In this document: piece by piece, positions 1-64,000 of the stretch
How the letters are laid out: each line of letters begins with the position of its first letter
Position numbering within the stretch: position 1 is the first letter of the stretch
From: Afipia sp.
Lineage (GTDB): Bacteria > Pseudomonadota > Alphaproteobacteria > Rhizobiales > Xanthobacteraceae
Assembly: GCA_024508675.1 (NCBI GenBank)
Contig: JANINQ010000005.1
Location: forward strand, 372,001 to 436,000
Direction of reading: 5' to 3'
DNA length: 64,000 nucleotides
Translations under genes and position numbers: made by a program
Notes under the pieces: model-generated
Seen by the model: only the letters and a program-made list of their open reading frames with translations
Told to the model about the DNA's origin: nothing
Databases searched by the model: none

Positions 1-1121
1 TGCTCAAGCTGATCGCGGGCAACGGTTGCTGCCGGGAATCCCTTGGCATAGTCCTGCATTACGCTGGTCTTGTAGGCGGCCGGCGAAACGGCGACGTAAC
101 CAGTCTTGATGCTCCACTCGGCGGCACGTTCGGGCGCCGTCATCCACTGGATAAACTTCACGGCGGCCTTCTGCTGCTCCGGCGATGCGTTCTTGAAGAT
201 GTAGAAGCTGCCGCCGCCGGTCGGCGAGCCACGGCGTTCCTTGGCGGGCAGCATGGCCACGCCGAAATTGAACTTCGCGCCATCCTTCACCGCGGTCAGG
301 TTGCCCGTGGTGTGCCACATCATCGCGGTCTTGCCTTCGAGGAAGTCTGTACGCAGCGTTGCCCAGTCGATGCTGCCCGTCGGCATCACATTGTGCTTGC
401 GCGACAGGTCGGTCCAGTAGTCCAGCGCACCAACCGTCTTGGGCGCGGTCAGATAGACCTCGTTACCCGCCTCGTTCATCAGCTTCTGGCCATTCTCGAT
501 CGCGAGCGCACCGAGCATCCAGTAGCCGTAACCGGTGGTCGGAATTTCGACACCCCAGCGCGTTGTGTTGCCGGATGCATCCTTCTTGACGAGCTTCTTG
601 CCCATCTCGACCATTTCGTCCCAAGTGGCCGGAGCCTTTTCCGGATCGAGGCCGGCTTCCTTGAACGCGTCCTTGTTCCAGTAGAGCACAATGGTCGAGC
701 GCTGGAACGGAATGCTCCAGGTCTTTCCGCCGATCTGACCGTTGGCCATGAATGCCGGATAGAATTCCTTGAACCAGGTCTTGTCGGCCACGAGGTCATC
801 CATCGGAACGATGGCGTTCTCATCCATCAGCGTGAAGACGTCGGTCGACAGCAGCACCGAAAGCTGCGGCGGCTGGCCGCCCTTCATCGCCGTCATCGCC
901 TTGGTCATGGTGTCGGTGTAGTTGCCGGCATAAACCGCCGTCACCTTGATGTCCGCGTTCTCCTTCTGGAAACGGGCCACCATATCGTCGATGATCTTGG
1001 TGACCGGTCCACCGACGGCGACCGGATAATACATCGTCAGATCGACCGCCAATGCGGGCTGCGCAAAAGCCGAGACGGCCAGTGCAGCCGCCGCAGCCAT
1101 CATTCGTCCAAAGAACTTCAT
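1..1121 (-). CDS. Extracellular solute-binding protein of a CUT1 ABC importer (partial, UgpB-like)
   Basis: At least 373 codons are visible; the C-terminus lies beyond position 1. The start at 1121 begins MKFFGRMMAAAAALAVSAFA, a typical Sec signal peptide. The mature part reads as a family 1 solute-binding protein: a TYP-type opening (LTMYYPVAVGGP), the conserved 'TWDEMVEMGKKL' region near residue 180, and 'GGGSFYIFKNASPEQQ' followed by 'WMTAPERAAEWS' near the visible end, which resemble UgpB and related sugar or glycerol-3-phosphate binders. It would capture substrate in the periplasm for permeases that presumably lie outside the window. The ATPase gene lies 47 bases upstream on the same strand. 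The substrate cannot be fixed; glycerol-3-phosphate or a polyol is suggested only by family resemblance and by the neighbouring DeoR regulator. Confidence 0.85.
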   Translation of the reverse strand, partial: MKFFGRMMAAAAALAVSAFAQPALAVDLTMYYPVAVGGPVTKIIDDMVARFQKENADIKVTAVYAGNYTDTMTKAMTAMKGGQPPQLSVLLSTDVFTLMDENAIVPMDDLVADKTWFKEFYPAFMANGQIGGKTWSIPFQRSTIVLYWNKDAFKEAGLDPEKAPATWDEMVEMGKKLVKKDASGNTTRWGVEIPTTGYGYWMLGALAIENGQKLMNEAGNEVYLTAPKTVGALDYWTDLSRKHNVMPTGSIDWATLRTDFLEGKTAMMWHTTGNLTAVKDGAKFNFGVAMLPAKERRGSPTGGGSFYIFKNASPEQQKAAVKFIQWMTAPERAAEWSIKTGYVAVSPAAYKTSVMQDYAKGFPAATVARDQLE

Positions 1122-1168
1122 TTAAGTCTCCCCTGTTACCAACTGGCTGCACGCACCCTTTCCGGGTC

Positions 1169-2185
1169 TCAAACAGCCGCAACTCTCTTCGTTTCACTTG
1201 CAGCGGAGTCCATCCGCCGCTCCGATGCCTTCTCGAACCGGTGTTCAAAAGCTGCATCCCACGCGAGACGGATGTCGTCGCCGGGCTGCGATTTGCTGAA
1301 ACCGTCCTGCCGTACCGAAACCGGCTGACCGTCGATCTCGCAAAGAATGATGCTGTCCGCCCCGAGATGCTCGACCGCCTTTACGCGCGCCGGATGACCA
1401 TCATGCGACACGACGCGGATATGCTCCGGACGAATGCCGATCAACTGATCGTCCATGGTGATCAGATTCATCGGCGGCGTGCCGATAAAGCGCGCGGTGA
1501 AAGCAGTCGCGGGCCTGTTGTAGAGTTCTTCCGGCGTTCCGTTCTGTTCGATACGGCCGTCACGCATCAGCACAACCCGATCGGCCATGGTCATCGCTTC
1601 GGTCTGATCGTGGGTCACATAAACCATCGTCATGCCGAGGCGCTGCTGCAGCGAGCGAATTTCGGTGCGCATTTCATGGCGCAGCTTGGCATCGAGATTG
1701 GACAGCGGCTCGTCCATCAGGCAAACGCGCGCTTCCGCGATGATCGCGCGCCCGAGCGCAACACGTTGACGCTGGCCGCCCGACAGTTGAGCGGGTTTGC
1801 GCTCCAGAAGGTGAGATAGACCGACGATGTCGGCGACACGCTTAAGCCGTTCATCGCGCTCGGCGCGCGAGACACGCCGTACCCGCAGACCAAAGACGAT
1901 GTTTTCCGCGACGCTGAGATGCGGAAACAGCGCGTAAGACTGAAACACCATCGAGATTTTGCGTTCAGCCGGCGTGAGGTTCGTGACATCAACGCCGCCG
2001 ATCGTGACCGAGCCGCTGTCCGGCTGCTCGAGACCTGCAATCAGCCGCAGTGTGGTCGACTTGCCGCAACCGGACGGCCCGAGAAGAACGAGCAACGAGC
2101 CCTCTTCCGCTGTCAGGCTCACGTCATCCACGGCCCGCATGGAGCCCCAATGCTTGGACACGTGATCGAGCGAAATCGCCGACAT
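1169..2185 (-). CDS. CUT1-family ABC transporter ATPase (MalK/UgpC type)
   Basis: A 338-residue ATPase energising sugar or polyol import at the cytoplasmic face. Visible motifs in order are Walker A (GPSGCGKST, about residue 40), signature LSGGQRQRVALGRA, Walker B VCLMDEPLSNLDAKLR, the switch His in VYVTHDQTEAMT, and a C-terminal TOBE/regulatory region with IGIRPEHIRVV. The start at 2185 (MSAISLDHVSKHWG) is preferred over an upstream in-frame codon at 2248 because family members begin directly at this strand of the nucleotide-binding domain. It heads a minus-strand operon with the binding-protein gene ending beyond position 1. A divergent DeoR-type regulator and two palindromes lie upstream, so repression by that regulator is likely but inferred. 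Confidence 0.92.
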   Translation of the reverse strand: MSAISLDHVSKHWGSMRAVDDVSLTAEEGSLLVLLGPSGCGKSTTLRLIAGLEQPDSGSVTIGGVDVTNLTPAERKISMVFQSYALFPHLSVAENIVFGLRVRRVSRAERDERLKRVADIVGLSHLLERKPAQLSGGQRQRVALGRAIIAEARVCLMDEPLSNLDAKLRHEMRTEIRSLQQRLGMTMVYVTHDQTEAMTMADRVVLMRDGRIEQNGTPEELYNRPATAFTARFIGTPPMNLITMDDQLIGIRPEHIRVVSHDGHPARVKAVEHLGADSIILCEIDGQPVSVRQDGFSKSQPGDDIRLAWDAAFEHRFEKASERRMDSAASETKRVAAV

Positions 2186-2361
2186 AACTCCCCCGGTTAT
2201 ATCGTCCGCATCCGCAAAAACCTTCGGAAAGCCTTGTCCGCCCCGCACGTCTCCAATCGGAGAGCAATGAAAGACGACATCAGCCCAGCCTGGCTCCTGC
2301 CCTTACAGACGACGCACTCCGCCGAAGAGAACTCTCTGTCGGCAAGGCGCGTGTTTTATTT

Positions 2362-2375
2362 TGTTCATATGAACA
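2362..2375. promoter_or_regulatory. Perfect 14-bp palindrome, candidate DeoR-family operator
   Basis: TGTTCATATGAACA is a perfect inverted repeat in the 265-bp divergent region between the ABC ATPase start (2185) and the DeoR-type regulator start (2451). The TGTTC half resembles half-sites of GlpR-type operators. Function is inferred from position and symmetry only. Confidence 0.5.
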
Positions 2376-2410
2376 CAGTATATGCGCACATGAAACAGCA
2401 ATTGCTCCTC

Positions 2411-2426
2411 TATCGTTCGAATGATA
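2411..2426. promoter_or_regulatory. Second near-palindrome, candidate operator overlapping regulator promoter
   Basis: TATCGTTCGAATGATA is a 16-bp inverted repeat with one mismatched pair. Its centre lies 50 bp (about five helical turns) from the centre of the palindrome at 2362-2375 and 25 bp before the regulator start, which would suit autoregulation. This is an inference from sequence only. Confidence 0.4.
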
Positions 2427-2450
2427 AGTTTTTGTGACAAACGGGGTCCG

Positions 2451-3236
2451 ATGCTTAAAATAGTCAGCCAACGGCAGGCCCGTATCCTGGAGATCGTGCG
2501 AGACGCCGGATTCGCATCGATCGAACATCTCGCAGCCCATTTCGAGGTGACGCAGCAGACGGTCCGGCGGATCGTGAACCAGCTCTGCGATCAGGGGCTT
2601 CTGCGCCGCGTCCATGGCGGGGTCAGCCTTCCGGTCCAGAATCCAAACCTTGCCTATGGCAGCCGCCAAGGCCTCAATCCGGACGCCAAACGCAAGATCG
2701 GTCAGGCCGTTTCCGACTTCGTGCCGGATGGCGCATCGCTGATGATCGGCCTTGGCACGACACCCGAATATGTCGCACAGGCATTATCCCACCGTCAGAA
2801 TCTGCGGATCATCACCAACAACCTGAACGTGGCGATGGCCTTCGCGCGAAATCCTGACGTGGAAATTACCATCGCCGGAGGGACGCTGCGTCCCTTCGAT
2901 CGTGACATCATTGGCGATACGGCGGTCAGGTTCTTTTCCGACTTCAAGGCGGACATCGGAATTTTCGGCGTGGGCGGCATCGACGACGACGGCGCGCTGC
3001 TCGACTTCTATGCCGGCGAGGTTCAGGCCCGTCAGGCCATCGCGGCCAATTGCCGAACATCATTGCTCGTTGCGGATGCAAGCAAGTTCGGACGCAACGC
3101 AACGGTGCGCGGCGGCCATTTCGGCGATTGCCATTACTTTTTTACGGACACGGCGATCCCGGAGAGCTTCCGCCATCTCGCGGATCAATATGCAGAGCGC
3201 ATCCATGTCGCGCGGAATGGGAAGGCGGCCGCGTAA
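2451..3236 (+). CDS. DeoR/GlpR-family transcriptional repressor
   Basis: A 261-residue cytoplasmic regulator. Residues about 5-60 form the DeoR-type winged helix-turn-helix (RQARILEIVRDAGFASIEHL, then QQTVRRIVNQLCDQGLLRRVHGG). The rest is the sugar-phosphate-sensing domain of the family, with IGLGTTPEYVAQAL, the TNNLNVA element and a C-terminal VADASKFG motif. An earlier in-frame codon at 2421 would add ten residues ahead of the helix-turn-helix; the ATG at 2451 (MLKIVSQRQ) fits the family better. It is divergent from the CUT1 importer genes, and DeoR regulators next to CUT1 systems usually respond to a phosphorylated product of the imported sugar or polyol. The effector is unknown. Confidence 0.88.
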   Translation: MLKIVSQRQARILEIVRDAGFASIEHLAAHFEVTQQTVRRIVNQLCDQGLLRRVHGGVSLPVQNPNLAYGSRQGLNPDAKRKIGQAVSDFVPDGASLMIGLGTTPEYVAQALSHRQNLRIITNNLNVAMAFARNPDVEITIAGGTLRPFDRDIIGDTAVRFFSDFKADIGIFGVGGIDDDGALLDFYAGEVQARQAIAANCRTSLLVADASKFGRNATVRGGHFGDCHYFFTDTAIPESFRHLADQYAERIHVARNGKAAA

Positions 3237-3263
3237 ACGTGCGCCGTCTCACCTTTTCACGAG

Positions 3264-4037
3264 TCAGCGTTCGACAAACGCCTTCTCGACCACGAACTCG
3301 CCTGGCTCGCAGTGATTGCCCTCGGTGAATCTTCTGTCGAGCAGCAGCGTGCGTGTGTCCTGGAGCAGCGCCGGGCTCCCGCAGATCATGACGCGGTCAT
3401 GCGCGGCTTCAAGCGGCGCCAGATTCGTGTCGCTGAACAGCTTGCCTGATGTCATCAGGTCGGTGATGCGCCCGCGATTGCGGAACGGATCGCGCGTGAC
3501 CGTCGGATAATAGATCAACTGGTTGCGCACCAGTTCGCCGATCAGGTCGTCCTTCGGCAGATGGTCATTGATCATCTCGCCATAGGCAAGCTCGGCAACA
3601 TGACGGCAACCGTGCAGCAGCACAACCTTCTCGAAACGGTCGTAAGTCTCCGGGTCCTTGATGATGCTCAGGAACGGGGCGAGCCCGGTGCCGGTGCCCA
3701 CCAGATAGAGATTGCGGCCATCTTTCAGGTTGTCGATGACCAGCGTGCCGGTCGCCTTGCGTCCGACGATGATCTGCTCGCCCTCTTTCAGATGCTGGAG
3801 GCGCGAGGTCAGCGGCCCGTCCGGCACCTTGATCGAGAAGAACTCGAGCTTGTCCTCGTAATTCGCGCTCGCCACGCTGTAAGCCCGCAGCAGCGGCTTC
3901 TCACCGACCTTCAGGCCGATCATCGTGAATTCGCCGTTGCGGAAGCGAAAAGACGGGTCGCGGGTGGTGGTGAAGCTGAACAGCGTGTCGGTCCAGTGGT
4001 GGACGCTGAGAACGCTCTCCTGATTGAAATTGCTCAT
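3264..4037 (-). CDS. fpr: Ferredoxin-NADP+ reductase (FAD-binding)
   Basis: A 257-residue flavoprotein that moves electrons between NADPH and ferredoxin or flavodoxin in the cytoplasm. The start at 4037 (MSNFNQESVLSVHHWTDTLF) matches bacterial FPR proteins; upstream in-frame sequence is not family-like. The FAD-binding RAYSVAS motif is at residues 51-57, the NADP-binding GTGTGLAPFLS stretch at about 114-124, and the C-terminal tail ends EFVVEKAFVER, typical of subclass IIA enzymes. It is transcribed divergently from the enamidase gene and shares with it a GTATAC-centred near-palindrome at 4112-4131. By context it may supply reduced ferredoxin to 6-hydroxynicotinate reductase. It could equally be a housekeeping fpr that happens to lie here. 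Confidence 0.92.
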   Translation of the reverse strand: MSNFNQESVLSVHHWTDTLFSFTTTRDPSFRFRNGEFTMIGLKVGEKPLLRAYSVASANYEDKLEFFSIKVPDGPLTSRLQHLKEGEQIIVGRKATGTLVIDNLKDGRNLYLVGTGTGLAPFLSIIKDPETYDRFEKVVLLHGCRHVAELAYGEMINDHLPKDDLIGELVRNQLIYYPTVTRDPFRNRGRITDLMTSGKLFSDTNLAPLEAAHDRVMICGSPALLQDTRTLLLDRRFTEGNHCEPGEFVVEKAFVER

Positions 4038-4111
4038 GTCGCTCGATCCAGTTGGGTGGTCCGGCCGCGGGGCAAAATCAAAAAACGCAGAGACAGATTG
4101 CCTCGCCAAAT

Positions 4112-4131
4112 TTCATTTGTATACTAATGAA
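4112..4131. promoter_or_regulatory. GTATAC-centred operator 1 between fpr and enamidase
   Basis: TTCATTTGTATACTAATGAA is a 20-bp inverted repeat with one mismatched pair, centred on GTATAC. It lies 74 bp upstream of the fpr start and 82 bp upstream of the enamidase start. The same core recurs at 14365-14384 and 14537-14556 in the other divergent promoter region of the nicotinate genes, which supports a shared regulator. Confidence 0.6.
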
Positions 4132-4213
4132 TAATCCAGCTTGATCCCGCCGTCAAGCCGCGCTCAAGTTGGTTCCAGACTGCCGCGAAGGCATTGAACA
4201 GAAGGAACAATCC

Positions 4214-5413
4214 ATGTCCCACGATGCGCCCCAAGCCCCCGCCGGCCCGATCAAGCTGGTCATCCGCAACATCGGCCTGATGCTGAGCGGGGACATGGAC
4301 AAGCCGATCCTGGACGCCGACACTATCGTGGCAGAGAATGGCAGGATCAGCGCCATCGGGCGCGCCAAGGATGTCAACACGGAAGGCGCAACCACCATTG
4401 TTGACGCCAATGGCACGACGGTGACTCCCGGCCTGATCGACAGCCATGTTCACCCGGTAGCGGGCGAATGGACGCCGCGGCAGAATCAGATCGGCTGGAT
4501 CGACAGCTTCCTGCATGGCGGGGTGACCACCATGATCTCGGCAGGCGAAGTCCATATGCCGGGCCGCCCCAAGGACATTGTTGGCGTCAAGGCGATGGCG
4601 ATTTTCGCCCAGCGCGCGTTCGACAATCTACGCCCGGGCGGTGTCAAGGTTCATGCCGGTGCGCCGGTGATCGAACAAGGCATGACGGAAGAGGATTTCA
4701 AGGACATGGCAACGGCCGGCGTCCGCTGGCTTGGCGAAGTCGGGCTCGGCAGCGTCAAGGACGGCCCGACGGCGCGCAAGATGGTCGCCTGGGCACGCAA
4801 GTACGGCATGAACAGCACGATCCATACCGGCGGCCCGTCGATTCCGGGCTCCGGCCTGATTGACGCGGACGTCGTGCTCGAAGCCGACACGGACATTGTC
4901 GGCCACATCAACGGCGGCCACACCGCCCTGCCCGACGGCCAGATCCGCTGCATCTGCGAGGGCTGCAAACGTGGCCTCGAACTGGTCCACAACGGCAATG
5001 AGCGCGCGGCGCTCTACACCCTGCGGCTGGCCCGCGAGATGAAGGAGCTGAATCGCGTGATTCTGGGCACTGACGCGCCGGCCGGATCGGGCGTTCAGCC
5101 TCTCGGCATCCTGCGGATGGTGTCGCTGCTGTCGTCGCTGGGTGACGTGCCGGCGGAGCTCGCCTTCTGCTTCGCGACAGGCAACACCGCGCGGATGCGC
5201 GCGCTGGATTGCGGCATTATCGAAGTCGGCCGCGCGGCAGATTTTGTCATCATGGACAAAGCGCAGCACTCCGCGGGGAAGAACCTACTCGACAGCGTTC
5301 AACTCGGCGACCTGCCCGGCATTGGCATGACCATCATCGACGGCATCGTCCGCACCCAGCGCAGCCGCAACACACCACCGGCCACCAAGGTGCCGGAGGT
5401 CGTTGGACACTAG
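4214..5413 (+). CDS. ena: Enamidase (6-oxo-1,4,5,6-tetrahydronicotinate amidohydrolase)
   Basis: A 399-residue metal-dependent amidohydrolase resembling Eubacterium barkeri enamidase, which opens the ring of 6-oxo-1,4,5,6-tetrahydronicotinate to give 2-formylglutarate and ammonium. Visible features are an N-terminal beta domain, GLIDSHVHPVAGEW with the metal-binding HxH at residues 78-80, later ligand candidates in STIHTGGPS and GHINGGHTALPDG, and the conserved Asp in LGTDAPAGSG. A Cys-rich patch (CICEGCKRG) follows the second His region. The start at 4214 has an AAGGAAC ribosome site 7 bases upstream. Context supports the assignment: 6-hydroxynicotinate reductase and nicotinate dehydrogenase genes are nearby. 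Other cyclic amidohydrolases are possible but fit the neighbourhood less well. Confidence 0.85.
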   Translation: MSHDAPQAPAGPIKLVIRNIGLMLSGDMDKPILDADTIVAENGRISAIGRAKDVNTEGATTIVDANGTTVTPGLIDSHVHPVAGEWTPRQNQIGWIDSFLHGGVTTMISAGEVHMPGRPKDIVGVKAMAIFAQRAFDNLRPGGVKVHAGAPVIEQGMTEEDFKDMATAGVRWLGEVGLGSVKDGPTARKMVAWARKYGMNSTIHTGGPSIPGSGLIDADVVLEADTDIVGHINGGHTALPDGQIRCICEGCKRGLELVHNGNERAALYTLRLAREMKELNRVILGTDAPAGSGVQPLGILRMVSLLSSLGDVPAELAFCFATGNTARMRALDCGIIEVGRAADFVIMDKAQHSAGKNLLDSVQLGDLPGIGMTIIDGIVRTQRSRNTPPATKVPEVVGH

Positions 5414-5420
5414 CGATCAG

Positions 5421-5924
5421 TTAGCGCAGCTTGCTGAGAAGCGCGACGAAAGTGTCGCGCTCCCTGGTGTCCAGTGGCGCAAGCGTTTCTCTTGAAATGG
5501 CCAGCGCATGAGGCGCAGCTTTCTCGGCCATCGCCTGCCCTGCTCGCGTCAGGCTTACCAAAAGCCGGCGACCATCGTCCGGATCGGGACTTGTCTCGGT
5601 GAGGCCTCTTGCCGTCAACCGGTCAATCACCCCCTTGATGGTGGCGACATCCATCGCGGTCAGCCGCCCGAGCTGATTTTGCGAACAGGGTCCGGTTTCG
5701 GTGAGCTTTGCGAGCGCGGCCCATTGCGTCGGCGTCAGGTTGATGCCGATCTCCTTTGCGAAGATCGTCGCATGCCGCTGCCAGACCTGGCGGAGAATGA
5801 ACCCGATCTGATCGTCGAGAACGTATGGCGATTTCGACACCTTTCCGTTTCGCTTTGGCGCGCTTGACTTGGCTGAAGCTGTTACCTTGGCCGCAGCAGC
5901 CTTACTCAGCACGGTCTTGGCCAT
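5421..5924 (-). CDS. MarR-family regulator, candidate nicotinate regulator (NicR-like role)
   Basis: A 167-residue protein with a Lys/Ala-rich N-terminal extension (about residues 1-30) followed by a MarR winged helix-turn-helix: WQRHATIFAKEIGINLTPTQ, then TETGPCSQNQLGRLTAMDVA and the wing TSPDPDDGRRLLVSLT. It is the last gene of the minus-strand operon that starts with 6-hydroxynicotinate reductase and follows livF by 29 bases. It converges with the enamidase gene, ending 7 bases from that gene's stop. In Pseudomonas putida nicotinate degradation is controlled by a MarR-type repressor, NicR, so by analogy this protein probably binds the three GTATAC-centred sites and responds to 6-hydroxynicotinate or a related acid. 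That role is inferred. Confidence 0.82.
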   Translation of the reverse strand: MAKTVLSKAAAAKVTASAKSSAPKRNGKVSKSPYVLDDQIGFILRQVWQRHATIFAKEIGINLTPTQWAALAKLTETGPCSQNQLGRLTAMDVATIKGVIDRLTARGLTETSPDPDDGRRLLVSLTRAGQAMAEKAAPHALAISRETLAPLDTRERDTFVALLSKLR

Positions 5925-5953
5925 GTCCGCTCCCTTACGCTTCGTTCTCGTGT

Positions 5954-6658
5954 CTACACCGCCAGATGTGCGTCACGAATATCCGGACGCGCCTCAAGCT
6001 CGCCCATAGTGCCGCTAAAGCAGATGCGGCCACGCTCGATGATATAGGCGCGATCGGAGATCAGATTGGCAAAGTGCAGATTCTGCTCCGAGACAACGAT
6101 GCTGACGCCTTCCTTCTTCATCGCAAGGATCGCATCCACCATCTGCTCGACAATTTTCGGCGACAGGCCTTCAGACGGTTCATCCAGCAGCACCAATGAA
6201 GGATTTCCCATAAGCGTGCGTGCGATGGTGAGCATCTGCTGTTCGCCGCCGCTCATGCGTCCCCCCATGCGTCCGCGCATTTCGCCAAGATTCGGGAATA
6301 GCGTGAAAAGTTTCTCGCGCGTCCACTGCGGCGCATTGGATCGCGGCGGCTGACGGCCGACCTCGAGATTTTCTTCGACCGTCAGATCCGTAAAGATGCG
6401 GCGCTCCTCGGGCACATACCCGAGACCGTTGCGGACAATGGCATGGGTCGGCTGCTTCGAGACATCCTGCCCCTCGAAGATGATCTGTCCTTCGCGCTGC
6501 TCGACCAGACCGACAATCGAGCGGAAGGTGGTCGATTTTCCCGCGCCGTTACGACCGAGAAGCGCGACGACCTCGCCAGCGCCGACCTCCAGCGCTACAT
6601 CGAACAGGATATGCGCCGGTCCGTAATAGCTGTTCAGTCCCTGAACCTGGAGCTTCAT
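5954..6658 (-). CDS. livF: LIV-type ABC transporter ATPase (LivF)
   Basis: A 234-residue nucleotide-binding protein of the branched-chain amino acid/amide (HAAT) importer class. Walker A is ALLGRNGAGKST, the signature MSGGEQQMLTIARTL, Walker B LVLLDEPSEGLSP, and the switch His region SEQNLHF carries Gln/Asn in place of the usual His, as is normal in LivF. The start overlaps the livG stop by four bases, so the two are translationally coupled. The operon begins with nicotinate-pathway genes, so the importer probably takes up nicotinate or a related carboxylate rather than leucine. That substrate is inferred from context. Confidence 0.9.
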   Translation of the reverse strand: MKLQVQGLNSYYGPAHILFDVALEVGAGEVVALLGRNGAGKSTTFRSIVGLVEQREGQIIFEGQDVSKQPTHAIVRNGLGYVPEERRIFTDLTVEENLEVGRQPPRSNAPQWTREKLFTLFPNLGEMRGRMGGRMSGGEQQMLTIARTLMGNPSLVLLDEPSEGLSPKIVEQMVDAILAMKKEGVSIVVSEQNLHFANLISDRAYIIERGRICFSGTMGELEARPDIRDAHLAV

Positions 6659-7446
6659 GCCGATGCTCCCTCGCGATGGCGCGCGTCGTAAACCAGCCCT
6701 TCGCCGAGATAGATCGCACGGACTTGCGGATTGCGCCGAACCTCCTCGGGCGATCCTTCCGCGATCAGCGTGCCGCGATTGAGCACCAGAATGCGGTCGG
6801 CATGCTCGAACACCACATCCATGTCGTGTTCGGTGAACAGAACTCCGATCGCCTTCTCCCGCGCAATGCGCGCGGTGAGTTTCATCAGTTCAACACGTTC
6901 GCGTGGCGCCATACCGGCGGTCGGCTCATCCATCAAAAGCAGCTTGGGCTGGTTGGCGAGAGCGATGGCAAGTTCCAGGCGCTTCAGATCCCCATAGGCG
7001 AGTTCGCCGCATGGCCGCTCGGCGTAACCGCTCATGCCGACGAGATCGAGTAACCGGTCGGCTTCGTCGCGCTCGAATTCCGGTGCCGAGCGCCACATGT
7101 TGAAGAGCCGGGAATTGTAGGACACCAGCGGAACCTGCACATTCTCGCGCACCGTCATGGTCGGGAATGTCGCAGTGATCTGGAATGTCCGTCCCACGCC
7201 AAGCCGCCAGATCGCGCGCGGCTTCTGGCCTGTCGTATCCCGGCCCAGCAGATGAATGCGGCCGCTGTCAGGCACGTTCTGGCCATTCAGCATATCGAAG
7301 CAAGTGCTCTTGCCTGCGCCATTGGGACCGATCAGTGCGAGGATTTCGCCCGCAGCCAGCGAGAACGACACGCCACGCACGGCGTGCACCCCGCCATAGG
7401 ATTTGGTCAGGCCTTCAACAGCAAGCAGTGTGGGTGCGGCACTCAT
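6655..7446 (-). CDS. livG: LIV-type ABC transporter ATPase (LivG)
   Basis: A 263-residue ATPase of the HAAT importer class. It shows Walker A (ALIGPNGAGKSTCFDMLNG), the LivG-typical VGRTFQ motif, the signature region ELAYGDLKRLELAIALA (a diverged LSGG, common in LivG), Walker B LLLMDEPTAGMAP and switch His in LFTEHDMDVVF. Its start overlaps the LivH-LivM fusion stop by four bases. It would pair with LivF below the membrane to drive uptake by the fused permease. Substrate specificity is not encoded here; linkage to the nicotinate operon points to a pyridine carboxylate. Confidence 0.9.
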   Translation of the reverse strand: MSAAPTLLAVEGLTKSYGGVHAVRGVSFSLAAGEILALIGPNGAGKSTCFDMLNGQNVPDSGRIHLLGRDTTGQKPRAIWRLGVGRTFQITATFPTMTVRENVQVPLVSYNSRLFNMWRSAPEFERDEADRLLDLVGMSGYAERPCGELAYGDLKRLELAIALANQPKLLLMDEPTAGMAPRERVELMKLTARIAREKAIGVLFTEHDMDVVFEHADRILVLNRGTLIAEGSPEEVRRNPQVRAIYLGEGLVYDARHREGASA

Positions 7447-9329
7447 TCTGCAGTCTCGATTCGCGATGCCAGAATGGCAGATTTCGACGATTGCGATTCA
7501 CGCCGCGCGCGCAGCGACTCGATCATGCCGACAATGCCCTTCGGGAAAGCGACCACAATCAACACGACAATCGCGCCCAGCACGAGCTTGGACCAGTCTG
7601 TCTGACTGACCAGCCAGATGTTCAATGCCTTGAAGACGATGGCACCGACGACCGCACCGGAAACCGTCTCAATGCCGCCGAGCAGCACCATGACCAGCGC
7701 ATCGACCGACAGCGGGATACCCAGGCTGTCAGGGAATACGCTGCCCTTGAGATAAGCGAACAATGCCCCCGCGACGCCCGCCGCCGTGCCTGCGATCACG
7801 AAGGCTGTCCATTGAATACGCTTGCCATCGATGCCAATTGCCTCGCTGCGCAGGATGGAATCGCGCGTCGCCCGCAGGGCATAACCGAACGGCGAGAACA
7901 CGATAATGCGGAGCACGATGACCATCAGCGTCGCAACTCCGAGCGACAGCCAATAGAAGCTTGCCGGCCCGGCGGCCCACGCCGCAGGCCAGACACCCAA
8001 AATACCATTGTCGCCGCCGGTCACACCAACCCATTGGAATGCGATGGACCAGACGATCTGTGCGAAGGCCAGTGTCAGCATTGCGAAATAGACGCCGGAA
8101 AGCTGAACCGCGAAGAATCCAAAGATCGCCGCGCCCATCAGACCGAGCAATGGTCCGAGCAGCAGGCATGCGATCATCGGTAGGCCCGCAGCTTTCGCGA
8201 AGAAAGCAACGCCGTAAGCGCCGAGGCCGAAATAGGCGGCATGGCCAAAGGATGCGAGGCCCCCCGCCGACATCAGGAAGTGTAGGCTGGCGGCAAAAAT
8301 CACGAAGATCGCAATTTCAGCGCCGACGGTGAGCGCATAGTTGCCGCCAAACAATGGCAATGCTGCCGCAACGATCAACGTCGCCAGCGCAGCAAGCCGC
8401 TCGTTCATCGTCAGCGGACGCCACGGCCGGACGGTGAGACCCGGTGTCTTGCGCGCAGGCGCTTCGGGCTTTCCGAACAGACCCCACGGCCGGACAATCA
8501 AGACCGCCGCCATGACGAGGAACACGAGAATGATCGAGATTTTCGGAAATATCAGGATGCCGAAAGCATTCAGTTCGGAAACCAGAACGGCGGCAACGAA
8601 CGCGCCGGTGATACTGCCGAGGCCGCCGATCACGACGACCACGAAAACGTCCACGATGATGCGCAGGTCCATGGCGTGATGCACGGCATCGCGCGGAATC
8701 TGCAACGCGCCGCCGAGCGCAGCCAGAAAAACGCCGACAGCGAAAACGCTGGTGAACAGCCATTTTTGATTAACGCCGAGCGCCGCCACCATGTCGCGAT
8801 CCTGCGTCGCGGCGCGCACGAGAATGCCCCAGCGCGTGCGGCGGAACAGCAACCACAAGGCACCAAGCACCACCGGGCCGAGCACAATCAGGAACAGGTC
8901 GTAAGATGGAATGTTCTGGCCGAAAAAATCGACAGCTCCCCGAAATCCCGGAGCGCGGCGGCCGACAAGATCATCCGGTCCCCAGATCAGAACCACAATG
9001 TCCTCGACCATCAGGGTCAAGCCGAAGGTTGCAAGAAGCTGGAACAGTTCAGGCGATTTATAGATTCGCCGCAGCAGGACCATCTCGACCAGCACACCGA
9101 GCAGCGCAACCACCAGCGCCGCGATGACAATGCCGCCCCAGAATCCGAGCGTCCCCGACAGCCGCTCCGTCAGCGTGAACGCGACGTAGGCGCCGAGCAT
9201 GTAGAATGCACCGTGAGCAAAATTCACGATCCGCGTCACGCCGAAGATGATCGATAGCCCTGACGCCACGAGGAACAGCGACGCTGCACTGGCAAGGCCG
9301 GTCAGGAACTGGACAAAATAGAAGCTCAT
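7443..9329 (-). CDS. Fused LIV-type permease (LivH-LivM)
   Basis: A 628-residue integral membrane protein joining the two permeases that are usually separate. The N-terminal half (about residues 1-300) is LivH-like, with GLSIIFGVTRIVNFAHGAFYMLG and the conserved loop FVVVVIGGLGSITGA. The C-terminal half (about 310-628) is LivM-like, with the start of its helices at ALPLFGGNYALTVG, SFGHAAYFGLGAYG and the coupling loop VMVLLGGIETVSG. Both EAA-like loops are present, so one polypeptide could form the whole translocation path. It sits between the binding-protein gene and livG in the nicotinate operon. The fusion should be real because the frame is open throughout and both halves keep their motifs. 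Confidence 0.9.
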   Translation of the reverse strand: MSFYFVQFLTGLASAASLFLVASGLSIIFGVTRIVNFAHGAFYMLGAYVAFTLTERLSGTLGFWGGIVIAALVVALLGVLVEMVLLRRIYKSPELFQLLATFGLTLMVEDIVVLIWGPDDLVGRRAPGFRGAVDFFGQNIPSYDLFLIVLGPVVLGALWLLFRRTRWGILVRAATQDRDMVAALGVNQKWLFTSVFAVGVFLAALGGALQIPRDAVHHAMDLRIIVDVFVVVVIGGLGSITGAFVAAVLVSELNAFGILIFPKISIILVFLVMAAVLIVRPWGLFGKPEAPARKTPGLTVRPWRPLTMNERLAALATLIVAAALPLFGGNYALTVGAEIAIFVIFAASLHFLMSAGGLASFGHAAYFGLGAYGVAFFAKAAGLPMIACLLLGPLLGLMGAAIFGFFAVQLSGVYFAMLTLAFAQIVWSIAFQWVGVTGGDNGILGVWPAAWAAGPASFYWLSLGVATLMVIVLRIIVFSPFGYALRATRDSILRSEAIGIDGKRIQWTAFVIAGTAAGVAGALFAYLKGSVFPDSLGIPLSVDALVMVLLGGIETVSGAVVGAIVFKALNIWLVSQTDWSKLVLGAIVVLIVVAFPKGIVGMIESLRARRESQSSKSAILASRIETAE

Positions 9330-9363
9330 AGACGATCCAGGACTAGAGAAGGCTTGAGATGCC

Positions 9364-9384
9364 GCGGGCGCAGGGTGCGCCCGC
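9364..9384 (-). terminator. Intercistronic hairpin after binding-protein gene
   Basis: A perfect 9-bp stem (GCGGGCGCA / TGCGCCCGC) with a 3-base loop lies in the 66-base gap between the binding-protein stop and the permease start. No T-run follows on the minus strand. It is therefore more likely an RNA-stabilising or attenuating hairpin that raises binding-protein mRNA over permease mRNA than a full terminator. Confidence 0.55.
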
Positions 9385-9395
9385 AGCCGTTCTCA

Positions 9396-10628
9396 TCAAT
9401 CCTTCGGACGCATCTTTTCGACTTCCGCATCCTTCGGCAGAAAGTCTTCGCCCTTGCGGTACGACGTGTCGACCATCACGCCCTTGCCGTCCTTAAGGGC
9501 AGTCTTGCCGACATAGGCTCCGAGAGTCGACTGGTGATCGATCTTGCGGAAGGTGATCTGGCCGAACGGAGAGGACATCGACAGTCCTTCCGCCGCGGCG
9601 ATCAGCTTTTCCGGATCGGTCGAGTTGGCCTTGATGAGGATCGCAGCCGCAGCCTTGATCGTCTGATAGCCGACAATCGAGCCGAGCCTCGGATAATCGT
9701 TGAACTTGCCCCGATAGGCCTTCAGGAAGGCATCATGTTCGGGCGTCTTGATGCTGTACCAGGGATAACCGGTGACGATCCAGCCTGACGGCGTTTCCTC
9801 CTTCAGCGGGTCGAGATACTCCGGCTCGCCGGTGAGGAAGCTTACCACCGCACGATCCTTGAACAGACCGCGGGTGTTGCCTTCACGCACGAACTTCACA
9901 AGATCCGCGCCGAAGGTCACATTGAGAATGGCTTCAGGATTGGAATTTGCCAGCGCCTGCACGATCGGACCCGCATCGATCTTGCCTTGTGGCGGCCACT
10001 GCTCGTCGACCCACTGGATGTCAGGCCGTTTCTCGGACAGCAGCTTCTTGAACACGGCAACCGCCGACTGACCGTACTCATAGTTCGGCGCGAGAGTCGC
10101 CCAGCGCTTGGCGGGAAGCTTCGCGGCCTCCTCCACCAGCATCGCAGCCTGCATGTAATTCGAGGGCCGCAGACGGAAGGTATAGCGATTGCCCTTCGAC
10201 CAGGTGATCGCGTCAGTCAGAGGCTCCGCTGCAAGGAAGAATACCTTCTTCTGTTTTGCGAAGTCGCTCACCGCAAGGCCGATATTGGACAGGAACGTTC
10301 CGGTCAGCATCGCGACGTTCTCGTTCGACACCAGCTCGTTCGCAGCCGTCTGGGCATCAGCAGGTTTTCCGCTGTCATCCTTGGACACCACAACAAGCTT
10401 CTTGCCGTTGATGCCGCCCGCTGCGTTGACTTCTTCAACCGCGAGCTGCCAGCCCTTGCGATAGGGTTCGGTAAAAGCAGGCAGCAGCGAGTAGCTGTTG
10501 ATTTCGCCGATCTTGATTTCGCCGCTCTGTGCCATGGCTGTTGTCGCCAGGGCCGAACCGGCCAGACCAAGACCCGCGGCGAGCGCAAGCCCAGACAGAC
10601 TGCCGAAAAGACATTTGCTTCGTTGCAT
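9396..10628 (-). CDS. LIV-type periplasmic substrate-binding protein
   Basis: A 410-residue periplasmic binding protein of the LivK/HAAT type. The start at 10628 (MQRSKCLFGSLSGLALAAGLG) has a GGAGG site five bases upstream; two earlier in-frame ATGs (10640, 10655) lack one. A Sec signal peptide ends near ATTAMAQSGE. The mature domain shows KIGEINSYSLLPAFTEPYRKGWQLAVEEVN, then GGINGKKLVVVSKDDSGKPAD and ANELVSNENVAMLTG, the usual Peripla_BP_6 elements. It follows two PF06684-type genes by 106 bases in the operon that starts with 6-hydroxynicotinate reductase, so a nicotinate-like ligand is likely but unproven. Confidence 0.9.
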   Translation of the reverse strand: MQRSKCLFGSLSGLALAAGLGLAGSALATTAMAQSGEIKIGEINSYSLLPAFTEPYRKGWQLAVEEVNAAGGINGKKLVVVSKDDSGKPADAQTAANELVSNENVAMLTGTFLSNIGLAVSDFAKQKKVFFLAAEPLTDAITWSKGNRYTFRLRPSNYMQAAMLVEEAAKLPAKRWATLAPNYEYGQSAVAVFKKLLSEKRPDIQWVDEQWPPQGKIDAGPIVQALANSNPEAILNVTFGADLVKFVREGNTRGLFKDRAVVSFLTGEPEYLDPLKEETPSGWIVTGYPWYSIKTPEHDAFLKAYRGKFNDYPRLGSIVGYQTIKAAAAILIKANSTDPEKLIAAAEGLSMSSPFGQITFRKIDHQSTLGAYVGKTALKDGKGVMVDTSYRKGEDFLPKDAEVEKMRPKD

Positions 10629-10734
10629 CCCAACCTCCATTGTTACCGGGGACATATGTCCCGTTCACTTCCCGTCCGCTCCTTATTCCGGTGAAGCGAT
10701 TCGGCATTCTTTCGCACCAAATGCAGACAGACAG

Positions 10735-11319
10735 CTAACGCAATCCGTCCTCGCCCTTGATCTCGTCAATCTTCAATCCGCCGACCCGCGGCAACGGCCG
10801 CCCGCTATCGGTCACAGCAACGGCCACCATGATTTCGTTGGCGCGCGGCGCATCATTGATCTGCACTTCCATTCCATCGAAATGACTGCGCACGAATGCC
10901 GCATCCTTGTGACCAAGGGGAATGTCGAGCACCGTCCCCAACCCGCCACGCTTTTTTGACGACGGGATCAGCGCAGCGCCCTTGCCAAGAATCTTGCGCA
11001 CCGGCGCACCCATCTTGGGATGCAAGATTGCTGCCGCGTGCTCCAGCTCGCCGTTTTCGCCGACGGCTGCCGCCTTGCCATAGCTCTGCGCCCTGGCGCC
11101 TTCGATACCCAGCGCGGCGACCGCCTTCGTCGCGAGCAATTCGCCCAGTTCCTCACCAACGGCGACAAGAGGATCAAGATTGTCGACGAACTTTCCTGCG
11201 AATGGATTCTCGATGACGGCGATAGCCGCCGCGCGGCGGGTCGGCGGCGACACATCGCGCCCGCCCTCCATCAGCGTCTCTTCGACCACCGTGACAATCT
11301 TGCGAATGACGGCACTCAT
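10735..11319 (-). CDS. Amino acid synthesis family protein (PF06684-like), copy 2
   Basis: A 194-residue protein homologous to the gene just upstream. Both begin with an IRK...VEE...EGG pattern, share a PFAGK/RFV(D/E) element, a YGK(A/G)A..G..GELEHAA/G stretch, SKK.GG.GT.LD(I/V)P, FVRSHFD.MEV.I.DAPRA(N/D)E, and end RVGGLK..EIKGEDGLR. The family (labelled 'amino acid synthesis') has no firmly established reaction. The ATG overlaps the stop of copy 1, so the pair is translated together. Placement between 6-hydroxynicotinate reductase and the importer suggests a catabolic step such as handling of the ring-opened product. I do not know its function. Confidence 0.8.
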   Translation of the reverse strand: MSAVIRKIVTVVEETLMEGGRDVSPPTRRAAAIAVIENPFAGKFVDNLDPLVAVGEELGELLATKAVAALGIEGARAQSYGKAAAVGENGELEHAAAILHPKMGAPVRKILGKGAALIPSSKKRGGLGTVLDIPLGHKDAAFVRSHFDGMEVQINDAPRANEIMVAVAVTDSGRPLPRVGGLKIDEIKGEDGLR

Positions 11320-11900
11320 CGCAGCCCATCCTCTCCCTTGATCTCGCTGGCCTTGAGACCGCCAACCCGCGCGTGGATGCGCGAGCCGGTGGTCATGACA
11401 AGCGCCAGCAGCAGCTCGTCCGCGCGCGGAGCATCGGGAATGCCCACTTCCATCGCGTCGAAGTGCGAGCGCACATAAGACGCATTGATATGAGTAACCG
11501 GCACGTCGAGCCGTGTTCCGGGGCCACCGACCTTCTTGGCGGATGGAACGATAGCTTTTGCCTCACCGAGAATTTCGCGCATCGCGTAGCCGCCGGGAAC
11601 ATGCCACAGCGCGCCGTGCTCCAGCTCTCCGGCCGATCCAATGATTGCACCCTTGCCGTATCCCTGAATAGCTGCAGGATCGCCGCCCAGCGCTTTCAGC
11701 AGCGACCCGGCCATCGACACACCAAGCGGCGTCAGATCGTCCATGAGTCCCGCAATGTCCTCGACATAACGACCAGCAAACGGGTCGCGGATCACACAAA
11801 GGATTGCACCACGACGCAGTGGCGTCGCCGCGGGTTTTCCACCTTCATGGAATATCTCCTCGATCACCGTTGCGCGCTTGCGGATCACGATCTCAGGCAT
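11316..11900 (-). CDS. Amino acid synthesis family protein (PF06684-like), copy 1
   Basis: A 194-residue paralogue of the adjacent downstream gene with the same length and motif order, including ENP/RDPFAG-type segment (RDPFAGRYVEDIAGL), GYGKGAIIGSAGELEHGA, AKKVGGPGTRLDVPVTH and the closing RVGGLKASEIKGEDGLR. The start at 11900 overlaps the UPF0280 gene by eight bases. The shared Lys, His and acidic residues in YGK, ELEH and RSHFD are candidates for an active site, but this is only pattern-based. The equal lengths and tight coupling suggest that the two copies form a hetero-oligomer. The catalytic role is unknown. No aldehyde dehydrogenase or other decarboxylase is present nearby to serve the steps after enamidase. 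Confidence 0.8.
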   Translation of the reverse strand: MPEIVIRKRATVIEEIFHEGGKPAATPLRRGAILCVIRDPFAGRYVEDIAGLMDDLTPLGVSMAGSLLKALGGDPAAIQGYGKGAIIGSAGELEHGALWHVPGGYAMREILGEAKAIVPSAKKVGGPGTRLDVPVTHINASYVRSHFDAMEVGIPDAPRADELLLALVMTTGSRIHARVGGLKASEIKGEDGLR

Positions 11901-12819
11901 GCATCAGGCTTTCGGTTTTCATTTGGATCCTGTCTCGCGGAAGCGGCGATTTGCGATCGATGTTCTTCAGCGCAACGATATACGTTTCGCCTTGCAAGTG
12001 AAGCGCAGCACCATTGATCAGGTTGGCCGCGACCAACCGCCGCGCACGATTCGCACCTGTCTCAAGAGCGTCAACTATGTCACGAGATGACAATCGCCCG
12101 ACATCGCGCGTCACAAGACGGGCGCCGAGATCGCTGTCAGGCTGAATATCGTAAGCCGGACAACGGACCACCGCGGGATGGCCCGGCAGATCGATCGCAT
12201 TGGCGATGATTGTCGCGGCAGCGTCCGCCTGCGCCGCCGTGCGCGCCAGGACGGTAACAGCATCGGCAATGCCGAGTGAAAAGCTGCGTCCGCGCCAGCC
12301 ACTGGTCGCGACACCGCGCATGGCATCTCCTGCAGCAATCCTCGTTTTCCCGATCAGGCCGGGCATATCGGGACGGTCCACAAGCCCGACCGTAAAGGAT
12401 TGGTCCTCACCAAGATGCAACGCGATATCGCCGCCATTGTTGACATAGGCCCGATCCAGATCAGCGGCCTGCACCATGGCGCCGAGAATTTCCTCTGCAA
12501 CGGCACCCGCCACAGCAGCCATCGGCGTGATGAAGTCATTCGCAGCAAAGGGAGCAACCGCATTGTGCATCCGGCACGCGACATCCCCCTTCAGGAAACA
12601 CCCATCCGCCCGGGCCGCCTTCCGCAGTTCAGGAAGCTCCTCGCAGAGTTCGTCGAGCAATCCGGTGAAGCGGCGAGTTGCAGCTTCATAAGCTGCAAGG
12701 ACCATCTCCAGAGCGCCATGCGCCTCCACGATCAGATCGATCGGGCCGTCCTGCATGTGAAGCCGTCTGCCATCCGCCAGCCATCCGATCTGCGGGAGCC
12801 GTGTCAGGCGCGATCTCAT
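11893..12819 (-). CDS. UPF0280 family protein (ApbE-superfamily-like)
   Basis: A 308-residue protein matching UPF0280/COG2122, a group related to ApbE flavin transferases. Recognisable stretches are ARADGCFLKGDVACRMHNAVAPFA, FITPMAAVAGAVAEEILGAM, AYVNNGGDIALHLGEDQSFTVGLV, and the late SGWRGRSFSLGIADAVTVLA, where the TSGxxxRSFSLGxADAVTV pattern is diagnostic. The N-terminus (about residues 1-30) carries a WLADGRRLHMQDGPIDL segment. Its ATG overlaps the TGA of 6-hydroxynicotinate reductase (ATGA), tight translational coupling. The E. barkeri reductase is, as I recall, an iron-sulfur flavoprotein with covalently held flavin. This protein may therefore install that cofactor, a hypothesis from context and fold relation only. 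Confidence 0.8.
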   Translation of the reverse strand: MRSRLTRLPQIGWLADGRRLHMQDGPIDLIVEAHGALEMVLAAYEAATRRFTGLLDELCEELPELRKAARADGCFLKGDVACRMHNAVAPFAANDFITPMAAVAGAVAEEILGAMVQAADLDRAYVNNGGDIALHLGEDQSFTVGLVDRPDMPGLIGKTRIAAGDAMRGVATSGWRGRSFSLGIADAVTVLARTAAQADAAATIIANAIDLPGHPAVVRCPAYDIQPDSDLGARLVTRDVGRLSSRDIVDALETGANRARRLVAANLINGAALHLQGETYIVALKNIDRKSPLPRDRIQMKTESLMHA

Positions 12820-14285
12820 GGGCGCGATCTCGGTTCTGACTGTTGCCGGGGCAGTTGGCGGACTTCCGTACTGCCATTCAATGACGCCAATGGCCGCACA
12901 TGATCCATGTGGCCGCCGAGCGCCGCATAGTCGGAGAGCCGCAAGGTGAATTCGATCGGCGCGACCAGCGCTGGTGTCGGCACATAACCAAAGGCGCCTT
13001 GTGGCACCTCCGTCACGTCGACCATGAACGTGATGCCGCCACCGGGCCACACGTAGACCGGCGCGCCGCCACAGGTCACTGACGTCAGCGCATCCTTGAC
13101 CGAGCGCGTCAGCCGAACGGGATTATCGGTGACGCCCGCCCTGAGCGATCCGCCTGCTCCGCCCATGAACAGAACCGTGCACAAGGCCGGTTCGCAGTTT
13201 TCCTGAATCCTCTCCACCGAGAATTTGAGATCGGCGGGCATCTCTTTCTCGACGGGCTTCAACGCATCATCGAGTTCAAAGTACGCGGCATGTTCGCCTG
13301 TGGTGCTGACCATCATCATTCGCAAACCGGGGTGTGCCGTCTTGGGATCGAACGGACCCAGCACGGACAGCGGATCAGAGATATTCGTGCCGCCCCAACC
13401 TGTGCCAGGCTCGGCCACCTGGAAATAGCGGCCCGGGGTGGAGCGGCGGCCTTTCATCTTGATTCCGGTATCGGGAATATCGAGCAGCTTGCCGGCCTGA
13501 TGCTCAGACAAAACGCCGGTGATGTGATCGTCCACCACGACAACCTCATCGACCTTGCCATGCCATTGCTTGGCGAACATGCCGATGGTTGCAGAGCCGC
13601 AACCGACGCGCATCCGCTCCTCGGTCACGCCGTTCACAATCGGCGGATAGCCGGCTTGCACGACAACCGTCGCGCCGCCGTCAATTGTGAGTTCAACGGG
13701 CTTGCCGTTGGACAGGTCCATCAGCGCGTCACAGGTGACGCGCCCCTCCTTCTTCGATCCGCCGGTCAGATGATGCACGCCGCCGAGGGAGAGCATCTGC
13801 GAGCCGTATTCGCCTGTCGTGACATGTCCGACCGCTTCGCCCTGCACGCGGACTATCGCGGTTTCGGGGCCAAGATAGCGGTCGGTGTCGATCTTCACCT
13901 TCACACCGCAATAACTGAAGATGCCTTCGGTCACCACGGTGACCATGTCGACGCCATCGACCTCGGACGACACGATAAAAGGCGCGGGCTTGTAGTCTGG
14001 ATAGGTAGTGCCTGCGCCGATGGCTGTAACGAAAACGCCCGGCTCGTGAACGATCTTTCCGTCCCAGTCGCCGCCGGTCTGAAACGGAACAAGCCGACCG
14101 CCATGAGACACCGTGCGCTCAAGAACGATATGCGGATCGACGCGAACGAGTTCGCCATTGTGATTTGCATAGCGGTCGCACGCACCCGCCGCGCCCGGCT
14201 TGATGTAGCACATCACGGGGCATGCATCGCAGCGGATCTTGTCCGCGCTGCCGGCCGCTGCAACAGAGGTCATTTCAGTCGACAT
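12816..14285 (-). CDS. hnr: 6-hydroxynicotinate reductase (iron-sulfur flavoprotein)
   Basis: A 489-residue protein resembling the E. barkeri enzyme that reduces 6-hydroxynicotinate to 6-oxo-1,4,5,6-tetrahydronicotinate using low-potential electrons. The N-terminus carries a four-Cys cluster motif, C19xxC22xxxC26 with C36 (RCDACPVMCYIKPGAAGAC), suited to a [4Fe-4S] centre. Downstream are many Gly-rich segments (GSATIGMFAKQWHG, FMGGAGGSLRAGVTDNP) and GRYFQVAEPGTGWGGTNISDP, which the family shares. The ATG at 14285 is preferred to an in-frame TTG at 14291. It is the first gene of the nine-gene operon and lies 80 bp downstream of operator 2. It is normally found in anaerobes; here it pairs with an aerobic NicAB hydroxylase. 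Confidence 0.85.
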   Translation of the reverse strand: MSTEMTSVAAAGSADKIRCDACPVMCYIKPGAAGACDRYANHNGELVRVDPHIVLERTVSHGGRLVPFQTGGDWDGKIVHEPGVFVTAIGAGTTYPDYKPAPFIVSSEVDGVDMVTVVTEGIFSYCGVKVKIDTDRYLGPETAIVRVQGEAVGHVTTGEYGSQMLSLGGVHHLTGGSKKEGRVTCDALMDLSNGKPVELTIDGGATVVVQAGYPPIVNGVTEERMRVGCGSATIGMFAKQWHGKVDEVVVVDDHITGVLSEHQAGKLLDIPDTGIKMKGRRSTPGRYFQVAEPGTGWGGTNISDPLSVLGPFDPKTAHPGLRMMMVSTTGEHAAYFELDDALKPVEKEMPADLKFSVERIQENCEPALCTVLFMGGAGGSLRAGVTDNPVRLTRSVKDALTSVTCGGAPVYVWPGGGITFMVDVTEVPQGAFGYVPTPALVAPIEFTLRLSDYAALGGHMDHVRPLASLNGSTEVRQLPRQQSEPRSRP

Positions 14286-14364
14286 GACCAAACCCGCGTG
14301 AACCGACCTGAACTGACATGCGGCAATTTCCCCGCGGAAAATCTTTAATCAGTCAGCATCGGCA

Positions 14365-14384
14365 TTTGTTCGTATACGAATGAT
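14365..14384. promoter_or_regulatory. GTATAC-centred operator 2 upstream of hnr
   Basis: TTTGTTCGTATACGAATGAT contains a perfect 12-bp palindrome, TTCGTATACGAA (14369-14380). Its right half matches operator 1 (GTATAC, one variable base, AATGA). It ends 80 bp from the hnr start, where a repressor could block that promoter. Confidence 0.6.
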
Positions 14385-14536
14385 GGTGCGCGCAGTCCCC
14401 GAAGCTGTCAAGCGCCGTCGCGCGCGAAAGCCGGAACTGCCGAATAAAACCTCAATTGCCTCCTCTCCGTGTTCACAAAGCGTGCAATGCATCATCGCAC
14501 GGCGACAACGAATATGGGCCGCACATCTCGCGCTTG

Positions 14537-14556
14537 CACGTTTGTATACAAACGGT
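14537..14556. promoter_or_regulatory. GTATAC-centred operator 3 upstream of nicA
   Basis: CGTTTGTATACAAACG (14539-14554) is a perfect 16-bp palindrome with the same TTxGTATACxAA core as operators 1 and 2. It lies 57 bp upstream of the nicA start. A MarR or a GntR/FadR-type protein could bind such a site; operon logic favours the MarR gene at 5421-5924. Confidence 0.62.
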
Positions 14557-14613
14557 ATCGTTGCTTCGAAGCATTTGCCGGCCTTTTGCAGCGCAGCAGA
14601 TCGGACTGTGACG

Positions 14614-15102
14614 ATGACCGTAACGCAAGCGACGATCAGCCTGACGGTAAACGGCAGGACTCATGATATCGACGCTGCGCCCGATACCGCATTGCTTTAC
14701 GTCCTCCGCAACGACCTTGAACTGAACGGTCCGAAGTATGGCTGCGGACTTGGTGAGTGCGGCGCCTGCACTGTGATCATCGATGGCGTCGCGGCACGCT
14801 CCTGTGTCATTCCGGTCAGCGGCTGCGAGCAACGCGATGTTCTGACGCTTGAGGGTCTTGGCTCCCGCCACCACCCCGATCCCGTTCAGGCGGCCTTCAT
14901 TGAAGAACAGGCCGCCCAGTGCGGCTACTGCCTCAATGGCATGATCATGACCACGAAGGCTCTGCTGATGCAAAATCCGCAGCCTTCGGAAACGGAAGTC
15001 CGGCAGGCTCTGCAATACAACCTGTGCCGGTGCGGCGCCCACGTGGAAATCCTGCGTGCGGTGATGCGTGCAGCAGGACGTGCCATCGAGGAACGCGAGT
15101 GA
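14614..15102 (+). CDS. nicA: Nicotinate dehydrogenase small subunit, [2Fe-2S] (NicA)
   Basis: A 162-residue iron-sulfur subunit of the xanthine-oxidase family. The first cluster is bound by the plant-ferredoxin-type motif CGLGECGAC plus a downstream Cys (ARSC), the second by CGYC and CRCG in the four-helix C-terminal domain. Start MTVTQATISLTVNGR at 14614 sets the usual length; the longer open frame from 14380 has no family-like sequence. With NicB it forms the two-component nicotinate hydroxylase described in Pseudomonas putida, passing electrons from the molybdenum site to cytochrome c. The stop overlaps the nicB start (TGATG). Operator 3 lies upstream. Other small subunits (isoquinoline or aldehyde oxidoreductases) look alike, so the assignment rests on the nicotinate context. 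Confidence 0.85.
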   Translation: MTVTQATISLTVNGRTHDIDAAPDTALLYVLRNDLELNGPKYGCGLGECGACTVIIDGVAARSCVIPVSGCEQRDVLTLEGLGSRHHPDPVQAAFIEEQAAQCGYCLNGMIMTTKALLMQNPQPSETEVRQALQYNLCRCGAHVEILRAVMRAAGRAIEERE

Positions 15103-18100
15103 TGGCGAAGGACCTGCAGGAAAGCGAAAGACCATCTGCCTTCGGATCGCTCTCCATTGTTCGCCCTGCCGTCTCCAGTGCCCACAAATCGGGCTTCGAA
15201 ACCTTCATCAGGATCGATGCGAACGGCACGATCACCGCATTCAATGGCCATGTCGATCTCGGAACAGGAATCCGTACAGCACTCGGACAAATCGTCGCGG
15301 AGGAACTCGACGTTTCATTCGCGCGTATTATCGTCGTGCTTGGCGATACATCGCGCGTCCCCAATCAGGGCGCGACCATTGCCAGCGAGACCATCCAGAT
15401 CACAGCGGTGCCGCTGCGCAAGGCGGCCGCGCAGGCGCGCCATTTCCTGCTCGCGCGTGCCGCCGAGCGGCTTGATCTTTCCGCAACCGATCTGTCGATA
15501 GAAGATGGTCTGATCCGAGGACACGACAATCGCAGCGTCAGTTACGGAGAACTAATCGGAGACGACACCATCCGGCTAGAGCTGAGTGACGATGTCGAGG
15601 TCAAGGCCGTCGATTCCTACAAGATCGTCGGTCAATCGATTCCCCGCGTTGATCTGCCTGCCAAAGCCACCGGCGAGCTGGTCTATGTGCATGACGTCCG
15701 CGTTCCCGGCATGCTGCACGGGCGCGTGGTCCGCCCACCCTATGCAGGCGTTGATGCCGGGAGTTTCGTCGGGACGAGCCTGATCGCTGTCGACGAATCC
15801 TCGGTCCAGAACATCCCTGGCCTGGTGGCTGTGGTGCAGATTGGCGATTTCGTTGGTGTCGTGGCCGAGCGCGAGGAAAACGCAATCAGGGCCGCCAGCC
15901 AGCTCAAGGTCGCATGGAAGCTAACACCAACACAGCCGAGCCTTGAGGACCTTGAGAATGCCTTGCGCGCCAATCCGAGCAGGCCGCGCACGCTCATCGA
16001 CAAGGGAGAAGTCGACGACGCCATTGCAAATGCCGCCAAGCCGATGAAACGCACTTACGTCTGGCCGTACCAGATGCATGCGTCGATCGGGCCATCATGT
16101 TCGGTCGCGGATGTTCAGGACGGCGTTGTGCGCGTGTGGTCCGGTACGCAGAACCCGCACATTCTCAGATCCGACCTCGCGTTGCTGCTGGCACTTCCTG
16201 AATCGCAGATCGACGTGGTCCGGATGGAAGCCGCAGGCTGCTACGGCCGCAACTGCGCTGACGACGTTTCGGCGGACGCGGTGCTGTTGTCCCGCGCCGT
16301 AGGCCGGCCCGTGCGCGTGCAGCTAACGCGGGAGCAGGAGCACGAATGGGAGCCTAAAGGCACCGCGCAGTTGATCGACGTCAACGGCGGCCTTGATGCC
16401 GAGGGCAATGTCGCGGCTTATGATTTTGCGACGCGCTACCCGTCGAATGGAGCACCGACTCTGGCGCTGCTGTTGACCGGCACCGTCACGCCCGTGCCGG
16501 CGGTTTTTGAAATGGGCGATCGCACGGCGATCCCACCTTATGATTACGACGCGATGCGGGTGGTCGCTCACGACATGCCGCCGATCGTTCGCGCATCGTG
16601 GTTTCGCGGCGTCTCCGCCCTCCCGAATACATTCGCGCATGAGTCTTATATCGACGAACTCGCAACGGAAGCCGGCGTCGATCCGATCGAATACAGGCTG
16701 CGATATCTGAAAGACCCTCGCGCTGTCGATCTGGTCAAGGCCGTCGCAACGCGCGCCGAATGGACGCCTCGCCCGGTCTGGAAGGAGCCGGAAGCGGAAG
16801 GCGACGTGGTGCGCGGACGCGGCTTCGCCTACGCGCTTTATGTCCACAGCAAGTTTCCCGGTTATGGCGCGGCATGGTCCGCCTGGATCGCTGACGTCGC
16901 GGTCAACAAGTCGACCGGCGACGTCAGCGTGACCCGCGTGGTGGCCGGTCAGGATTCCGGGCTGATGATTAACCCGGAGGGGGTGCGCCACCAGATTCAT
17001 GGCAACGTGATTCAATCCGCAAGCCGCGCCTTGATGGAAGAAGTCTCGTTTGACCGCACGACCGTCGCGAGCCGCGAATGGGGCGCCTATCCCATCATCA
17101 AGTTTCCGGATGTTCCGAAGATCGATGTGCTGATGCTGCCGCGTCAGGATCAGCCGCCGCTCGGCGTGGGCGAGTCCGCGTCGGTGCCGAGCGCCGCTGC
17201 GATTGCAAATGCCATCTTCGATGCGACCGGCGTTCGCTTCCGGGAGCTTCCGCTGACGCCGGAACGTATCCTTGCCGGATTGAACGGCGGGAAAGCGTTC
17301 GAGCCGAAGGCATTGCCGAAAGCCGGGATCAAACAACAGATACCGATCGAGGAAACTCCAAATCCTTTCGTCAAGCGCCGCGGCACAATCGCGAGCGTCG
17401 CCGCAGCCTGCGCAGCCGCCGTCGGCATCGTCGCGGCTGTTCTGCCGTGGCGCCCGATCCCGCCCATCACGCGCCCGGACGCGTCCACTTACTCGGCGGC
17501 AACAATCGCCAAAGGACAGCAGCTTGCAGCGCTGGGAAACTGCGCGGGCTGCCACACCGACATCAACGGGGTCATCAATGCGGGCGGACGCGCACTCGAG
17601 ACGCCTTTCGGCATCGTCTACAGCACCAACATCACGCCCGATCCGGAGACCGGCATCGGCGCATGGTCATATCCGGCCTTCGAGCGCGCCATGCGCGAAG
17701 GCATCCATCGCGACGGGCGGCATATCTACCCGGCTTTTCCCTACAATCACTTCGCCAGGACAACAGACGCGGACCTTCAGGCGCTTTATGCTTACCTGAT
17801 GGCGCAGCCTGCTGTCCGCGCTGCGAACCGCGAAACCGCATTGTCATTCCCCTTCAACATCCGCCCGCTGATGGCGGGATGGAATGCATTGTTTCACAAA
17901 CCGGAAACCTTCGAAGCCGACCCAGCCCGGTCAGAGATATGGAATCGCGGGGCCTATCTGGTGGAGAGCCTCGGCCATTGCGGGGCATGCCATACACCCC
18001 GGAACGCACTTGGCGCGGAGCAAGACGCGCGCGCCTATCTTGCCGGTGGGGTCGCGGACGGCTGGGAAGCACCTTCGCTCACCTCGCTGTCACAGGCGCC

Positions 18101-18671
18101 GATCCCATGGACCGAGGACGAACTGTTCACCTATCTACGAACAGGCGCCTCCCGCTTCCATGGCGTCGCAGCGGGACCGATGGCGCCAGTCGTCAAGGAG
18201 CTGTCGGCGGTGCCTGACAGCGACATCCGCGCCATGGCGGTTTACCTTGCGTCCTTCAATGAGGCGAAAATAGCCCCGGCCGCTCAGGAAGCCCTGGCAA
18301 CGCAGCTTGAAACCGCCACCAGCGTGAAGACGCGATCCGCCTCACCTCTTGGGGCTCGCATCTATGACGGCGCCTGCGCAGTCTGCCATCAGGTCGGCGG
18401 CCCTGTTCTGTTCGGCAGCAGACCGTCGCTGGCGCTGAACAGCAACCTGCACAGCACGATGCCCGACAACCTCATTCAGGTTATTTTGCACGGCATCGAC
18501 CAGCCGGTATCCAGCGATCTCGGCTACATGCCGGGTTTCAGGAATAGTCTTAACGACGAACAGGTCGCAGAGTTGGTTTCATATCTGCGGCGGCAATTCG
18601 CGCCGGACAAGGCTCCCTGGACCGATGTTGCTGCCACCGTCAGCCGGATTCGGCGCGTTGCGGGGCCATAA
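15102..18671 (+). CDS. nicB: Nicotinate dehydrogenase large subunit: Mo-cofactor domain fused to tri-haem cytochrome c (NicB)
   Basis: A 1189-residue fusion, nearly the length of P. putida NicB. Residues about 1-740 form the molybdopterin domain: FIRIDANGTITAFNGHVDLGTGIRTALGQIVAEEL, GQDSGLMINPEGVRHQIHGN, and PPLGVGESASVPSA with the catalytic Glu at about 691. A hydrophobic segment at about 760-780 (VAAACAAAVGIVAAVLPW) probably anchors it to the membrane. Three CxxCH haem sites follow at about 814, 960 and 1092 (CAGCH, CGACH, CAVCH). It hydroxylates nicotinate at C6 with water and hands electrons to the respiratory chain through the haems. How the haem part reaches the periplasm without a cleavable signal is not evident. 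The membrane anchor may orient it. Confidence 0.88.
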   Translation: MAKDLQESERPSAFGSLSIVRPAVSSAHKSGFETFIRIDANGTITAFNGHVDLGTGIRTALGQIVAEELDVSFARIIVVLGDTSRVPNQGATIASETIQITAVPLRKAAAQARHFLLARAAERLDLSATDLSIEDGLIRGHDNRSVSYGELIGDDTIRLELSDDVEVKAVDSYKIVGQSIPRVDLPAKATGELVYVHDVRVPGMLHGRVVRPPYAGVDAGSFVGTSLIAVDESSVQNIPGLVAVVQIGDFVGVVAEREENAIRAASQLKVAWKLTPTQPSLEDLENALRANPSRPRTLIDKGEVDDAIANAAKPMKRTYVWPYQMHASIGPSCSVADVQDGVVRVWSGTQNPHILRSDLALLLALPESQIDVVRMEAAGCYGRNCADDVSADAVLLSRAVGRPVRVQLTREQEHEWEPKGTAQLIDVNGGLDAEGNVAAYDFATRYPSNGAPTLALLLTGTVTPVPAVFEMGDRTAIPPYDYDAMRVVAHDMPPIVRASWFRGVSALPNTFAHESYIDELATEAGVDPIEYRLRYLKDPRAVDLVKAVATRAEWTPRPVWKEPEAEGDVVRGRGFAYALYVHSKFPGYGAAWSAWIADVAVNKSTGDVSVTRVVAGQDSGLMINPEGVRHQIHGNVIQSASRALMEEVSFDRTTVASREWGAYPIIKFPDVPKIDVLMLPRQDQPPLGVGESASVPSAAAIANAIFDATGVRFRELPLTPERILAGLNGGKAFEPKALPKAGIKQQIPIEETPNPFVKRRGTIASVAAACAAAVGIVAAVLPWRPIPPITRPDASTYSAATIAKGQQLAALGNCAGCHTDINGVINAGGRALETPFGIVYSTNITPDPETGIGAWSYPAFERAMREGIHRDGRHIYPAFPYNHFARTTDADLQALYAYLMAQPAVRAANRETALSFPFNIRPLMAGWNALFHKPETFEADPARSEIWNRGAYLVESLGHCGACHTPRNALGAEQDARAYLAGGVADGWEAPSLTSLSQAPIPWTEDELFTYLRTGASRFHGVAAGPMAPVVKELSAVPDSDIRAMAVYLASFNEAKIAPAAQEALATQLETATSVKTRSASPLGARIYDGACAVCHQVGGPVLFGSRPSLALNSNLHSTMPDNLIQVILHGIDQPVSSDLGYMPGFRNSLNDEQVAELVSYLRRQFAPDKAPWTDVAATVSRIRRVAGP

Positions 18672-18722
18672 AATCGTTCCGGATGGCTGGTTGCCTGCCG
18701 GGGAGCCGGATATGATCCAGCC

Positions 18723-20027
18723 ATGACTGTTACAGACATTGCTTCGCGAACCTATAATCATGGCTGGCGGCTCGACCCCATCGTGCGCAGCCTGCTCGAT
18801 ACCGACTTCTACAAGCTCCTGATGCTTCAGATGATCCGGAGGTTCTATCCGGACGAGCATGTGACGTTCTCAGTGATCAACCGCACTCACCATGTCCGCC
18901 TCGGCGACGTGATCGACGAGGGAGAGCTTCGCGCCCAGCTCGACCATGCGCGCACGGTTCGGTTCAGCAAGAAGGAATTGATCTGGCTGGCCGGTAACAC
19001 GTTCTACGGCAAGACCCAGATGTTCTCGCCGGATTTCATCAGCTGGCTCGCGACATTTCAGCTTCCGGAATATGAACTGCACACGGTTGACGGGCAGTAT
19101 GAGCTACATTTCCATGGACCATGGACCCACACCACCATGTGGGAAATTCCCGCCCTTGCCATCATCAACGAGCTGCGCTCGCGGCAGGCCATGAAGGGCC
19201 AGGGCCGGTTCGTACTCGACGTTCTCTATGCGCGCGCCAAGGCCAAGCTCTGGACCAAGGTCGAACGGCTGCGCAAACTCGAAGGTCTTCGGCTGTCGGA
19301 CTTCGGAACGCGCCGGCGGCATGGCTTTCTGTGGCAACGCTGGTGCGTCGAAGCCGTCAAGGAAGGCCTCGGTCCGGCATTCACCGGCACCTCCAACGTG
19401 CTTCTGGCCATGGACAACGATCTGGAAGCGATCGGCACCAACGCGCATGAACTGCCGATGGTCGCAGCGGCCCTGGCCAAAGATGACAGCGAGCTGCGAT
19501 GGGCTCCCTATCTGATCCTCGATCAGTGGCGCCAGACCTATGACGGAAATCTTCTGATCGCCCTGCCCGATGCGTTTGGCACCAAGGCCTTTCTGCGGGA
19601 TGCACCGGAATGGGTCGCCGACTGGACCGGATTCCGGCCGGACAGCGCACCACCTATTTCTGCCGGCGAAGAAATCATCGCATGGTGGAAGGAAAAGGGC
19701 CGCAATCCGAAAGAGAAACTCCTGATCTTTTCCGACGGCATGGATGTCGGCTCAATCGAGGAAACGCATCACCATTTTGCCGGGCGGGTCCGGACCAGTT
19801 TTGGCTGGGGCACCAACCTCACCAACGACTTCATCGGATGCGCGCCGGACGGGACCGCCGATCTCAATCCGATCTCGCTGGTGTGCAAGGTCACAGCCGT
19901 GAACGGAAAACCCGCGGTCAAGCTTTCAGATAATCCCGAAAAAGCAACCGGCAGCCCGACCGAAATCGCACGCTATCTACGTGTGTTCGGCAATGCAGGC
20001 CGTGTCCGCGCCGCCGTCCACGTTTAG
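18723..20027 (+). CDS. pncB: Nicotinate phosphoribosyltransferase
   Basis: A 434-residue enzyme converting nicotinate, PRPP and ATP to nicotinate mononucleotide in NAD salvage. Family motifs are clear: [14 protein letters not shown] near residue 25, the [12 protein letters not shown] stretch near 200, [19 protein letters not shown] (auto-phosphorylated His region), [17 protein letters not shown] and [11 protein letters not shown]. It starts 51 bases after nicB on the same strand, so it is likely co-transcribed with nicAB. That puts salvage and breakdown of the same substrate under one promoter. It could instead have its own promoter in the short gap, but none is obvious. Confidence 0.95.
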
Positions 20028-20081
20028 CAATCCTCATCTGTTATTCTAGATTCACGCTGTCCCGAGCATAGGAACGATTCG

Positions 20082-20315
20082 ATGAAGTTCACCGTCAATG
20101 TCGATTGCACACCGCAGGAAGCGCGCGAATTTCTCGGCCTGCCGAATGTTCAGCCCCTGCAGGAAAAGGCGATGAAGCAATTCGAGGAACAGCTTCTTTC
20201 AGGCATGTCCGCGATGTCGCCCGACGCGATCCTGAGAAACTGGATGTCCTTTAACCCCGAGCAATTCGGCGAAATGTTCAAGATGTTCGGCGGACTTGGC
20301 GGCACGAAAAAATAA
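20082..20315 (+). CDS. Small conserved protein, DUF6489-like
   Basis: A 77-residue cytoplasmic protein, MKFTVNVDCTPQEAREFLGL then PLQEKAMKQFEEQLLSGMSA and a Gly/Met-rich end (MFKMFGGLGG). The pattern resembles the small alphaproteobacterial DUF6489 family. No enzymatic motif, signal peptide or membrane segment is visible. It follows pncB by 54 bases on the same strand and converges with the GntR gene. Function is unknown; linkage to nicotinate genes may be incidental because the family is widespread. Confidence 0.75.
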   Translation: MKFTVNVDCTPQEAREFLGLPNVQPLQEKAMKQFEEQLLSGMSAMSPDAILRNWMSFNPEQFGEMFKMFGGLGGTKK

Positions 20316-20330
20316 ACACCGGTCCAATCG

Positions 20331-21044
20331 CTACACCGACACCGCGTAAACTTCGTATTCTTCACGCACCGTCTCGATGTGATCCCGCATCGCGTTCGCG
20401 GCGCCGGCCTTGTCACCCCGCATGATGGCAACGACGACCTTGTCGTGCTCGACATAGGACTTCGCAAGACGTCCAAGATTCCGGAACTGCGCACGCCGGA
20501 ACGGCTGAACGCGAACACGCGTTGCCAGCGTCATCTCGGCCACGTAGCCGTTCTGCGATCCCGCATAGATCGCATTGTGAAAGGCTTCGTTCACTTCATG
20601 AAATAACTGCGGATTTCCGTCGTAACTGAGAACCCGGAGCCGTTCGTGCAGGCCTTCCAGCTCTCGCCGCTGAACCACCGGCATCCGCTCCGCCGCGAGT
20701 CCTGCACATAGAGCTTCAAGCTCCGCCATCGCTTCAAACATGCTGTTGAGTTGCACGACGGTTGGACGCGCCACCACTGCGCTCCGATGGGCGCGTGCAT
20801 TCACGAGCCCGCTTGCAACGAGCTGACGCAACGCTTCGCGAACCGGGGTGCGCGACACATTAAACCGGCGAGCGATGTCGGATTCATCCAGCAATGATCC
20901 CGGCTCAAGCGCTCCACGGACGATGTCGTCAGCCAACTGCAACCGCAACTCTTCCGCAAGGGTGCGCTTCGCGGGCTGAACGCTGGTGCGCACCGGCTCG
21001 CCGATCCTGGATAACTCGTCGGAAGTTTGCCGGGTGTCGGACAT
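20331..21044 (-). CDS. GntR-family regulator, FadR/FCD subfamily
   Basis: A 237-residue regulator with a flexible 25-residue lead, then a GntR winged helix-turn-helix (LRLQLADDIVRGALEPGSLL, DIARRFNVSRTPVREALRQLVASGLV) and a C-terminal all-helical FCD ligand domain with FHEVNEAFHNAIYAG and EHDKVVVAIMRGDKAGAANAMRDH, whose His and Asp residues usually hold a metal that contacts a carboxylate ligand. It is the last gene of the dipeptide importer/amidase operon and starts six bases from the AtzH-like stop. It probably controls that operon from sites upstream of dppA. The FadR subfamily could also bind GTATAC sites like those of the nicotinate island, so cross-control is possible. Confidence 0.88.
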   Translation of the reverse strand: MSDTRQTSDELSRIGEPVRTSVQPAKRTLAEELRLQLADDIVRGALEPGSLLDESDIARRFNVSRTPVREALRQLVASGLVNARAHRSAVVARPTVVQLNSMFEAMAELEALCAGLAAERMPVVQRRELEGLHERLRVLSYDGNPQLFHEVNEAFHNAIYAGSQNGYVAEMTLATRVRVQPFRRAQFRNLGRLAKSYVEHDKVVVAIMRGDKAGAANAMRDHIETVREEYEVYAVSV

Positions 21045-21049
21045 TGGGA

Positions 21050-21451
21050 TCAGGACGACTCCTTCGGCGTATCAATCAGGCTGACATGCGCCGCAACGAT
21101 CCGCCAGCCTTCCGGGAAGCGCACCCAGGTCTGCATCTGACGGCCGACCTTTCCGGAAGACGTCGTTCGATGAAACAGCGTGGACGCAACCGCGGTGTCG
21201 CGGCCATAGGCCGTGATGACCGTCTTCGACAGATCGCGCATCAACCCCGCCGGATTCCGCGCCGCGCGAAACGCAGCAATCGAGTCATAGCCGTACAGAT
21301 TCTCACCGATTCCATAACGCAGCGTACGGGAGTCCTTGCGGAACAAGATATCGAGTGTTGCAACGTCGTTCGACGTCAGGGCTTTTTCATACTCTGCAAA
21401 GGCAGCGGTTACTTCGGCGACAACGTCCGGCAAATCGACTTCGATGGTCAT
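21050..21451 (-). CDS. AtzH/HpxZ-like protein (SnoaL/NTF2 fold, DUF3225)
   Basis: A 133-residue protein of the cone-shaped SnoaL/NTF2 type: EVTAAFAEYEKALTSNDVATLD, then FRKDSRTLRYGIGENLYGYD, and RFPEGWRIVAAHVSLID at the end. Such proteins accompany AtzE-type amidases (AtzH in cyanurate degradation, HpxZ in oxalurate use) and AtzH has been described as an amidase-like or decarboxylase-type partner; its exact role varies. The ATG at 21451 directly follows the amidase stop; an in-frame TTG two codons earlier is less likely. Presence of G-E-H in order argues for a working module. Confidence 0.78.
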   Translation of the reverse strand: MTIEVDLPDVVAEVTAAFAEYEKALTSNDVATLDILFRKDSRTLRYGIGENLYGYDSIAAFRAARNPAGLMRDLSKTVITAYGRDTAVASTLFHRTTSSGKVGRQMQTWVRFPEGWRIVAAHVSLIDTPKESS

Positions 21452-21453
21452 CT

Positions 21454-22851
21454 TCAAATATCCATCGGCCGCGGCGCACTAACTACCCCGGCCTTTTCGA
21501 GAGCATACGCGACTCGCAGCGCAATATCTTCGCGCCAGGGCGCTGCAATCACCTGCACGCCCACCGGCATCGGCTCAAGCGGAACAGGAACCGCCACGAC
21601 CGGAAGCCCGATGAACGAAATCGGCTGGGTATGAATGCCGATATTCGGACGCACTGGGAGCTCCTCTCCATCCAGCACGAATGTCGCCTGCCCGATTTTT
21701 GGTGCGATGCAGGGCGTTGCAGGAGCGAGAATGACATCAACCGTCTTGAACAGCTCAAGTACCTGCGCGCGATACCAGCGGCGGAATTTCTGTGCCCGGT
21801 CGACGAATACGGATGGCACCATCGCGCCAGCCAGCAGGCGGTCGCGCACGGCCGGATCGAAATCCTGGGGGCGCTGTCGCAACCGATCCAGATGAAGGGA
21901 TGCCGCTTCGCAGGTCGTAATCACATAAGCCGCAGCTCTCGCGCGTGCGGCCTCCGGAATCTCGACTTCCGCCGTCACCGACAAGGCCTTGGCGACCCGC
22001 GCGACGGCTTCCATCGCTTCGGGGAACAGATTCTTCTTGAAGTAGCCTCCCGCAACCGCAATCCGCAGACCATCAATTCCCTTCCCAAGCGAAGGTATGA
22101 CCGGCTCAACTTCGCGATCGGCACAAGCCGCATCTTTAGCATCGGCCCCCTGCATCGCGTCATAGGCCAGCGCCAGATCGCGTACCGACCTCGCAAAGGG
22201 GCCGAGATGATCAAAGCTCGCCACAAAGGGAAAAGTGCGAGCACGGGAGAGCCGCCCATATGTCGGCTTCAAGCCGAAGATTCCACAAAACGAGGATGGA
22301 ACACGGATTGACCCGTTGGTATCTGAACCTAGCGCCAACGGCACAAGCCCGCCGCCGACGGCGCTGCCTGATCCTCCCGAAGAGCCGCCGCTCATCCGCG
22401 TCAGATCATGCGGATTGCGCGAGGCTCCGTCATGCACATTCTCACCAGTAAAGTCGTAGGCATATTCGCCCATATTGAGCGCACCGACCAGCACCGCACC
22501 CGCAGCCTCCATTCGCTCGATCAGAGTTGCGTCGCACGACGATGGTGCGCGGTCGCGATTGATTTTTGAGCCCGCGCGGGTCGAAAGACCCTCAATATCG
22601 AAAAGGTTTTTGACAGCAAAAGGCACACCCGCGAGCGGGCCGGCCTTTTTACCACTTGCGATTGATGCATCGAGCTTGCGGGCCGTCGCGCGTGCTCGCT
22701 CCGCAACCACATCGGTAAATGCATTCAGCTTGGCGTCGACCGACTGGATACGCGCCAGTGCGTTGTTGGTCACATCCAGCGCGGACATTCTGCCTGAGGA
22801 AATCGCCTCTGCTATGTCAGAAGCCGATGACCATTCAATTCCGGCTGTCAT
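21454..22851 (-). CDS. AtzE-like amidase (amidase signature family)
   Basis: A 465-residue amidase. The Ser-cisSer-Lys triad is intact: Lys81 in GVPFAVKNLFDIEG, cis-Ser157 in SGGSSGGSGS and nucleophile Ser181 in GSDTNGSIRVPSSFCG. AtzE hydrolyses 1-carboxybiuret and HpxY-type relatives act in oxalurate breakdown; the substrate here is unknown. ATGs at 22869 (overlapping atzG) and 22851 are both possible; neither has a clear ribosome site. The gene follows a 60-residue AtzG-like gene, and in this family the small GatC-like partner wraps the amidase and is needed for folding. Linkage to a dipeptide importer suggests that an amide-bearing small molecule is imported and hydrolysed. Confidence 0.87.
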   Translation of the reverse strand: MTAGIEWSSASDIAEAISSGRMSALDVTNNALARIQSVDAKLNAFTDVVAERARATARKLDASIASGKKAGPLAGVPFAVKNLFDIEGLSTRAGSKINRDRAPSSCDATLIERMEAAGAVLVGALNMGEYAYDFTGENVHDGASRNPHDLTRMSGGSSGGSGSAVGGGLVPLALGSDTNGSIRVPSSFCGIFGLKPTYGRLSRARTFPFVASFDHLGPFARSVRDLALAYDAMQGADAKDAACADREVEPVIPSLGKGIDGLRIAVAGGYFKKNLFPEAMEAVARVAKALSVTAEVEIPEAARARAAAYVITTCEAASLHLDRLRQRPQDFDPAVRDRLLAGAMVPSVFVDRAQKFRRWYRAQVLELFKTVDVILAPATPCIAPKIGQATFVLDGEELPVRPNIGIHTQPISFIGLPVVAVPVPLEPMPVGVQVIAAPWREDIALRVAYALEKAGVVSAPRPMDI

Positions 22852-22858
22852 TATTGAG

Positions 22859-23041
22859 TCATGCTTCATAGATACTGGCCGGCTCGCTTTCATCGGGCAA
22901 CGGAAATTCCTGCACAAGACGCGCAAGTTTTAGCGTGTTGTCCAGGTTGATGCGGACAGTAGGCTGCCATGCAGGATCAATGCTGAGACGAAGTGCTTCC
23001 GCCGCGGCGTCGATATATTTATCAAGAGGATCTGACGACAT
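22859..23041 (-). CDS. AtzG-like small subunit (GatC-like, DUF4089)
   Basis: A 60-residue protein, MSSDPLDKYIDAAAEALRLS then PAWQPTVRINLDNTLKLARLVQEFPLPDESEPASIYEA. The pattern of an amphipathic helix, a short turn with R.NL, a second helix and an extended F-L-DE.EPA tail is that of AtzG/HpxX, the GatC-like partner of AtzE amidases. It is 24 bases from the ATPase gene upstream and 7 bases before the preferred atzE start. Its small size makes it easy to miss, but length, order and sequence agree with the family. Confidence 0.85.
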   Translation of the reverse strand: MSSDPLDKYIDAAAEALRLSIDPAWQPTVRINLDNTLKLARLVQEFPLPDESEPASIYEA

Positions 23042-23065
23042 TACCTTCTCGCGTAAATTGTCCGC

Positions 23066-24778
23066 TCAACTCACCGCCAGCGGCGGATGCGGTATCGCCG
23101 ACAGCAATTCGCGTGTGTACGCGTCCTGCGGATCATCAAGGACAGCTTCCGTCGGCCCCTGCTCTACAATCCGGCCGCTTCGCATCACAATGACACGGTC
23201 ACACAGGAGACGCACCACATTGAGATCGTGCGACACGAACAAGTAACTCATCCCCATCGACTGCTTGAGGTCCTGCAACAAATTCAGGACCACTGCCTGC
23301 ACTGACACATCGAGCGCAGCAGTCGGCTCATCCAGAATGATCAGATCTGGCTTCAATGCGATTGCGCGCGCAATACCCACACGCGCCTTCTGGCCACCGG
23401 ACATCTGATGCGGAAAGCGATCCAGCAGCGACACAGGAAGGCCAACCTGACGCGCCAGTTCCTCGCAACGCGCGCGCAGGGCTGCGCCACCCCTGATGTC
23501 ACCGAGTTGTATAATCGGATCGGCAATGGCCCGCGCCGCCGTGAAACGCGGGTTCAGGCTGTCAGTCGGGTCCTGAAACACCATCTGAATCCGTTTTCGT
23601 TGCGGGAGCCGCGCGAACGATTTTGGCGGAATGTCACCAATTTCCTCTCCGTCAAAGACGATACGCCCGGATGTCTGACCCAGCAGACGCATAACCATCA
23701 TTGAGGTGGTGGACTTTCCGCAACCGGACTCGCCAACCAGACCGACGCTCTCGCCGCGATTAACGGAAAAGCCAATGCCATCGACGGCACGAAACTTCTC
23801 CGGCTCGACCGGCGGCTTGCGGCCAAACAGCGAAGACAGCGTATTCGTTACGCCCTGACGCGGATATTCCTTGACCAGCTTCTCCACGACCAGGAGCGGC
23901 GTCTCACCCGCTGCCGTCGCAGGACCAGCGGCAACATCCTGCATTGACGCCCTCTCCTCCTCGGGCAGAAGGTCGCGGAGAGATACGCCAAGTCTTGGCG
24001 TCGCCCGCATCAGCTTGCGCGTGTAGGGATGCTCCGGCTTGGCGAAAATATCCTTCGAGAGCGCGGTCTCAACCACATTTCCCTTTTCCATCACCACGAC
24101 GCGGTCGCAATAGGCGGCCGCAAGGCCCAGATCATGCGTGATGAGGATCGTGGACATGCCACGACTCTTTGTCAGTTCCACAATCAGGTCCATCACCGCT
24201 TTCTGCGTAGTGACATCGAGGCCTGTGGTCGGCTCGTCCGCAATCAGAAGCTGCGGATTACAGGCCAGCGCCAGTGCGATCACGACGCGCTGACACATGC
24301 CACCCGACAATTCGAACGGATAGGCATGATAGCGTTCGCGCGGCCGGGCAATTCTCACCTGCTCCAGCGCTTCGATCGCCTTCTCGCCCCGGTCATTGGC
24401 AGTGGATTGGACATGCTGGCGGAGCACATCTTCGATCTGGTCGCCGACCTTCCGGATCGGATTCAGGGCCGCGCGCGGATTCTGGAAAATCATCGAGATT
24501 TCGCGGCCTCTCAGGTCGCGCATCTCCGGTTCGGAGGCATTCTTCACGTCGATCCCGGAAAACATGATCGATCCATCGGCAATTTTTCCGGCGCGGTCGA
24601 GAATCCGCATCACGGCATAGGACGTTACCGACTTGCCCGAGCCGGATTCACCCACAATGCCGAGAGTCTCTCCCTTGGCGAGCGAAATGTTGACATGCTT
24701 GACCGCCTGGACAATGCCGCGCCGGGTCGCAAATTCAACAGTGAGATCGGAGACGTCGAGCAGAGGCTTCGCAGTCAT
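23066..24778 (-). CDS. Dipeptide/oligopeptide ABC transporter ATPase, fused DppD-DppF
   Basis: A 570-residue protein with two complete nucleotide-binding domains. The first has Walker A GIVGESGSGKSVTS (about residue 40), signature LSGGMCQRVVIALALA and Walker B LLIADEPTTGLDV; the second has GLVGESGCGKSTTS (about 350), MSGGQKARVGIARAIA and LIILDEPTAALDV. A linker at about 280-310 carries the end of the DppD-type oligopeptide motif region. Such tandem ATPases serve PepT-family importers for peptides, opines, glutathione or nickel. It is in one operon with permease and binding-protein genes upstream and the amidase module downstream. Confidence 0.93.
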   Translation of the reverse strand: MTAKPLLDVSDLTVEFATRRGIVQAVKHVNISLAKGETLGIVGESGSGKSVTSYAVMRILDRAGKIADGSIMFSGIDVKNASEPEMRDLRGREISMIFQNPRAALNPIRKVGDQIEDVLRQHVQSTANDRGEKAIEALEQVRIARPRERYHAYPFELSGGMCQRVVIALALACNPQLLIADEPTTGLDVTTQKAVMDLIVELTKSRGMSTILITHDLGLAAAYCDRVVVMEKGNVVETALSKDIFAKPEHPYTRKLMRATPRLGVSLRDLLPEEERASMQDVAAGPATAAGETPLLVVEKLVKEYPRQGVTNTLSSLFGRKPPVEPEKFRAVDGIGFSVNRGESVGLVGESGCGKSTTSMMVMRLLGQTSGRIVFDGEEIGDIPPKSFARLPQRKRIQMVFQDPTDSLNPRFTAARAIADPIIQLGDIRGGAALRARCEELARQVGLPVSLLDRFPHQMSGGQKARVGIARAIALKPDLIILDEPTAALDVSVQAVVLNLLQDLKQSMGMSYLFVSHDLNVVRLLCDRVIVMRSGRIVEQGPTEAVLDDPQDAYTRELLSAIPHPPLAVS

Positions 24779-24781
24779 GAG

Positions 24782-25681
24782 TCAGGTTCTCCGCTGCGGA
24801 TCGACGATGTCGCGCAGACCATCACCGAGCAGATTGAAGCAGAAAACCGCGATCATCAGCGCAAGACCGGGGAAGAACGCGATCCACCATTCCCCTGAAA
24901 CCATGAAAGTCGCTCCTTCGGCGACCATGATCCCCCATTCCGGGGTCGGCGGGCGGACACCGAGGCCAATGAATGACAGTCCCGCGGCATTGAGAATGGC
25001 GTAACCCATTGTCAGCGACATCTGCACGATCATAATCGGCATGATGTTCGGCAGAATATGCCCCAGAAGAATGCGATATTCGCCGTTGCCGGACAGCCGT
25101 GCGGCTTGCACAAAACCGGCGTCGCGGCGGACATTCGCTTCGGCACGCGCAACGCGCACATAAAGCGGGAAATTCACGATCGCGGTGGCGATAATGATAT
25201 TCTGCACCGTATTGCCAAGCGCGGCCACGATGCCCATCGCCAGCACGAACAGCGGGAACGCCATGATCGTATCGGCGATACGCCCCACAATCCGGTCGGT
25301 CCAGCCACCGAAATAGCCAGCAGCGACGCCGGCGATTCCGCCCATGAGAAACACCAGAATGACTGAAGCAGCGGCAATGAAGAAATCCAGGCGAGTCGCA
25401 ACAACCACGCGGCTCAGAATATCCCGGCCGAGTTGATCAGTTCCAAACCAGTGAGCGGCCGAAGGCGGCTTGAGAGCCTGCGCCGTATCGCTCGCCAGCG
25501 GATCGTAGGGCACAACCCATGGGCCGAACACGGCGGCAAAGATGATAAGGACCAGAAGTCCGAATGCGAACGCGGTGACAAGATTTTCGCCAAGGATATA
25601 TCTGGTGTGCTGCAGCGTAGCCCTGAAGCCCGAAGCATGGGACGTTGAAGCCGCGTCGGCAGCCGGTGCGACTGTGCTCAT
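24782..25681 (-). CDS. dppC: Dipeptide-type ABC transporter permease (DppC)
   Basis: A 299-residue inner-membrane permease with the OppC-type N-terminal region (NLVTAFAFGLLVLIIFAAVFG), the conserved AHWFGTDQLGRDILSRVV stretch and a permease coupling loop around AEANVRRDAGFVQAARLSGNGE. Six membrane segments are expected. It ends SWWIAFFPGLALMIAVFCFNLLGDGLRD-like, standard for this family. Only three bases separate it from the ATPase gene, and its ATG overlaps the dppB stop. The imported ligand is not known; a small amide or peptide is likely given the amidase genes. Confidence 0.92.
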   Translation of the reverse strand: MSTVAPAADAASTSHASGFRATLQHTRYILGENLVTAFAFGLLVLIIFAAVFGPWVVPYDPLASDTAQALKPPSAAHWFGTDQLGRDILSRVVVATRLDFFIAAASVILVFLMGGIAGVAAGYFGGWTDRIVGRIADTIMAFPLFVLAMGIVAALGNTVQNIIIATAIVNFPLYVRVARAEANVRRDAGFVQAARLSGNGEYRILLGHILPNIMPIMIVQMSLTMGYAILNAAGLSFIGLGVRPPTPEWGIMVAEGATFMVSGEWWIAFFPGLALMIAVFCFNLLGDGLRDIVDPQRRT

Positions 25682-26691
25682 CCTTCCAACCTCACTCGCG
25701 GATCGATGACGCCGTAAAGAATATCGATGACCAGATTGAGCATGACGTACATCACCGCCATGGTCAGGACGAACCCCTGAACCGGCGCGAAGTCAGATGA
25801 GATAAGCGCTTCGACGGCATAGGAGCCGATACCCGGCCAGGCGAATACCTTTTCGACCAGCACGTTGGCGCCAAGCAAGAACGAGAACACCATGCTGAGC
25901 GTCGTAATGACCGGCAGCATGGCGTTGCGGAAGGCGTACGTGACAATGACTTTAGACGGTGACAAACCGCTGGCTCGGGCAGTACGGACGAAGTCCGACG
26001 CCAGCACTGCGAGCATCGAAGCGCGGGTCATGCGGGCAATCGGCGCCAGCGAGAATATCGCCAGCGTCAATGCAGGCAGGACGAGCTGACTGAGGGCTGA
26101 GCGAAACGTATCGAAATTTCGCGCGATCAGGCTATCGATCAGATAGAAACCTGTTACTGCCGGCGGCGCACTCGCGAACACATCAAGACGCCCCAGCGGG
26201 GCTGGCGACCACCCGAGCTTGAAGTAAAAGACATACACGAGCACAAGCCCGGTGAAGAAAACCGGCAGCGACACGCCCGCCGTGGTCAGCACGCGGCAGA
26301 GATGATCGATCCACGAGCCCGGGCGCGTCGCCGCCAGAATGCCAAGCGGAATTGCAATCGAGATTGCAACCAGCAATCCGGTCAGCGTGAGTTCTGCGGA
26401 CGCCGGAAGCCGATTGCGAATTTCGGTTACCACCGGTTGCCCGGTGGTGAGCGAATTGCCGAGGTTTCCCTTGGACAGATCCACGGTATAGCGGATGAAC
26501 TGTTCGAACAGTGGCTTGTCGAGCCCGAGCTGCTTTCGAATCTGCTCAATCGCGTCCTTCGTTGCGGCAGGTCCGGCGAAGTACGCCGCCGGATCGCCTG
26601 GCAGCGCCCGCGTCAGAAGGAACGTCACGATCACGACCCCGATCAGACTCGGGATTGCGAAAGCCAGCCGTTTTCCGATCATGCCAAGCAT
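25678..26691 (-). CDS. dppB: Dipeptide-type ABC transporter permease (DppB)
   Basis: A 337-residue membrane protein of the OppB/DppB type. The first helix is FAIPSLIGVVIVTFLLTRALPGDPA, followed by the family element IRKQLGLDKPLFEQFIRY and the coupling loop MTRASMLAVLASDFVRTARASGLSPSKVI. The C-terminal helices include TLSMVFSFLLGANVLVEKVFAWPGIGSYAVEA, all typical. An ATG at 26682 (MIGKRLAF) is an alternative start. It is 12 bases from the dppA stop and forms the translocation pore with DppC. Confidence 0.92.
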   Translation of the reverse strand: MLGMIGKRLAFAIPSLIGVVIVTFLLTRALPGDPAAYFAGPAATKDAIEQIRKQLGLDKPLFEQFIRYTVDLSKGNLGNSLTTGQPVVTEIRNRLPASAELTLTGLLVAISIAIPLGILAATRPGSWIDHLCRVLTTAGVSLPVFFTGLVLVYVFYFKLGWSPAPLGRLDVFASAPPAVTGFYLIDSLIARNFDTFRSALSQLVLPALTLAIFSLAPIARMTRASMLAVLASDFVRTARASGLSPSKVIVTYAFRNAMLPVITTLSMVFSFLLGANVLVEKVFAWPGIGSYAVEALISSDFAPVQGFVLTMAVMYVMLNLVIDILYGVIDPRVRLEG

Positions 26692-26703
26692 GATGTCCGC
26701 CCG

Positions 26704-28317
26704 TTACACTTTCGCCAGCGCGCGATAGTCAAGGCGGCGATGGAACCAATACTGGTAACCTGTGATGTTCTTCTGCATCGCGACGTTGACGTAGGGCTGG
26801 TACAGCGGAATACGCGGAATGTCCGCGTAAGCGAGGTCCACAAAGCCCTTCACGTCCTTGTCGTAGTTCGCCTTGTCGCCGATCGCTGCAGCCGTGACAG
26901 CGCCGTCGATGAACGTATCCATCTCCTTGGACTGGTAGCTCATCGTATTAAAGACCGAATTCTTGCCGCTGTAGCACCAGATGAAGAAATACTCCGGATA
27001 ATCGAGCCACCCGGAGAACACATTGGTGTAGAGCGGCAATACCTTCTTGTTCAGTTCAGTGCGCCAGTTGGCGCCGGGAATCTTGTTGATGGTCACCTTG
27101 ATCCCGATCTGTGCGAGGCTTTCCTGCACAAGGATGCAGAGCGGCTCGTTGACGCCTGCAAAACCGAGATCGAACGACAGTGTCGTTTCGAATCCATTCG
27201 GATAACCGGCTTCCGAGAGCAATGCCTTCGCTTTCGCGATATCCGTGTTGTATTTATGCGGCTGCGGCCAGGCGACTTCCGTAGGCCCGCTTCCACCGAA
27301 CATCGGTTTGGCAAGACCGAACAGCACCGCATCCATGATCTTCTGATACGGTAACGCGTAAGCGACGGCTTCGCGGACCTTCGGATTGTCGAACGGCGGA
27401 TTCTTGACGTTCATGCCGATATACTGGACGCCGTTCGAATAAGGTGTCGATACGATATTGAGCTTCCCGGAATCCTTCAATTCCACGAAATCCTTGTTCG
27501 GCAAGTCATACGAAATGTCGGCGTCGCCACGTTCCAGCAGCGCGCGGCGGTTGCCGGATTGCGGCACCATCCGCCAGATCACACGCTTGATCTTCGGAAG
27601 TGGTCCACCAACCCAGTTTTCGTTGCGCTCCATCACCACTTCGGTGCCTGCGGTCCAGCTTTTGACCTGATAGGCGCCGGAGCCTGCCGTGTTCTGCTTG
27701 GTGTATTCGAGACCCCAGGGATCTTTTTCGGTGACGCTCTTCTTCACCAGTTCAGAATTGACAATGCAGGGCACGATCACGGCAAGGTCGGGGATCGTCA
27801 GCCGGTCTTTCTTGGCGAAGTCGACACGCACCGTATTGTCATCAACGATGACAAACTGTTCGGGCTTTGTCAGTGAGCCGGCAGCCATCTGGAATGTCGG
27901 GAAACCGCCAACGCTGACAGCGCGATCAAGCGACCACTTCACATCCTTTGCCGTCACCGGCGCGCCATCGTGAAACTTCGCGTTCTTCTTCAACTTGAAC
28001 GTCACTGACATGTCGCCGACGTTCATGTCTTCCGCAAGTTCCGGCTTGAACTTGTCGCGGTCGTAATAGGGCACGCCGTTGGCGCCGGTCTTCATCTCAT
28101 GGGTGATGAGCCGATCGTAGCAGTTCCACGACACCTCGTAGCCGGGGACGTTGGTCCCGACACCGTGAATATCGAGATTGTTCGGACCGCTCTCCGAAAC
28201 AATCAGCAGCGATTCAGACCGCGCGTCTGCCTTGGCGGCGGACCAGATGGCCGGACCCGGAATCGCCGCACTTGCCGCGGCTGCGGTGGCTGTTTTCAGA
28301 AAATCGCGACGCTTCAT
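26704..28317 (-). CDS. Dipeptide-type periplasmic binding protein with Tat signal (DppA-like)
   Basis: A 537-residue family 5 solute-binding protein. The start at 28317 (MKRRDFLKTATAAAASAAIP) gives a twin-arginine signal (KRRDFLK), implying export in folded form. The mature part has LLIVSESGPNNLDIHGVGTNVPGYEVSWNCYDRLI, the SBP_bac_5 motif region LKKNAKFHDGAPVTAKDVKWSLDRAV, and the C-terminal IPLYQPYVNVAMQKNITGY. Upstream are 268 bases with repeated TTGCAxxCAA-type elements. It is the first gene of an eight-gene operon extending through the AtzG/E/H module to the GntR gene. It may bind a peptide, amino-acid amide or opine-like ligand; no firm specificity can be read. Confidence 0.92.
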   Translation of the reverse strand: MKRRDFLKTATAAAASAAIPGPAIWSAAKADARSESLLIVSESGPNNLDIHGVGTNVPGYEVSWNCYDRLITHEMKTGANGVPYYDRDKFKPELAEDMNVGDMSVTFKLKKNAKFHDGAPVTAKDVKWSLDRAVSVGGFPTFQMAAGSLTKPEQFVIVDDNTVRVDFAKKDRLTIPDLAVIVPCIVNSELVKKSVTEKDPWGLEYTKQNTAGSGAYQVKSWTAGTEVVMERNENWVGGPLPKIKRVIWRMVPQSGNRRALLERGDADISYDLPNKDFVELKDSGKLNIVSTPYSNGVQYIGMNVKNPPFDNPKVREAVAYALPYQKIMDAVLFGLAKPMFGGSGPTEVAWPQPHKYNTDIAKAKALLSEAGYPNGFETTLSFDLGFAGVNEPLCILVQESLAQIGIKVTINKIPGANWRTELNKKVLPLYTNVFSGWLDYPEYFFIWCYSGKNSVFNTMSYQSKEMDTFIDGAVTAAAIGDKANYDKDVKGFVDLAYADIPRIPLYQPYVNVAMQKNITGYQYWFHRRLDYRALAKV

Positions 28318-28469
28318 CGTCTTCTCCAGCTCGTTGAACTTTTGCTGGAGAAGGCATCGCAAGCTTCATGCCAAGCTTTAACAAGATGCTAAGATTTGTC
28401 TAAGCCATTATGTCTGTTGGAATATTCGTCAATCGTATCAAAATGATCGAACTTCTACCCGTCGATTAA

Positions 28470-28526
28470 TTGCATACAAAGTCGCTGAATTGCACAATAG
28501 TTTTGCCAAAAATATCGCTTGCACAA
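28470..28526. promoter_or_regulatory. Repeated TTGCA elements upstream of the dpp-amidase operon
   Basis: TTGCATACAA at 28470-28479, TTGCACAA at 28490-28497 and TTGCACAA at 28519-28526 lie in an AT-rich region about 150-210 bp upstream of the dppA-like start. Spacings are 20 and 29 bp. They could be binding sites for the GntR regulator at the end of the operon. This is weak, pattern-based evidence. Confidence 0.3.
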
Positions 28527-28585
28527 ATTTTAATCTACCGGCAAATCCCCCTCAAGGGACCTCTCCGTCGCCGCACTCACACCAC

Positions 28586-30241
28586 TTATTCGGCAGCTAA
28601 AGACGTCGCCGCTCCGGCCCGGCCCGTCATGACGAACCCGGCATATCCCTTCGCCGCAACGTCACTGCAGATCTGGCGATAAACGCCAACACCACCGATG
28701 TACGGCATGAAAATCCGCGGCTTGCCCGGAATGTTGGCCCCCATGTACCAGGAGCTGGCCTGCGGATAGAGCGTCCCGCTCGCGACATTGTTGACCTGCT
28801 TGACCCAGTCGTCTTCCGCCGTCCTCGTCGCTTCTATGCAGCCCAAACCGTGCTGGCGCATATGGACCAGGCAGTCACCGATCCAGTCGACATGCTGCTC
28901 GATCGACACGATCATGTTGCTCAGGACCGACGGACTTCCCGGCCCTGTAATGATAAACATGTTCGGAAAACCAGCACTCATCAAGCCGAGGTAAGTCCGT
29001 GGACCCTCAGCCCATTTGTGATTGAGCGACACGCCATCCCTGCCCCGGATGTCGATCTTCGCAACCGACCCGGTCATGGCGTCAAAGCCTGTGGCGAAGA
29101 CAATAGAATCCAGTTCGTAGTCTATTCCTCCCGCCCGCAATCCATTTGGCAGTATCTCCTCAATCGGACCGGACCGTACATCAACCAGCGTCACGTTCGG
29201 CCGATTGAAGGTCCGGTAGTAATCCGTATCGACACAGATGCGCTTCGACCCGATGGGATGATCGCGCGGCTGCAATAACGCAGCCACAGCGGGATCGTGA
29301 ACGATCTCGGCAATCTTCGAGCGCACGAACTCACAGGCGGTTTCGTTCGCGGAATTATCGATCAGAAGGTTGTTATAGGAGGCCATGAAGCTGATGCCGC
29401 CGCGATTCCACCCGGCTTCGTATTCACGGCGTCGCGCCTCTTCCGCGTCGTCGAGTGCGCCCTTCTCGGGAATGACCATGAGAATTCCGTTGCGCGACTC
29501 TTCGCGAGCCCGGCGCCGCTTCTCGGCATAATCGGCCTTCCACTGCTGTGTGATCTCCGGCGTCAGCGAAGCATTATGTGCCGGAACGCTGAAATTCGGC
29601 GTGCGCTGGAAAACAAAGAGATGACTAGCTTGATCTGCAATAACCGGAATTGACTGGATCGCGGACGAACCGGTCCCGATGACACCGACACGCTGCCCTG
29701 CGAAATCGACGTCGGCATGCGGCCAATGCCCGGTGTGATACGTGGCTCCGCGAAAACGATCCAGTCCGGCGAAATCGGGAGTCCGCGCATTGGAGAGACA
29801 ACCGGTCGCCAGAATCAAATAGCTCGCCGACACAACCTTGCCGCCCGAAGTCGTAACTGACCAGCGGTTTTCGTCTTTGTGGAATGCCGCAGACTCTACC
29901 CGCGTGTTGAGCTGAATATCACGGTGCAGATCAAATCTGTCGGCTACATGGTTTGCATATTTCAGGATTTCGGGTTGCGGCGCATAGCGCTCGCTCCATT
30001 CCCATTCCTGCTGCAATTCCTCGGAGAAGGAATAGGAATACTGCATGCTTTCGACGTCGCAACGCGCGCCGGGATAGCGGTTCCAGTACCACGTGCCGCC
30101 GACATCGCCGCCCTGCTCGTAAACACGCACGGACAGACCGAGGCCTCGCAGTTTATAAAGCAAATAGAGGCCCGCGAACCCCGCACCGACGACAACAGCA
30201 TCGCAGCTTGAAGCGGCTGGGTCCCGCTGCGGTTCGATCAT
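28586..30241 (-). CDS. FAD-containing Baeyer-Villiger-type monooxygenase
   Basis: A 551-residue class B flavin monooxygenase. An N-terminal FAD Rossmann motif (DAVVVGAGFAGLYLLYKLR) is followed by VGGTWYWNRYPGARCDVES, the Baeyer-Villiger fingerprint FRGATYHTGHWP at about residues 162-173, the NADPH Rossmann motif VGVIGTGSSAIQ, and a C-terminal FAD-contact stretch ending IVFATGFDAMTGS. Cyclohexanone-type monooxygenases turn ketones into esters or lactones with NADPH and O2 in the cytoplasm. The esterase gene upstream on the same strand, 133 bases away, could hydrolyse the product. The natural ketone cannot be inferred. Confidence 0.92.
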   Translation of the reverse strand: MIEPQRDPAASSCDAVVVGAGFAGLYLLYKLRGLGLSVRVYEQGGDVGGTWYWNRYPGARCDVESMQYSYSFSEELQQEWEWSERYAPQPEILKYANHVADRFDLHRDIQLNTRVESAAFHKDENRWSVTTSGGKVVSASYLILATGCLSNARTPDFAGLDRFRGATYHTGHWPHADVDFAGQRVGVIGTGSSAIQSIPVIADQASHLFVFQRTPNFSVPAHNASLTPEITQQWKADYAEKRRRAREESRNGILMVIPEKGALDDAEEARRREYEAGWNRGGISFMASYNNLLIDNSANETACEFVRSKIAEIVHDPAVAALLQPRDHPIGSKRICVDTDYYRTFNRPNVTLVDVRSGPIEEILPNGLRAGGIDYELDSIVFATGFDAMTGSVAKIDIRGRDGVSLNHKWAEGPRTYLGLMSAGFPNMFIITGPGSPSVLSNMIVSIEQHVDWIGDCLVHMRQHGLGCIEATRTAEDDWVKQVNNVASGTLYPQASSWYMGANIPGKPRIFMPYIGGVGVYRQICSDVAAKGYAGFVMTGRAGAATSLAAE

Positions 30242-30374
30242 GCCCGTACCTCCCGATTTTGCTTTTGGGAGGTTGCTGCTCTACCTCCCTTGCAAAATCT
30301 GACCCCGAAAAACGAGCGAAGACAATACATGGTCGCCTGCGTAGCCGTCATACGGCCACGCAAAAAGCGAACCC

Positions 30375-31319
30375 TTATCCCATGGCCTTGAGCCAATTAC
30401 CGATTTCACGCATGGCTTCCCCTGCCTTAAGAAGCAGTTTGCCCATGGTGAGGAAGCCATGAAACTGGCCCGGATATGTCCGATACACCACCGGCACCCC
30501 CGCATTGCCGAGACGCATGGCGAACTCATCTCCCTCGTCGCGCAGAGGATCGGCACCGGCCGTCAGGACGAATGCCGGCGGCAAGCCGGACAGGTTCTGC
30601 ATGCGTGCTGGCGATGCTCGCCAGTCGCCAATTCCATCCGCACCATTGAGATAGTGATCGCCAAACCACCGGATCACCGAATGGGTCAGCAGCGCACTGG
30701 TCTCAGGCTCGCTGTGTGAAGGATGGGACATCGAAAAATCGGTCGCAGGATAGATCAGCACCTGACCGGCGAGTTTTGGCCCCTCGGTCCGCGCGTTGAT
30801 CGCAACGACCGCAGCCAGATTACCGCCTGCGCTGTCACCGCCCACAAACAGTTGAGCTGCATCAACACCAAGAGACAAAGCGTTGCCGGAGATCCATGTC
30901 GTCGCAGCGATGGCATCATCGACGGCGGCCGGGAAACGATGTTCCGGCGCAAGACGGTAATCGACTGAAACCACGATAAGTTCGCCTTCATCGGCCAGTG
31001 TCCGGCACACCACGTCATGAGAATCGAGATCGCCGATCACCCAGCCTCCGCCGTGAAAGAACACCAGACAGGGCGACAGGCCATTTGCCTCGCGCAACTT
31101 CAGTGGCTTGTAGAGGCGCGCCGGGATGGAGCCAGCAGGCCCGGAAATCGTCAGGGACTGGACCGACGCAAGCGCTGGCGGCTCGGGATTGGTGGCGACG
31201 CGGCCAGCCAGATACAACTGCCGCGCTTCCGCAGGTGAAAGCGTTTCATATGGCGGCCGTCCGGCTTCGCGAAAGGCGTTGAGAACTGCGGCGGCATCGG
31301 GATCGAGTGAAACTGGCAT
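30375..31319 (-). CDS. Alpha/beta hydrolase, hormone-sensitive-lipase-like (family IV) esterase
   Basis: A 314-residue cytoplasmic esterase. The oxyanion motif HGGGW is at residues 89-93, the nucleophile Ser163 lies in GDSAGGN, and the C-terminal catalytic His is in FHGFLTMG; the acid is probably the Asp in TAGADPLRDEGDE. Family IV enzymes hydrolyse short-chain esters. It directly precedes the Baeyer-Villiger monooxygenase in the direction of transcription, a common pairing for ketone breakdown (ketone to ester to alcohol plus acid). A terminator-like hairpin at 31409-31440 separates it from the upstream operon, so it probably has its own promoter in 31320-31408. Confidence 0.9.
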   Translation of the reverse strand: MPVSLDPDAAAVLNAFREAGRPPYETLSPAEARQLYLAGRVATNPEPPALASVQSLTISGPAGSIPARLYKPLKLREANGLSPCLVFFHGGGWVIGDLDSHDVVCRTLADEGELIVVSVDYRLAPEHRFPAAVDDAIAATTWISGNALSLGVDAAQLFVGGDSAGGNLAAVVAINARTEGPKLAGQVLIYPATDFSMSHPSHSEPETSALLTHSVIRWFGDHYLNGADGIGDWRASPARMQNLSGLPPAFVLTAGADPLRDEGDEFAMRLGNAGVPVVYRTYPGQFHGFLTMGKLLLKAGEAMREIGNWLKAMG

Positions 31320-31408
31320 AGCCCTCCCCGGGGTGTTGTATCCTTCTTGTTCGAATTGTTAGCCGGTGATTGGGCGGCTGTCGACGTTAACAGCCGAACG
31401 GAAAAGAG

Positions 31409-31440
31409 TGTGGCCCCGCCGAGCTATCGACGGGGCCACA
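31409..31440 (-). terminator. Rho-independent terminator for the LIV/RidA-like operon
   Basis: A 10-bp perfect stem (TGTGGCCCCG / CGGGGCCACA) with a 12-base loop containing a further 3-bp pairing. On the minus strand it is followed by a pyrimidine tract (CACTCTTTTCC). It starts 28 bases after the stop of the RidA/CnbZ-like gene and ends that operon before the esterase promoter. Confidence 0.7.
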
Positions 31441-31468
31441 TCCATTTGGCGGAATAACCTGCCTGAGC

Positions 31469-32224
31469 TTAGGCCTCAATGACCCGCTCGACATGGACGC
31501 GACGGCAATCCATCTCGTATTCGAGGTCCTGCACCGGCGGCCGGTTGAAATGCCAGGTCAGGCCCTGTTTGAAAATGCCGCGCTTGCCAAGCTCGCTCTC
31601 GATGAACGGGTAAATGTTGTGGACGGTATAAAGCTGGGTCGCTGTCACCTGGCTCCAGTCACCACCGAAGGCGTTCATGCGCCGCTCCATCTCACCCAGC
31701 ACCCACTGGGCTTTTTCCAGCATCGCCGCCGGTGAGGTGTCTCCGAGCCGAACGGCATGGTCACGATAGTTTCCCTTGCCTTCCGGCGCCTCACCGCTGC
31801 CGGCGACAACAAATGACGACGGAGCATTGGCAGCCGGGACAGCATAGGTGAACGCGTAGAAGCCCGGCTCCGACGGCGGGTCGATCTTCGGACACACGTT
31901 GCTGCGCGCCACCGGATTGACGCCATCAGACATCAATCCCCATGCCTTCAGGGTACCGATGTATACCTCGTTGAACGCGACGAATCCCGCTTCAGTGAAA
32001 GGCGCTGGAGAGCGCAGTTCGCACGCCGCGAATGCGCTCAAGGGCCGGCCGGCATCCTTCAAGACCTGAGCGATACGCTCGAAGCCCTGACGCAGCGGCA
32101 CCGGTCTGGTAAACCGTACCCGCTCGAGCGCATAACCGGGCAGCGCTCCTACACCAGCAGAATACTGGCTGACGCCCGGTATAAAACGATAGCCGCCGTT
32201 CGGCGCTTCAACAGTCTTGATCAT
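31469..32224 (-). CDS. RidA-superfamily-like protein, possibly CnbZ-type (2-aminomuconate deaminase-like)
   Basis: A 251-residue protein that I only tentatively place. Features are RFIPGVSQYSAGVGALPGYA, FERIAQVLKDAGRPLSAFAA, ELRSPAPFTEAGFVAFNEVY and, near residue 125, the ARSNVCPKI stretch, which resembles the Arg-containing active site loop of RidA-type deaminases. The length and these motifs resemble proteins annotated as 2-amino-5-chloromuconate deaminase CnbZ. The start at 32224 has AGAGG five bases upstream. It is the last gene of the second LIV importer operon. A deaminase acting on an imported enamine or imine would fit, but no aromatic ring-cleavage genes are near. Function is uncertain. 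Confidence 0.6.
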   Translation of the reverse strand: MIKTVEAPNGGYRFIPGVSQYSAGVGALPGYALERVRFTRPVPLRQGFERIAQVLKDAGRPLSAFAACELRSPAPFTEAGFVAFNEVYIGTLKAWGLMSDGVNPVARSNVCPKIDPPSEPGFYAFTYAVPAANAPSSFVVAGSGEAPEGKGNYRDHAVRLGDTSPAAMLEKAQWVLGEMERRMNAFGGDWSQVTATQLYTVHNIYPFIESELGKRGIFKQGLTWHFNRPPVQDLEYEMDCRRVHVERVIEA

Positions 32225-32272
32225 GTTACCTCTTCTTGCTTTTGAGAATTCCGGGTTGCTGCATGACAGCAA

Positions 32273-33007
32273 TTACTCTTCGAGGACGCCGAGGTAGGCA
32301 TCCCGGATAATCGGATCGGCCAGCAGTTCGCTGCCTGAGCCCGATCTGACGATCCGGCCCATGTCCATGACAAAGGCCTCGTGACATAGATCGAGAGCAG
32401 TCGTGACATCCTGTTCGACGAGCAGGATCGACATACCCTCTTCATTCAGTGCGCGCAGCGCGGCGACAAGCTGTTCCACCAGCAGCGGCGAGAGACCCAG
32501 TGACAGTTCGTCGATCATCAGCAACTTCGGTGCACTCATCAGGCCGCGACCGATCGCGCACATCTGCTGCTCTCCACCGGAGAGCGTTGCAGCAGCCTGA
32601 TTGCGGCGCTCGAACAACTTCGGAAAGGTTCCGTAGACCCTGTCCATGTTGCGGCCGATTTCCGCGCGCGAGGCCCTGCGCGAATAGGCTCCCATCAGAA
32701 GATTGTCTTCGATGCTCATGGCGCCGAACAGACGCCGCCCTTCAGGCACATGGACAATGCCGTGCGACAAAATTTGAGCGGCGCTCGCGCCTGCAAGATT
32801 CTCACCTTCCGAGCGATATGAGCCGGATTGCACCGGAATGAGGCCCGACAGCGCGCGCATCAGGGTCGTCTTGCCCGCGCCATTGGACCCGATCAGTGCG
32901 GTGATCTGCCCCTTGCGCACGGCAAGGTCGATACCCCACAGCACCTGGACTTCACCGTAACCGGCGCGAAGGCCCTGCAATTCGAGAATGAGACCCGGTT
33001 CAGCCAT
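32273..33007 (-). CDS. livF: LIV-type ABC transporter ATPase (LivF)
   Basis: A 244-residue ATPase with Walker A ALIGSNGAGKTTLMRAL, signature LSGGEQQMCAIGRGLM, Walker B KLLMIDELSLGLSP (Glu-Leu in place of Glu-Pro, usual for LivF) and LLVEQDVTTAL. The start at 33007 (MAEPGLILELQGLRAGYG) is standard; an upstream open stretch has no family match. It overlaps the livG stop by eight bases. This importer is a second, separate HAAT system from the one at 5954-10628; its permeases are unfused. It is followed by the RidA/CnbZ-like gene after 48 bases. Confidence 0.92.
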   Translation of the reverse strand: MAEPGLILELQGLRAGYGEVQVLWGIDLAVRKGQITALIGSNGAGKTTLMRALSGLIPVQSGSYRSEGENLAGASAAQILSHGIVHVPEGRRLFGAMSIEDNLLMGAYSRRASRAEIGRNMDRVYGTFPKLFERRNQAAATLSGGEQQMCAIGRGLMSAPKLLMIDELSLGLSPLLVEQLVAALRALNEEGMSILLVEQDVTTALDLCHEAFVMDMGRIVRSGSGSELLADPIIRDAYLGVLEE

Positions 33008-33749
33008 GGGACGCGGCCCTCTGGGCATATTGCTGGCCAAGATAGGCTTCGACAACCGCAGGATTCTTGATGACGTCCCGCGGCATGCCGTCGGCAATCA
33101 GCTTTCCATTGTGGAGTACGACGATCCGCGTGCAGACATTGAGCACGACCTTCATCAAGTGCTCGATCATCACGATGGTGATGCCGCTGGCTGCAAGTTC
33201 ATGAATCAACCGAGTCGCCCGCTCGACTTCGGCGCTGTTCAATCCGGCGTTGACTTCATCAAGGAACAGCAGCTTCGGCTTCATCGCCAGCGCTTTGGCC
33301 AATTCGAGGCGTTTGCGCATCGCCAATGTCAGCGTCGCTGCCGGTTGATCGGATTGCGCCTCAAGACCGACGAAGGCCAGTTGTTCGCGCGCAGACTCAC
33401 GTGCGGACTTCAGACTCTCATTGGGCTGGGAAAACAGTGCCGCCGCCGCCACATTATCCAGCGCCGAAAGTTCAGCAAAGGGCTGCACGATCTGAAACGT
33501 GCGCGACAGGCCGAGGCGCGCAGACTGATAGGTCTTCACGCGCGTAATATCCTGTCCCGCGAACGTCACCGATCCGGAACTTGCAGGAGTAACGCCGGTC
33601 ACAACATTGACGAGCGTTGTCTTGCCGGCGCCGTTCGGACCGATCAGGCCGAGCACCTCGCCCTTGTTGATGCTGAGCGAGACATCGCTTAGCGCCTTGA
33701 GGCCGCTGAAATGCCGGGAGACGGATTGAAGCCGGAGAATCTCAGACAC
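33000..33749 (-). CDS. livG: LIV-type ABC transporter ATPase (LivG)
   Basis: A 249-residue ATPase with Walker A GLIGPNGAGKTTLVNVVTG, the LivG-typical LSRTFQIVQPF, signature region AATLTLAMRKRLELAKALA (a diverged LSGG), Walker B KLLFLDEVNAGLNS and IVMIEHLMKVVL. The likely start is GTG at 33749 (VSEILRLQSVSRHF), overlapping the livM stop by eight bases; an upstream GTG at 33779 would add ten unlike residues. It works with LivF to power the LivH/LivM channel. Ligand unknown; the operon also holds a RidA/CnbZ-like protein. Confidence 0.9.
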   Translation of the reverse strand: MSEILRLQSVSRHFSGLKALSDVSLSINKGEVLGLIGPNGAGKTTLVNVVTGVTPASSGSVTFAGQDITRVKTYQSARLGLSRTFQIVQPFAELSALDNVAAAALFSQPNESLKSARESAREQLAFVGLEAQSDQPAATLTLAMRKRLELAKALAMKPKLLFLDEVNAGLNSAEVERATRLIHELAASGITIVMIEHLMKVVLNVCTRIVVLHNGKLIADGMPRDVIKNPAVVEAYLGQQYAQRAASHG

Positions 33750-34677
33750 GCTTCGGCCTCCATGACAACAGCCGATCACGCAGCGACATCAATCCATGCG
33801 GGAGGAAGAGAAGCAACGCCACGATCAGAACACCAAGAACGCCGCTGTGAATCTGGATGTAATTGCGCCAGACAACCTCCTCCAGTCCGAGATAGACCAG
33901 CGCGCCAACCACAACACCAAGCGGCGAACCCAGCCCGCCAATCAGCGCCATCACGATGGGCTTCACCGAATAGAGAATGTCGAACACGTCCGACGGGTCG
34001 ATATAATGAACCCATGCGGCATAGATCCCACCTGCGACACTCACGAAGCAAGCGGACAAGCCAAAGGCGATACTCTTATAGAGTGTGGCGTTGAGGCCGA
34101 TCATATTGGCGGCGGTTTCATTCTGCCGGATGCAGCCAAGTCCGAAGCCGAGCTTCGATCCCGCGACAACGATCACCATCAACGCGGTCGCAAACAACAG
34201 CGCCCACATGGCAAAGAAGAAGAACGTCGCATCCGACATCACACCTGCCCCGGACGAGAGCGGGATGTTCAGCCCCATTCCGCCACCGGTCAGATCGGTG
34301 GCGTTGTTGACGAGTTCACGGAACACCTCGATCAGCGAGAGGCTGGCAATCGCGAAATAATGTCCCCGCAGGCGCAGCAGGGCAGCACCAAGCAATGCGG
34401 CAAGTGCGAACGATGCGATCCATGTTATTGGCACAGCAACGACCAGCGGCACACCCCGGGCGAGCAATACGCCTGTCGTGTATGCGCCGAACCCGAAGAA
34501 CGCAGCCGTTGCGAACGACGGGTAACCGGCAAGGCCGCCGACGATATTCCAGGACAGGGCCAGGATGGCATACATGCAGGCAATGGTGCCAAGCCGCAAA
34601 GCATAAGCACCACCGAAAAGCGGTAAAGCCGCGATGCAGGCGATGAGTACGAGCAAAATAAGATTCGAGCGGGTCAT
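33742..34677 (-). CDS. livM: LIV-type ABC transporter permease (LivM)
   Basis: A 311-residue integral membrane protein. The start at 34677 (MTRSNLILLVLIACIAALPLF) overlaps the livH stop (ATGA); longer upstream sequence is Arg-rich and not membrane-like. It has the LivM element SFATAAFFGFGAYTTGVLLARG, a GLGCIRQNETAANMIGLN coupling region and the loop MALIGGLGSPLGVVVGALVY, with about eight to nine hydrophobic helices. With LivH it forms the transport path for a branched-chain amino acid, amide or carboxylate. Confidence 0.92.
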   Translation of the reverse strand: MTRSNLILLVLIACIAALPLFGGAYALRLGTIACMYAILALSWNIVGGLAGYPSFATAAFFGFGAYTTGVLLARGVPLVVAVPITWIASFALAALLGAALLRLRGHYFAIASLSLIEVFRELVNNATDLTGGGMGLNIPLSSGAGVMSDATFFFFAMWALLFATALMVIVVAGSKLGFGLGCIRQNETAANMIGLNATLYKSIAFGLSACFVSVAGGIYAAWVHYIDPSDVFDILYSVKPIVMALIGGLGSPLGVVVGALVYLGLEEVVWRNYIQIHSGVLGVLIVALLLFLPHGLMSLRDRLLSWRPKRV

Positions 34678-35540
34678 TCGAAGCCCTTCCGGCCAAGCAG
34701 GCCCTGAGGGCGAACAATCAGGAAAATGATCAGCAGGACGAACGACAGCGTCGTCGCATGCGCTGGGCCGATCAGCGTTGAACCGATGCCTTCGATCAGC
34801 GCCAGCAGAATGCCCCCGGCCAGCGCGCCCGACACACTGCCAAGCCCTCCCAGCACGCAAACGACAAAGGCTTTGCCGAGATAGGCTGTGGAGGTCAGCG
34901 GCGAGATCGGAAAAATCAACGCCATCAGTACGCCGGCACAGCCTGCCAGAGCCGCGCCGAGGCCAAATGCGATCGCATATATCGAATTGACATCGACCCC
35001 CATCAATGTCGCGGCATCACGATCCAGCCGAACCGCGACAATGGCGCGGCCGACGCGCAGCCGCCGCAGGATGAGATAAAGCACGCCGGTCAATGCCAGT
35101 GCAGACGCTGTCGCAATCAGCCGATCGATCGGAACAACGACGTCGAACAACGAGATCGATCCCATCGGCGGCGTCAGCGTCAGCTTCCGGTAATCGGCCT
35201 TGAAGAAGTAGATCATCGCATTGTTGAGGATCAGGTCGAGACCGAACGTCAGGGTCAGCGTTACAAGCACCGGCGCGGTAATCACCCGATTGAGGATCAG
35301 ACGCTGGATCAGGTAGCCGAACACAAAGAAGAGCGGTGCGGCGATCAGAAGCGCATACCACGGCGAGATATGCAGCGACTGATAGAGTCCCCAAGCCAGA
35401 TAGGCGCCGAGGACGATAAACGAGCCATGGATCAGGTTGATGACGTTGAGAACGCCCCAGACCAGCGAGAAGCCGATTGCGATACAGGCATACAGGCAGC
35501 CCAGCACCAAAGCATTGATCAGAACCTGGGCCGCCAGCAT
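34674..35540 (-). CDS. livH: LIV-type ABC transporter permease (LivH)
   Basis: A 288-residue membrane protein with the LivH-type opening AQVLINALVLGCLYACIAIGF, the SLVWGVLNVINLIHGSFIVLG stretch, the coupling loop AVRLDRDAATLMGVDVNSIY and AFVVCVLGGLGSVSGALAGG. It starts 28 bases after the livK stop and ends in an ATGA overlap with livM. The gap to livK holds no clear hairpin, unlike the first LIV system. Substrate is not readable from the permease. Confidence 0.93.
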   Translation of the reverse strand: MLAAQVLINALVLGCLYACIAIGFSLVWGVLNVINLIHGSFIVLGAYLAWGLYQSLHISPWYALLIAAPLFFVFGYLIQRLILNRVITAPVLVTLTLTFGLDLILNNAMIYFFKADYRKLTLTPPMGSISLFDVVVPIDRLIATASALALTGVLYLILRRLRVGRAIVAVRLDRDAATLMGVDVNSIYAIAFGLGAALAGCAGVLMALIFPISPLTSTAYLGKAFVVCVLGGLGSVSGALAGGILLALIEGIGSTLIGPAHATTLSFVLLIIFLIVRPQGLLGRKGFE

Positions 35541-35568
35541 GTGATGTCCTCGCCTCCTGCTCTCTTGA

Positions 35569-36780
35569 TCAGTTCACGCCGAGCTTGAATTCGCCCTGCT
35601 TGATCAGCGCAGGCGAGAGCACGACGGGCTTGCCACCCTGAAGCTGGAAGACCGGCGGCTCGAGAGAGTTGATCTGGCCGGTGGGACCGAACTTCACCGG
35701 ACCGAAGAATGTCATCACGTCCATCTTCGCCAGTTCATCGCGGACCTTGTCCTTGTCGAGCGAACCGGCCTTCTCGATTGCCATCTGGAACAATGCGCCC
35801 GACACCGATGCCGAAGCCTGTGCGTAGTCAGGTTCCGACTTATACTTTTCCTTGAACAGCTTCACGTAGTTCGCGGTCGTACCGAAAATGTCCTTGCCGG
35901 AGTATTGAGCGGCCGGATGCCACCAGGCAGCGCTGGTGATGTTTTCACCGCCCGCTCCGGCTGCATCGATGAACTCCTGATAGGCCGGACCCGCGATCAT
36001 AGAAACCACGGTGGCCTTGATCTGCTGATCTGCCATCTGCTTTTTCACCAGCAGAAGGTCGTTGATGTAACCGGTCACAAAAATCCATTGCGGAGCCAGC
36101 GACTTGATCTGCGACAATGTCGCGGAATGATCGAGCGTGCCGATCGCATACTTCTCGAAGTAAGCGACTTCCAACCCGTTGCCCTTCGCCGACTTCTCCA
36201 TTTCCTGCGCGATGGCGAGCGGGAACAAGTCATTGCGCGCCAGAATGGCGACCTTCTTCACGTCCGGCGCTTTCGCCTTGACCATCTGCGTCAGAGGCGT
36301 GGTGAGCGTGTCGTTCGGTGTGAAGGTGCCGAACAGGTACTTGTAGCCCTGATCGTAGACCTGCGACGACGACGCAGTCGCTGCGATGGTCGGCACCTTG
36401 TATTTTTCGGAAACACTGCTTCCGGCCTTGGCCGCGCCAGATCCGAACGGCCCGAACAGGAAGTTGACGTTGTTCTGGGTGATCATCTGTTCGGTGGTCT
36501 GCACTGCGCGGGGCGTGTTCGACTGATAGTCCGCGTAGACGATCTCGACCTTGTACTTCTTGCCCCCGACCGAAATGCCGCCCGCCTTGTTGGCCTGTTC
36601 GGCCCACAGGTCATATCCCTGCTGCTGCTTGATGGCTTCCGGCGCCAAAGGCCCGGTGAGCGGCAGCGGCGCACCGAACTTGATGACGTCCTGCGCCATC
36701 GCTGCAGTTGCCGACAATCCGAGCGAAGCGACGATCAAGAGCGAATTCAAACCACACGAGACGAGCCGGGAGCGAGCCAT
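35569..36780 (-). CDS. LIV-type periplasmic substrate-binding protein (LivK-like)
   Basis: A 403-residue binding protein. The Sec signal peptide is residues about 1-29 (LLIVASLGLSATAAMAQD). The mature protein has VIKFGAPLPLTGPLAPEAIKQ, YDLWAEQANKAGGISVGGKKYKVEIVYADY, and TTEQMITQNNVNFLFGPFGSG, the Peripla_BP_6 core. Tyr and acidic residues near the cleft (YADYQSN, GPFGSGAA) are typical of amino-acid or amide/aromatic acid binders. It is the first gene of the five-gene importer operon plus RidA-like gene and is divergent from a LysR regulator 168 bases away, so that regulator is probably its activator. Confidence 0.92.
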   Translation of the reverse strand: MARSRLVSCGLNSLLIVASLGLSATAAMAQDVIKFGAPLPLTGPLAPEAIKQQQGYDLWAEQANKAGGISVGGKKYKVEIVYADYQSNTPRAVQTTEQMITQNNVNFLFGPFGSGAAKAGSSVSEKYKVPTIAATASSSQVYDQGYKYLFGTFTPNDTLTTPLTQMVKAKAPDVKKVAILARNDLFPLAIAQEMEKSAKGNGLEVAYFEKYAIGTLDHSATLSQIKSLAPQWIFVTGYINDLLLVKKQMADQQIKATVVSMIAGPAYQEFIDAAGAGGENITSAAWWHPAAQYSGKDIFGTTANYVKLFKEKYKSEPDYAQASASVSGALFQMAIEKAGSLDKDKVRDELAKMDVMTFFGPVKFGPTGQINSLEPPVFQLQGGKPVVLSPALIKQGEFKLGVN

Positions 36781-36948
36781 CCAGATTCTCCATCAAAGAC
36801 CGAGGGTGCACCTATCGGAAATCTTGGCAAAATCAGGGATCGAATAAAAGCATTGAATTTAGAAGCAAACGGTCTGAAAATTCGAACGCTATGCAGCGTA
36901 TGCCCGATCGAAAAGCATTCGCTCCGCGAACGAACGGTTTTGAGAAAC

Positions 36949-37851
36949 ATGATTGAATCCACTGCGCTGCGGTATTTTCGTGAGGTTACCGAACGCGGCT
37001 CGATCAAACGGGCCGCAGAATCCCTTCGGATTGCGCCCAGCGCGATCAGCCGGCAGGTTCAAGGCCTTGAGGACGAGCTTTCGGTCAAACTGTTCGAACG
37101 CGGCGCGCGCGGGATGAACCTCACCAACGCCGGCCAACTGCTCTATCGCTATGCACAAGAGAGCCAGTTGAAACTGGACCGGGTCCGCGCGCAGGTGGAG
37201 GAATTCGACTCGCTGCAGCGCGGCCATGTGAAGCTGGCAACCGTCGAAGGCCTTCTGGCCAGCTTCCTGTCGGATTTCGTGGTCGATCTTTCGAGAGACT
37301 ATCCAGGCATCTCGATCACGGTGACCACCGTTGGATCGCGCGGCGTTGCCGAAATGGTTGGCCGGCATGAAGCCGACCTTGGACTGGTCTTCGGGCGCGC
37401 CCCTCGCCGCGACCTCATAGAACTGGCCCGGATGCGGCAATCATTGTGCCTGATGGTTTCACCACAGCACGCAATGGCCGGAAAGAGCTACTGCACCATA
37501 AAAGAACTGGCCGGCCTTCGTGTCATTTTGCCGGACCCATCGTTCGGTATTCGTCAGGAAATCGATCGCGCCTGCGCCAAGGCAAACATCGAACTCGATC
37601 CTTATGGCGAAACGAACTCGATCGCCTTCCTGCGGACGATCGCCGCCAAGACCGGGCTGGGAACCTTTCTGCCACGAAACGCTGCAATGCCCGAACTGCT
37701 GGCCGGGACTCTGGTCGCGATACCGCTCCGCGATAAACGGCTGGAAGCGACGCAGGTAACGCTGGTTCAGCAGGCTGCCCGAAACACCACGCCTTCAAGC
37801 CTTCGCGTGGCGCAATTGCTGGTCGACAGAATGAAAGAACAGAAGGACTAG
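36949..37851 (+). CDS. LysR-family transcriptional regulator
   Basis: A 300-residue regulator. Residues about 1-60 hold the LysR helix-turn-helix (LRYFREVTERGSIKRAAESL, then APSAISRQVQGLEDELSVKLFERG), followed by a linker helix and a two-lobed effector domain (GHVKLATVEGLLASFLSDFV, VEMVGRHEADLGLVF-like). The ATG at 36949 gives the normal length; the open frame runs 1 kb further upstream but that part is the shadow of livK. It is divergent from the second LIV operon, the classic LysR arrangement. A short dyad, ACGCT-ATGC-AGCGT, at 36886-36899 may be its site. Its effector is likely the imported compound or a product. Confidence 0.93.
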   Translation: MIESTALRYFREVTERGSIKRAAESLRIAPSAISRQVQGLEDELSVKLFERGARGMNLTNAGQLLYRYAQESQLKLDRVRAQVEEFDSLQRGHVKLATVEGLLASFLSDFVVDLSRDYPGISITVTTVGSRGVAEMVGRHEADLGLVFGRAPRRDLIELARMRQSLCLMVSPQHAMAGKSYCTIKELAGLRVILPDPSFGIRQEIDRACAKANIELDPYGETNSIAFLRTIAAKTGLGTFLPRNAAMPELLAGTLVAIPLRDKRLEATQVTLVQQAARNTTPSSLRVAQLLVDRMKEQKD

Positions 37852-37925
37852 CGGCGGACAGGTTCGCCGCTACCCGAGACTACCGGCCAGCCTTCCAATA
37901 TTGATGAGTTTATCACGTCCCGTTT

Positions 37926-39185
37926 TCAGGGGAACAGTCCTCGCGTCTGTTTGGCTGCGCGTACACGCTCGACACCAATTGCCATCGCAGCGGTTCGATT
38001 GAAGATTCCATCGCGTTTCGCCCGCGCAGCCATCTGATCGAATGCACGATTGAGAATCTGATACTCGCGCCGCATGACCTCCTCTTCCTCCCAGAACAGC
38101 TGTTGCAAGTCCTGCACCCACTCGAAGTAACTGACCACGACGCCGCCGGCGTTACAAAGAATGTCCGGAATCAAAAAGATGTCGTCCTGGCGCTTTTGCA
38201 GCACCAGGTCTGCGTCCGGCGTTGTCGGACCGTTAGCACCCTCAGCAAGTATTCTGCACTGCAATTTCTCGGCAATCGCCGCGTCGATGACACGCTCCGT
38301 CGCAGCGGGCACCAGAACATCGCAAGGCAATGTCAGCATGGCGACAGGATCGCATTGCGACTCTGCCGAATAACCGGAAAGACTGCCATGCTCAGCAACG
38401 TATTTTATCAGGCCGGGGACATCGAGGCCCGCAGGTCTATGCAGTGCGCATGTATGATCGCTTACTGCAATAACCTTTACACCCATCGACTGCAGCTCCG
38501 CAGCAGCAACCGAGCCAACATTTCCGAAGCCTTGGACTACCGCGGTCGCACTATTCAAGCCAATCGATCGCTCGGTCATCACGCGCTTGGCGAGATGCGC
38601 CACACCACGACCGGTGGCCTCACGTCGACCGAGAGTTCCTCCCGCACTGACCGGTTTCCCGGTCACGATTTCGGTCACAGTACGACCCTGATACATTGAG
38701 TACGTATCCATGAACCACGCCATCACCTGTTCGTTGGTTCCCATGTCAGGCGCCATGACATCGACATGGGACCCTACGAACGGGATCATCTCCTGCATGT
38801 AGCGGCGTGATAACGATTCAAGTTCAAGTGCAGAGAGGCTCGAAGGGTCGACACCGATCCCTCCCTTCGCTCCGCCGTACGGCAACCCGACCAGAGCGCA
38901 TTTCCAGCTCATCCAGATCGCGAGAGCCGCCACCTCGCCGAGATCAACGCTTGCAGCGAAGCGGGTGCCGCCCTTGGTCGGACCGAGCGTCAGGTGATGC
39001 TGAACACGATACCCCTCAAAAACCGCCGTCGATCCATCGTCCCGATGGATCGGGCAGGACACGACAATCGCCCGCTTTGGCAACAGCAGCCTGTCGCGCT
39101 CGTCCATAGGTATTGAGAGGTAGTCAGCAATGACGCCGAACTGCTTCGCCGCCATATCAAAAACCGGACCGCTGTAGACTGTCAT
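37926..39185 (-). CDS. Glu/Leu/Phe/Val-type amino acid dehydrogenase
   Basis: A 419-residue NAD(P)-dependent dehydrogenase. The substrate-binding domain has HHLTLGPTKGGTRFAASVDLGE and the catalytic-Lys region LVGLPYGGAKGGIGVDP; the Rossmann domain shows VVQGFGNVGSVAAAEL and later ILAEGANGPTTPDADLVL and ILCNAGGVVVSYFEW. These are hallmarks of glutamate dehydrogenase of about 420 residues, which interconverts glutamate and 2-oxoglutarate plus ammonium; leucine or valine dehydrogenases are shorter. The ATG at 39185 is preferred to a TTG at 39191. It stands alone between the LysR gene and small secreted proteins. The KGGTRF and NAG motifs are intact, so it should be active. Confidence 0.93.
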   Translation of the reverse strand: MTVYSGPVFDMAAKQFGVIADYLSIPMDERDRLLLPKRAIVVSCPIHRDDGSTAVFEGYRVQHHLTLGPTKGGTRFAASVDLGEVAALAIWMSWKCALVGLPYGGAKGGIGVDPSSLSALELESLSRRYMQEMIPFVGSHVDVMAPDMGTNEQVMAWFMDTYSMYQGRTVTEIVTGKPVSAGGTLGRREATGRGVAHLAKRVMTERSIGLNSATAVVQGFGNVGSVAAAELQSMGVKVIAVSDHTCALHRPAGLDVPGLIKYVAEHGSLSGYSAESQCDPVAMLTLPCDVLVPAATERVIDAAIAEKLQCRILAEGANGPTTPDADLVLQKRQDDIFLIPDILCNAGGVVVSYFEWVQDLQQLFWEEEEVMRREYQILNRAFDQMAARAKRDGIFNRTAAMAIGVERVRAAKQTRGLFP

Positions 39186-39371
39186 CGGCAACTCATCGTC
39201 TCGATCAACGACGAAGCGGACGGAGAAAGAATCGTTCCGTCGATGAAGCCTTATCGCATGAAAAAAGTTTTCTTGCTCCTCTTGCAGGCGACGGACTCAC
39301 CACGACAACAGGCCCGTAACTCCAGCATGCTGCGCTGAAGCATCCAGCCTGGGTTACGGAATTTTGGTCTG

Positions 39372-39581
39372 TCAGGTGCAGCGGCGAACCCTGACGCCGT
39401 TCACCCATACAGTCCGACAGACTACCGCCGGCCTGCGCACGACCGCCGCTCCACGAGGCCCGGCACATCCCGCGCGATAGACACCCTTTGCACAGACAAC
39501 GGCATTCGCTTCCGTGGTTTCAACCACCATTGTTCCGGCAAAAGCCATAAGGGCAGCAGCTACAAGCAAGATCGGACGCAT
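39372..39581 (-). CDS. Small secreted Cys-containing protein
   Basis: A 69-residue protein with a clear Sec signal (MRPILLVAAALMAFAGTMVV, cleavage likely after ANA) and a short mature chain with four Cys: VVCAKGVYRAGCAGPRGAAV and VVCRTVWVNGVRVRRC at the end. Two disulfides are possible. This pattern is common in Bradyrhizobium-like genomes but has no known function. It lies between the dehydrogenase and another small secreted Cys protein, on the same strand as both. A ribosome-binding AGGAG stretch lies just upstream. Confidence 0.75.
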   Translation of the reverse strand: MRPILLVAAALMAFAGTMVVETTEANAVVCAKGVYRAGCAGPRGAAVVRRPAVVCRTVWVNGVRVRRCT

Positions 39582-39643
39582 GAGTATCTCCTCCCGGCTG
39601 TGTGATTGATCTAGGCTCGGCCCTTCTCAGCGGAAATTGCCGA

Positions 39644-39868
39644 TTACTTCTTCTCCGCAGCAGTCAAAACTTTCTTGCAATTCGGCGTAAGCTTGTCGCT
39701 CGACTTCGAGAGACAGGCAATAATACGTCCCCCGCCCGGCTCAACGCCTTTGCAGAATTTCTCATAATCGCCCATGCACGCGCTGCGCTGCTCGGCTGTC
39801 AACTCCTGGGCGTAAGCACCTCCCGCAAGGGAAAGCAGCATGACCAGCAAGATTGTAGTTCGCATCAT
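39644..39868 (-). CDS. Secreted protein with one cysteine-rich (GLG1-type) repeat
   Basis: A 74-residue protein. The signal peptide is MMRTTILLVMLLSLAGGAYA; the mature part is one repeat, RSACMGDYEKFCKGVEPGGG then CLSKSSDKLTPNCKKVL, which has four Cys in the spacing of PF00839-type repeats. The same unit occurs three times in the protein encoded at 40430-41203. ATGs at 39868 and 39865 are both served by GGAGG. The role is unknown; the even Cys number suggests disulfide-bonded envelope protein. Confidence 0.8.
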   Translation of the reverse strand: MMRTTILLVMLLSLAGGAYAQELTAEQRSACMGDYEKFCKGVEPGGGRIIACLSKSSDKLTPNCKKVLTAAEKK

Positions 39869-40036
39869 AGACTCCCTCCATGTCTCGTCTCGCACAAACG
39901 CCGTCACGCGATCTGAACGCGAAAATCGACAGAATTCTTGCTTCCTGTCAGCGAAGCCGCTGTATTGCCGTGCCGGACAATTCAGGCGCATTTCTCGACA
40001 CTGATTTTCTCAGCACTTCGTTTCTCGGGGCTCATC

Positions 40037-40393
40037 ATGCAGGACATCAAAAGCAAGTGGCAGGCGTTCTACATCGACCATATCGAACAGGCCTCCAAGG
40101 AAATATTCGGCCATATCGAGAAGATGATAGTTGCGACCCTGATCATCTCGGCAGGCGCCCATGTCTCGAGCACTGATCCGGCCATACTTCTATTTGGCTA
40201 TTTGCGTCACAGTCTCGTCGGCCGGGGGGTCGAACTCTTCGGAATTATCCTCCTTACCCTCAACTTCCTGGACGGCCTCTACAAACTTTCAAAACTGAAA
40301 TGGCATATCGCGTATCAGGTTCTCATGGCCATCTGCTATGTCGCGTTGAGTGTGCGCCTCGTCCAGCTAATCCTTGCATTTCGCGGCGAGTAG
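40037..40393 (+). CDS. Small integral membrane protein of unknown function
   Basis: A 118-residue protein starting MQDIKSKWQAFYIDHIEQAS. A charged, amphipathic N-terminus is followed by three likely membrane helices at about 28-46 (IVATLIISAGAHVSSTDPA), 57-76 (LVGRGVELFGIILLTLNFLDG) and 87-113 (WHIAYQVLMAICYVALSVRLVQLILAF). I do not recognise a family. It is the only plus-strand gene between the two Cys-repeat genes and overlaps neither. The ATG at 40037 is the best start because upstream in-frame sequence lacks hydrophobic or family character. Confidence 0.65.
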   Translation: MQDIKSKWQAFYIDHIEQASKEIFGHIEKMIVATLIISAGAHVSSTDPAILLFGYLRHSLVGRGVELFGIILLTLNFLDGLYKLSKLKWHIAYQVLMAICYVALSVRLVQLILAFRGE

Positions 40394-40429
40394 CAAGCGC
40401 CATGTTTCGTCTGCGATACGTGCAAGTCG

Positions 40430-41203
40430 TTACTGCGCAGCGAACTGCTCAAGAACATCCTTACAGGCCGGCGACAGTGATGAAGCCCGCACGGCAAGAC
40501 ATTGCACGATGCGGCCACCGCCGGGCGCAACACCGCCGCACAACGTCTGAACATCTGCGCCACACGCAGACCTCAACACAAACAGTTCTTCACTTGGCCG
40601 CATCGGCCGTAATACCAATGGCGCGGGGGCCGGCGCATCAGCCGCAGGCGCAGCGGTCGCAGCGGCAGTTGGGGTGCTGCCTGCCCCGCCGCCACCGACC
40701 GCACTCACCGCCTTTTGGCAACCCGGCGACAACTTCGACATGCTCTTCTGCAGACATTGCAGAGACGCCGCGCCTCCCGGCGGGACGCTCGCGCAATTCT
40801 TCTCATAATCGGACCGGCACGCGTTACGGACAGCAGCGGTCTGTGCATCTGTTGGCTTCTGAGGGGGCGTCGTCGCCTTGGGTGCCGCTGCCGGCGTGGC
40901 GGCTTTTGCTGGCGCCGGAGTTGCGGGGGCAGTTGTTGTTTCCGTTTTGGGCGCAGCCGTTTCAGGCTCAATGGCATTCACTGCCTGCTTGCAGGCTCCG
41001 GAAAGCTTGGACATGTTTTTCTGCAAACACTGCAGTGAGGCGGCGCCACCGGGAGGTACACTTGCGCAATTCGCTTCGTAATCTGAACGGCACGCCGAGC
41101 GGATGGCATTACGCTGTTCATCTGTCGGTTGCTGTGCGACAGCGGGAACGATTAAAGCTATCACCAAAGCTGAAAGCCACGCGACACGTCCCAACGTGCT
41201 CAT
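40430..41203 (-). CDS. Secreted protein with three cysteine-rich (GLG1-type) repeats
   Basis: A 257-residue protein. A Sec signal peptide (MSTLGRVAWLSALVIALIVP, cleavage near AVA-QQ) precedes two near-identical repeats (RSACRSDYEANCASVPPGGA...CLQKNMSKLSGACKQAV and NACRSDYEKNCASVPPGGA...CLQKSMSKLSPGCQKAV) joined by a Pro/Ala/Thr/Lys-rich linker, then a second low-complexity linker and a third, more distant repeat (RSACGADVQTLCGGVAPGGG...CLAVRASSLSPACKDVL). Each unit has four Cys. Envelope or periplasmic location is likely. It is divergent from the RND efflux adaptor gene. The eukaryotic Golgi protein GLG1 uses related repeats, but bacterial function is unknown. Confidence 0.8.
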   Translation of the reverse strand: MSTLGRVAWLSALVIALIVPAVAQQPTDEQRNAIRSACRSDYEANCASVPPGGAASLQCLQKNMSKLSGACKQAVNAIEPETAAPKTETTTAPATPAPAKAATPAAAPKATTPPQKPTDAQTAAVRNACRSDYEKNCASVPPGGAASLQCLQKSMSKLSPGCQKAVSAVGGGGAGSTPTAAATAAPAADAPAPAPLVLRPMRPSEELFVLRSACGADVQTLCGGVAPGGGRIVQCLAVRASSLSPACKDVLEQFAAQ

Positions 41204-41400
41204 CGCAAAATTCCCTATGGTATTTTGTCGTTTCCCGTTGCCGAACCGGCCGGCCGAACTAAAATGAAATCAAAAGGCCAAGAATAAATTTTTCTCGCGG
41301 TATCATTTTCTTTTTCAAGTTCCGCTGCAAGCAGATTGTTGCTATTCGGAGATAGCGGGTACGTTTTTTGTTTCCGCAAAATTTGAGACGAGGCATCTGA

Positions 41401-42603
41401 ATGAAGCCTGCGTGTCCCATATTTGAAGTTGCACCCCTCACCATTCCTGGGTGCAAAGCACACAAAGTCCTGCGAATTCCAATCGCCGCGCTGGCCATTC
41501 TTACGCTAACCGCCTGCGAACAAAATACTTTTGTCGCCCCGCCACCAGCCAAGGTCGATGTCGGCTTACCTGTGCAACGCACAGTGACACGGTATCTCAC
41601 CGCAACTGGAAATACGGCGCCCGTCAAAACGGTCGATCTCGTGGCACGCGTCCAGGGAGTTTTGCAATCGATCAATTACGAGGACGGCGCGCTGGTGAAG
41701 CAAGGAACAACGCTGTTCACGATCGAACCCGAAACCTACAAGCTCAAACTCGAACAGGCGCAGGCTGCCGAAGCAGGTGCCCAAGCAACATTGAAGCAGG
41801 CTGAAGCGGACTTCAAACGCCAGTCGGATCTCGTCACTCGGCAGATTGTGTCGCAGGCGACCCTCGACCAGTCCACTTCTTCGCGAGACAACGCCCAAGC
41901 CAATTTGCAGCAAGCTCAGGTCAATACCAAGATCGCCGCTGTCAACTATGGCTATACCAATGTTGTTGCGCCATTCGACGGAATTGTCAGCGCACACCTG
42001 ATGTCGGTCGGCGAGCTCGTTGGTGTCGCATCACCTACCCAGCTCGCCACTATCGTTCAGCTCAGTCCGATTTACGTCAATTTCAACGTCAACGAACAGG
42101 ACGTTCTGCGTATTCGCGCGGCGGCCCTGCAGAAAGGCCTTACTTCAAAAGATCTGAAAGAAACGTCGGTCGAAGTCGGCTTGCAGACCGAGACTGGTTA
42201 TCCACACAAGGGGAAACTCGATTACGCTTCCCCAACGGTCAATCAGTCGACCGGGACGCTCGCAGTGCGTGGCATATTCCCGAATAGCGATCGCGTGTTG
42301 TTGCCGGGATATTTTGTACGCGTGCGGGTGCCTCTCGATGAACAGAAGGAGGCGCTTCTTGTCCCTGATGTCGCGCTCGGCAGCGATCAGAGCGGCCGGT
42401 ATGTTCTTGTCGTCAACAGCGAGAATGTCGTCGAACAGCGTAAGGTGCAGACTGGCCCGCTTGACGGCGATTTACGTGTGATCGATGGGGGATTGAAAAC
42501 GGACGACCGCGTTGTGATCGCCGGGCTTCTGCGCGCGATTCCGGGTCAGAAGGTCGACCCCCAGCTACAGACCATTGGACAGCCTCGCGCGGCTGCGAAC
42601 TAG
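41401..42603 (+). CDS. RND efflux periplasmic adaptor (membrane fusion) lipoprotein
   Basis: A 400-residue adaptor of the AcrA/MexA type. The N-terminus ends in a lipobox, LTLTAC, with Cys39, so it should be a lipid-anchored periplasmic protein. The barrel-sandwich lipoyl motif is VDLVARVQGVLQSINYEDGALVKQGTTLFTIEPE; a long alpha-hairpin (about residues 115-180) and a beta-barrel/MP domain (SVGELVGVASPTQLATIVQL, LPGYFVRVRVPLDEQK) follow. The gene is 9 bases before the pump gene and clearly co-transcribed. No outer-membrane channel gene is nearby, so a TolC-type protein encoded elsewhere would complete it. No adjacent local regulator is visible. Confidence 0.93.
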   Translation: MKPACPIFEVAPLTIPGCKAHKVLRIPIAALAILTLTACEQNTFVAPPPAKVDVGLPVQRTVTRYLTATGNTAPVKTVDLVARVQGVLQSINYEDGALVKQGTTLFTIEPETYKLKLEQAQAAEAGAQATLKQAEADFKRQSDLVTRQIVSQATLDQSTSSRDNAQANLQQAQVNTKIAAVNYGYTNVVAPFDGIVSAHLMSVGELVGVASPTQLATIVQLSPIYVNFNVNEQDVLRIRAAALQKGLTSKDLKETSVEVGLQTETGYPHKGKLDYASPTVNQSTGTLAVRGIFPNSDRVLLPGYFVRVRVPLDEQKEALLVPDVALGSDQSGRYVLVVNSENVVEQRKVQTGPLDGDLRVIDGGLKTDDRVVIAGLLRAIPGQKVDPQLQTIGQPRAAAN

Positions 42604-42612
42604 GGCAAGGCC

Positions 42613-45600
42613 ATGATCTCGAAGTTTTTCATCGAGCGGCCGGTTCTCTCAAACGTCATCGCCATCCTGATGATCCTGATTGGCGGCGTAGCCCTGTTTA
42701 GCCTCGCCGTCGCGCAATATCCGAATGTGGTGCCGCCCACCGTGCAAGTCACGACGCGCTATCCGGGCGCCAGCGCCAAGACTGTCATCGATACGGTTGC
42801 GCTACCAATCGAGCAGCAGGTCAACGGCGTCGAGGATATGCTTTACATGCAGTCCTACAGCGGCGCCGACGGCACCTATACGCTGACGGTGACATTCAAA
42901 ATCGGAACCGACCTCAACTTCGCGCAAGTGCTCGTACAAAATAGAGTATCAAGTGCACTGTCGTCCCTGCCGCAATCGGTTCAAAGCCAGGGCGTCACAG
43001 TCCAGAAGAAATCGACGGCGATTCTGCTGTTCGTAACACTGACATCTCCCAACGCGACTTACGACAGCCTGTATCTGAGCAATTATGCGACGATAAATAT
43101 CCGCGACGAGTTATCGCGGCTTCCTGGCGTCGGCAACGTGACAGTCTTCGGCGCGGGCCAGTATTCAATGCGGATTTGGCTCGATCCGAATAAACTGCAG
43201 GCGCTGTCGCTGATGCCGCAAGATGTCATTCAGGCGATCCAGCAGCAGAGCCAGCAGGTCACCGCCGGTCAGATCGGAATGCCCCCAACCCCCACGGGAC
43301 AGGCATTCCAGTATACTCTCAATATCAACGGACGGCTCGATGACTCCAATGAGTTCAACGATGTCATCGTCAAGACCGGCAATAATGGCGATGTTACTCG
43401 CGTCCGCGATGTTGGCCGTGTTGAACTCGGCGCGCAAACCTATAGTCAGATATTTTCGCTGAACAACAAGCCTGCCACCGGCATCGGTGTCTTTCAATCG
43501 CCGGGAGCGAATGCTCTTGAAGTTGAGCAGGCCGTCCGAAACAAGATGAGCGCAATGGCCCGCGGATTTCCGCAGGACATGAAGTACGATATTCCGTTCA
43601 ATACGACGAAGTTCGTCTCCGCTTCGATCCATGAGGTCTACAAGACACTGATCGAGGCCGGCTTTCTGGTTCTCGTTGTGATTCTCGTTTTCCTGCAGGA
43701 CTGGCGCGCCATGCTGGTCCCGGCCACAACCGTGCCGGTGACTATCATCGGCGCGTTTGCTGCGATGGCTGCACTCGGATTCACCATTAACCTGTCGACC
43801 CTGTTTGCCATCGTGCTGGCGATCGGAATCGTGGTCGACGATGCAATCGTCGTCGTCGAAGGCGCCGCCCACAACATCGAACGGGGCATGTCCGGACACG
43901 ACGCGGCGATCAAGGCAATGGATCAGCTATTCGGGCCGATCATCGGAATCACCCTCGTCCTAGTTTCGGTGTTTCTGCCAGCAGCTTTTCTGCCTGGGAT
44001 GACCGGCCGGATCTATGCGCAATTCGCACTTGTAATTGCCGCAACGGCCCTGATCAGTGCGATCAACGCTGCAACCTTGAAACCCACGCAATGTGCGCTC
44101 TGGCTACGGCGCCCGGTCCCGCTCGAGCAGCGCAACTGGTTCTATCGCGGCTTCAATGCGGTCTATGAGCGGCTTGAGAAGCGCTATGCAACGCTGATCT
44201 CGCACATGGTCGCTCATAGCGGAGTTTCGGTGATTCTGGCATTGATCCTGATCGGAATCGGTGGCTATGGCCTTTCCCGTGTGCCGACGGGCTTCATTCC
44301 GATAGAAGATCAGGGTTATCTTCTCGCGGCCGTCCAGTTGCCGGACGGTGCATCGCTTGATCGGACCCAGAGGGTTCTGGATCAGGTCACGGAAATGACC
44401 AGCAAAACTCCGGGCGTAGCGCAGGTTATCAGCATTGCCGGCATCTCAGCCCTCGATAACAGCTCGAGCCTCGCCAGTGCGGGCGTTTCCTATCTCATCC
44501 TGAAAGACTGGGACAAACGAGGCCCCGGTGAAGACTTGCGCTCGCTCGTGTTCGGGCTGAACAAAAAACTTGAAGCCATTCAGGAAGCGAGAATTCTCGT
44601 GATTCCGCCGCCGCCGATTCAAGGCATCGGTAACGCCGCAGGCTTTGCCATGCAGGTCGAGCTTCGCGACGGAAATTCCGATTTCGGGAAACTTCAGGCC
44701 GTCACGCAGGCTATTGTCGCCAATGCACAGACGCAAAGCGCCTTGCAGCGGGTCAGTTCGCCGTTCCGCTCAATGGTGCCGCAATTTGACATTGAGGTCG
44801 ACCGGATCAAGACCCAGACATTGCACGTCACGACCGATCAGGTGTTCTCGACACTGTCATCGTATCTCGGCGCATCCTACGTCAACCAGTTCAACAAGTT
44901 TGGCCGCACCTTTCAGGTCTACGCCCAGGCTGACTCGCAATTCCGTCTGACGACAAAGGACATTGAAAATCTGACAGTGCGAAACCAGCAGGGAGCCATG
45001 ATCCCGCTCGGCACGATTGCAACGATCACGCCGACAGTCGGCCCCTCATTGATCAGCCTGTATAATCTTTATCCGTCCGCAACCGTTATCGGATTGCCCG
45101 CTCAGGGATATAGCTCCGGGCAGTCGATGACGCTCATGGAGAGTATTGCCAACAGCACCCTGCCGCCGGGCACAGGATATGAATGGACAGCCATGTCCTA
45201 TCAGGAGAAAACTGTCGGCAGCCAGATTTACTATGTCTTCGGTCTGGCCCTGCTTTTGGTCTACCTCGTATTGGCGGGACAATATGAGAGCTGGTACGCG
45301 CCCATTGCGGTGATTTTGGCCGTCCCGCTATCGCTGCTCGGCCCTATGGCTGTTCTGACCGGATTACGGATCGAGAACAATCTTTACACACAAATCGGAT
45401 TGATCCTGCTGATCGCCCTTTCGGCCAAGAACGCCATTCTGATTGTCGAAGTCGCACTGGAGTTGCACGTCCGCGACAAAAAAACTCTGCTGGAGTCGGC
45501 GGTTGAGGCCGCCCGCGCACGTTTCCGGCCTATCCTGATGACATCGTTCGCATTTATTCTCGGTGTGGCGCCGCTGGTTTTCGCGACCGGAGCCGGTGCC

Positions 45601-45774
45601 AGCGCCCGCAAATCGATCGGCATTACCGTGTTCAGCGGAATGCTGGCTTCGACCTGCCTGGCAGTGCTTTTCGTTCCGACATTCTTTGTTGTCGTACAAA
45701 AGTTTGAAAACTGGCTCCAGGAGAGGAAAGAAAAGAAGACCTCGCTGCAGATAGCCGGCCGGACAGATCCGTAG
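42613..45774 (+). CDS. RND multidrug efflux transporter (HAE1 family, AcrB-like)
   Basis: A 1053-residue inner-membrane pump. It opens MISKFFIERPVLSNVIAILM and has GGVALFSLAVAQYP, the ARYPGASAKTVIDTVALPIEQ-type porter motif, the TM4 proton-relay stretch ATLFAIVLAIGIVVDDAIVVVEG with two Asp residues near 405, and the GMTGRIYAQFALVIAATALISAINAATL region. The C-terminal half repeats the fold (YVFGLALLLVYLVLAGQYESW, LSAKNAILIVEVALE). It exports hydrophobic drugs, solvents or dyes by proton antiport with the adaptor upstream. It converges with kdpE, ending 13 bases away. Confidence 0.95.
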   Translation: MISKFFIERPVLSNVIAILMILIGGVALFSLAVAQYPNVVPPTVQVTTRYPGASAKTVIDTVALPIEQQVNGVEDMLYMQSYSGADGTYTLTVTFKIGTDLNFAQVLVQNRVSSALSSLPQSVQSQGVTVQKKSTAILLFVTLTSPNATYDSLYLSNYATINIRDELSRLPGVGNVTVFGAGQYSMRIWLDPNKLQALSLMPQDVIQAIQQQSQQVTAGQIGMPPTPTGQAFQYTLNINGRLDDSNEFNDVIVKTGNNGDVTRVRDVGRVELGAQTYSQIFSLNNKPATGIGVFQSPGANALEVEQAVRNKMSAMARGFPQDMKYDIPFNTTKFVSASIHEVYKTLIEAGFLVLVVILVFLQDWRAMLVPATTVPVTIIGAFAAMAALGFTINLSTLFAIVLAIGIVVDDAIVVVEGAAHNIERGMSGHDAAIKAMDQLFGPIIGITLVLVSVFLPAAFLPGMTGRIYAQFALVIAATALISAINAATLKPTQCALWLRRPVPLEQRNWFYRGFNAVYERLEKRYATLISHMVAHSGVSVILALILIGIGGYGLSRVPTGFIPIEDQGYLLAAVQLPDGASLDRTQRVLDQVTEMTSKTPGVAQVISIAGISALDNSSSLASAGVSYLILKDWDKRGPGEDLRSLVFGLNKKLEAIQEARILVIPPPPIQGIGNAAGFAMQVELRDGNSDFGKLQAVTQAIVANAQTQSALQRVSSPFRSMVPQFDIEVDRIKTQTLHVTTDQVFSTLSSYLGASYVNQFNKFGRTFQVYAQADSQFRLTTKDIENLTVRNQQGAMIPLGTIATITPTVGPSLISLYNLYPSATVIGLPAQGYSSGQSMTLMESIANSTLPPGTGYEWTAMSYQEKTVGSQIYYVFGLALLLVYLVLAGQYESWYAPIAVILAVPLSLLGPMAVLTGLRIENNLYTQIGLILLIALSAKNAILIVEVALELHVRDKKTLLESAVEAARARFRPILMTSFAFILGVAPLVFATGAGASARKSIGITVFSGMLASTCLAVLFVPTFFVVVQKFENWLQERKEKKTSLQIAGRTDP

Positions 45775-45787
45775 ATCTCACCTCAGG

Positions 45788-46477
45788 TTATCTTTCTCTC
45801 ACCCTGTATCCAATCCCCGGCTCCGTCAGCACCACACGGGGATCGTCCGGCTTCTCTTCGATCTTTTGCCGAAGCTGGCCAATATAGACCCGCAGATATT
45901 GCGTGTCTTCCGTGTGTGCTGGCCCCCAGACTGCAGCGAGAATCTGCCGATGCGTGACGACGCGTCCCGCGTGACGGGCCAGAAACGACAGCAGCTCGAA
46001 CTCTTTGGGCGTCAGTTTTAATTCCTCTCCGGCGCGCATCACACGATGACGGACGGAATCCACCTCAAGATCACCGACGCGAAGAACCGGCGTTTCGGCC
46101 TTGCGCTGCAGACGATGGCGAAGCGCCGTCCGCATCCGCGCCATCAGTTCACCGACATTGAACGGCTTATTTACATAGTCATCAGCGCCGAGGTCGAGGG
46201 AATCGATCTTTTCGGCTTCGCGCTCGCGCGCGGAGAGGACGATAATCGGCACATCTGACCACTCCCGGACTCGCCGGATCACATCCTTCCCGTCGCCGTC
46301 GGCAAGACCGAGATCGAGCAGAACGATATCAGGCGTCTCTGCCGCGATCCGTTTCACGGCCTCCGCAACCGTTCCTGCGCTGGTCATCTCATAGCTGTTT
46401 GCTTCCAGCGCCGGTTTGAGAAAACGCAGGATCGCTGCTTCATCGTCGACGACCAGAACCTGGGTTTTGGCAGTCAT
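45788..46477 (-). CDS. kdpE: KdpE response regulator
   Basis: A 229-residue OmpR-type response regulator. The receiver domain has the acidic pocket DDE at 11-13, the phosphoacceptor Asp55 (VLLDLGLADGDG), the T/S position in LSARERE and Lys in VNKPFNVGELMAR. The winged-helix DNA-binding domain holds LTPKEFELLSFLARHAGRVV and YLRVYIGQLRQKIE. It activates the kdp operon under potassium limitation or osmotic stress. Its ATG overlaps the kdpD stop (ATGA), and it is the last gene of the operon. Confidence 0.95.
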   Translation of the reverse strand: MTAKTQVLVVDDEAAILRFLKPALEANSYEMTSAGTVAEAVKRIAAETPDIVLLDLGLADGDGKDVIRRVREWSDVPIIVLSAREREAEKIDSLDLGADDYVNKPFNVGELMARMRTALRHRLQRKAETPVLRVGDLEVDSVRHRVMRAGEELKLTPKEFELLSFLARHAGRVVTHRQILAAVWGPAHTEDTQYLRVYIGQLRQKIEEKPDDPRVVLTEPGIGYRVRER

Positions 46478-49164
46478 GCTGCCACGTCCTTTCGTGGAAA
46501 AGTCAGAATGAAACGGGTGCCATGATTGTCAGCCACAGGGCTCTCTGCACTGATCGCGCCGTGATGAGCCTCCATGATGCCTTTCGCGATCGCAAGGCCA
46601 AGCCCAGTCCCCTGCCCGCCGTCGGCACTCCCCTTGCTCAAACCCGTACCTTTAACAAACCGGTCAAAGATATGCGGAAGAATACCGGGATCAATGCCCG
46701 GCCCATCGTCCGTAATACGCAACCAGACCTGCGAATCTGCCGCTACGGCGTCAACCACAACACTGGCTTGCGGAGGTGTATGCAGCGCTGCGTTCGCAAT
46801 GATATTGCCTATCGCCTGCTCGATCAGAATCGCATCGGCACGAACCAGCGGCAGATCAGCATCCAGCTTGATCGTAAGCGATTGTGTGGCGCCGCGCCTG
46901 CGCGCGGAACTCACAACACGCGCAACGATCTCGCGGAGATCTATCCAGTCGTTCCGAAGTTCCAGCGCGCCGGCATCAATCCGCGTGATCGCGAGCAGGT
47001 TGCGCACCATTTCGTCGAGGCCCTCGGCCTCCTCCTTGATCTGTCCGAGCAAATCCTTCTTCGATGTCGGATCAAGCCTGTCCTCATAATCTAGAAGACT
47101 GGTCGCAGCCCCGAGGATCGATGACAGAGGCGTGCGAAAGTCGTGGGAAACCGAAGCCAGCAGGGTATTGCGGACGCGTTCGGCCTCGGTTGCCGTCTTG
47201 GCATCGACCATTTCGCCCGCAAGAGACGCGCGCTCCAACGCCGCGGCGGCCTGTTCACACAGCGTATCGAGCAATGCGCGCTCTTCGGAGTCGAGTGGAG
47301 GCGCACCCTTCGCTGTCGCAACGCCAATCGCTCCAAGTACCTTGTTCCCGATCTTCAGCGGCGTGAAAAGCCAGGGAATAATCGGCAGCGTTCCGGTACT
47401 TGTTCCAGCCGGCTCGCCATGATTGTACGCCCAGCGCGCCGCCGTCATGGCCGCCGCATCGAGATCGTCCTCCGGCGGCCAGGCCGCCGTCAGAACGACA
47501 TCTCCATCGCTTGCCAGCAGGACGACGACTGGCCGTCTTAAGCTGATATGAATCTCGCTGGCTGCTCCTTCAGCTACGTCACTAGAACTGGCCAACCCGG
47601 ACAATCGCCGCGTGAATTCATACAGCCTCCGCGTTGCCCTCACTCGATCCGCGGACACCCGCGCCTGTTCGCGAACACGCGCAGCCATCGCGGCGCTGGC
47701 AATCGAAACAACCAGAAAAATGAGAAGTGCGAGCAGTTCGTATGGCTCGGCAACGGTCAGCGTATGAACGGGCGAAATGAAGAAAAAATTATAAGCTACA
47801 AACGACAGCAACGATGCATAAATGGCCGGCCAGATGCCGAAGTTCATGGCGCTGAACAACACGGCGAGAAGGAATACAATCGACAGATTGGGGATTGGCG
47901 TCAGCCGGGTGAGAATTTCACCGGCCAAAACGGCGACGCCCACGGCGATGGTTGCATATATGAAATGCTGCCAGTCTGGCGCGAACGAGAACCAGCGCCG
48001 GGCTGGAGTCACCGGCCCTGCGGCAGCATCGGTCTCTCGCGTGACCAGATGGATGGCAATATCTTTAGTTCTTCGAACCAATTCGTGCGGGAGCGATCGC
48101 CGCAACAGCTCACTAATAAAGCCGCCCGGTGCACGGCCCACAACGATCTGGGTTACGTTCTCGAACCTTGCAAAGCGCAATAGCTCCGCCGGCAAGTCCG
48201 AGCCGGTCAATGTCTGAATCTCCGCGCCGAGACTTTCAGCCAGCTTCATAATGTCATCCAGACGCCGCCGCGCGGCACCATCGATATATGCGCCGGGGCG
48301 TTCGACCGTGACGGCAATCCAGGGCGCATCCATCAGATCTGCAAGCCGCTTGGCTGCGCGGACCACGCTCGGGGAAATCTGATCGGGGCCGACACAGGCC
48401 AGAATACGTTCACCTGCTGCCCAAGGCCCTTCAATCGCCTGCGCCTGCATGCTTTCAACAAGGGCGGCATCGACACGCTCTGCGGCACGGCGCAGCGCCA
48501 ATTCGCGAAGCGCCGTCAGATTTTCCGGTTTGAAGAAATTATCAACCGCGCGCGCAGCGGTATCCTGAACGTAGACTTTGCCTTCCGCCAGGCGCCGCAG
48601 CAACTCATCCGGCGGAAAATCGACAAGCACGACTTCGTCGGCATTGTCGAACACCTTGTCCGGAACCGTTTCACGCACCCGAATCTTGCTGATCTTCTGG
48701 ACGACGTCGTTAAGACTCTCCAGATGCTGGATATTCAGTGTGGTCCAGACATTAATTCCGGCCCGGAGAAGTTCGTCGATATCCTGCCAGCGCTTGGGGT
48801 GGCGACTGCCGGGCACGTTGGTGTGCGCATACTCATCGACCAGAAGAATCTCGGGTCTGCGCGCAAGCGCGGCGTCCAGATCGAACTCCCGCATCACCTG
48901 ATTGCGATAGACGATCGGCTTGCGGGGCAAGACCTCAAAGCCATCGATAAGCTGCTCGGTCTCCCGGCGACCATGCGTCTCGATCAATCCCGCGGCAATA
49001 TCCTTGCCGCCCGCCTTCTCGCTACGGGCAGCCGTCAGCATCGCATATGTCTTGCCAACGCCGGGCGCAGCGCCGAGAAATATCTTCAGCCGCCCTCGCC
49101 CTTCCTTGCCAGCGAGGGCGAGCAAAGCATCAGGTGACGCTCGCTTTGTCTCCTCGTGTGACAT
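46474..49164 (-). CDS. kdpD: KdpD potassium-sensing histidine kinase
   Basis: An 896-residue kinase. The N-terminal KdpD domain has GRLKIFLGAAPGVGKTYAML (Walker A) and VDEYAHTNVPGSRHPKRWQD; a USP-like domain follows at about 250-370, then four membrane segments at about 400-500 (HFIYATIAVGVAVLAGEILT, LSIVFLLAVLFSAMNFG), a GAF domain, and the HisKA core with the phosphorylated His at about 674 (SVSHDFRTPLSSILG). The ATPase domain shows NIIANAALHTPP and DDGPGIDPGILPHIFDRF with GGQGTGLGLAIAKG. The ATG at 49164, with AGGGAG upstream, is preferred to a TTG at 49188. It senses K+ and controls KdpE. Confidence 0.95.
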   Translation of the reverse strand: MSHEETKRASPDALLALAGKEGRGRLKIFLGAAPGVGKTYAMLTAARSEKAGGKDIAAGLIETHGRRETEQLIDGFEVLPRKPIVYRNQVMREFDLDAALARRPEILLVDEYAHTNVPGSRHPKRWQDIDELLRAGINVWTTLNIQHLESLNDVVQKISKIRVRETVPDKVFDNADEVVLVDFPPDELLRRLAEGKVYVQDTAARAVDNFFKPENLTALRELALRRAAERVDAALVESMQAQAIEGPWAAGERILACVGPDQISPSVVRAAKRLADLMDAPWIAVTVERPGAYIDGAARRRLDDIMKLAESLGAEIQTLTGSDLPAELLRFARFENVTQIVVGRAPGGFISELLRRSLPHELVRRTKDIAIHLVTRETDAAAGPVTPARRWFSFAPDWQHFIYATIAVGVAVLAGEILTRLTPIPNLSIVFLLAVLFSAMNFGIWPAIYASLLSFVAYNFFFISPVHTLTVAEPYELLALLIFLVVSIASAAMAARVREQARVSADRVRATRRLYEFTRRLSGLASSSDVAEGAASEIHISLRRPVVVLLASDGDVVLTAAWPPEDDLDAAAMTAARWAYNHGEPAGTSTGTLPIIPWLFTPLKIGNKVLGAIGVATAKGAPPLDSEERALLDTLCEQAAAALERASLAGEMVDAKTATEAERVRNTLLASVSHDFRTPLSSILGAATSLLDYEDRLDPTSKKDLLGQIKEEAEGLDEMVRNLLAITRIDAGALELRNDWIDLREIVARVVSSARRRGATQSLTIKLDADLPLVRADAILIEQAIGNIIANAALHTPPQASVVVDAVAADSQVWLRITDDGPGIDPGILPHIFDRFVKGTGLSKGSADGGQGTGLGLAIAKGIMEAHHGAISAESPVADNHGTRFILTFPRKDVAA

Positions 49165-49184
49165 CCAGCTCCCTGGTGTTCCGC

Positions 49185-49787
49185 TCAAGACCCGATCTTG
49201 TCCATTGCGAGATTCAGCTGCAGCACATTTATGCGAGGTTCTCCGATAAAGCCAAGGGTCGGTGCGGCGATTACACTCTCGATAACCGAACGGACCCGCG
49301 CTTCGGACACGTTTCTGGCTTTTGCCACCCTCGGCACCTGAAACAAGGCAGCCTCCGGCGAGATATCCGGATCAAGACCGCTTCCCGACGTGGTAACAAG
49401 GTCAACAGGCACGGCGGCGGCCGGGTTCTGCTTTTTCAGGGCGTCGACGCTTTCCCTGAGACGATCGGCCAGCGCCTTGTTGGTTGGACCAAGATTTGAG
49501 CCCATCGAGTTAGCCGCATTGTACGGAGCCGGGATCGTCTTGGAGGCATCCTGCGGGTCCGGCGCGGTCGTGGCCGACGGACGGCCGTGGAAATACTTCT
49601 CTTCCAAGAACTGCTGACCGATGAGCGATGAGCCGATCACCTTACCGTTCCGCTCGATCAGGCTGCCCTGCGCCTGATAGGGAAATAGAACCTGCGCAGC
49701 ACCGGTCATCGCCAGCGGGTAGACCAGCCCGGTGATGGTCACAAGGCCAATCAGGAAAAAAATCGCGGGGCGAATTTCTTTCAACAT
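49185..49787 (-). CDS. kdpC: KdpC subunit of K+-transporting ATPase
   Basis: A 200-residue accessory subunit with one N-terminal membrane helix (IFFLIGLVTITGLVYPLAMT) and a periplasmic domain with the conserved motifs GSLIERNGKVIGSSLIGQQF, FHGRPSAT, NPAAAVPVDLVTTSGSGLDPDISPEAA and the ending VLQLNLAMDKIG. The ATG at 49787 (MLKEIRPAIFFL) matches KdpC starts; an open frame continues upstream as a shadow of kdpB. It stabilises the KdpFABC complex and assists ATP-driven K+ uptake. It is 10 bases from kdpB and ends 20 bases before the kdpD start. Confidence 0.95.
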   Translation of the reverse strand: MLKEIRPAIFFLIGLVTITGLVYPLAMTGAAQVLFPYQAQGSLIERNGKVIGSSLIGQQFLEEKYFHGRPSATTAPDPQDASKTIPAPYNAANSMGSNLGPTNKALADRLRESVDALKKQNPAAAVPVDLVTTSGSGLDPDISPEAALFQVPRVAKARNVSEARVRSVIESVIAAPTLGFIGEPRINVLQLNLAMDKIGS

Positions 49788-49797
49788 AATTGACCTC

Positions 49798-51870
49798 TCA
49801 AGCCAGATGCAAGGCAGTGATCGCAAGATCGATCGCCTTGATCCCGATGAACGGCAGAATGACCCCGCCAAGTGCATAGACCAGCAAGTTACGTCGCAGC
49901 AGCGCCGCAGCGCCCACAGGCCGGTATTTGACACCTTTGAGCGCCAAGGGGATCAATGCGATGATGATCAACGCATTGAAGATGATCGCAGACAGAATGG
50001 CGCTCTGCGGCGTCGACAGTTGCATCACATTCAGCACACCGAGCTGCGGGTAGAACGCCACAAAGATCGCCGGAATAATCGCGAAGTATTTTGCGACGTC
50101 GTTGGCAATAGAGAATGTCGTCAGCGCTCCGCGTGTCATCAGCAGTTGTTTGCCGATCTCCACCACTTCGATCAGCTTGGTCGGATCGGAATCCAGGTCC
50201 ACCATGTTTCCGGCCTCACGCGCCGCCTGGGTTCCGCTTTGCATCGCAACGCCAACGTCCGCCTGGGCCAGCGCAGGAGCGTCGTTGGTGCCGTCACCGC
50301 ACATTGCGATCAGCCGGCCATTGGCCTGCTCACCGCGGATATAACGCAACTTGTCTTCAGGTGTTGCCTCCGCAATGAAATCATCGACACCCGCTTCCGA
50401 CGCGATAGACGCAGCCGTCACCGGATTATCGCCCGTGATCATCACGGTCTTGATTCCCATGCGGCGTAACGCGGCAAAGCGATCCTTGACGTCCGGTTTC
50501 ACGACGTCCTTGAGGTGGATCACGCCGAGGAGACGACCGCCATCCGCCAATCCGAGCGGTGTTCCGCCCGACCGTGCAATCCTGTCGACAGCCGCCCGGA
50601 AGGCAGGCGGCTCTGCGATGTCTCCACCAGTTTGCTCGCGCACGAATTTCAGGATCGAGTCGATCGCGCCCTTGCGCAGTTTACGATCCCCTATGTCGAC
50701 ACCGGACAAGCGGGTGACGGCCGAGAACGGAATGAAGGACGAGCTTTTGGAGGTTTCATCACGGAAAACGCCGTACTTCTCTACCGCCATCGTAATGATC
50801 GAACGGCCCTCCGCCGTCTCATCCGCATCGCTGGCGAGCAATGCTGCTTCAGCGACCTCGCGCTCCGATACGCCCGGAACAACGATAATCTCCGTCGCAA
50901 AGCGGTTGCCGAAGGTAATCGTACCGGTCTTGTCGAGCAGCAATGTATCGACATCACCAGCAGCCTCGACGGCGCGTCCGGACATCGCCAATACGTTGAA
51001 ACGCACGAGGCGATCCATGCCCGCGATGCCGATCGCCGACAGTAATGCGCCGATCGTGGTGGGGATCAGCGTCACAAACAATGCAACCAGAACCACCACC
51101 GAAATTGCGCCGCCGGCGTAGGCGACGTAGCTTGGAATGGTCGCGGTTGCGAACACGAAGATGATCGTCAGGCCGATGAGAAGGATGTTCAGTGCGATTT
51201 CGTTTGGGGTCTTTTGCCTTTCGGCGCCTTCCACCAGCTTGATCATGCGATCAAGGAACGACGATCCCGGGGACGACGTGATGCGAACCACGATCCGGTC
51301 GGAAATCACAGTCGTACCGCCAGTCACCGCCGAACGATCTCCACCGGACTCCCGGATTACAGGGGCCGATTCACCCGTCACGGCGGCCTCATTGACCGAA
51401 GCGATGCCGTTTATCACCTCCCCGTCGCCGGGGATGATGTCACCAGCTTCGCACACGACGAGATCGCCTGCCTCAAGCTGGTCGGCAGATACGCCTTCAT
51501 AGAGTTCATCATTGTCCGCAGACAGAAGCCGCTTGGCGCGGGTTTCCGTCCGGGTCTGGCGCAGCGTGTCGGCTTGCGCTTTCCCGCGCCCCTCAGCCAC
51601 GGCCTCGGCGAAGTTGGCGAACAGAACGGTGAACCATAGCCAGATGGCGATTTGCAATTCAAACGCGATGCCCGGCTGACCGATGACGATGTCACGGATC
51701 AGCAATATTGTCGTCAGCAGCGTCACCACTTCCAGCACAAACATCACCGGATTCCTGGCGAGTGTGCGGGGATTCAGCTTCAAGAAGGCCTGGCCGATGG
51801 CCGGAATCACGATAGCCGGGTCCAGCAGCGTGGTCGCGTGCATATGCTTACGCAGTTTTGCGGTTTCCAT
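49798..51870 (-). CDS. kdpB: KdpB, P-type ATPase catalytic subunit
   Basis: A 690-residue P-type ATPase. The phosphorylation motif DKTGT is at about 313-317, the actuator-domain TGES lies in [15 protein letters not shown], nucleotide-binding residues in [18 protein letters not shown], and the hinge motif [21 protein letters not shown]. Membrane helices include the conserved [24 protein letters not shown] region. It hydrolyses ATP to drive K+ through KdpA. It lies 21 bases downstream of kdpA with kdpC after it, the standard FABC order. Confidence 0.96.
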
Positions 51871-51891
51871 GGAACAATGCTCCGAAGATAT

Positions 51892-53595
51892 CTAGAACGA
51901 GCCGCCGGCCAGCATCGCGAGATGCTCCGCTATCGGGCCAAGAGCCAACGCCGGAAAGAATGTGAGGCCGCCGACGATCAGAATGACACCGACCAGCAGG
52001 CCAACGAACAGCCCGCCAGTGGTCGGGAAAGTGCCGCTTGATGCTGCCACACTCCTCTTTGCGGCGAGCGAACCTGCGATTGCCATGGCAGGTACAATCA
52101 TCCAAAAGCGGCCAATAAACATCGCGATCGCGCCAGCCAGATTGTAGAACGGTGTGTTGCCAGTCAGACCTCCGAAGGCCGATCCATTATTCGCGGCCTG
52201 CGAAGTGAACGCGTAAAGCACTTCACTGAATCCATGCGGCCCCGCATTTCCCATGGACGCGACCGCAGGCTCGTAAACCATCGCGATCGCCGTCCAGCCC
52301 AGCATCATCAGCGGCAGGATCAGAATGGCAAGCATCGCCATCTTGACCTCGCGGGCTTCAATCTTCTTGCCGACATATTCAGGGGTCCGGCCAACCATCA
52401 GTCCCGCGACAAACACCGTAACGATGACAAACAGCAGCATGCCGTAAAGGCCGGCGCCGACGCCACCAACGACGATCTCCCCGAGTTCCATGTTGATCAG
52501 CGGAATCATGCCACCAAGCGCCGTGAACGAGTCGTGCATCGCGTTGACCGCACCACAGGAGGCAGCCGTGGTGACAACGGCAAACAGGGCCGATGCAACG
52601 ATCCCGAACCGGACTTCTTTGCCTTCCATGTTTCCACCGGTCAGGCCGAGCGACTGAAGCATGTCAGTCCCGTGCGCTTCCGCCCAGTAACAGACTGCGA
52701 CGCCGGCAATGAACAGCACACCCATCGCCGTCAAGATCGCCCAGCCTTGACGCTGGTTCCCAACCATCCGGCCGAAGACATTCGTCATGGCCGCGCCGAG
52801 CACAAAGATCGACAGCATCTGAACGAAATTGGACAACGCGGTCGGATTCTCAAACGGATGAGCAGCGTTCGCATTGAAGAACCCTCCCCCGTTTGTACCT
52901 AGCATCTTGATTGCAACCTGCGATGCGACAGGACCGATAGCAATTGTTTGCTTCGCTCCTTCGAGTGTCGTTGCATCAATGTAAGGTCCGAGCGTCTGGG
53001 GAATACCCTGCCATACAAGAAAGAACGTGAGAAAAACGCAGATCGGCAGCAACACATAGAGCGTGCAGCGGGTAATATCGACCCAGAAATTACCGACCGT
53101 CTGCATCGACGTGCGCGCAAATCCGCGGATCAAGGCAAGTGCAAGCGCAATGCCGGTAGCCGCAGACAGAAAATTCTGATGCGTCAGACCCAGCATCTGC
53201 ACGAGATATGACATCGTGCTTTCGCCGCCGTAATTCTGCCAGTTGGTATTGGTGATGAAACTGATGACCGTATTGAACGTCAGATCCGGCGCAACCGCAG
53301 ACTGGACCGCCGGGTTGAGCGGCAATACGCCCTGCAAGCGGATCAGCGCATAAAGCAGGATAAAGCCGCCTACATGAAACAGAAGCATGGCCACTGTATA
53401 GGTCAGCCAGTGCTGCTCCTGCTTCTCGTCGACGCCCCCGAGACGATACAAGGCGACCTCTATCGGTCGCAGAACTGGTGAGAGAAGGATGCGCTCACCC
53501 GCGAACACACGGGTCATGTAGCCGCCTACAACAGGAGTCAGCGCAACAATAATGGCGCAGAAAAGAAGGATCTGGGCCCAGCCAATCAATGTCAT
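51892..53595 (-). CDS. kdpA: KdpA, K+-binding channel-like subunit
   Basis: A 567-residue membrane protein with the KdpA motifs: N-terminal [21 protein letters not shown], the first selectivity-type stretch [19 protein letters not shown], the second [24 protein letters not shown], and a later region [22 protein letters not shown]. These four pore-like segments descend from K+-channel-type subunits. About ten helices are expected. It binds K+ from the periplasm at micromolar levels. Start [12 protein letters not shown] at 53595 follows kdpF by 9 bases with GGAGG upstream. Confidence 0.96.
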
Positions 53596-53604
53596 GGCGG
53601 CCTC

Positions 53605-53694
53605 CTAAAATCGCTCGGGACGCAGCAGAGCGTAAGCGAGATAGACAAGCAGGCCCGCCGTCGTGAACGCGGCCAATGTGTAATCGAAGGACAT
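53605..53694 (-). CDS. kdpF: KdpF small membrane subunit
   Basis: A 29-residue peptide, MSFDYTLAAFTTAGLLVYLA followed by YALLRPERF. It has one membrane helix and the KdpF-like ending in LLRPERF just before the stop, 9 bases upstream of kdpA. KdpF stabilises the KdpFABC complex by packing against KdpA. At 90 bases including the stop it is below usual gene-calling limits, but position, length and sequence agree with the family. Confidence 0.88.
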   Translation of the reverse strand: MSFDYTLAAFTTAGLLVYLAYALLRPERF

Positions 53695-53703
53695 GGCGCC
53701 CCC

Positions 53704-53787
53704 TTAGAGCCGGTCGCAAGTGACGGCGTAGCCGACCGTCAGAATGAAGAGGCCAAAGCCGATAGCCAGCATGAGCAGATCGAGCAT
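53704..53787 (-). CDS. 27-residue membrane peptide upstream of kdpF
   Basis: An open frame, MLDLLMLAIGFGLFILTVGY then AVTCDRL and TAA. It is one hydrophobic helix with a C-terminal Cys-Asp-Arg-Leu tail and ends 9 bases before the kdpF start. A GGGAG site lies about seven bases upstream of its ATG. It may be a second small Kdp-associated peptide or a leader; similar short CDRL-ending peptides occur ahead of kdp operons in related bacteria, as I recall. I do not know its role. A longer frame to 53964 exists, but its extra part is not hydrophobic or family-like. Confidence 0.6.
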   Translation of the reverse strand: MLDLLMLAIGFGLFILTVGYAVTCDRL

Positions 53788-54036
53788 GAAAGCTCCCACG
53801 AAAAGAGGTTGGGGTTTCGATGCAAATAGGCGGCCGGGCGTAAGGAAGCGATGCGAATTGCCGAAACGGCGCATAAAGAAGAAATAAAGACGGGAAATTC
53901 GGGTAATTACCTGAGGGCAAATGTGCTTCGCGCAGCCAATTTGACTGTGCGCAATAAACTTCAATTTTGCGGAGTGGAGGATTGCTCGGCGTTAGGTAGC
54001 GAGATCACGCACGGTGATCCCGCCCCTGCGACGCGA

Positions 54037-55128
54037 TCAAGCGGCTTGTGCCAAACCGTTGGCTTTCGTGAGCGCTGCCGCCACGGTGTCCACGGTTACA
54101 GTACCAACAAACTGCTTGAGATACGGCGCTTCGGCGACAGAGCGCTCGGCAATGATCCGGATGCCGTCCTGAATATCGCCTGAGAAGCCGAGATCCTTAA
54201 GAGAAGTCGGCAATCCGAGCCTCTGATAGAAAGCAACAATATCGGCCAGAAAGTCTGCCGACTGTTGCTCCAGGCATAGCTGGGTCAGGAGCCCGAACGC
54301 GACCTGTTCGCCATGAAGTGACGCGTTGAGAGACGGGAGTGCAGAAAAACCCCGCGTGAGAGAATGCGCGATCGATAGGCCGCCGCTCTCAAAGCCGAGA
54401 CCGCTCAACAAGATCGTCGCCTCGACGATGTTCTCAAATGCAGCATCCGGTTCCTTGCGATCGGCTGCCGCGAGCGACGCGACAGCATCCCGCCGGATGA
54501 CCTGATAACATTGGTCGGCAATTGATACCGCGAGCCCCGCTGGGCGAGCCTTGTAGAAGTTCATGCCGCCGGAATTGTAGCACTGCTCTGCCTCGAACTT
54601 CTTCGACAGCGCATCCCCGATGCCCGCGACGAAGAATCGGCGCGGCGCGCGGGCGATGATCGAGGTATCTACGACCACGGCGTCCGGATTGGTCGGCATC
54701 AACCGGACTTCTTTCAGAACATGGTCGTCGGTATAGACAATTGCCAGCCGGCTGGTCGGCGCATCATTGGAAGCCACGGTGGGAACAACGATGATCGCTC
54801 CCCCGCGCAGGATACGGACACCCTTGGCCGTATCGATCGCCTTGCCCCCACCGATCGCGATGATGACATCGCTATGTGCGACATTAGCCCTGGCAACCAT
54901 TGTATCAATCTGGTTCGCGGAACATTCGCCGGAAAACTCCGCGAATTCGATATGCTCCACGCAGGGACTCAGCAAAGCAGCCAATTGATCACGCAGAACG
55001 CCAATCACGGCGACGTCTGCAACCACAAACGGGCGCTTCCCGTAGAGAGGAACCAGCGCAGCGAGCTCGTTCAGCGCGCCCGGTCCCTGAATGTAACGAT
55101 GCGGACCGCCGAAAGCCCGAATGGTCAT
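54037..55128 (-). CDS. Glycerol dehydrogenase-like Fe/Zn alcohol dehydrogenase (GldA-like)
   Basis: A 363-residue group III metal alcohol dehydrogenase close to GldA over its whole length. NAD-binding VIIAIGGGKAIDTAKGVRIL and VPTVASNDAPTSRLAIVYTD match the GldA pattern; metal ligands are probably the Asp in GIGDALSKKFEA and two His in GGLSIAHSLTRG and ASLHGEQVAFG. It oxidises a vicinal diol, for example glycerol to dihydroxyacetone, in the cytoplasm. It is the last gene of the sugar/polyol operon and its ATG overlaps the SDR stop. The related glycerol-1-phosphate dehydrogenases are another option. Confidence 0.88.
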   Translation of the reverse strand: MTIRAFGGPHRYIQGPGALNELAALVPLYGKRPFVVADVAVIGVLRDQLAALLSPCVEHIEFAEFSGECSANQIDTMVARANVAHSDVIIAIGGGKAIDTAKGVRILRGGAIIVVPTVASNDAPTSRLAIVYTDDHVLKEVRLMPTNPDAVVVDTSIIARAPRRFFVAGIGDALSKKFEAEQCYNSGGMNFYKARPAGLAVSIADQCYQVIRRDAVASLAAADRKEPDAAFENIVEATILLSGLGFESGGLSIAHSLTRGFSALPSLNASLHGEQVAFGLLTQLCLEQQSADFLADIVAFYQRLGLPTSLKDLGFSGDIQDGIRIIAERSVAEAPYLKQFVGTVTVDTVAAALTKANGLAQAA

Positions 55129-55901
55129 TGATCACCCCAGAAGAAATCGCGCTTGCCGCCATCCATGCAGATCAACGCACCGTTGATGAAAGCTGCCTGA
55201 GTGGAGCACAGAAACGCGATCAGTGCGCCCACTTCTTCAGGCTGGCAGAAGCGGCCAAGGGGATTCTGGCCGGCAATGATCGCCCGCTTCTCCGGAGAAA
55301 AGCCCGCTATCAGTGCCGTCTCAACATAGCCCGGCGCGATCGCATTCACCGTAATCCCCGCGCTGCCAACCTCCTTGGCCAGCGTACGGGTGAACCCGAT
55401 GACGCCCGCCTTTGCGGCTGAATAGTTCGTTACGCCGGGACGGCCTCCGCCGGTCACGTTCATCGATGACGTATTCACGATGCGGCCAAAGCCACCCTGC
55501 CGCATCAGTGGAACAGCATACTTGCTACAGAGGAATGTGCTGCGCAAATGGGTTCGGACAATGATGTCCCAGTCATCAAGGGACATATTCTCGGCGTGGC
55601 TGCCCAGATGACGGCCGCCGGCACCGGCGTTATTGACGAGAATATCGAGCCGGCCAAGCCCCTTATGCGCCTCGCGCACCACAGCCTCCGCGCCCGGCTC
55701 TTCCGACACGTCGCCGATAGCGATGATCGCTGTTGTTCCGTTTGCTCGCAATTCGGCCGCTGTCGCCTCGGCAGCATCGCGATCGATATCGTTGATGGCG
55801 ATGGAACAACCTTCAGCCGCCAGCGCAAGCGCTTCCGCCTTGCCGATACCCCGCGCGGCACCAGTCACCAGCGCAGCCTTACCTTTAAGTCCGAGATCCA
55901 T
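55125..55901 (-). CDS. Short-chain dehydrogenase/reductase
   Basis: A 258-residue classical SDR. The NAD(P) motif TGAARGIGKA is at about residues 13-22, NNAG at about 90 (LVNNAGAGGRHLGS), catalytic Ser in NTSSMNVTGGG and Tyr-x3-Lys in NYSAAKAGVIGF, followed by APGYVETALIAGF. The start at 55901 (MDLGLKGKAALVTGAARG) is three bases after the permease stop. It probably oxidises or reduces a polyol or keto sugar from the importer. SDR specificity cannot be read from sequence; the ending CMDGGKRDFFWGDQ is of the usual length. Confidence 0.9.
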   Translation of the reverse strand: MDLGLKGKAALVTGAARGIGKAEALALAAEGCSIAINDIDRDAAEATAAELRANGTTAIIAIGDVSEEPGAEAVVREAHKGLGRLDILVNNAGAGGRHLGSHAENMSLDDWDIIVRTHLRSTFLCSKYAVPLMRQGGFGRIVNTSSMNVTGGGRPGVTNYSAAKAGVIGFTRTLAKEVGSAGITVNAIAPGYVETALIAGFSPEKRAIIAGQNPLGRFCQPEEVGALIAFLCSTQAAFINGALICMDGGKRDFFWGDQ

Positions 55902-55903
55902 GA

Positions 55904-56740
55904 TCAGCCCTTCACGGCGCCAGCGCCGAGACCTTGAATGAAATACTGCGTCAACAGCGCGAACGCGGCGAACAACGGCAACGCAATCAGCGTCGACCCC
56001 GCCATGATCTCGCCCCAGCGTAGGTCGAACGATCCGACCATCGAAGCCAAACCAACAGGCAACGTCTTGTTGGCGTCGCTTCCGATCATGATCAGCGCGA
56101 AGGTGTAGTCCGTCCACGAGAGCAGGAACGAGAAAATTGCAACCGTGATCAGCCCAGGAAGGGACAGTGGCAACACCACCCGCAGGAACGCGCCCAGCCG
56201 CGTGCAGCCATCCACCATGGCCGCCTCTTCCAGTTCGAATGGCATGCCCTTGAAGAAGCCCCAAAGGAACCAGACGCCAAGCGGCAATGTCAGCGTCAGG
56301 TGGGACGCAATCAGTCCGGTCAATGTGTCGCTCAGGCCAAGCTGCGCGAAAATCGTGAACATCGGGATTGCTATCAGCAGTGGCGGAAACATGTAGGCGT
56401 ATAACATCGCGCCGACGATGAGCTTCTTGCCGCGAATACGCTGGCGTGTGACCGCGTAGGCGATCATCACCGAAAACACCATGGTCACGGCGACGGTGAC
56501 GACAGCCACAATCACGCTGTTGACGAAGTGAGTTGGGTAGTCCGTCAGTTCGAGTAGATTCTTGTAGTATTCAAGCGTGAACGGTCCCGGCAGCAGCGAG
56601 ACGCGACTGAGCAGGCTCGTCGGCTCGCGCAGGCTGGAGATCACCATCCAGTAAATCGGAAACGCCGAATAGACAGCAATAATCACGGCGGCAAGATAGA
56701 GTCCGAGGCGCGCGGGAAGCGAACGGCGGGCGATGGCCAT
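55904..56740 (-). CDS. CUT1 sugar ABC transporter permease (MalG-like)
   Basis: A 278-residue permease with the N-terminal helix YLAAVIIAVYSAFPIYWMVISSLR, the central six-helix region, and the EAA loop FELEEAAMVDGCTRLGAFLRVVLPLSLPGL. It is the second of two permeases (MalG position). The ATG overlaps the TAA of the upstream permease by one base, and the SDR gene follows directly. It translocates a sugar or sugar alcohol with the partner permease, ATPase and binding protein of the same operon. Confidence 0.92.
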   Translation of the reverse strand: MAIARRSLPARLGLYLAAVIIAVYSAFPIYWMVISSLREPTSLLSRVSLLPGPFTLEYYKNLLELTDYPTHFVNSVIVAVVTVAVTMVFSVMIAYAVTRQRIRGKKLIVGAMLYAYMFPPLLIAIPMFTIFAQLGLSDTLTGLIASHLTLTLPLGVWFLWGFFKGMPFELEEAAMVDGCTRLGAFLRVVLPLSLPGLITVAIFSFLLSWTDYTFALIMIGSDANKTLPVGLASMVGSFDLRWGEIMAGSTLIALPLFAAFALLTQYFIQGLGAGAVKG

Positions 56741-57600
56741 TAATCATCCTCCAGCGGGAAAATTCGGAAATAGAAGAACACAGCCACCGACAATATCGCG
56801 AACGAGATCGTGGCGATCGCGGCTCCGCCACCGATGTCGAACAGGCTGAAAGCGTGGCGATAGGATAGAATCGCCAGGTTCTCCGTCGATCCGACCGGAC
56901 CACCCTTGGTCAGCAACCAGATCACGTCGAACTTGTTGAACATCCAGATCGCGCGCAGCAGAACGACCACCGTCAGGATCGGCTTCAGCATCGGCAGCGT
57001 AATGTGGAAGAAACGCTGAACAGCCGTCGTTCCGTCGACCTTGGCTGCTTCATAAAGCGAAGTCGGAATGGTTTGCAGAGCCGCGAGGAAGCATGTGGTC
57101 ACGAACGGCGTCCACATCCAGACGCTGACCAGGATCGTCGAACTCATCGCTGCGCCGGAACTCTCAAACCAGTTCACGGGCGGCAAACCCATGGCCGCAA
57201 TCGCCTTGGTGAGGATGCCAATGCTGCCGTCCACCATCCACTTGAATGTGAGGATCACCACAACCGTTGGCAGAAGATAAGGCAGGATCGACAGGCCGCG
57301 CACGAAGTTGCGGCCCGGAAACGTCTCGTTCAGGATCAGGGCGAAACCGATGCCCAGCACCACCTGAAGGACAATCGACCCGAGCGAATACACCACGCCG
57401 TTCCAAAGCGCCCGCCAGAACTCGGGCAATTTCACGATGGCAATGTAATTATCGAAACCGGCCCATTTGGCTTCGCCGACAAACGAGTCGAGCTTGTAGA
57501 AGCTCAAACTGATGGCATAGGCCACCGGCGCGACGATCAGGGCGAGCGTCACGAGAAGTCCGATCACCAGAAAGGTGTATATCGTCGCCTTCGAACTCAA
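56740..57600 (-). CDS. CUT1 sugar ABC transporter permease (MalF-like)
   Basis: A 286-residue permease with an N-terminal helix FLVIGLLVTLALIVAPVAYAI, the segment SFYKLDSFVGEAKWAGFDNYI and the EAA loop PTSLYEAAKVDGTTAVQRFFHITLPMLKPIL. The probable start is TTG at 57600 (LSSKATIYTF) with GGAAG about seven bases upstream; no ATG fits nearer the first helix. A TTG start directly after a terminator-like hairpin (57621-57644) would keep permease levels below those of the binding protein. It pairs with the following MalG-like permease. Confidence 0.88.
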   Translation of the reverse strand: MSSKATIYTFLVIGLLVTLALIVAPVAYAISLSFYKLDSFVGEAKWAGFDNYIAIVKLPEFWRALWNGVVYSLGSIVLQVVLGIGFALILNETFPGRNFVRGLSILPYLLPTVVVILTFKWMVDGSIGILTKAIAAMGLPPVNWFESSGAAMSSTILVSVWMWTPFVTTCFLAALQTIPTSLYEAAKVDGTTAVQRFFHITLPMLKPILTVVVLLRAIWMFNKFDVIWLLTKGGPVGSTENLAILSYRHAFSLFDIGGGAAIATISFAILSVAVFFYFRIFPLEDD

Positions 57601-57620
57601 AATCGTCTTCCAGGGAAAAA

Positions 57621-57644
57621 CCCGGCCGGGAGCATCCGGCCGGG
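57621..57644 (-). terminator. Terminator-like hairpin between binding-protein and permease genes
   Basis: A perfect 9-bp stem (CCCGGCCGG / CCGGCCGGG) with a 6-base loop. On the minus strand TTTTT follows the stem directly. It lies in the 63-base gap after the binding-protein stop, so it probably acts as a partial terminator that gives more binding-protein than permease mRNA. Confidence 0.75.
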
Positions 57645-57663
57645 CAGTTGGTACACGCGTTTC

Positions 57664-59001
57664 TTATGCCGTGAGCTTGCGCATCTTGTCGCCCGCAGCC
57701 TTGACGCAGTCGGCGGCTGGCATGTTCTTCAGAATGCGGTTCTGGAGCATTTCGGGGATCACAAAACCCTCGAACACCTTGCCAGGACGCAGATCCGGCG
57801 CCGGACCTTCGGTATCCACCGACGTCAGGACCATCGACTTGTCGACGATGAAGCCCTTCATCGATTCCACCGCATCCTTGTGCTTTTCAATCAGCGGATG
57901 CGCGCGCCAGCGGGCATCTTCGTACACGTCGAGGCGCGGCGGCTGGAAGTGCAGCGGCGCGGTATGCAGGAAGTTGATATACTGGTTCTCGGTGAACCAC
58001 TTCATGAACTTCATCGACTCGTTGGAGTTCGGAGTCTTCAGCACCACCCAGCCGTCATAGCCGTGGTTGACCGCCTTGGCCTTCCCTGCGCTGTCCATAT
58101 ACGGCGTGATGCCGTACTTGGTGGCAAGAGCTGGCGAGGTGCGTTCCAGCGCCTCGATGATACGGCCGGCATAGGCAGTGTGCCCCACCTTGTCCGAGGA
58201 GAAGTTGGAGAGCACTTCACCAAAGCTCGCCTGACTGGTACCCGACGGCATCGTCTTGTAAAGATCGGCGAAGAAGTCGAGATAGGCGGCAACTTTGGGC
58301 GCGTTGGCCGCGTTGTCGATCGCGACGTTCCACTTGTCGTCGAACAGCTTGACGCCTTCGGCCCACATGAAGCCCGGCGACAGCCAGTTGGTCGCACCAT
58401 TGCTGCCGATCGGGAACAGCGAGCCAGAACGGCCGTCCTCGTTCAACGCCTGCGAGTTCTTGAGCATGTCCGCCCAGGTCTTGGGAACGCTCAAGCCCTT
58501 CTTTTCGTACAAATCCTTGCGATAGTAGATCCAGGCCAGATTGTAGTCATAGGGATACCAGTAGGTTTCGCCCTTGATCGGGAACAGGATCTTCGGACCC
58601 CACTTGTATTTGCCCGTCAGCTCGGTGAGCGGCATCAGATGCCCCTCAGCCTGCAGCAGCAGGACGTGACCGACGAAAGCGAACGTCGCGATGTCATACG
58701 GCTGACCGCCGCGCAGCGACGTCGTCACCTTTGTAAACGCGTCATCGAGCGGCACCGAGTCCACGACGACCTGAGTGCCGGTCATCCGCTCGTATTCGGC
58801 ACAAGCGACCTTCAGTGCGCGAATGCTGTCGATGGAGGTTTCTGTGTTGAGGAAGCGGATCGTCTTCTTGCCCTGCCCCCACACTGCCGGCGCACCGAGA
58901 GTACCCGCCGCAATGCCTGCGCCAACTGCGCCTGCGCCCTTGATAAGCGTTCGGCGGTCGATACCTGATTTTCCGTTATTAGCCATTCCCTTGTCTCCCA
59001 T
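57664..59001 (-). CDS. Sugar ABC transporter binding protein with Tat signal
   Basis: A 445-residue family 1 solute-binding protein. The N-terminus has a twin-arginine signal (GIDRRTLIKGAGAVGAGIAAG), so export is probably folded and cofactor-independent. The mature domain starts KKTIRFLNTETSIDSIRALKVA and includes PYDIATFAFVGHVLLLQAEGHL, TYWYPYDYNLAWIYYRKDLYE and GHTAYAGRIIEALERTSPALA. The start at 59001 has AGGAG nine bases upstream; an inner ATG at 58986 is less well placed. It delivers a sugar, polyol or glycerol derivative to the permeases encoded next. Substrate unknown. Confidence 0.92.
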   Translation of the reverse strand: MGDKGMANNGKSGIDRRTLIKGAGAVGAGIAAGTLGAPAVWGQGKKTIRFLNTETSIDSIRALKVACAEYERMTGTQVVVDSVPLDDAFTKVTTSLRGGQPYDIATFAFVGHVLLLQAEGHLMPLTELTGKYKWGPKILFPIKGETYWYPYDYNLAWIYYRKDLYEKKGLSVPKTWADMLKNSQALNEDGRSGSLFPIGSNGATNWLSPGFMWAEGVKLFDDKWNVAIDNAANAPKVAAYLDFFADLYKTMPSGTSQASFGEVLSNFSSDKVGHTAYAGRIIEALERTSPALATKYGITPYMDSAGKAKAVNHGYDGWVVLKTPNSNESMKFMKWFTENQYINFLHTAPLHFQPPRLDVYEDARWRAHPLIEKHKDAVESMKGFIVDKSMVLTSVDTEGPAPDLRPGKVFEGFVIPEMLQNRILKNMPAADCVKAAGDKMRKLTA

Positions 59002-59045
59002 GGCAATTCACTCCTTTTGACTGTTCGTTTTAGTTTCTTGGCCGT

Positions 59046-60098
59046 CTAGATTCGTTGTCCTGTCGCTTTCGAGAACAGATGCAACCGCCCCGGCTGAAGC
59101 CGGACGGGAATTTTCTGACCAAAAGACCAGTTATCCACGCGATCAGTCAGAATCCGCAACCGCGCGCCGCCGATCTCGCCAATGCTGAGGGTTTGCGCGC
59201 CGAGTTGTTCGATGACGCCGACTTCGAATGAGAGCGCATCCGGCCCTTCGCCCAGCGCGATGTGTTCCGGCCGAATGCCGAGAACCATATCTTCATTCGT
59301 GTTTTGATATTGTCCGGGCAGCGCAATCTGCAGCGCACCGCTCTTGAACATGCCATTCGAAGCATGTCCTTCGATCAGGTTCATTTCAGGTGAACCGATG
59401 AAGCCGGCGACAAACAGATTGACCGGGCGGTCGTAGACTTCCAGCGGCGCTCCAACCTGCTGCACATGGCCATCGCGCATGATCACAATACGATTGGCCA
59501 GCGTCATCGCCTCGACCTGATCGTGCGTCACGTACACCATGCTGGTGCCAACCTCCTGATGCAGGCGCGCGATCTCTTCGCGCATGCGCACGCGCAGCTT
59601 GGCATCGAGATTCGACAGCGGCTCATCGAGGAGGAATACTTCCGGCTCACGAACCAAAGCCCGCCCGAGTGCGACGCGCTGCATCTGGCCACCAGACAAT
59701 TGCTTGGGCTTGCGTTGCAGATACTCATCAAGGCCAAGCATCTTCGCCGCGCGCTGAACCCGCGTATCGATCTGCGACGGGTCCATTTTCCGCATCCGAA
59801 GACCGAAGGCGAGATTTTCATAGATCGTCTTATGCGGATAGAGCGCGTAATTCTGGAACACCATGGCGATGTTCCGGTCCTTCGGCTCCAGCGCCGTGAC
59901 ATCGCGATCGCCAATGAAAATCTTGCCCGAGGTAATTTCCTCGAGGCCCGCCAGCATGCGCAGCGTCGTGGACTTTCCGCAGCCCGACGGGCCGAGAAAT
60001 ACGACGAATTCGCCATCATGAATCGTCAGGTCGACGCCGTGAACGGCGACCACCGGACCGTAAGCCTTGCGAACCTTTTCGAGCCTAATCTCTGACAT
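59046..60098 (-). CDS. CUT1 sugar ABC transporter ATPase (UgpC/MalK type)
   Basis: A 350-residue ATPase. Walker A is GPSGCGKSTTLRMLAG (about residues 36-44), the signature LSGGQMQRVALGRALV, Walker B VFLLDEPLSNLDAKLRVRM and VTHDQVEAMT. The C-terminal regulatory part carries FIGSPEMNLIEG and LGIRPEHIALGEG, the TOBE2 pattern of MalK/UgpC. It is three bases after the kinase stop and 44 bases before the binding-protein start, in the same operon. It may energise import of the polyol used by the kinase and GldA-like enzymes. Confidence 0.94.
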   Translation of the reverse strand: MSEIRLEKVRKAYGPVVAVHGVDLTIHDGEFVVFLGPSGCGKSTTLRMLAGLEEITSGKIFIGDRDVTALEPKDRNIAMVFQNYALYPHKTIYENLAFGLRMRKMDPSQIDTRVQRAAKMLGLDEYLQRKPKQLSGGQMQRVALGRALVREPEVFLLDEPLSNLDAKLRVRMREEIARLHQEVGTSMVYVTHDQVEAMTLANRIVIMRDGHVQQVGAPLEVYDRPVNLFVAGFIGSPEMNLIEGHASNGMFKSGALQIALPGQYQNTNEDMVLGIRPEHIALGEGPDALSFEVGVIEQLGAQTLSIGEIGGARLRILTDRVDNWSFGQKIPVRLQPGRLHLFSKATGQRI

Positions 60099-60101
60099 GG
60101 A

Positions 60102-61628
60102 TTACTTGTTCTGACCGGCCACGAAGGCGTGAATGCGATGATTGATCGGCGCAAGCGCCTTCTGAATGTCACGGTAGATCGGGAAACCCTGATCGTAGAC
60201 CGCGGCACGCGCCGGGTCGGGCGTCGCACGCGACACGATCTGGACCACTTCAGCAGCCGCGCGCTCATCCTTGAATATCCCGACGCCGACACCCGCAAGT
60301 AATGCTGCGCCGAATGACGCATCGGCGACCGCCGGAAGCTCGACAGTGATATTCAGAACGTCAGCTACAATTTGCCGCCAAAGCGCACTGCGTGCTCCGC
60401 CACCAGTCAGACGCGCGGTCGTGAAGCCGAGATTTTTCGACTTCATCACATCAAGACAATCCCGCAGTGAATAAGCCACCCCCTCATAGAGCGCGCGGAC
60501 GAAATGGCCCGCGCCATGGTTGAAGCCCGCGCCGACAAAGTCCGCCCGCAACAGCGGGTCCCAGTAAGGGCTACGCTCGCCGTTGAGATAAGGATGAAAG
60601 AACAGCCCTTCTGAACCCGGCCGCACCACTGATGCTTTTGCATCCATGGCATCGAAAACCGCGCTGCCGTCTTCACCTTCGCGGCGGAAGAACGTATCGC
60701 GCAGCCATTTGTGCGCCGAGGCACAGGAATTCGTGGCCGCGATCACGTACCAGTGGTCTGGCACCACGTGATAGTAATTAATCAGCGAGAAATCCGGTCT
60801 GGCCTTGGGCGACAGCACATTGACTGTGGCCGCGGTCGCCAGCTTCACCACGCCGATGCCCTCACGCACCATACCGGCGCCAAAGGTCTCGGCTGCTGTG
60901 TCGGAGGTACCGCAAACCACCGGCGTGCCTTCCGCAAGGCCGGTTGCCAGCGCGGCCTTCGCCGTCACCTTACCAACGACAGCGCTCGGCTTGACGATCG
61001 GCGGCAGCGTGGCCATCGGCCAACCGATCATGTCACACAGTTCTTTCGACCATTCAGCGGTCTGCGCATCCAGCATCAGGGTGCCGAGTGCGTCGATGGT
61101 ATCGGTTTCCCATGTGCCGGTAAATTGCGCACGCAGCCAGTCCTTGGCGACATAGAGCCGCTTCACCCGCGCAAACGACTCTGGCTCGTGATGCTGCAGC
61201 CACAGCATCTGCGGCAAGGTCCAGGTCGGGTTGGCGCGGTTCGCGCCGATCTCGAGAATCCGCGCATCGGCCTTGTCGCGAAGCTGCTGAGTCTCCTCGC
61301 GGCTACGCTGATCGTTCCAGAGAATGGCTGGCCGAATGACGTTGCCGTCCGCATCTTCCAGCACCTGCGTATGAGCGCCGGCGGAAAAAGATATTGCCGC
61401 GATATCGGACGCCGGCCGGCCGGACGCTTTCAGCCCGCGACGCAAGGCATCGCAAGCCGCCAGCCACCAGTCTTCGGGATTTTGCTCACTCCAGCCCGGA
61501 TGCGGCGACGATGTCGCGACCGGCGACGAAGCCTCGCTCACCAGCGACCCATCGGCCTTGATGATACTGATCTTGAGCGAGCCGGCGCCCAGATCGATGC
61601 CAACCAGAAGGGGATCAGACACTGCCAT
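60102..61628 (-). CDS. FGGY-family carbohydrate kinase (xylulokinase-like)
   Basis: A 508-residue sugar kinase. The phosphate-1 motif is VGIDLGAGSLKISIIKADG, then IRPAILWNDQRSREETQQL (the substrate-binding Asp region of FGGY), GTSDTAAETFGAGM and the C-terminal adenosine motif ARLTGGGARSALWRQIVADVLN. The start at 61628 (MAVSDPLLVGIDLG) fits the family. Length and pattern resemble xylulokinase; glycerol or erythritol kinases are alternatives. It sits between the FAD oxidase and the importer ATPase, so its substrate is probably what the importer brings in. Confidence 0.9.
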   Translation of the reverse strand: MAVSDPLLVGIDLGAGSLKISIIKADGSLVSEASSPVATSSPHPGWSEQNPEDWWLAACDALRRGLKASGRPASDIAAISFSAGAHTQVLEDADGNVIRPAILWNDQRSREETQQLRDKADARILEIGANRANPTWTLPQMLWLQHHEPESFARVKRLYVAKDWLRAQFTGTWETDTIDALGTLMLDAQTAEWSKELCDMIGWPMATLPPIVKPSAVVGKVTAKAALATGLAEGTPVVCGTSDTAAETFGAGMVREGIGVVKLATAATVNVLSPKARPDFSLINYYHVVPDHWYVIAATNSCASAHKWLRDTFFRREGEDGSAVFDAMDAKASVVRPGSEGLFFHPYLNGERSPYWDPLLRADFVGAGFNHGAGHFVRALYEGVAYSLRDCLDVMKSKNLGFTTARLTGGGARSALWRQIVADVLNITVELPAVADASFGAALLAGVGVGIFKDERAAAEVVQIVSRATPDPARAAVYDQGFPIYRDIQKALAPINHRIHAFVAGQNK

Positions 61629-61669
61629 AGTGGGCGTCCTCCCCTGCGGCAGAATGGATGTGCGGCACG

Positions 61670-63151
61670 TCAACCACGATAAATGTCTTTCGCGTTCGCG
61701 CCCGCGCGAAGCCCGATTTTGCCGGGATTGAACAGATTGCCCGGGTCGAGCGCATCCTTGATCGCCTGCAGGACCGCAAGACCGGTGCCAAGCTCACGCT
61801 GCATCCACGGATTGCGGAACAAACCTGCGCCGTGATGGTGCGCGATGGAACCGCCATGATCCAGCGTCAGCTTTTGCACGGCGTCCCACAGCTTCTGATG
61901 AATCGGCAGAGCCTGTTCTTTCGGCATCGGCGGCAAGCGCACGGTCATATACTGACACGCGCCTTCCGGATAAACGTGTGACCAGTGCGCGCCGAAATGA
62001 ATGCCTGGATAGATTTCACGCACGGCGCGGCCAATTGCCTCGTACATGGCGGGAATCGCAGACCAGTTGCCGGTCACTTCAATGGTGTCGTTGAAATAGC
62101 CCGCGTCGTGCCACTTCTGCGAATAGGCCACGTAGCGATTTTGTTTCCAGTGTTCGTAAGGACCATCAGGACCAACTTCGCCGCCCTGAGCCTTGGCAAT
62201 TTCAAGCGCCATGCCCTGCTCGGCCGTGACCATCGGCTCGCTGCCAGTGAACTGCAACACCGCAAGAAACGGCTTGGTCTTGAACAGAGGAATGTCTTTG
62301 GTGCGCTCGTCGCTCTCGGCCCGATCATAGAGGCGGACGATTGTCGGGCGCAATTCAGCCTGCATGATCAGGCGCGCGGTATCCAGCGCCGCTTGCAGTG
62401 ACGGAAATGCAAACACGACGCCGCGCTCGATGGCAGGCTTTTTGAAGATACGCAGCGTCGCTTCGGTAATGATCCCGAGGGTGCCTTCGCTGCCGATCAT
62501 CAGATCGCGGACCGACGGACCAACAGACCGGCGCGCAACGGGCCGGATTTCAAGCGGCGAACCATCCGGCAATACGGCCTTCAGGCCCACAACGATGTCT
62601 TCGATCTTGCCATAACGGCTGCTCAACTGTCCGCCGCCGCGGCAGGCAAGCCAGCCGCCCACAGTCGAGATCTCAATGGACTGCGGCAGGTGACCGCTGG
62701 TGTAGCCAGCTTCGTTGAGTTGGCGTTCGAAATCAGCGCCGTTCATCCCGGCCTGAACAGTGACGACAGCATCCGTTGGATTGATGGACACGATCTTGTC
62801 GAGGCGGCGGGTATCCACCATGATCTCGCCGCCCAGCGGGATCACACCACCGAGCACGCCCGACCCATTGCCATACGGAATGATCGCAATATTCCGCGCC
62901 TTCGCAAGATGGACGATCCGGATGATCTCATCCTGGTTCGCTGGCCGCACTACAAGCCGTGGTACTGCACCAGCGAGCTCTCCCGCACGCTCGCGGAAAA
63001 CTGCAAATGGCAGACGATCACGCGAATAGCCGAACCGTTGATCGAACGAGGTCAGGACGTTGGCTGATCCAACAATGGCGCCAAAGGCTTGCGCCAAACC
63101 TTCATCGACGTGATCAGCGTCGCGAACGGCAGCGATAGTGGTTGCGGTCAT
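61670..63151 (-). CDS. FAD-linked oxidase, alkyl-DHAP synthase-like (VAO family)
   Basis: A 493-residue flavoenzyme. The PCMH FAD domain has PRLVVRPANQDEIIRIVHLAKA, NIAIIPYGNGSGVLGGVIPLGG and GGWLACRGGGQLSSRYGKIED; the C-terminal half has GSEGTLGIITEATLRIF and, around residue 435, GGSIAHHHGAGLFRNPWM with three His in a row, like the active-site His tract of alkyldihydroxyacetonephosphate synthase. It ends ALDPGNLFNPGKIG. The start at 63151 has AGGGG upstream; longer frames are unlikely. It is first in the polyol operon, divergent from nothing but downstream of a LacI gene. Reaction unknown: an alpha-hydroxy acid, alditol or ether-lipid-type substrate is possible. Confidence 0.9.
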   Translation of the reverse strand: MTATTIAAVRDADHVDEGLAQAFGAIVGSANVLTSFDQRFGYSRDRLPFAVFRERAGELAGAVPRLVVRPANQDEIIRIVHLAKARNIAIIPYGNGSGVLGGVIPLGGEIMVDTRRLDKIVSINPTDAVVTVQAGMNGADFERQLNEAGYTSGHLPQSIEISTVGGWLACRGGGQLSSRYGKIEDIVVGLKAVLPDGSPLEIRPVARRSVGPSVRDLMIGSEGTLGIITEATLRIFKKPAIERGVVFAFPSLQAALDTARLIMQAELRPTIVRLYDRAESDERTKDIPLFKTKPFLAVLQFTGSEPMVTAEQGMALEIAKAQGGEVGPDGPYEHWKQNRYVAYSQKWHDAGYFNDTIEVTGNWSAIPAMYEAIGRAVREIYPGIHFGAHWSHVYPEGACQYMTVRLPPMPKEQALPIHQKLWDAVQKLTLDHGGSIAHHHGAGLFRNPWMQRELGTGLAVLQAIKDALDPGNLFNPGKIGLRAGANAKDIYRG

Positions 63152-63221
63152 GACAGCCCCTGTTCCGAGGCCAAATTCGCCACGCTCACTCGACGTACTC
63201 CCTGGCCGCTTCGTTTCTTGA

Positions 63222-63254
63222 TTGAACAAATGGTTTGCGCAATCGTTTGTTCAA
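63222..63254. promoter_or_regulatory. Candidate LacI-type operator upstream of the polyol operon
   Basis: TTGAACAAA (63222-63230) and TTTGTTCAA (63246-63254) are perfect inverted arms with a 15-base spacer. Inside is TTGCGCAA (63235-63242), an 8-bp palindrome with the central CG typical of LacI-family sites. It lies between the LacI gene end and the FAD oxidase start. Confidence 0.45.
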
Positions 63255-63290
63255 ACGTCTTACAAACAACCTCGCGGGTCAAGTTAAAAT

Positions 63291-64000
63291 TTATCGGGGA
63301 GCGGGACCTGTGGAGGCGCGAATGACAAGACCGTCCGGCGCAAGCGGCGCAACCGGGTCCGGCGTGCCACCCTTGAGAAGATCGATCAGAAGACTCGACG
63401 CGATCTCGCCCATTAGTTCAGTGGGCATCTTCACCGAGGTCAATTGCGGATAAAGCATTGTCGCAACTGGCGCATCATGCAATCCGACCACCGAAACATC
63501 GCGAGGGATTTGCAACCCGGCCTCGTGCAGCACAGCCATCGCGCCTGCCGCGGTCACCAGCGTCGCACCAAGAACCGCCGTGGGCCTTTCGGCCAGAAGG
63601 CTACGCATCGCGTCCGCGCCCCCCTCCGCCGTATAGCCTGCCACCGCGACAAGTTTCGGGTCGAAAGGGATGCCATGACGTTTGAGGCCATCGCGATATC
63701 CCGCAAGACGCTCGCCTGCGTTAAATCCGCCCGGCCTGCCCGCCAGATGTGCGATCCGCCGATGGCCCATCCGCGCAAGATGATCGACGGCAATAGCGGC
63801 AGCGGCACGGCTATCGAGAACGACACTATAAGGACTGCCCTTGAGACGGCGGTTCAGAAGTACGAAGGGCGTGTGGGTCGATTCAAGCTCCCCGCGCAGC
63901 AATTGATCGTCATCGAGACTCGCCACCAGCAGACCGTCGGCGCGGTTTCCATGCGAGAGACGATGGTAGACCGCGTCAGTGGCTCCTGATTCACGATGCG
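63291..64000 (-). CDS. LacI-family transcriptional regulator (partial)
   Basis: At least 236 codons are open to the window end; the N-terminal helix-turn-helix lies beyond 64000. The visible part is the ligand domain: ADGLLVASLDDDQLLRGEL, VVLDSRAAAAIAVDHLARMGHRRIAHLAG (the NxxAA.xAV..L...GH..I..i.G pattern), FNAGERLAGYRDGLKRHGI and the late DVSVVGLHDAPVATMLYPQLTSVKMP with the GxHD/GFDD-type motif. It is upstream of the polyol operon on the same strand, and an inverted repeat lies in between, so it is the likely repressor. Ligand is unknown. Confidence 0.9.
   Translation of the reverse strand, partial: HRESGATDAVYHRLSHGNRADGLLVASLDDDQLLRGELESTHTPFVLLNRRLKGSPYSVVLDSRAAAAIAVDHLARMGHRRIAHLAGRPGGFNAGERLAGYRDGLKRHGIPFDPKLVAVAGYTAEGGADAMRSLLAERPTAVLGATLVTAAGAMAVLHEAGLQIPRDVSVVGLHDAPVATMLYPQLTSVKMPTELMGEIASSLLIDLLKGGTPDPVAPLAPDGLVIRASTGPAPR

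Follow-up and report, generated by a model that had tools for sequence, protein, structure and literature searches.

The question raised by this locus is by which route an Afipia-like bacterium would break down nicotinate, and which of the genes gathered in one island, at positions 3264-20027 of the window (the whole 64,000-nucleotide stretch of DNA that was analysed), take part in it. The gene content makes it highly probable that the island is a nicotinate regulon for the reductive, Azorhizobium-type route. Every named gene corresponded to an open reading frame at the position given below, with start and stop codons checked. The initial annotation had placed NicA, NicB with a tri-haem cytochrome, an Hnr-like protein and an enamidase-like protein in this island, and all four were confirmed by reading frames, domains, motifs and a PDB match. 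Further members, which that annotation had not mentioned, were a ferredoxin-NADP reductase, a MarR regulator, a Liv-type transporter, two PF06684 (DUF1185) proteins, a UPF0280 protein and a nicotinate phosphoribosyltransferase. The features were as follows.

3264..4037, minus strand: fpr, ferredoxin-NADP(+) reductase (PDB 6rr3, E=1e-115)
4116..4127, no strand: operator-like palindrome TTTGTATACTAA, between fpr and ena
4214..5413, plus strand: ena, enamidase, predicted to open the ring of and deaminate 1,4,5,6-tetrahydro-6-oxonicotinate (PDB 2VUN)
5421..5924, minus strand: MarR regulator of the BpsR kind (6PCP, BpsR, E=1e-25)
5954..6658, minus strand: LivF-like ATPase of a putative nicotinate ABC transporter (domain/profile matches)
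6655..7446, minus strand: LivG-like ATPase (domain/profile matches)
7443..9329, minus strand: fused LivH-LivM permease (domain/profile matches)
9396..10655, minus strand: periplasmic substrate-binding protein (PF13458, E=1.7e-66)
10735..11319, minus strand: DUF1185/PF06684 protein of type 1, AAs1 (PDB 2QTP, E=3e-85), which tracks enamidase
11316..11900, minus strand: DUF1185/PF06684 protein of type 2, AAs2, in the class sample only in Hnr-positive genomes
11893..12819, minus strand: UPF0280 protein, ApbE superfamily (NF003322, 412.9 bits, cut-off 290; PDB 2o34, E=1.9e-7)
12816..14285, minus strand: hnr, putative 6-hydroxynicotinate reductase with an N-terminal Cys cluster
14369..14380, no strand: operator-like palindrome TTCGTATACGAA, hnr side
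14541..14552, no strand: operator-like palindrome TTTGTATACAAA, nicA side
14614..15102, plus strand: nicA, 2Fe-2S small subunit of nicotinate hydroxylase (domains, Cys pattern, start codon checked)
15102..18671, plus strand: nicB, molybdopterin subunit with three haem c sites
18723..20027, plus strand: pncB, nicotinate phosphoribosyltransferase, salvage branch (domain match)

The grouping of these genes is not due to chance, because the gene order recurs in relatives. Among the loci of the best 80 of the 538 Hnr relatives found, 79 contained UPF0280, 77 NicA and 47 pncB, and the three without NicA had at most about 500 bases of sequence before Hnr. Hydroxylation, reduction and ring opening could be assigned to one gene each, and these predicted assignments are well supported. 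The proposal that the island is the genetic form of the Azorhizobium route was supported by these genes. The idea is not new, as such a cluster had already been described for Azorhizobium caulinodans and for three Bradyrhizobiaceae, B. japonicum USDA110, R. palustris HaA2 and strain SG-6C (PMC3511419; Shettigar et al. 2012, their Fig. 4). There it was assigned to a route via 1,4,5,6-tetrahydro-6-oxonicotinate, which continues to glutarate. The Afipia island likewise holds Hnr, the genes of the first three steps, a transporter and two conserved unknown proteins together, and no difference from that cluster was found in the figure legend and the passages compared. Hence, the pathway as such has been in print since 2012. 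Regulator sites, the co-occurrence of UPF0280 with Hnr and of DUF1185 with enamidase, and a HyuAB alternative are not treated in those passages, and a search of the literature found nothing on the two co-occurrences, the HyuA alternative or an FAD-linked hydroxylase upstream of Hnr.

The route would begin with the uptake of nicotinate by the Liv-type ABC transporter and its conversion by NicAB to 6-hydroxynicotinate, with electrons passing through the three haems towards a respiratory oxidase. The NicAB hydroxylase consists of a small subunit with two [2Fe-2S] clusters and a large molybdopterin subunit with a C-terminal three-haem cytochrome, and this architecture was found here, with Fer2 and Fer2_2 domains in NicA, and MoCoBD_1, MoCoBD_2 and cytochrome c domains with three CxxCH motifs in NicB. 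The three haem sites are the usual form in Pseudomonas putida, and a three-haem NicB is not unusual. Among 119 genomes of the window's family, all 35 Hnr-positive ones had a NicB match at E of 1e-250 or better, in 33 of them on the same contig as Hnr and 200-4635 bp apart. Outside this family, an FAD-linked hydroxylase, made of an FAD subunit and a fused FeS-Mo subunit, stood upstream of Hnr instead of NicAB in 39 of 43 alphaproteobacterial loci.

The island NicAB is 60-62% identical, over the full length, to enzymes adjoining NicC/NicX-type genes on Rhizobium and Azospirillum plasmids, where NicAB serves the oxidative branch as well. Such a branch elsewhere in the genome could be the main nicotinate route, with Hnr and enamidase forming a side route. 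However, a NicX match and a NicC orthologue were both absent from the host assembly, whose listed completeness is 99.99%; the best match to the Azospirillum NicC query was 33% identical. As a control, that query is a true NicC (PDB 5EOW, E=1e-208), 71% identical to its counterpart in a Rhizobium nic cluster, and a pair of NicX proteins taken from different orders share 46% identity (E=2.5e-100). Within the window, eight NicC/D/E/F/X queries gave zero matches, which agrees with the earlier remark that no NicC/NicD/NicF branch was visible; nor was a NicC orthologue found elsewhere in the genome that could carry the flux, which that annotation had named as a finding that would speak against its reading. 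What the island shares with the NicAB-CDEFX clusters of P. putida, Rhizobium and Azospirillum is the NicAB hydroxylase and a MarR regulator, but not NicC or NicX, and we regard a main oxidative branch as hardly probable at all.

The second step of the reductive route would be the conversion of 6-hydroxynicotinate to 1,4,5,6-tetrahydro-6-oxonicotinate by Hnr and its UPF0280 partner; the likely electron carrier is ferredoxin, reduced by Fpr, whose gene lies at the end of the island. The C19/C22/C26/C36 motif proposed for Hnr was present. When 42 sequences were aligned, these four residues and also C126, C185, C229 and C364 each showed a conservation of 97% or more, which is consistent with a predicted Fe-S cluster. 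Zero Pfam or NCBIfam matches were obtained for Hnr, and its AlphaFold model, built with 25 sequences of which 24 were relatives of 85-96% identity, had a mean pLDDT of 32.9. Several plasmid homologues carry the annotation 6-hydroxynicotinate reductase, and the Hnr of strain SG-6C was reported to be 42% identical to that of Eubacterium barkeri, the comparison with E. barkeri resting on that paper (PMC3511419). The role of Fpr in supplying electrons to Hnr through ferredoxin is probable; because the 43 other Hnr stretches of the class, as fetched, showed no Fpr, the electron donor of Hnr is not fixed.

The class sample consisted of 289 alphaproteobacterial genomes. Hnr was present in 44 of them, and UPF0280 in the same 44. 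In the island the start ATG of UPF0280 overlaps the stop codon of Hnr (ATGA), and UPF0280 is a constant partner of Hnr. Members of the ApbE superfamily carry GGD-type, A-T-S-G and D-x-x-x-T motifs, and the corresponding N-GGDiA, AtSG and AD-AAT motifs were conserved in 40 UPF0280 sequences, which places UPF0280 in this superfamily. Inspection of the Hnr alignment by eye revealed no clear ApbE-type flavinylation site. The genome searches scored only the best first-look candidates per genome (two for NicB, up to 5, 6, 8 or 11 for the others), by which a gene may have been missed, and the Fisher values for co-occurrence ignore shared descent.

In the third step, the enamidase would open the ring and free ammonia, giving 2-formylglutarate. 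The suggestion of an enamidase-like amidohydrolase was borne out by a match at E=3e-113 to the crystallised E. barkeri enzyme 2VUN, which covers essentially the whole chain (residues 29-410 of the longer reading frame against 3-384 of 386), the next PDB match being only at E=7.6e-06. The subsequent conversion to glutarate, by decarboxylation and oxidation, is taken from published work and not from a gene located here. Full-length DUF1185 type 1, which probably acts at the ring-opening stage or after, occurred together with close enamidase in the same 19 class genomes, which bear 13 family labels. The identity thresholds were chosen once the tables had been seen (enamidase 68%, type 1 65% over its full length, HyuA 56%), and the gap at the threshold was wide for enamidase (596 to 332 bits) and narrow for type 1 (265 to 240 bits). 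A strict rule that type 1 occurs only with enamidase was not fully valid, since G080 (67%), G195 (63%) and G104 (57%) carry genes of the type-1 clade without close enamidase; the matches in G080 and G195 are shorter, and that in G195 contains one stop. With these three counted, enamidase was found in 19 of 22 type-1 genomes. A Neorhizobium plasmid also has a 65% type-1 gene beside HyuAB, with no enamidase within the stretch seen.

Hnr alone is no proof of exactly this route, because close enamidase was absent from 26 of the 44 Hnr-positive class genomes. Hydantoinase-like HyuA was present in 25 of these 26 and in none of the 14 genomes tested that have close enamidase; it took the place of close enamidase in 25 of the 43 genomes with Hnr loci outside the window's family. 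Two other candidate ring-openers, a putative cyclase (PF04199; 3 of 43 loci) and a Rieske oxygenase (8 of 43), were dropped.

The UPF0280 and DUF1185 proteins could alternatively be passengers of the transporter operon with no role in the pathway. This would be consistent with the occurrence of DUF1185 genes away from Hnr and enamidase, 31 of the 94 sequences in the DUF1185 tree bearing neither of the two nic labels (two of the 31, L242 and L246, fall on the type-2 branch) and some such genes adjoining Liv transporters (L245, L254), as well as with the type-1-clade genes without close enamidase, with the absence of a close type-2 gene from most of the loci of the best 80 relatives, and with the link to amino-acid metabolism proposed in the DUF1185 structure paper (PMC2954203). 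On the other hand, the two co-occurrences in the class sample argue for a role, and that of enamidase and type 1 holds where both genes lie apart (G197, G082), while in G007, G185, G279, G065 and G001 the type-1 gene sits with enamidase rather than with Hnr. The class table also lists eight enamidase-like genes that are less closely related (38-44%); three of them directly adjoin a DUF1185 gene, and five have no DUF1185 match beside them. We therefore consider mere passengers unlikely.

Participation in the pathway could be given a more definite form, to which we assign slightly under even chances as a whole. Hnr and UPF0280 would be one functional unit, with UPF0280 either a flavin-installing maturase of the ApbE type or a second reductase subunit; DUF1185 type 1 would be an enzyme acting on the ring-opening product, in 2-formylglutarate decarboxylation or an enamine/aldehyde step; and most of the sampled Alphaproteobacteria with the route would swap enamidase for ATP-dependent HyuAB and NicAB for an FAD-linked hydroxylase. 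Hnr and UPF0280 thus look like a fixed core around which the first and third steps are exchangeable.

The substrate could also differ by lineage, as the hydroxylases and ring-openers that accompany Hnr are of several kinds. The real substrate could be another N-heterocycle, perhaps a substituted nicotinate (6-chloronicotinate, for instance), and nicotinate incidental, and strain SG-6C does channel 6-chloronicotinate into the same route (PMC3511419). For nicotinate itself, however, speak the position of nicotinate-using PncB directly after nicB, where it would divert part of the nicotinate into NAD, the full-length relationship of NicAB to the plasmid enzymes beside NicC/NicX-type genes, and the closeness of the enamidase to that of E. 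barkeri. The regulator points the same way in part: the 6-hydroxynicotinate ligand residues of BpsR are Tyr15, His23, Arg26 and His32, and three of the four are kept (Y34, R45, H51), whereas the replacement of His23 by F42 counts against a BpsR-like response. Hence, another heterocycle as the real substrate appears quite improbable.

With nicotinate as the substrate, the BpsR-like MarR protein would probably act at TTNGTATACNAA palindromes to keep the divergent units repressed as long as 6-hydroxynicotinate is absent. Three such palindromes lie in the two divergent promoter regions of the island, where 0.12 were expected and none of 100 shuffles reached three. In relatives, the GTATAC core recurred in 29 of 35 ena-fpr regions, and at least one core was found in 73 of 76 nicA-hnr regions.

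Compared with known systems, the island resembles the fermentation cluster of E. barkeri in the Hnr and enamidase steps, and differs from it in having NicAB with haems; E. barkeri reportedly uses an FAD-linked nicotinate dehydrogenase, and its pathway continues to methyleneglutarate chemistry. With the FAD-hydroxylase loci of other Alphaproteobacteria it shares the Hnr-UPF0280 core, and many of those also have DUF1185, a Liv transporter and MarR, whereas they differ in the hydroxylase and, in many genomes, in the ring-opener. The set combines a first step coupled to oxygen with steps originally known from an anaerobic fermenter. The pathway itself, being in print, is of low surprise value; of more interest may be the surrounding comparison, which connects two families of unknown function, UPF0280 and DUF1185 (structures of the latter have been solved), with particular steps in the breakdown of vitamin B3. 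A further prediction is an alternative, ATP-dependent opening of the reduced ring, and the common operator-like site makes the proposed regulon readily testable.

The window (contig C5:372001-436000, in a genome of 4.4 Mb) carries the island genes in the following order, given in window positions. G-numbers denote genomes compared and L-numbers stretches fetched from relatives or plasmids.

Genes of the island, 3264-20027, from left to right
fpr, minus strand, ferredoxin-NADP reductase
ena, plus strand, enamidase
MarR regulator gene, minus strand
Liv-type transporter genes, minus strand
10735-11319 and 11316-11900, minus strand, two DUF1185 (PF06684) genes, types 1 and 2
11893-12819, minus strand, UPF0280 gene
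hnr, minus strand, 6-hydroxynicotinate reductase (Hnr)
nicA and nicB, plus strand, nicotinate hydroxylase
18723-20027, plus strand, pncB, nicotinate phosphoribosyltransferase

The genes for NicA, NicB, Hnr and enamidase, which the initial annotation had placed in the island, were all located within it. Three CxxCH motifs were counted in NicB, in agreement with the proposed tri-haem cytochrome, and the C19/C22/C26/C36 cluster motif was found in Hnr, where four further cysteines were conserved as well as these in an alignment of 42 sequences. The E. barkeri enamidase 2VUN matched the window enamidase with E=3e-113, and the Hnr of Afipia massiliensis was 96% identical to that of the window. An earlier study describes a cluster whose Hnr is 42% identical to E. 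barkeri Hnr, and puts it in a route via 1,4,5,6-tetrahydro-6-oxonicotinate and glutarate (Shettigar et al. 2012; PMC3511419). Therefore, the reading of the island as the genetic form of the reductive nicotinate route is right, and the same inference was already made in 2012; the island is confirmed and correctly read, yet already known. The pncB gene directly follows nicB in the same direction, which places nicotinate salvage and breakdown side by side. Adjoining the island, at 20331-24778, are genes for a GntR regulator, an amidase and an oligopeptide-type ABC ATPase, a trio found together in 3/80 relatives' stretches (L013, L014, L015).

None of eight queries for NicC, NicD, NicE, NicF and NicX matched the window at E 1e-3, and the NicB control did match, which bears out the earlier remark that no NicC/NicD/NicF branch is visible there. 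The possibility of a functional nicC elsewhere was checked with NicC and NicX queries from the nic cluster of an Azospirillum plasmid; the best NicC match in the host genome had 33% identity, and NicX had no match in it. The NicC query was a true NicC (5EOW, E=1e-208), and the Azospirillum and Rhizobium nic clusters were 71% identical in NicC and 46% in the NicX pair. Rhizobium and Azospirillum plasmid stretches (L271, L272) contain NicB relatives of 60-62% identity and the oxidative nic branch, with no Hnr annotated within the stretch.

The best 80 of 538 Hnr relatives, for the most part from Afipia and Bradyrhizobium, were compared. Present in these 80 loci were UPF0280 (79/80), NicA (77/80) and NicB (73/80), and each DUF1185 query matched in 78/80, often one gene for both queries. 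PncB (47/80), enamidase (40/80) and Fpr (34/80) were less frequent, in counts restricted by the 10-kb flank and by contig ends. In the window's family (119 genomes) Hnr was present in 35 genomes, all among the 38 with a NicB match (E 1e-250 or better), and both were on one contig in 33. The matches in G402 and G367 were only partial, and G365, G372 and G404 had NicB without Hnr.

Among 289 alphaproteobacterial genomes (the class sample) Hnr was found in 44, and these were also precisely the genomes with a UPF0280 match (E 1e-10 or better). The two genes adjoin in 42/44 loci, including the window, where the hnr stop and the UPF0280 start codon overlap as ATGA; in G087 and G231 Hnr is at a contig end and UPF0280 on another contig. 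Its motifs and a weak match to 2o34 place UPF0280 in the ApbE superfamily. The Hnr of E. barkeri contains flavin and Fe-S, and we infer that UPF0280 may be a flavin-installing factor or a subunit for Hnr. No mention of UPF0280 was found in the literature searched, which lay mostly outside subscription journals. In one relative (L161, from G028) Hnr is split into two parts that overlap, which may reflect either a broken gene or an error in sequencing.

Hnr and UPF0280 together look like a fixed core of the route, around which the first step and the ring opening seem exchangeable. In 39/43 other class-sample loci Hnr was preceded, on its own strand, by an FAD-linked hydroxylase, with at most 0.8 kb between matched parts (at most 0.4 kb in 37), the four without it being G093, G041, G210 and G104. 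One of its subunits is of FAD_binding_5/CO_deh_flav_C type and the other is a fused FeS-Mo subunit; in three loci only the large one lies within the stretch. No Hnr-positive class-sample genome outside the window's family had a NicB match of E 1e-250 or better, two candidates being scored per genome. A Neorhizobium plasmid combines NicB, Fpr, Hnr and HyuAB.

A close enamidase (68% identity or more) was found in 18/44 Hnr-positive genomes versus 1/245 others (G082). HyuA, of the hydantoinase/oxoprolinase family, was present in the fetched Hnr stretch of 16 of the 26 Hnr-positive genomes without close enamidase (56-100% identity to the G281 query). The remaining ten were searched whole, and HyuA was found at 64-68% in nine and not found in G226, a genome 70% complete. 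It was absent from all 14 enamidase-positive genomes searched whole (best match 45%), a set that excludes G065, G197, G210 and G231. The resulting difference, 25/26 versus 0/14, gives a Fisher value of 6e-10, which ignores descent and thresholds chosen afterwards. G104 combines HyuA (59%) with an enamidase-like gene of the distant kind (40%). This distribution suggests that HyuAB is probably an ATP-dependent ring-opener replacing enamidase. HyuA/HyuB hydantoinase-like genes lie near Hnr in genomes without close enamidase at L145:11475-15263 and in its relatives L127, L132, L142, L268 and L269. No joint treatment of nicotinate, hydantoinase and 6-hydroxynicotinic was found in literature searched mostly outside subscription journals.

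The two DUF1185 paralogues of the window are 50% identical and fall into two separate clades. Full-length type 1 (65% or more) occurred in 19/289 genomes, the same 19 that have close enamidase, including the Hnr-less G082; among the 44 Hnr-positive genomes it was in 18/18 with close enamidase versus 0/26 without. Type 2, closer to the second copy of the window, occurred in 29/289 genomes, every one Hnr-positive, and its link to enamidase is not clear (14/18 versus 15/26, p=0.21). Ten relatives' loci inspected closely had both types in four and type 1 alone in six. Counter-cases are type-1-clade genes in G080, G195, G104 and the Neorhizobium plasmid, with HyuAB and without close enamidase. Since type-1-clade genes also accompany HyuAB, the probable role of type 1 is in ring opening or a later step, one shared by both kinds of opener. 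In one study, TgnF, called homologous to the DUF1185-like HcdD, is cited as stimulating aldehyde oxidation in trigonelline breakdown, and the authors' own attempts with HcdD failed (PMC7913881). As a guess, the activity of type 1 could be 2-formylglutarate decarboxylation or an enamine/aldehyde step. DUF1185 was next to three of eight distant enamidase-like genes (G060, G202, G210) and absent beside five. The enamidase-like genes of L234, L240 and L241 (40-44%) each adjoin DUF1185, perhaps in another lactam pathway.

The window Fpr is a typical ferredoxin-NADP reductase; elsewhere Fpr adjoins enamidase in a Sulfitobacter plasmid and NicB in Neorhizobium, and none was seen in the 43 other class-sample Hnr stretches as fetched. 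Four other loci (G187, G281, G210, G104) have a 2-oxoacid:ferredoxin oxidoreductase, and either enzyme would feed reduced ferredoxin to Hnr. Genes for the oxidoreductase lie near Hnr in L142, L145, L131 and L158, where they may provide the reduced ferredoxin.

The MarR protein is similar to BpsR (6PCP, E=1e-25). Of the four BpsR residues that bind 6-hydroxynicotinate, as given in PMC6837509, three are conserved in it, and the fourth, His23, is Phe. Palindromes were found in both intergenic gaps.

Palindromes in the island
4116-4127, TTNGTATACNAA, fpr-ena gap, one copy
14369-14380 and 14541-14552, TTNGTATACNAA, hnr-nicA gap, two copies

The pattern TNNGTATACNNA matched the window three times, at those palindromes alone, against 0.12 expected, and 0/100 shuffles reached three. 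At least one GTATAC core was present in 73/76 nicA-hnr gaps and 29/35 ena-fpr gaps of relatives. Because the palindromes occur in both gaps and their core is kept in most relatives checked, the two divergent sets of genes most likely belong to a single regulon. The palindromes are a likely operator, at which the MarR protein may bind. What gives this known island its value is the set of testable partners and swaps that surround it.
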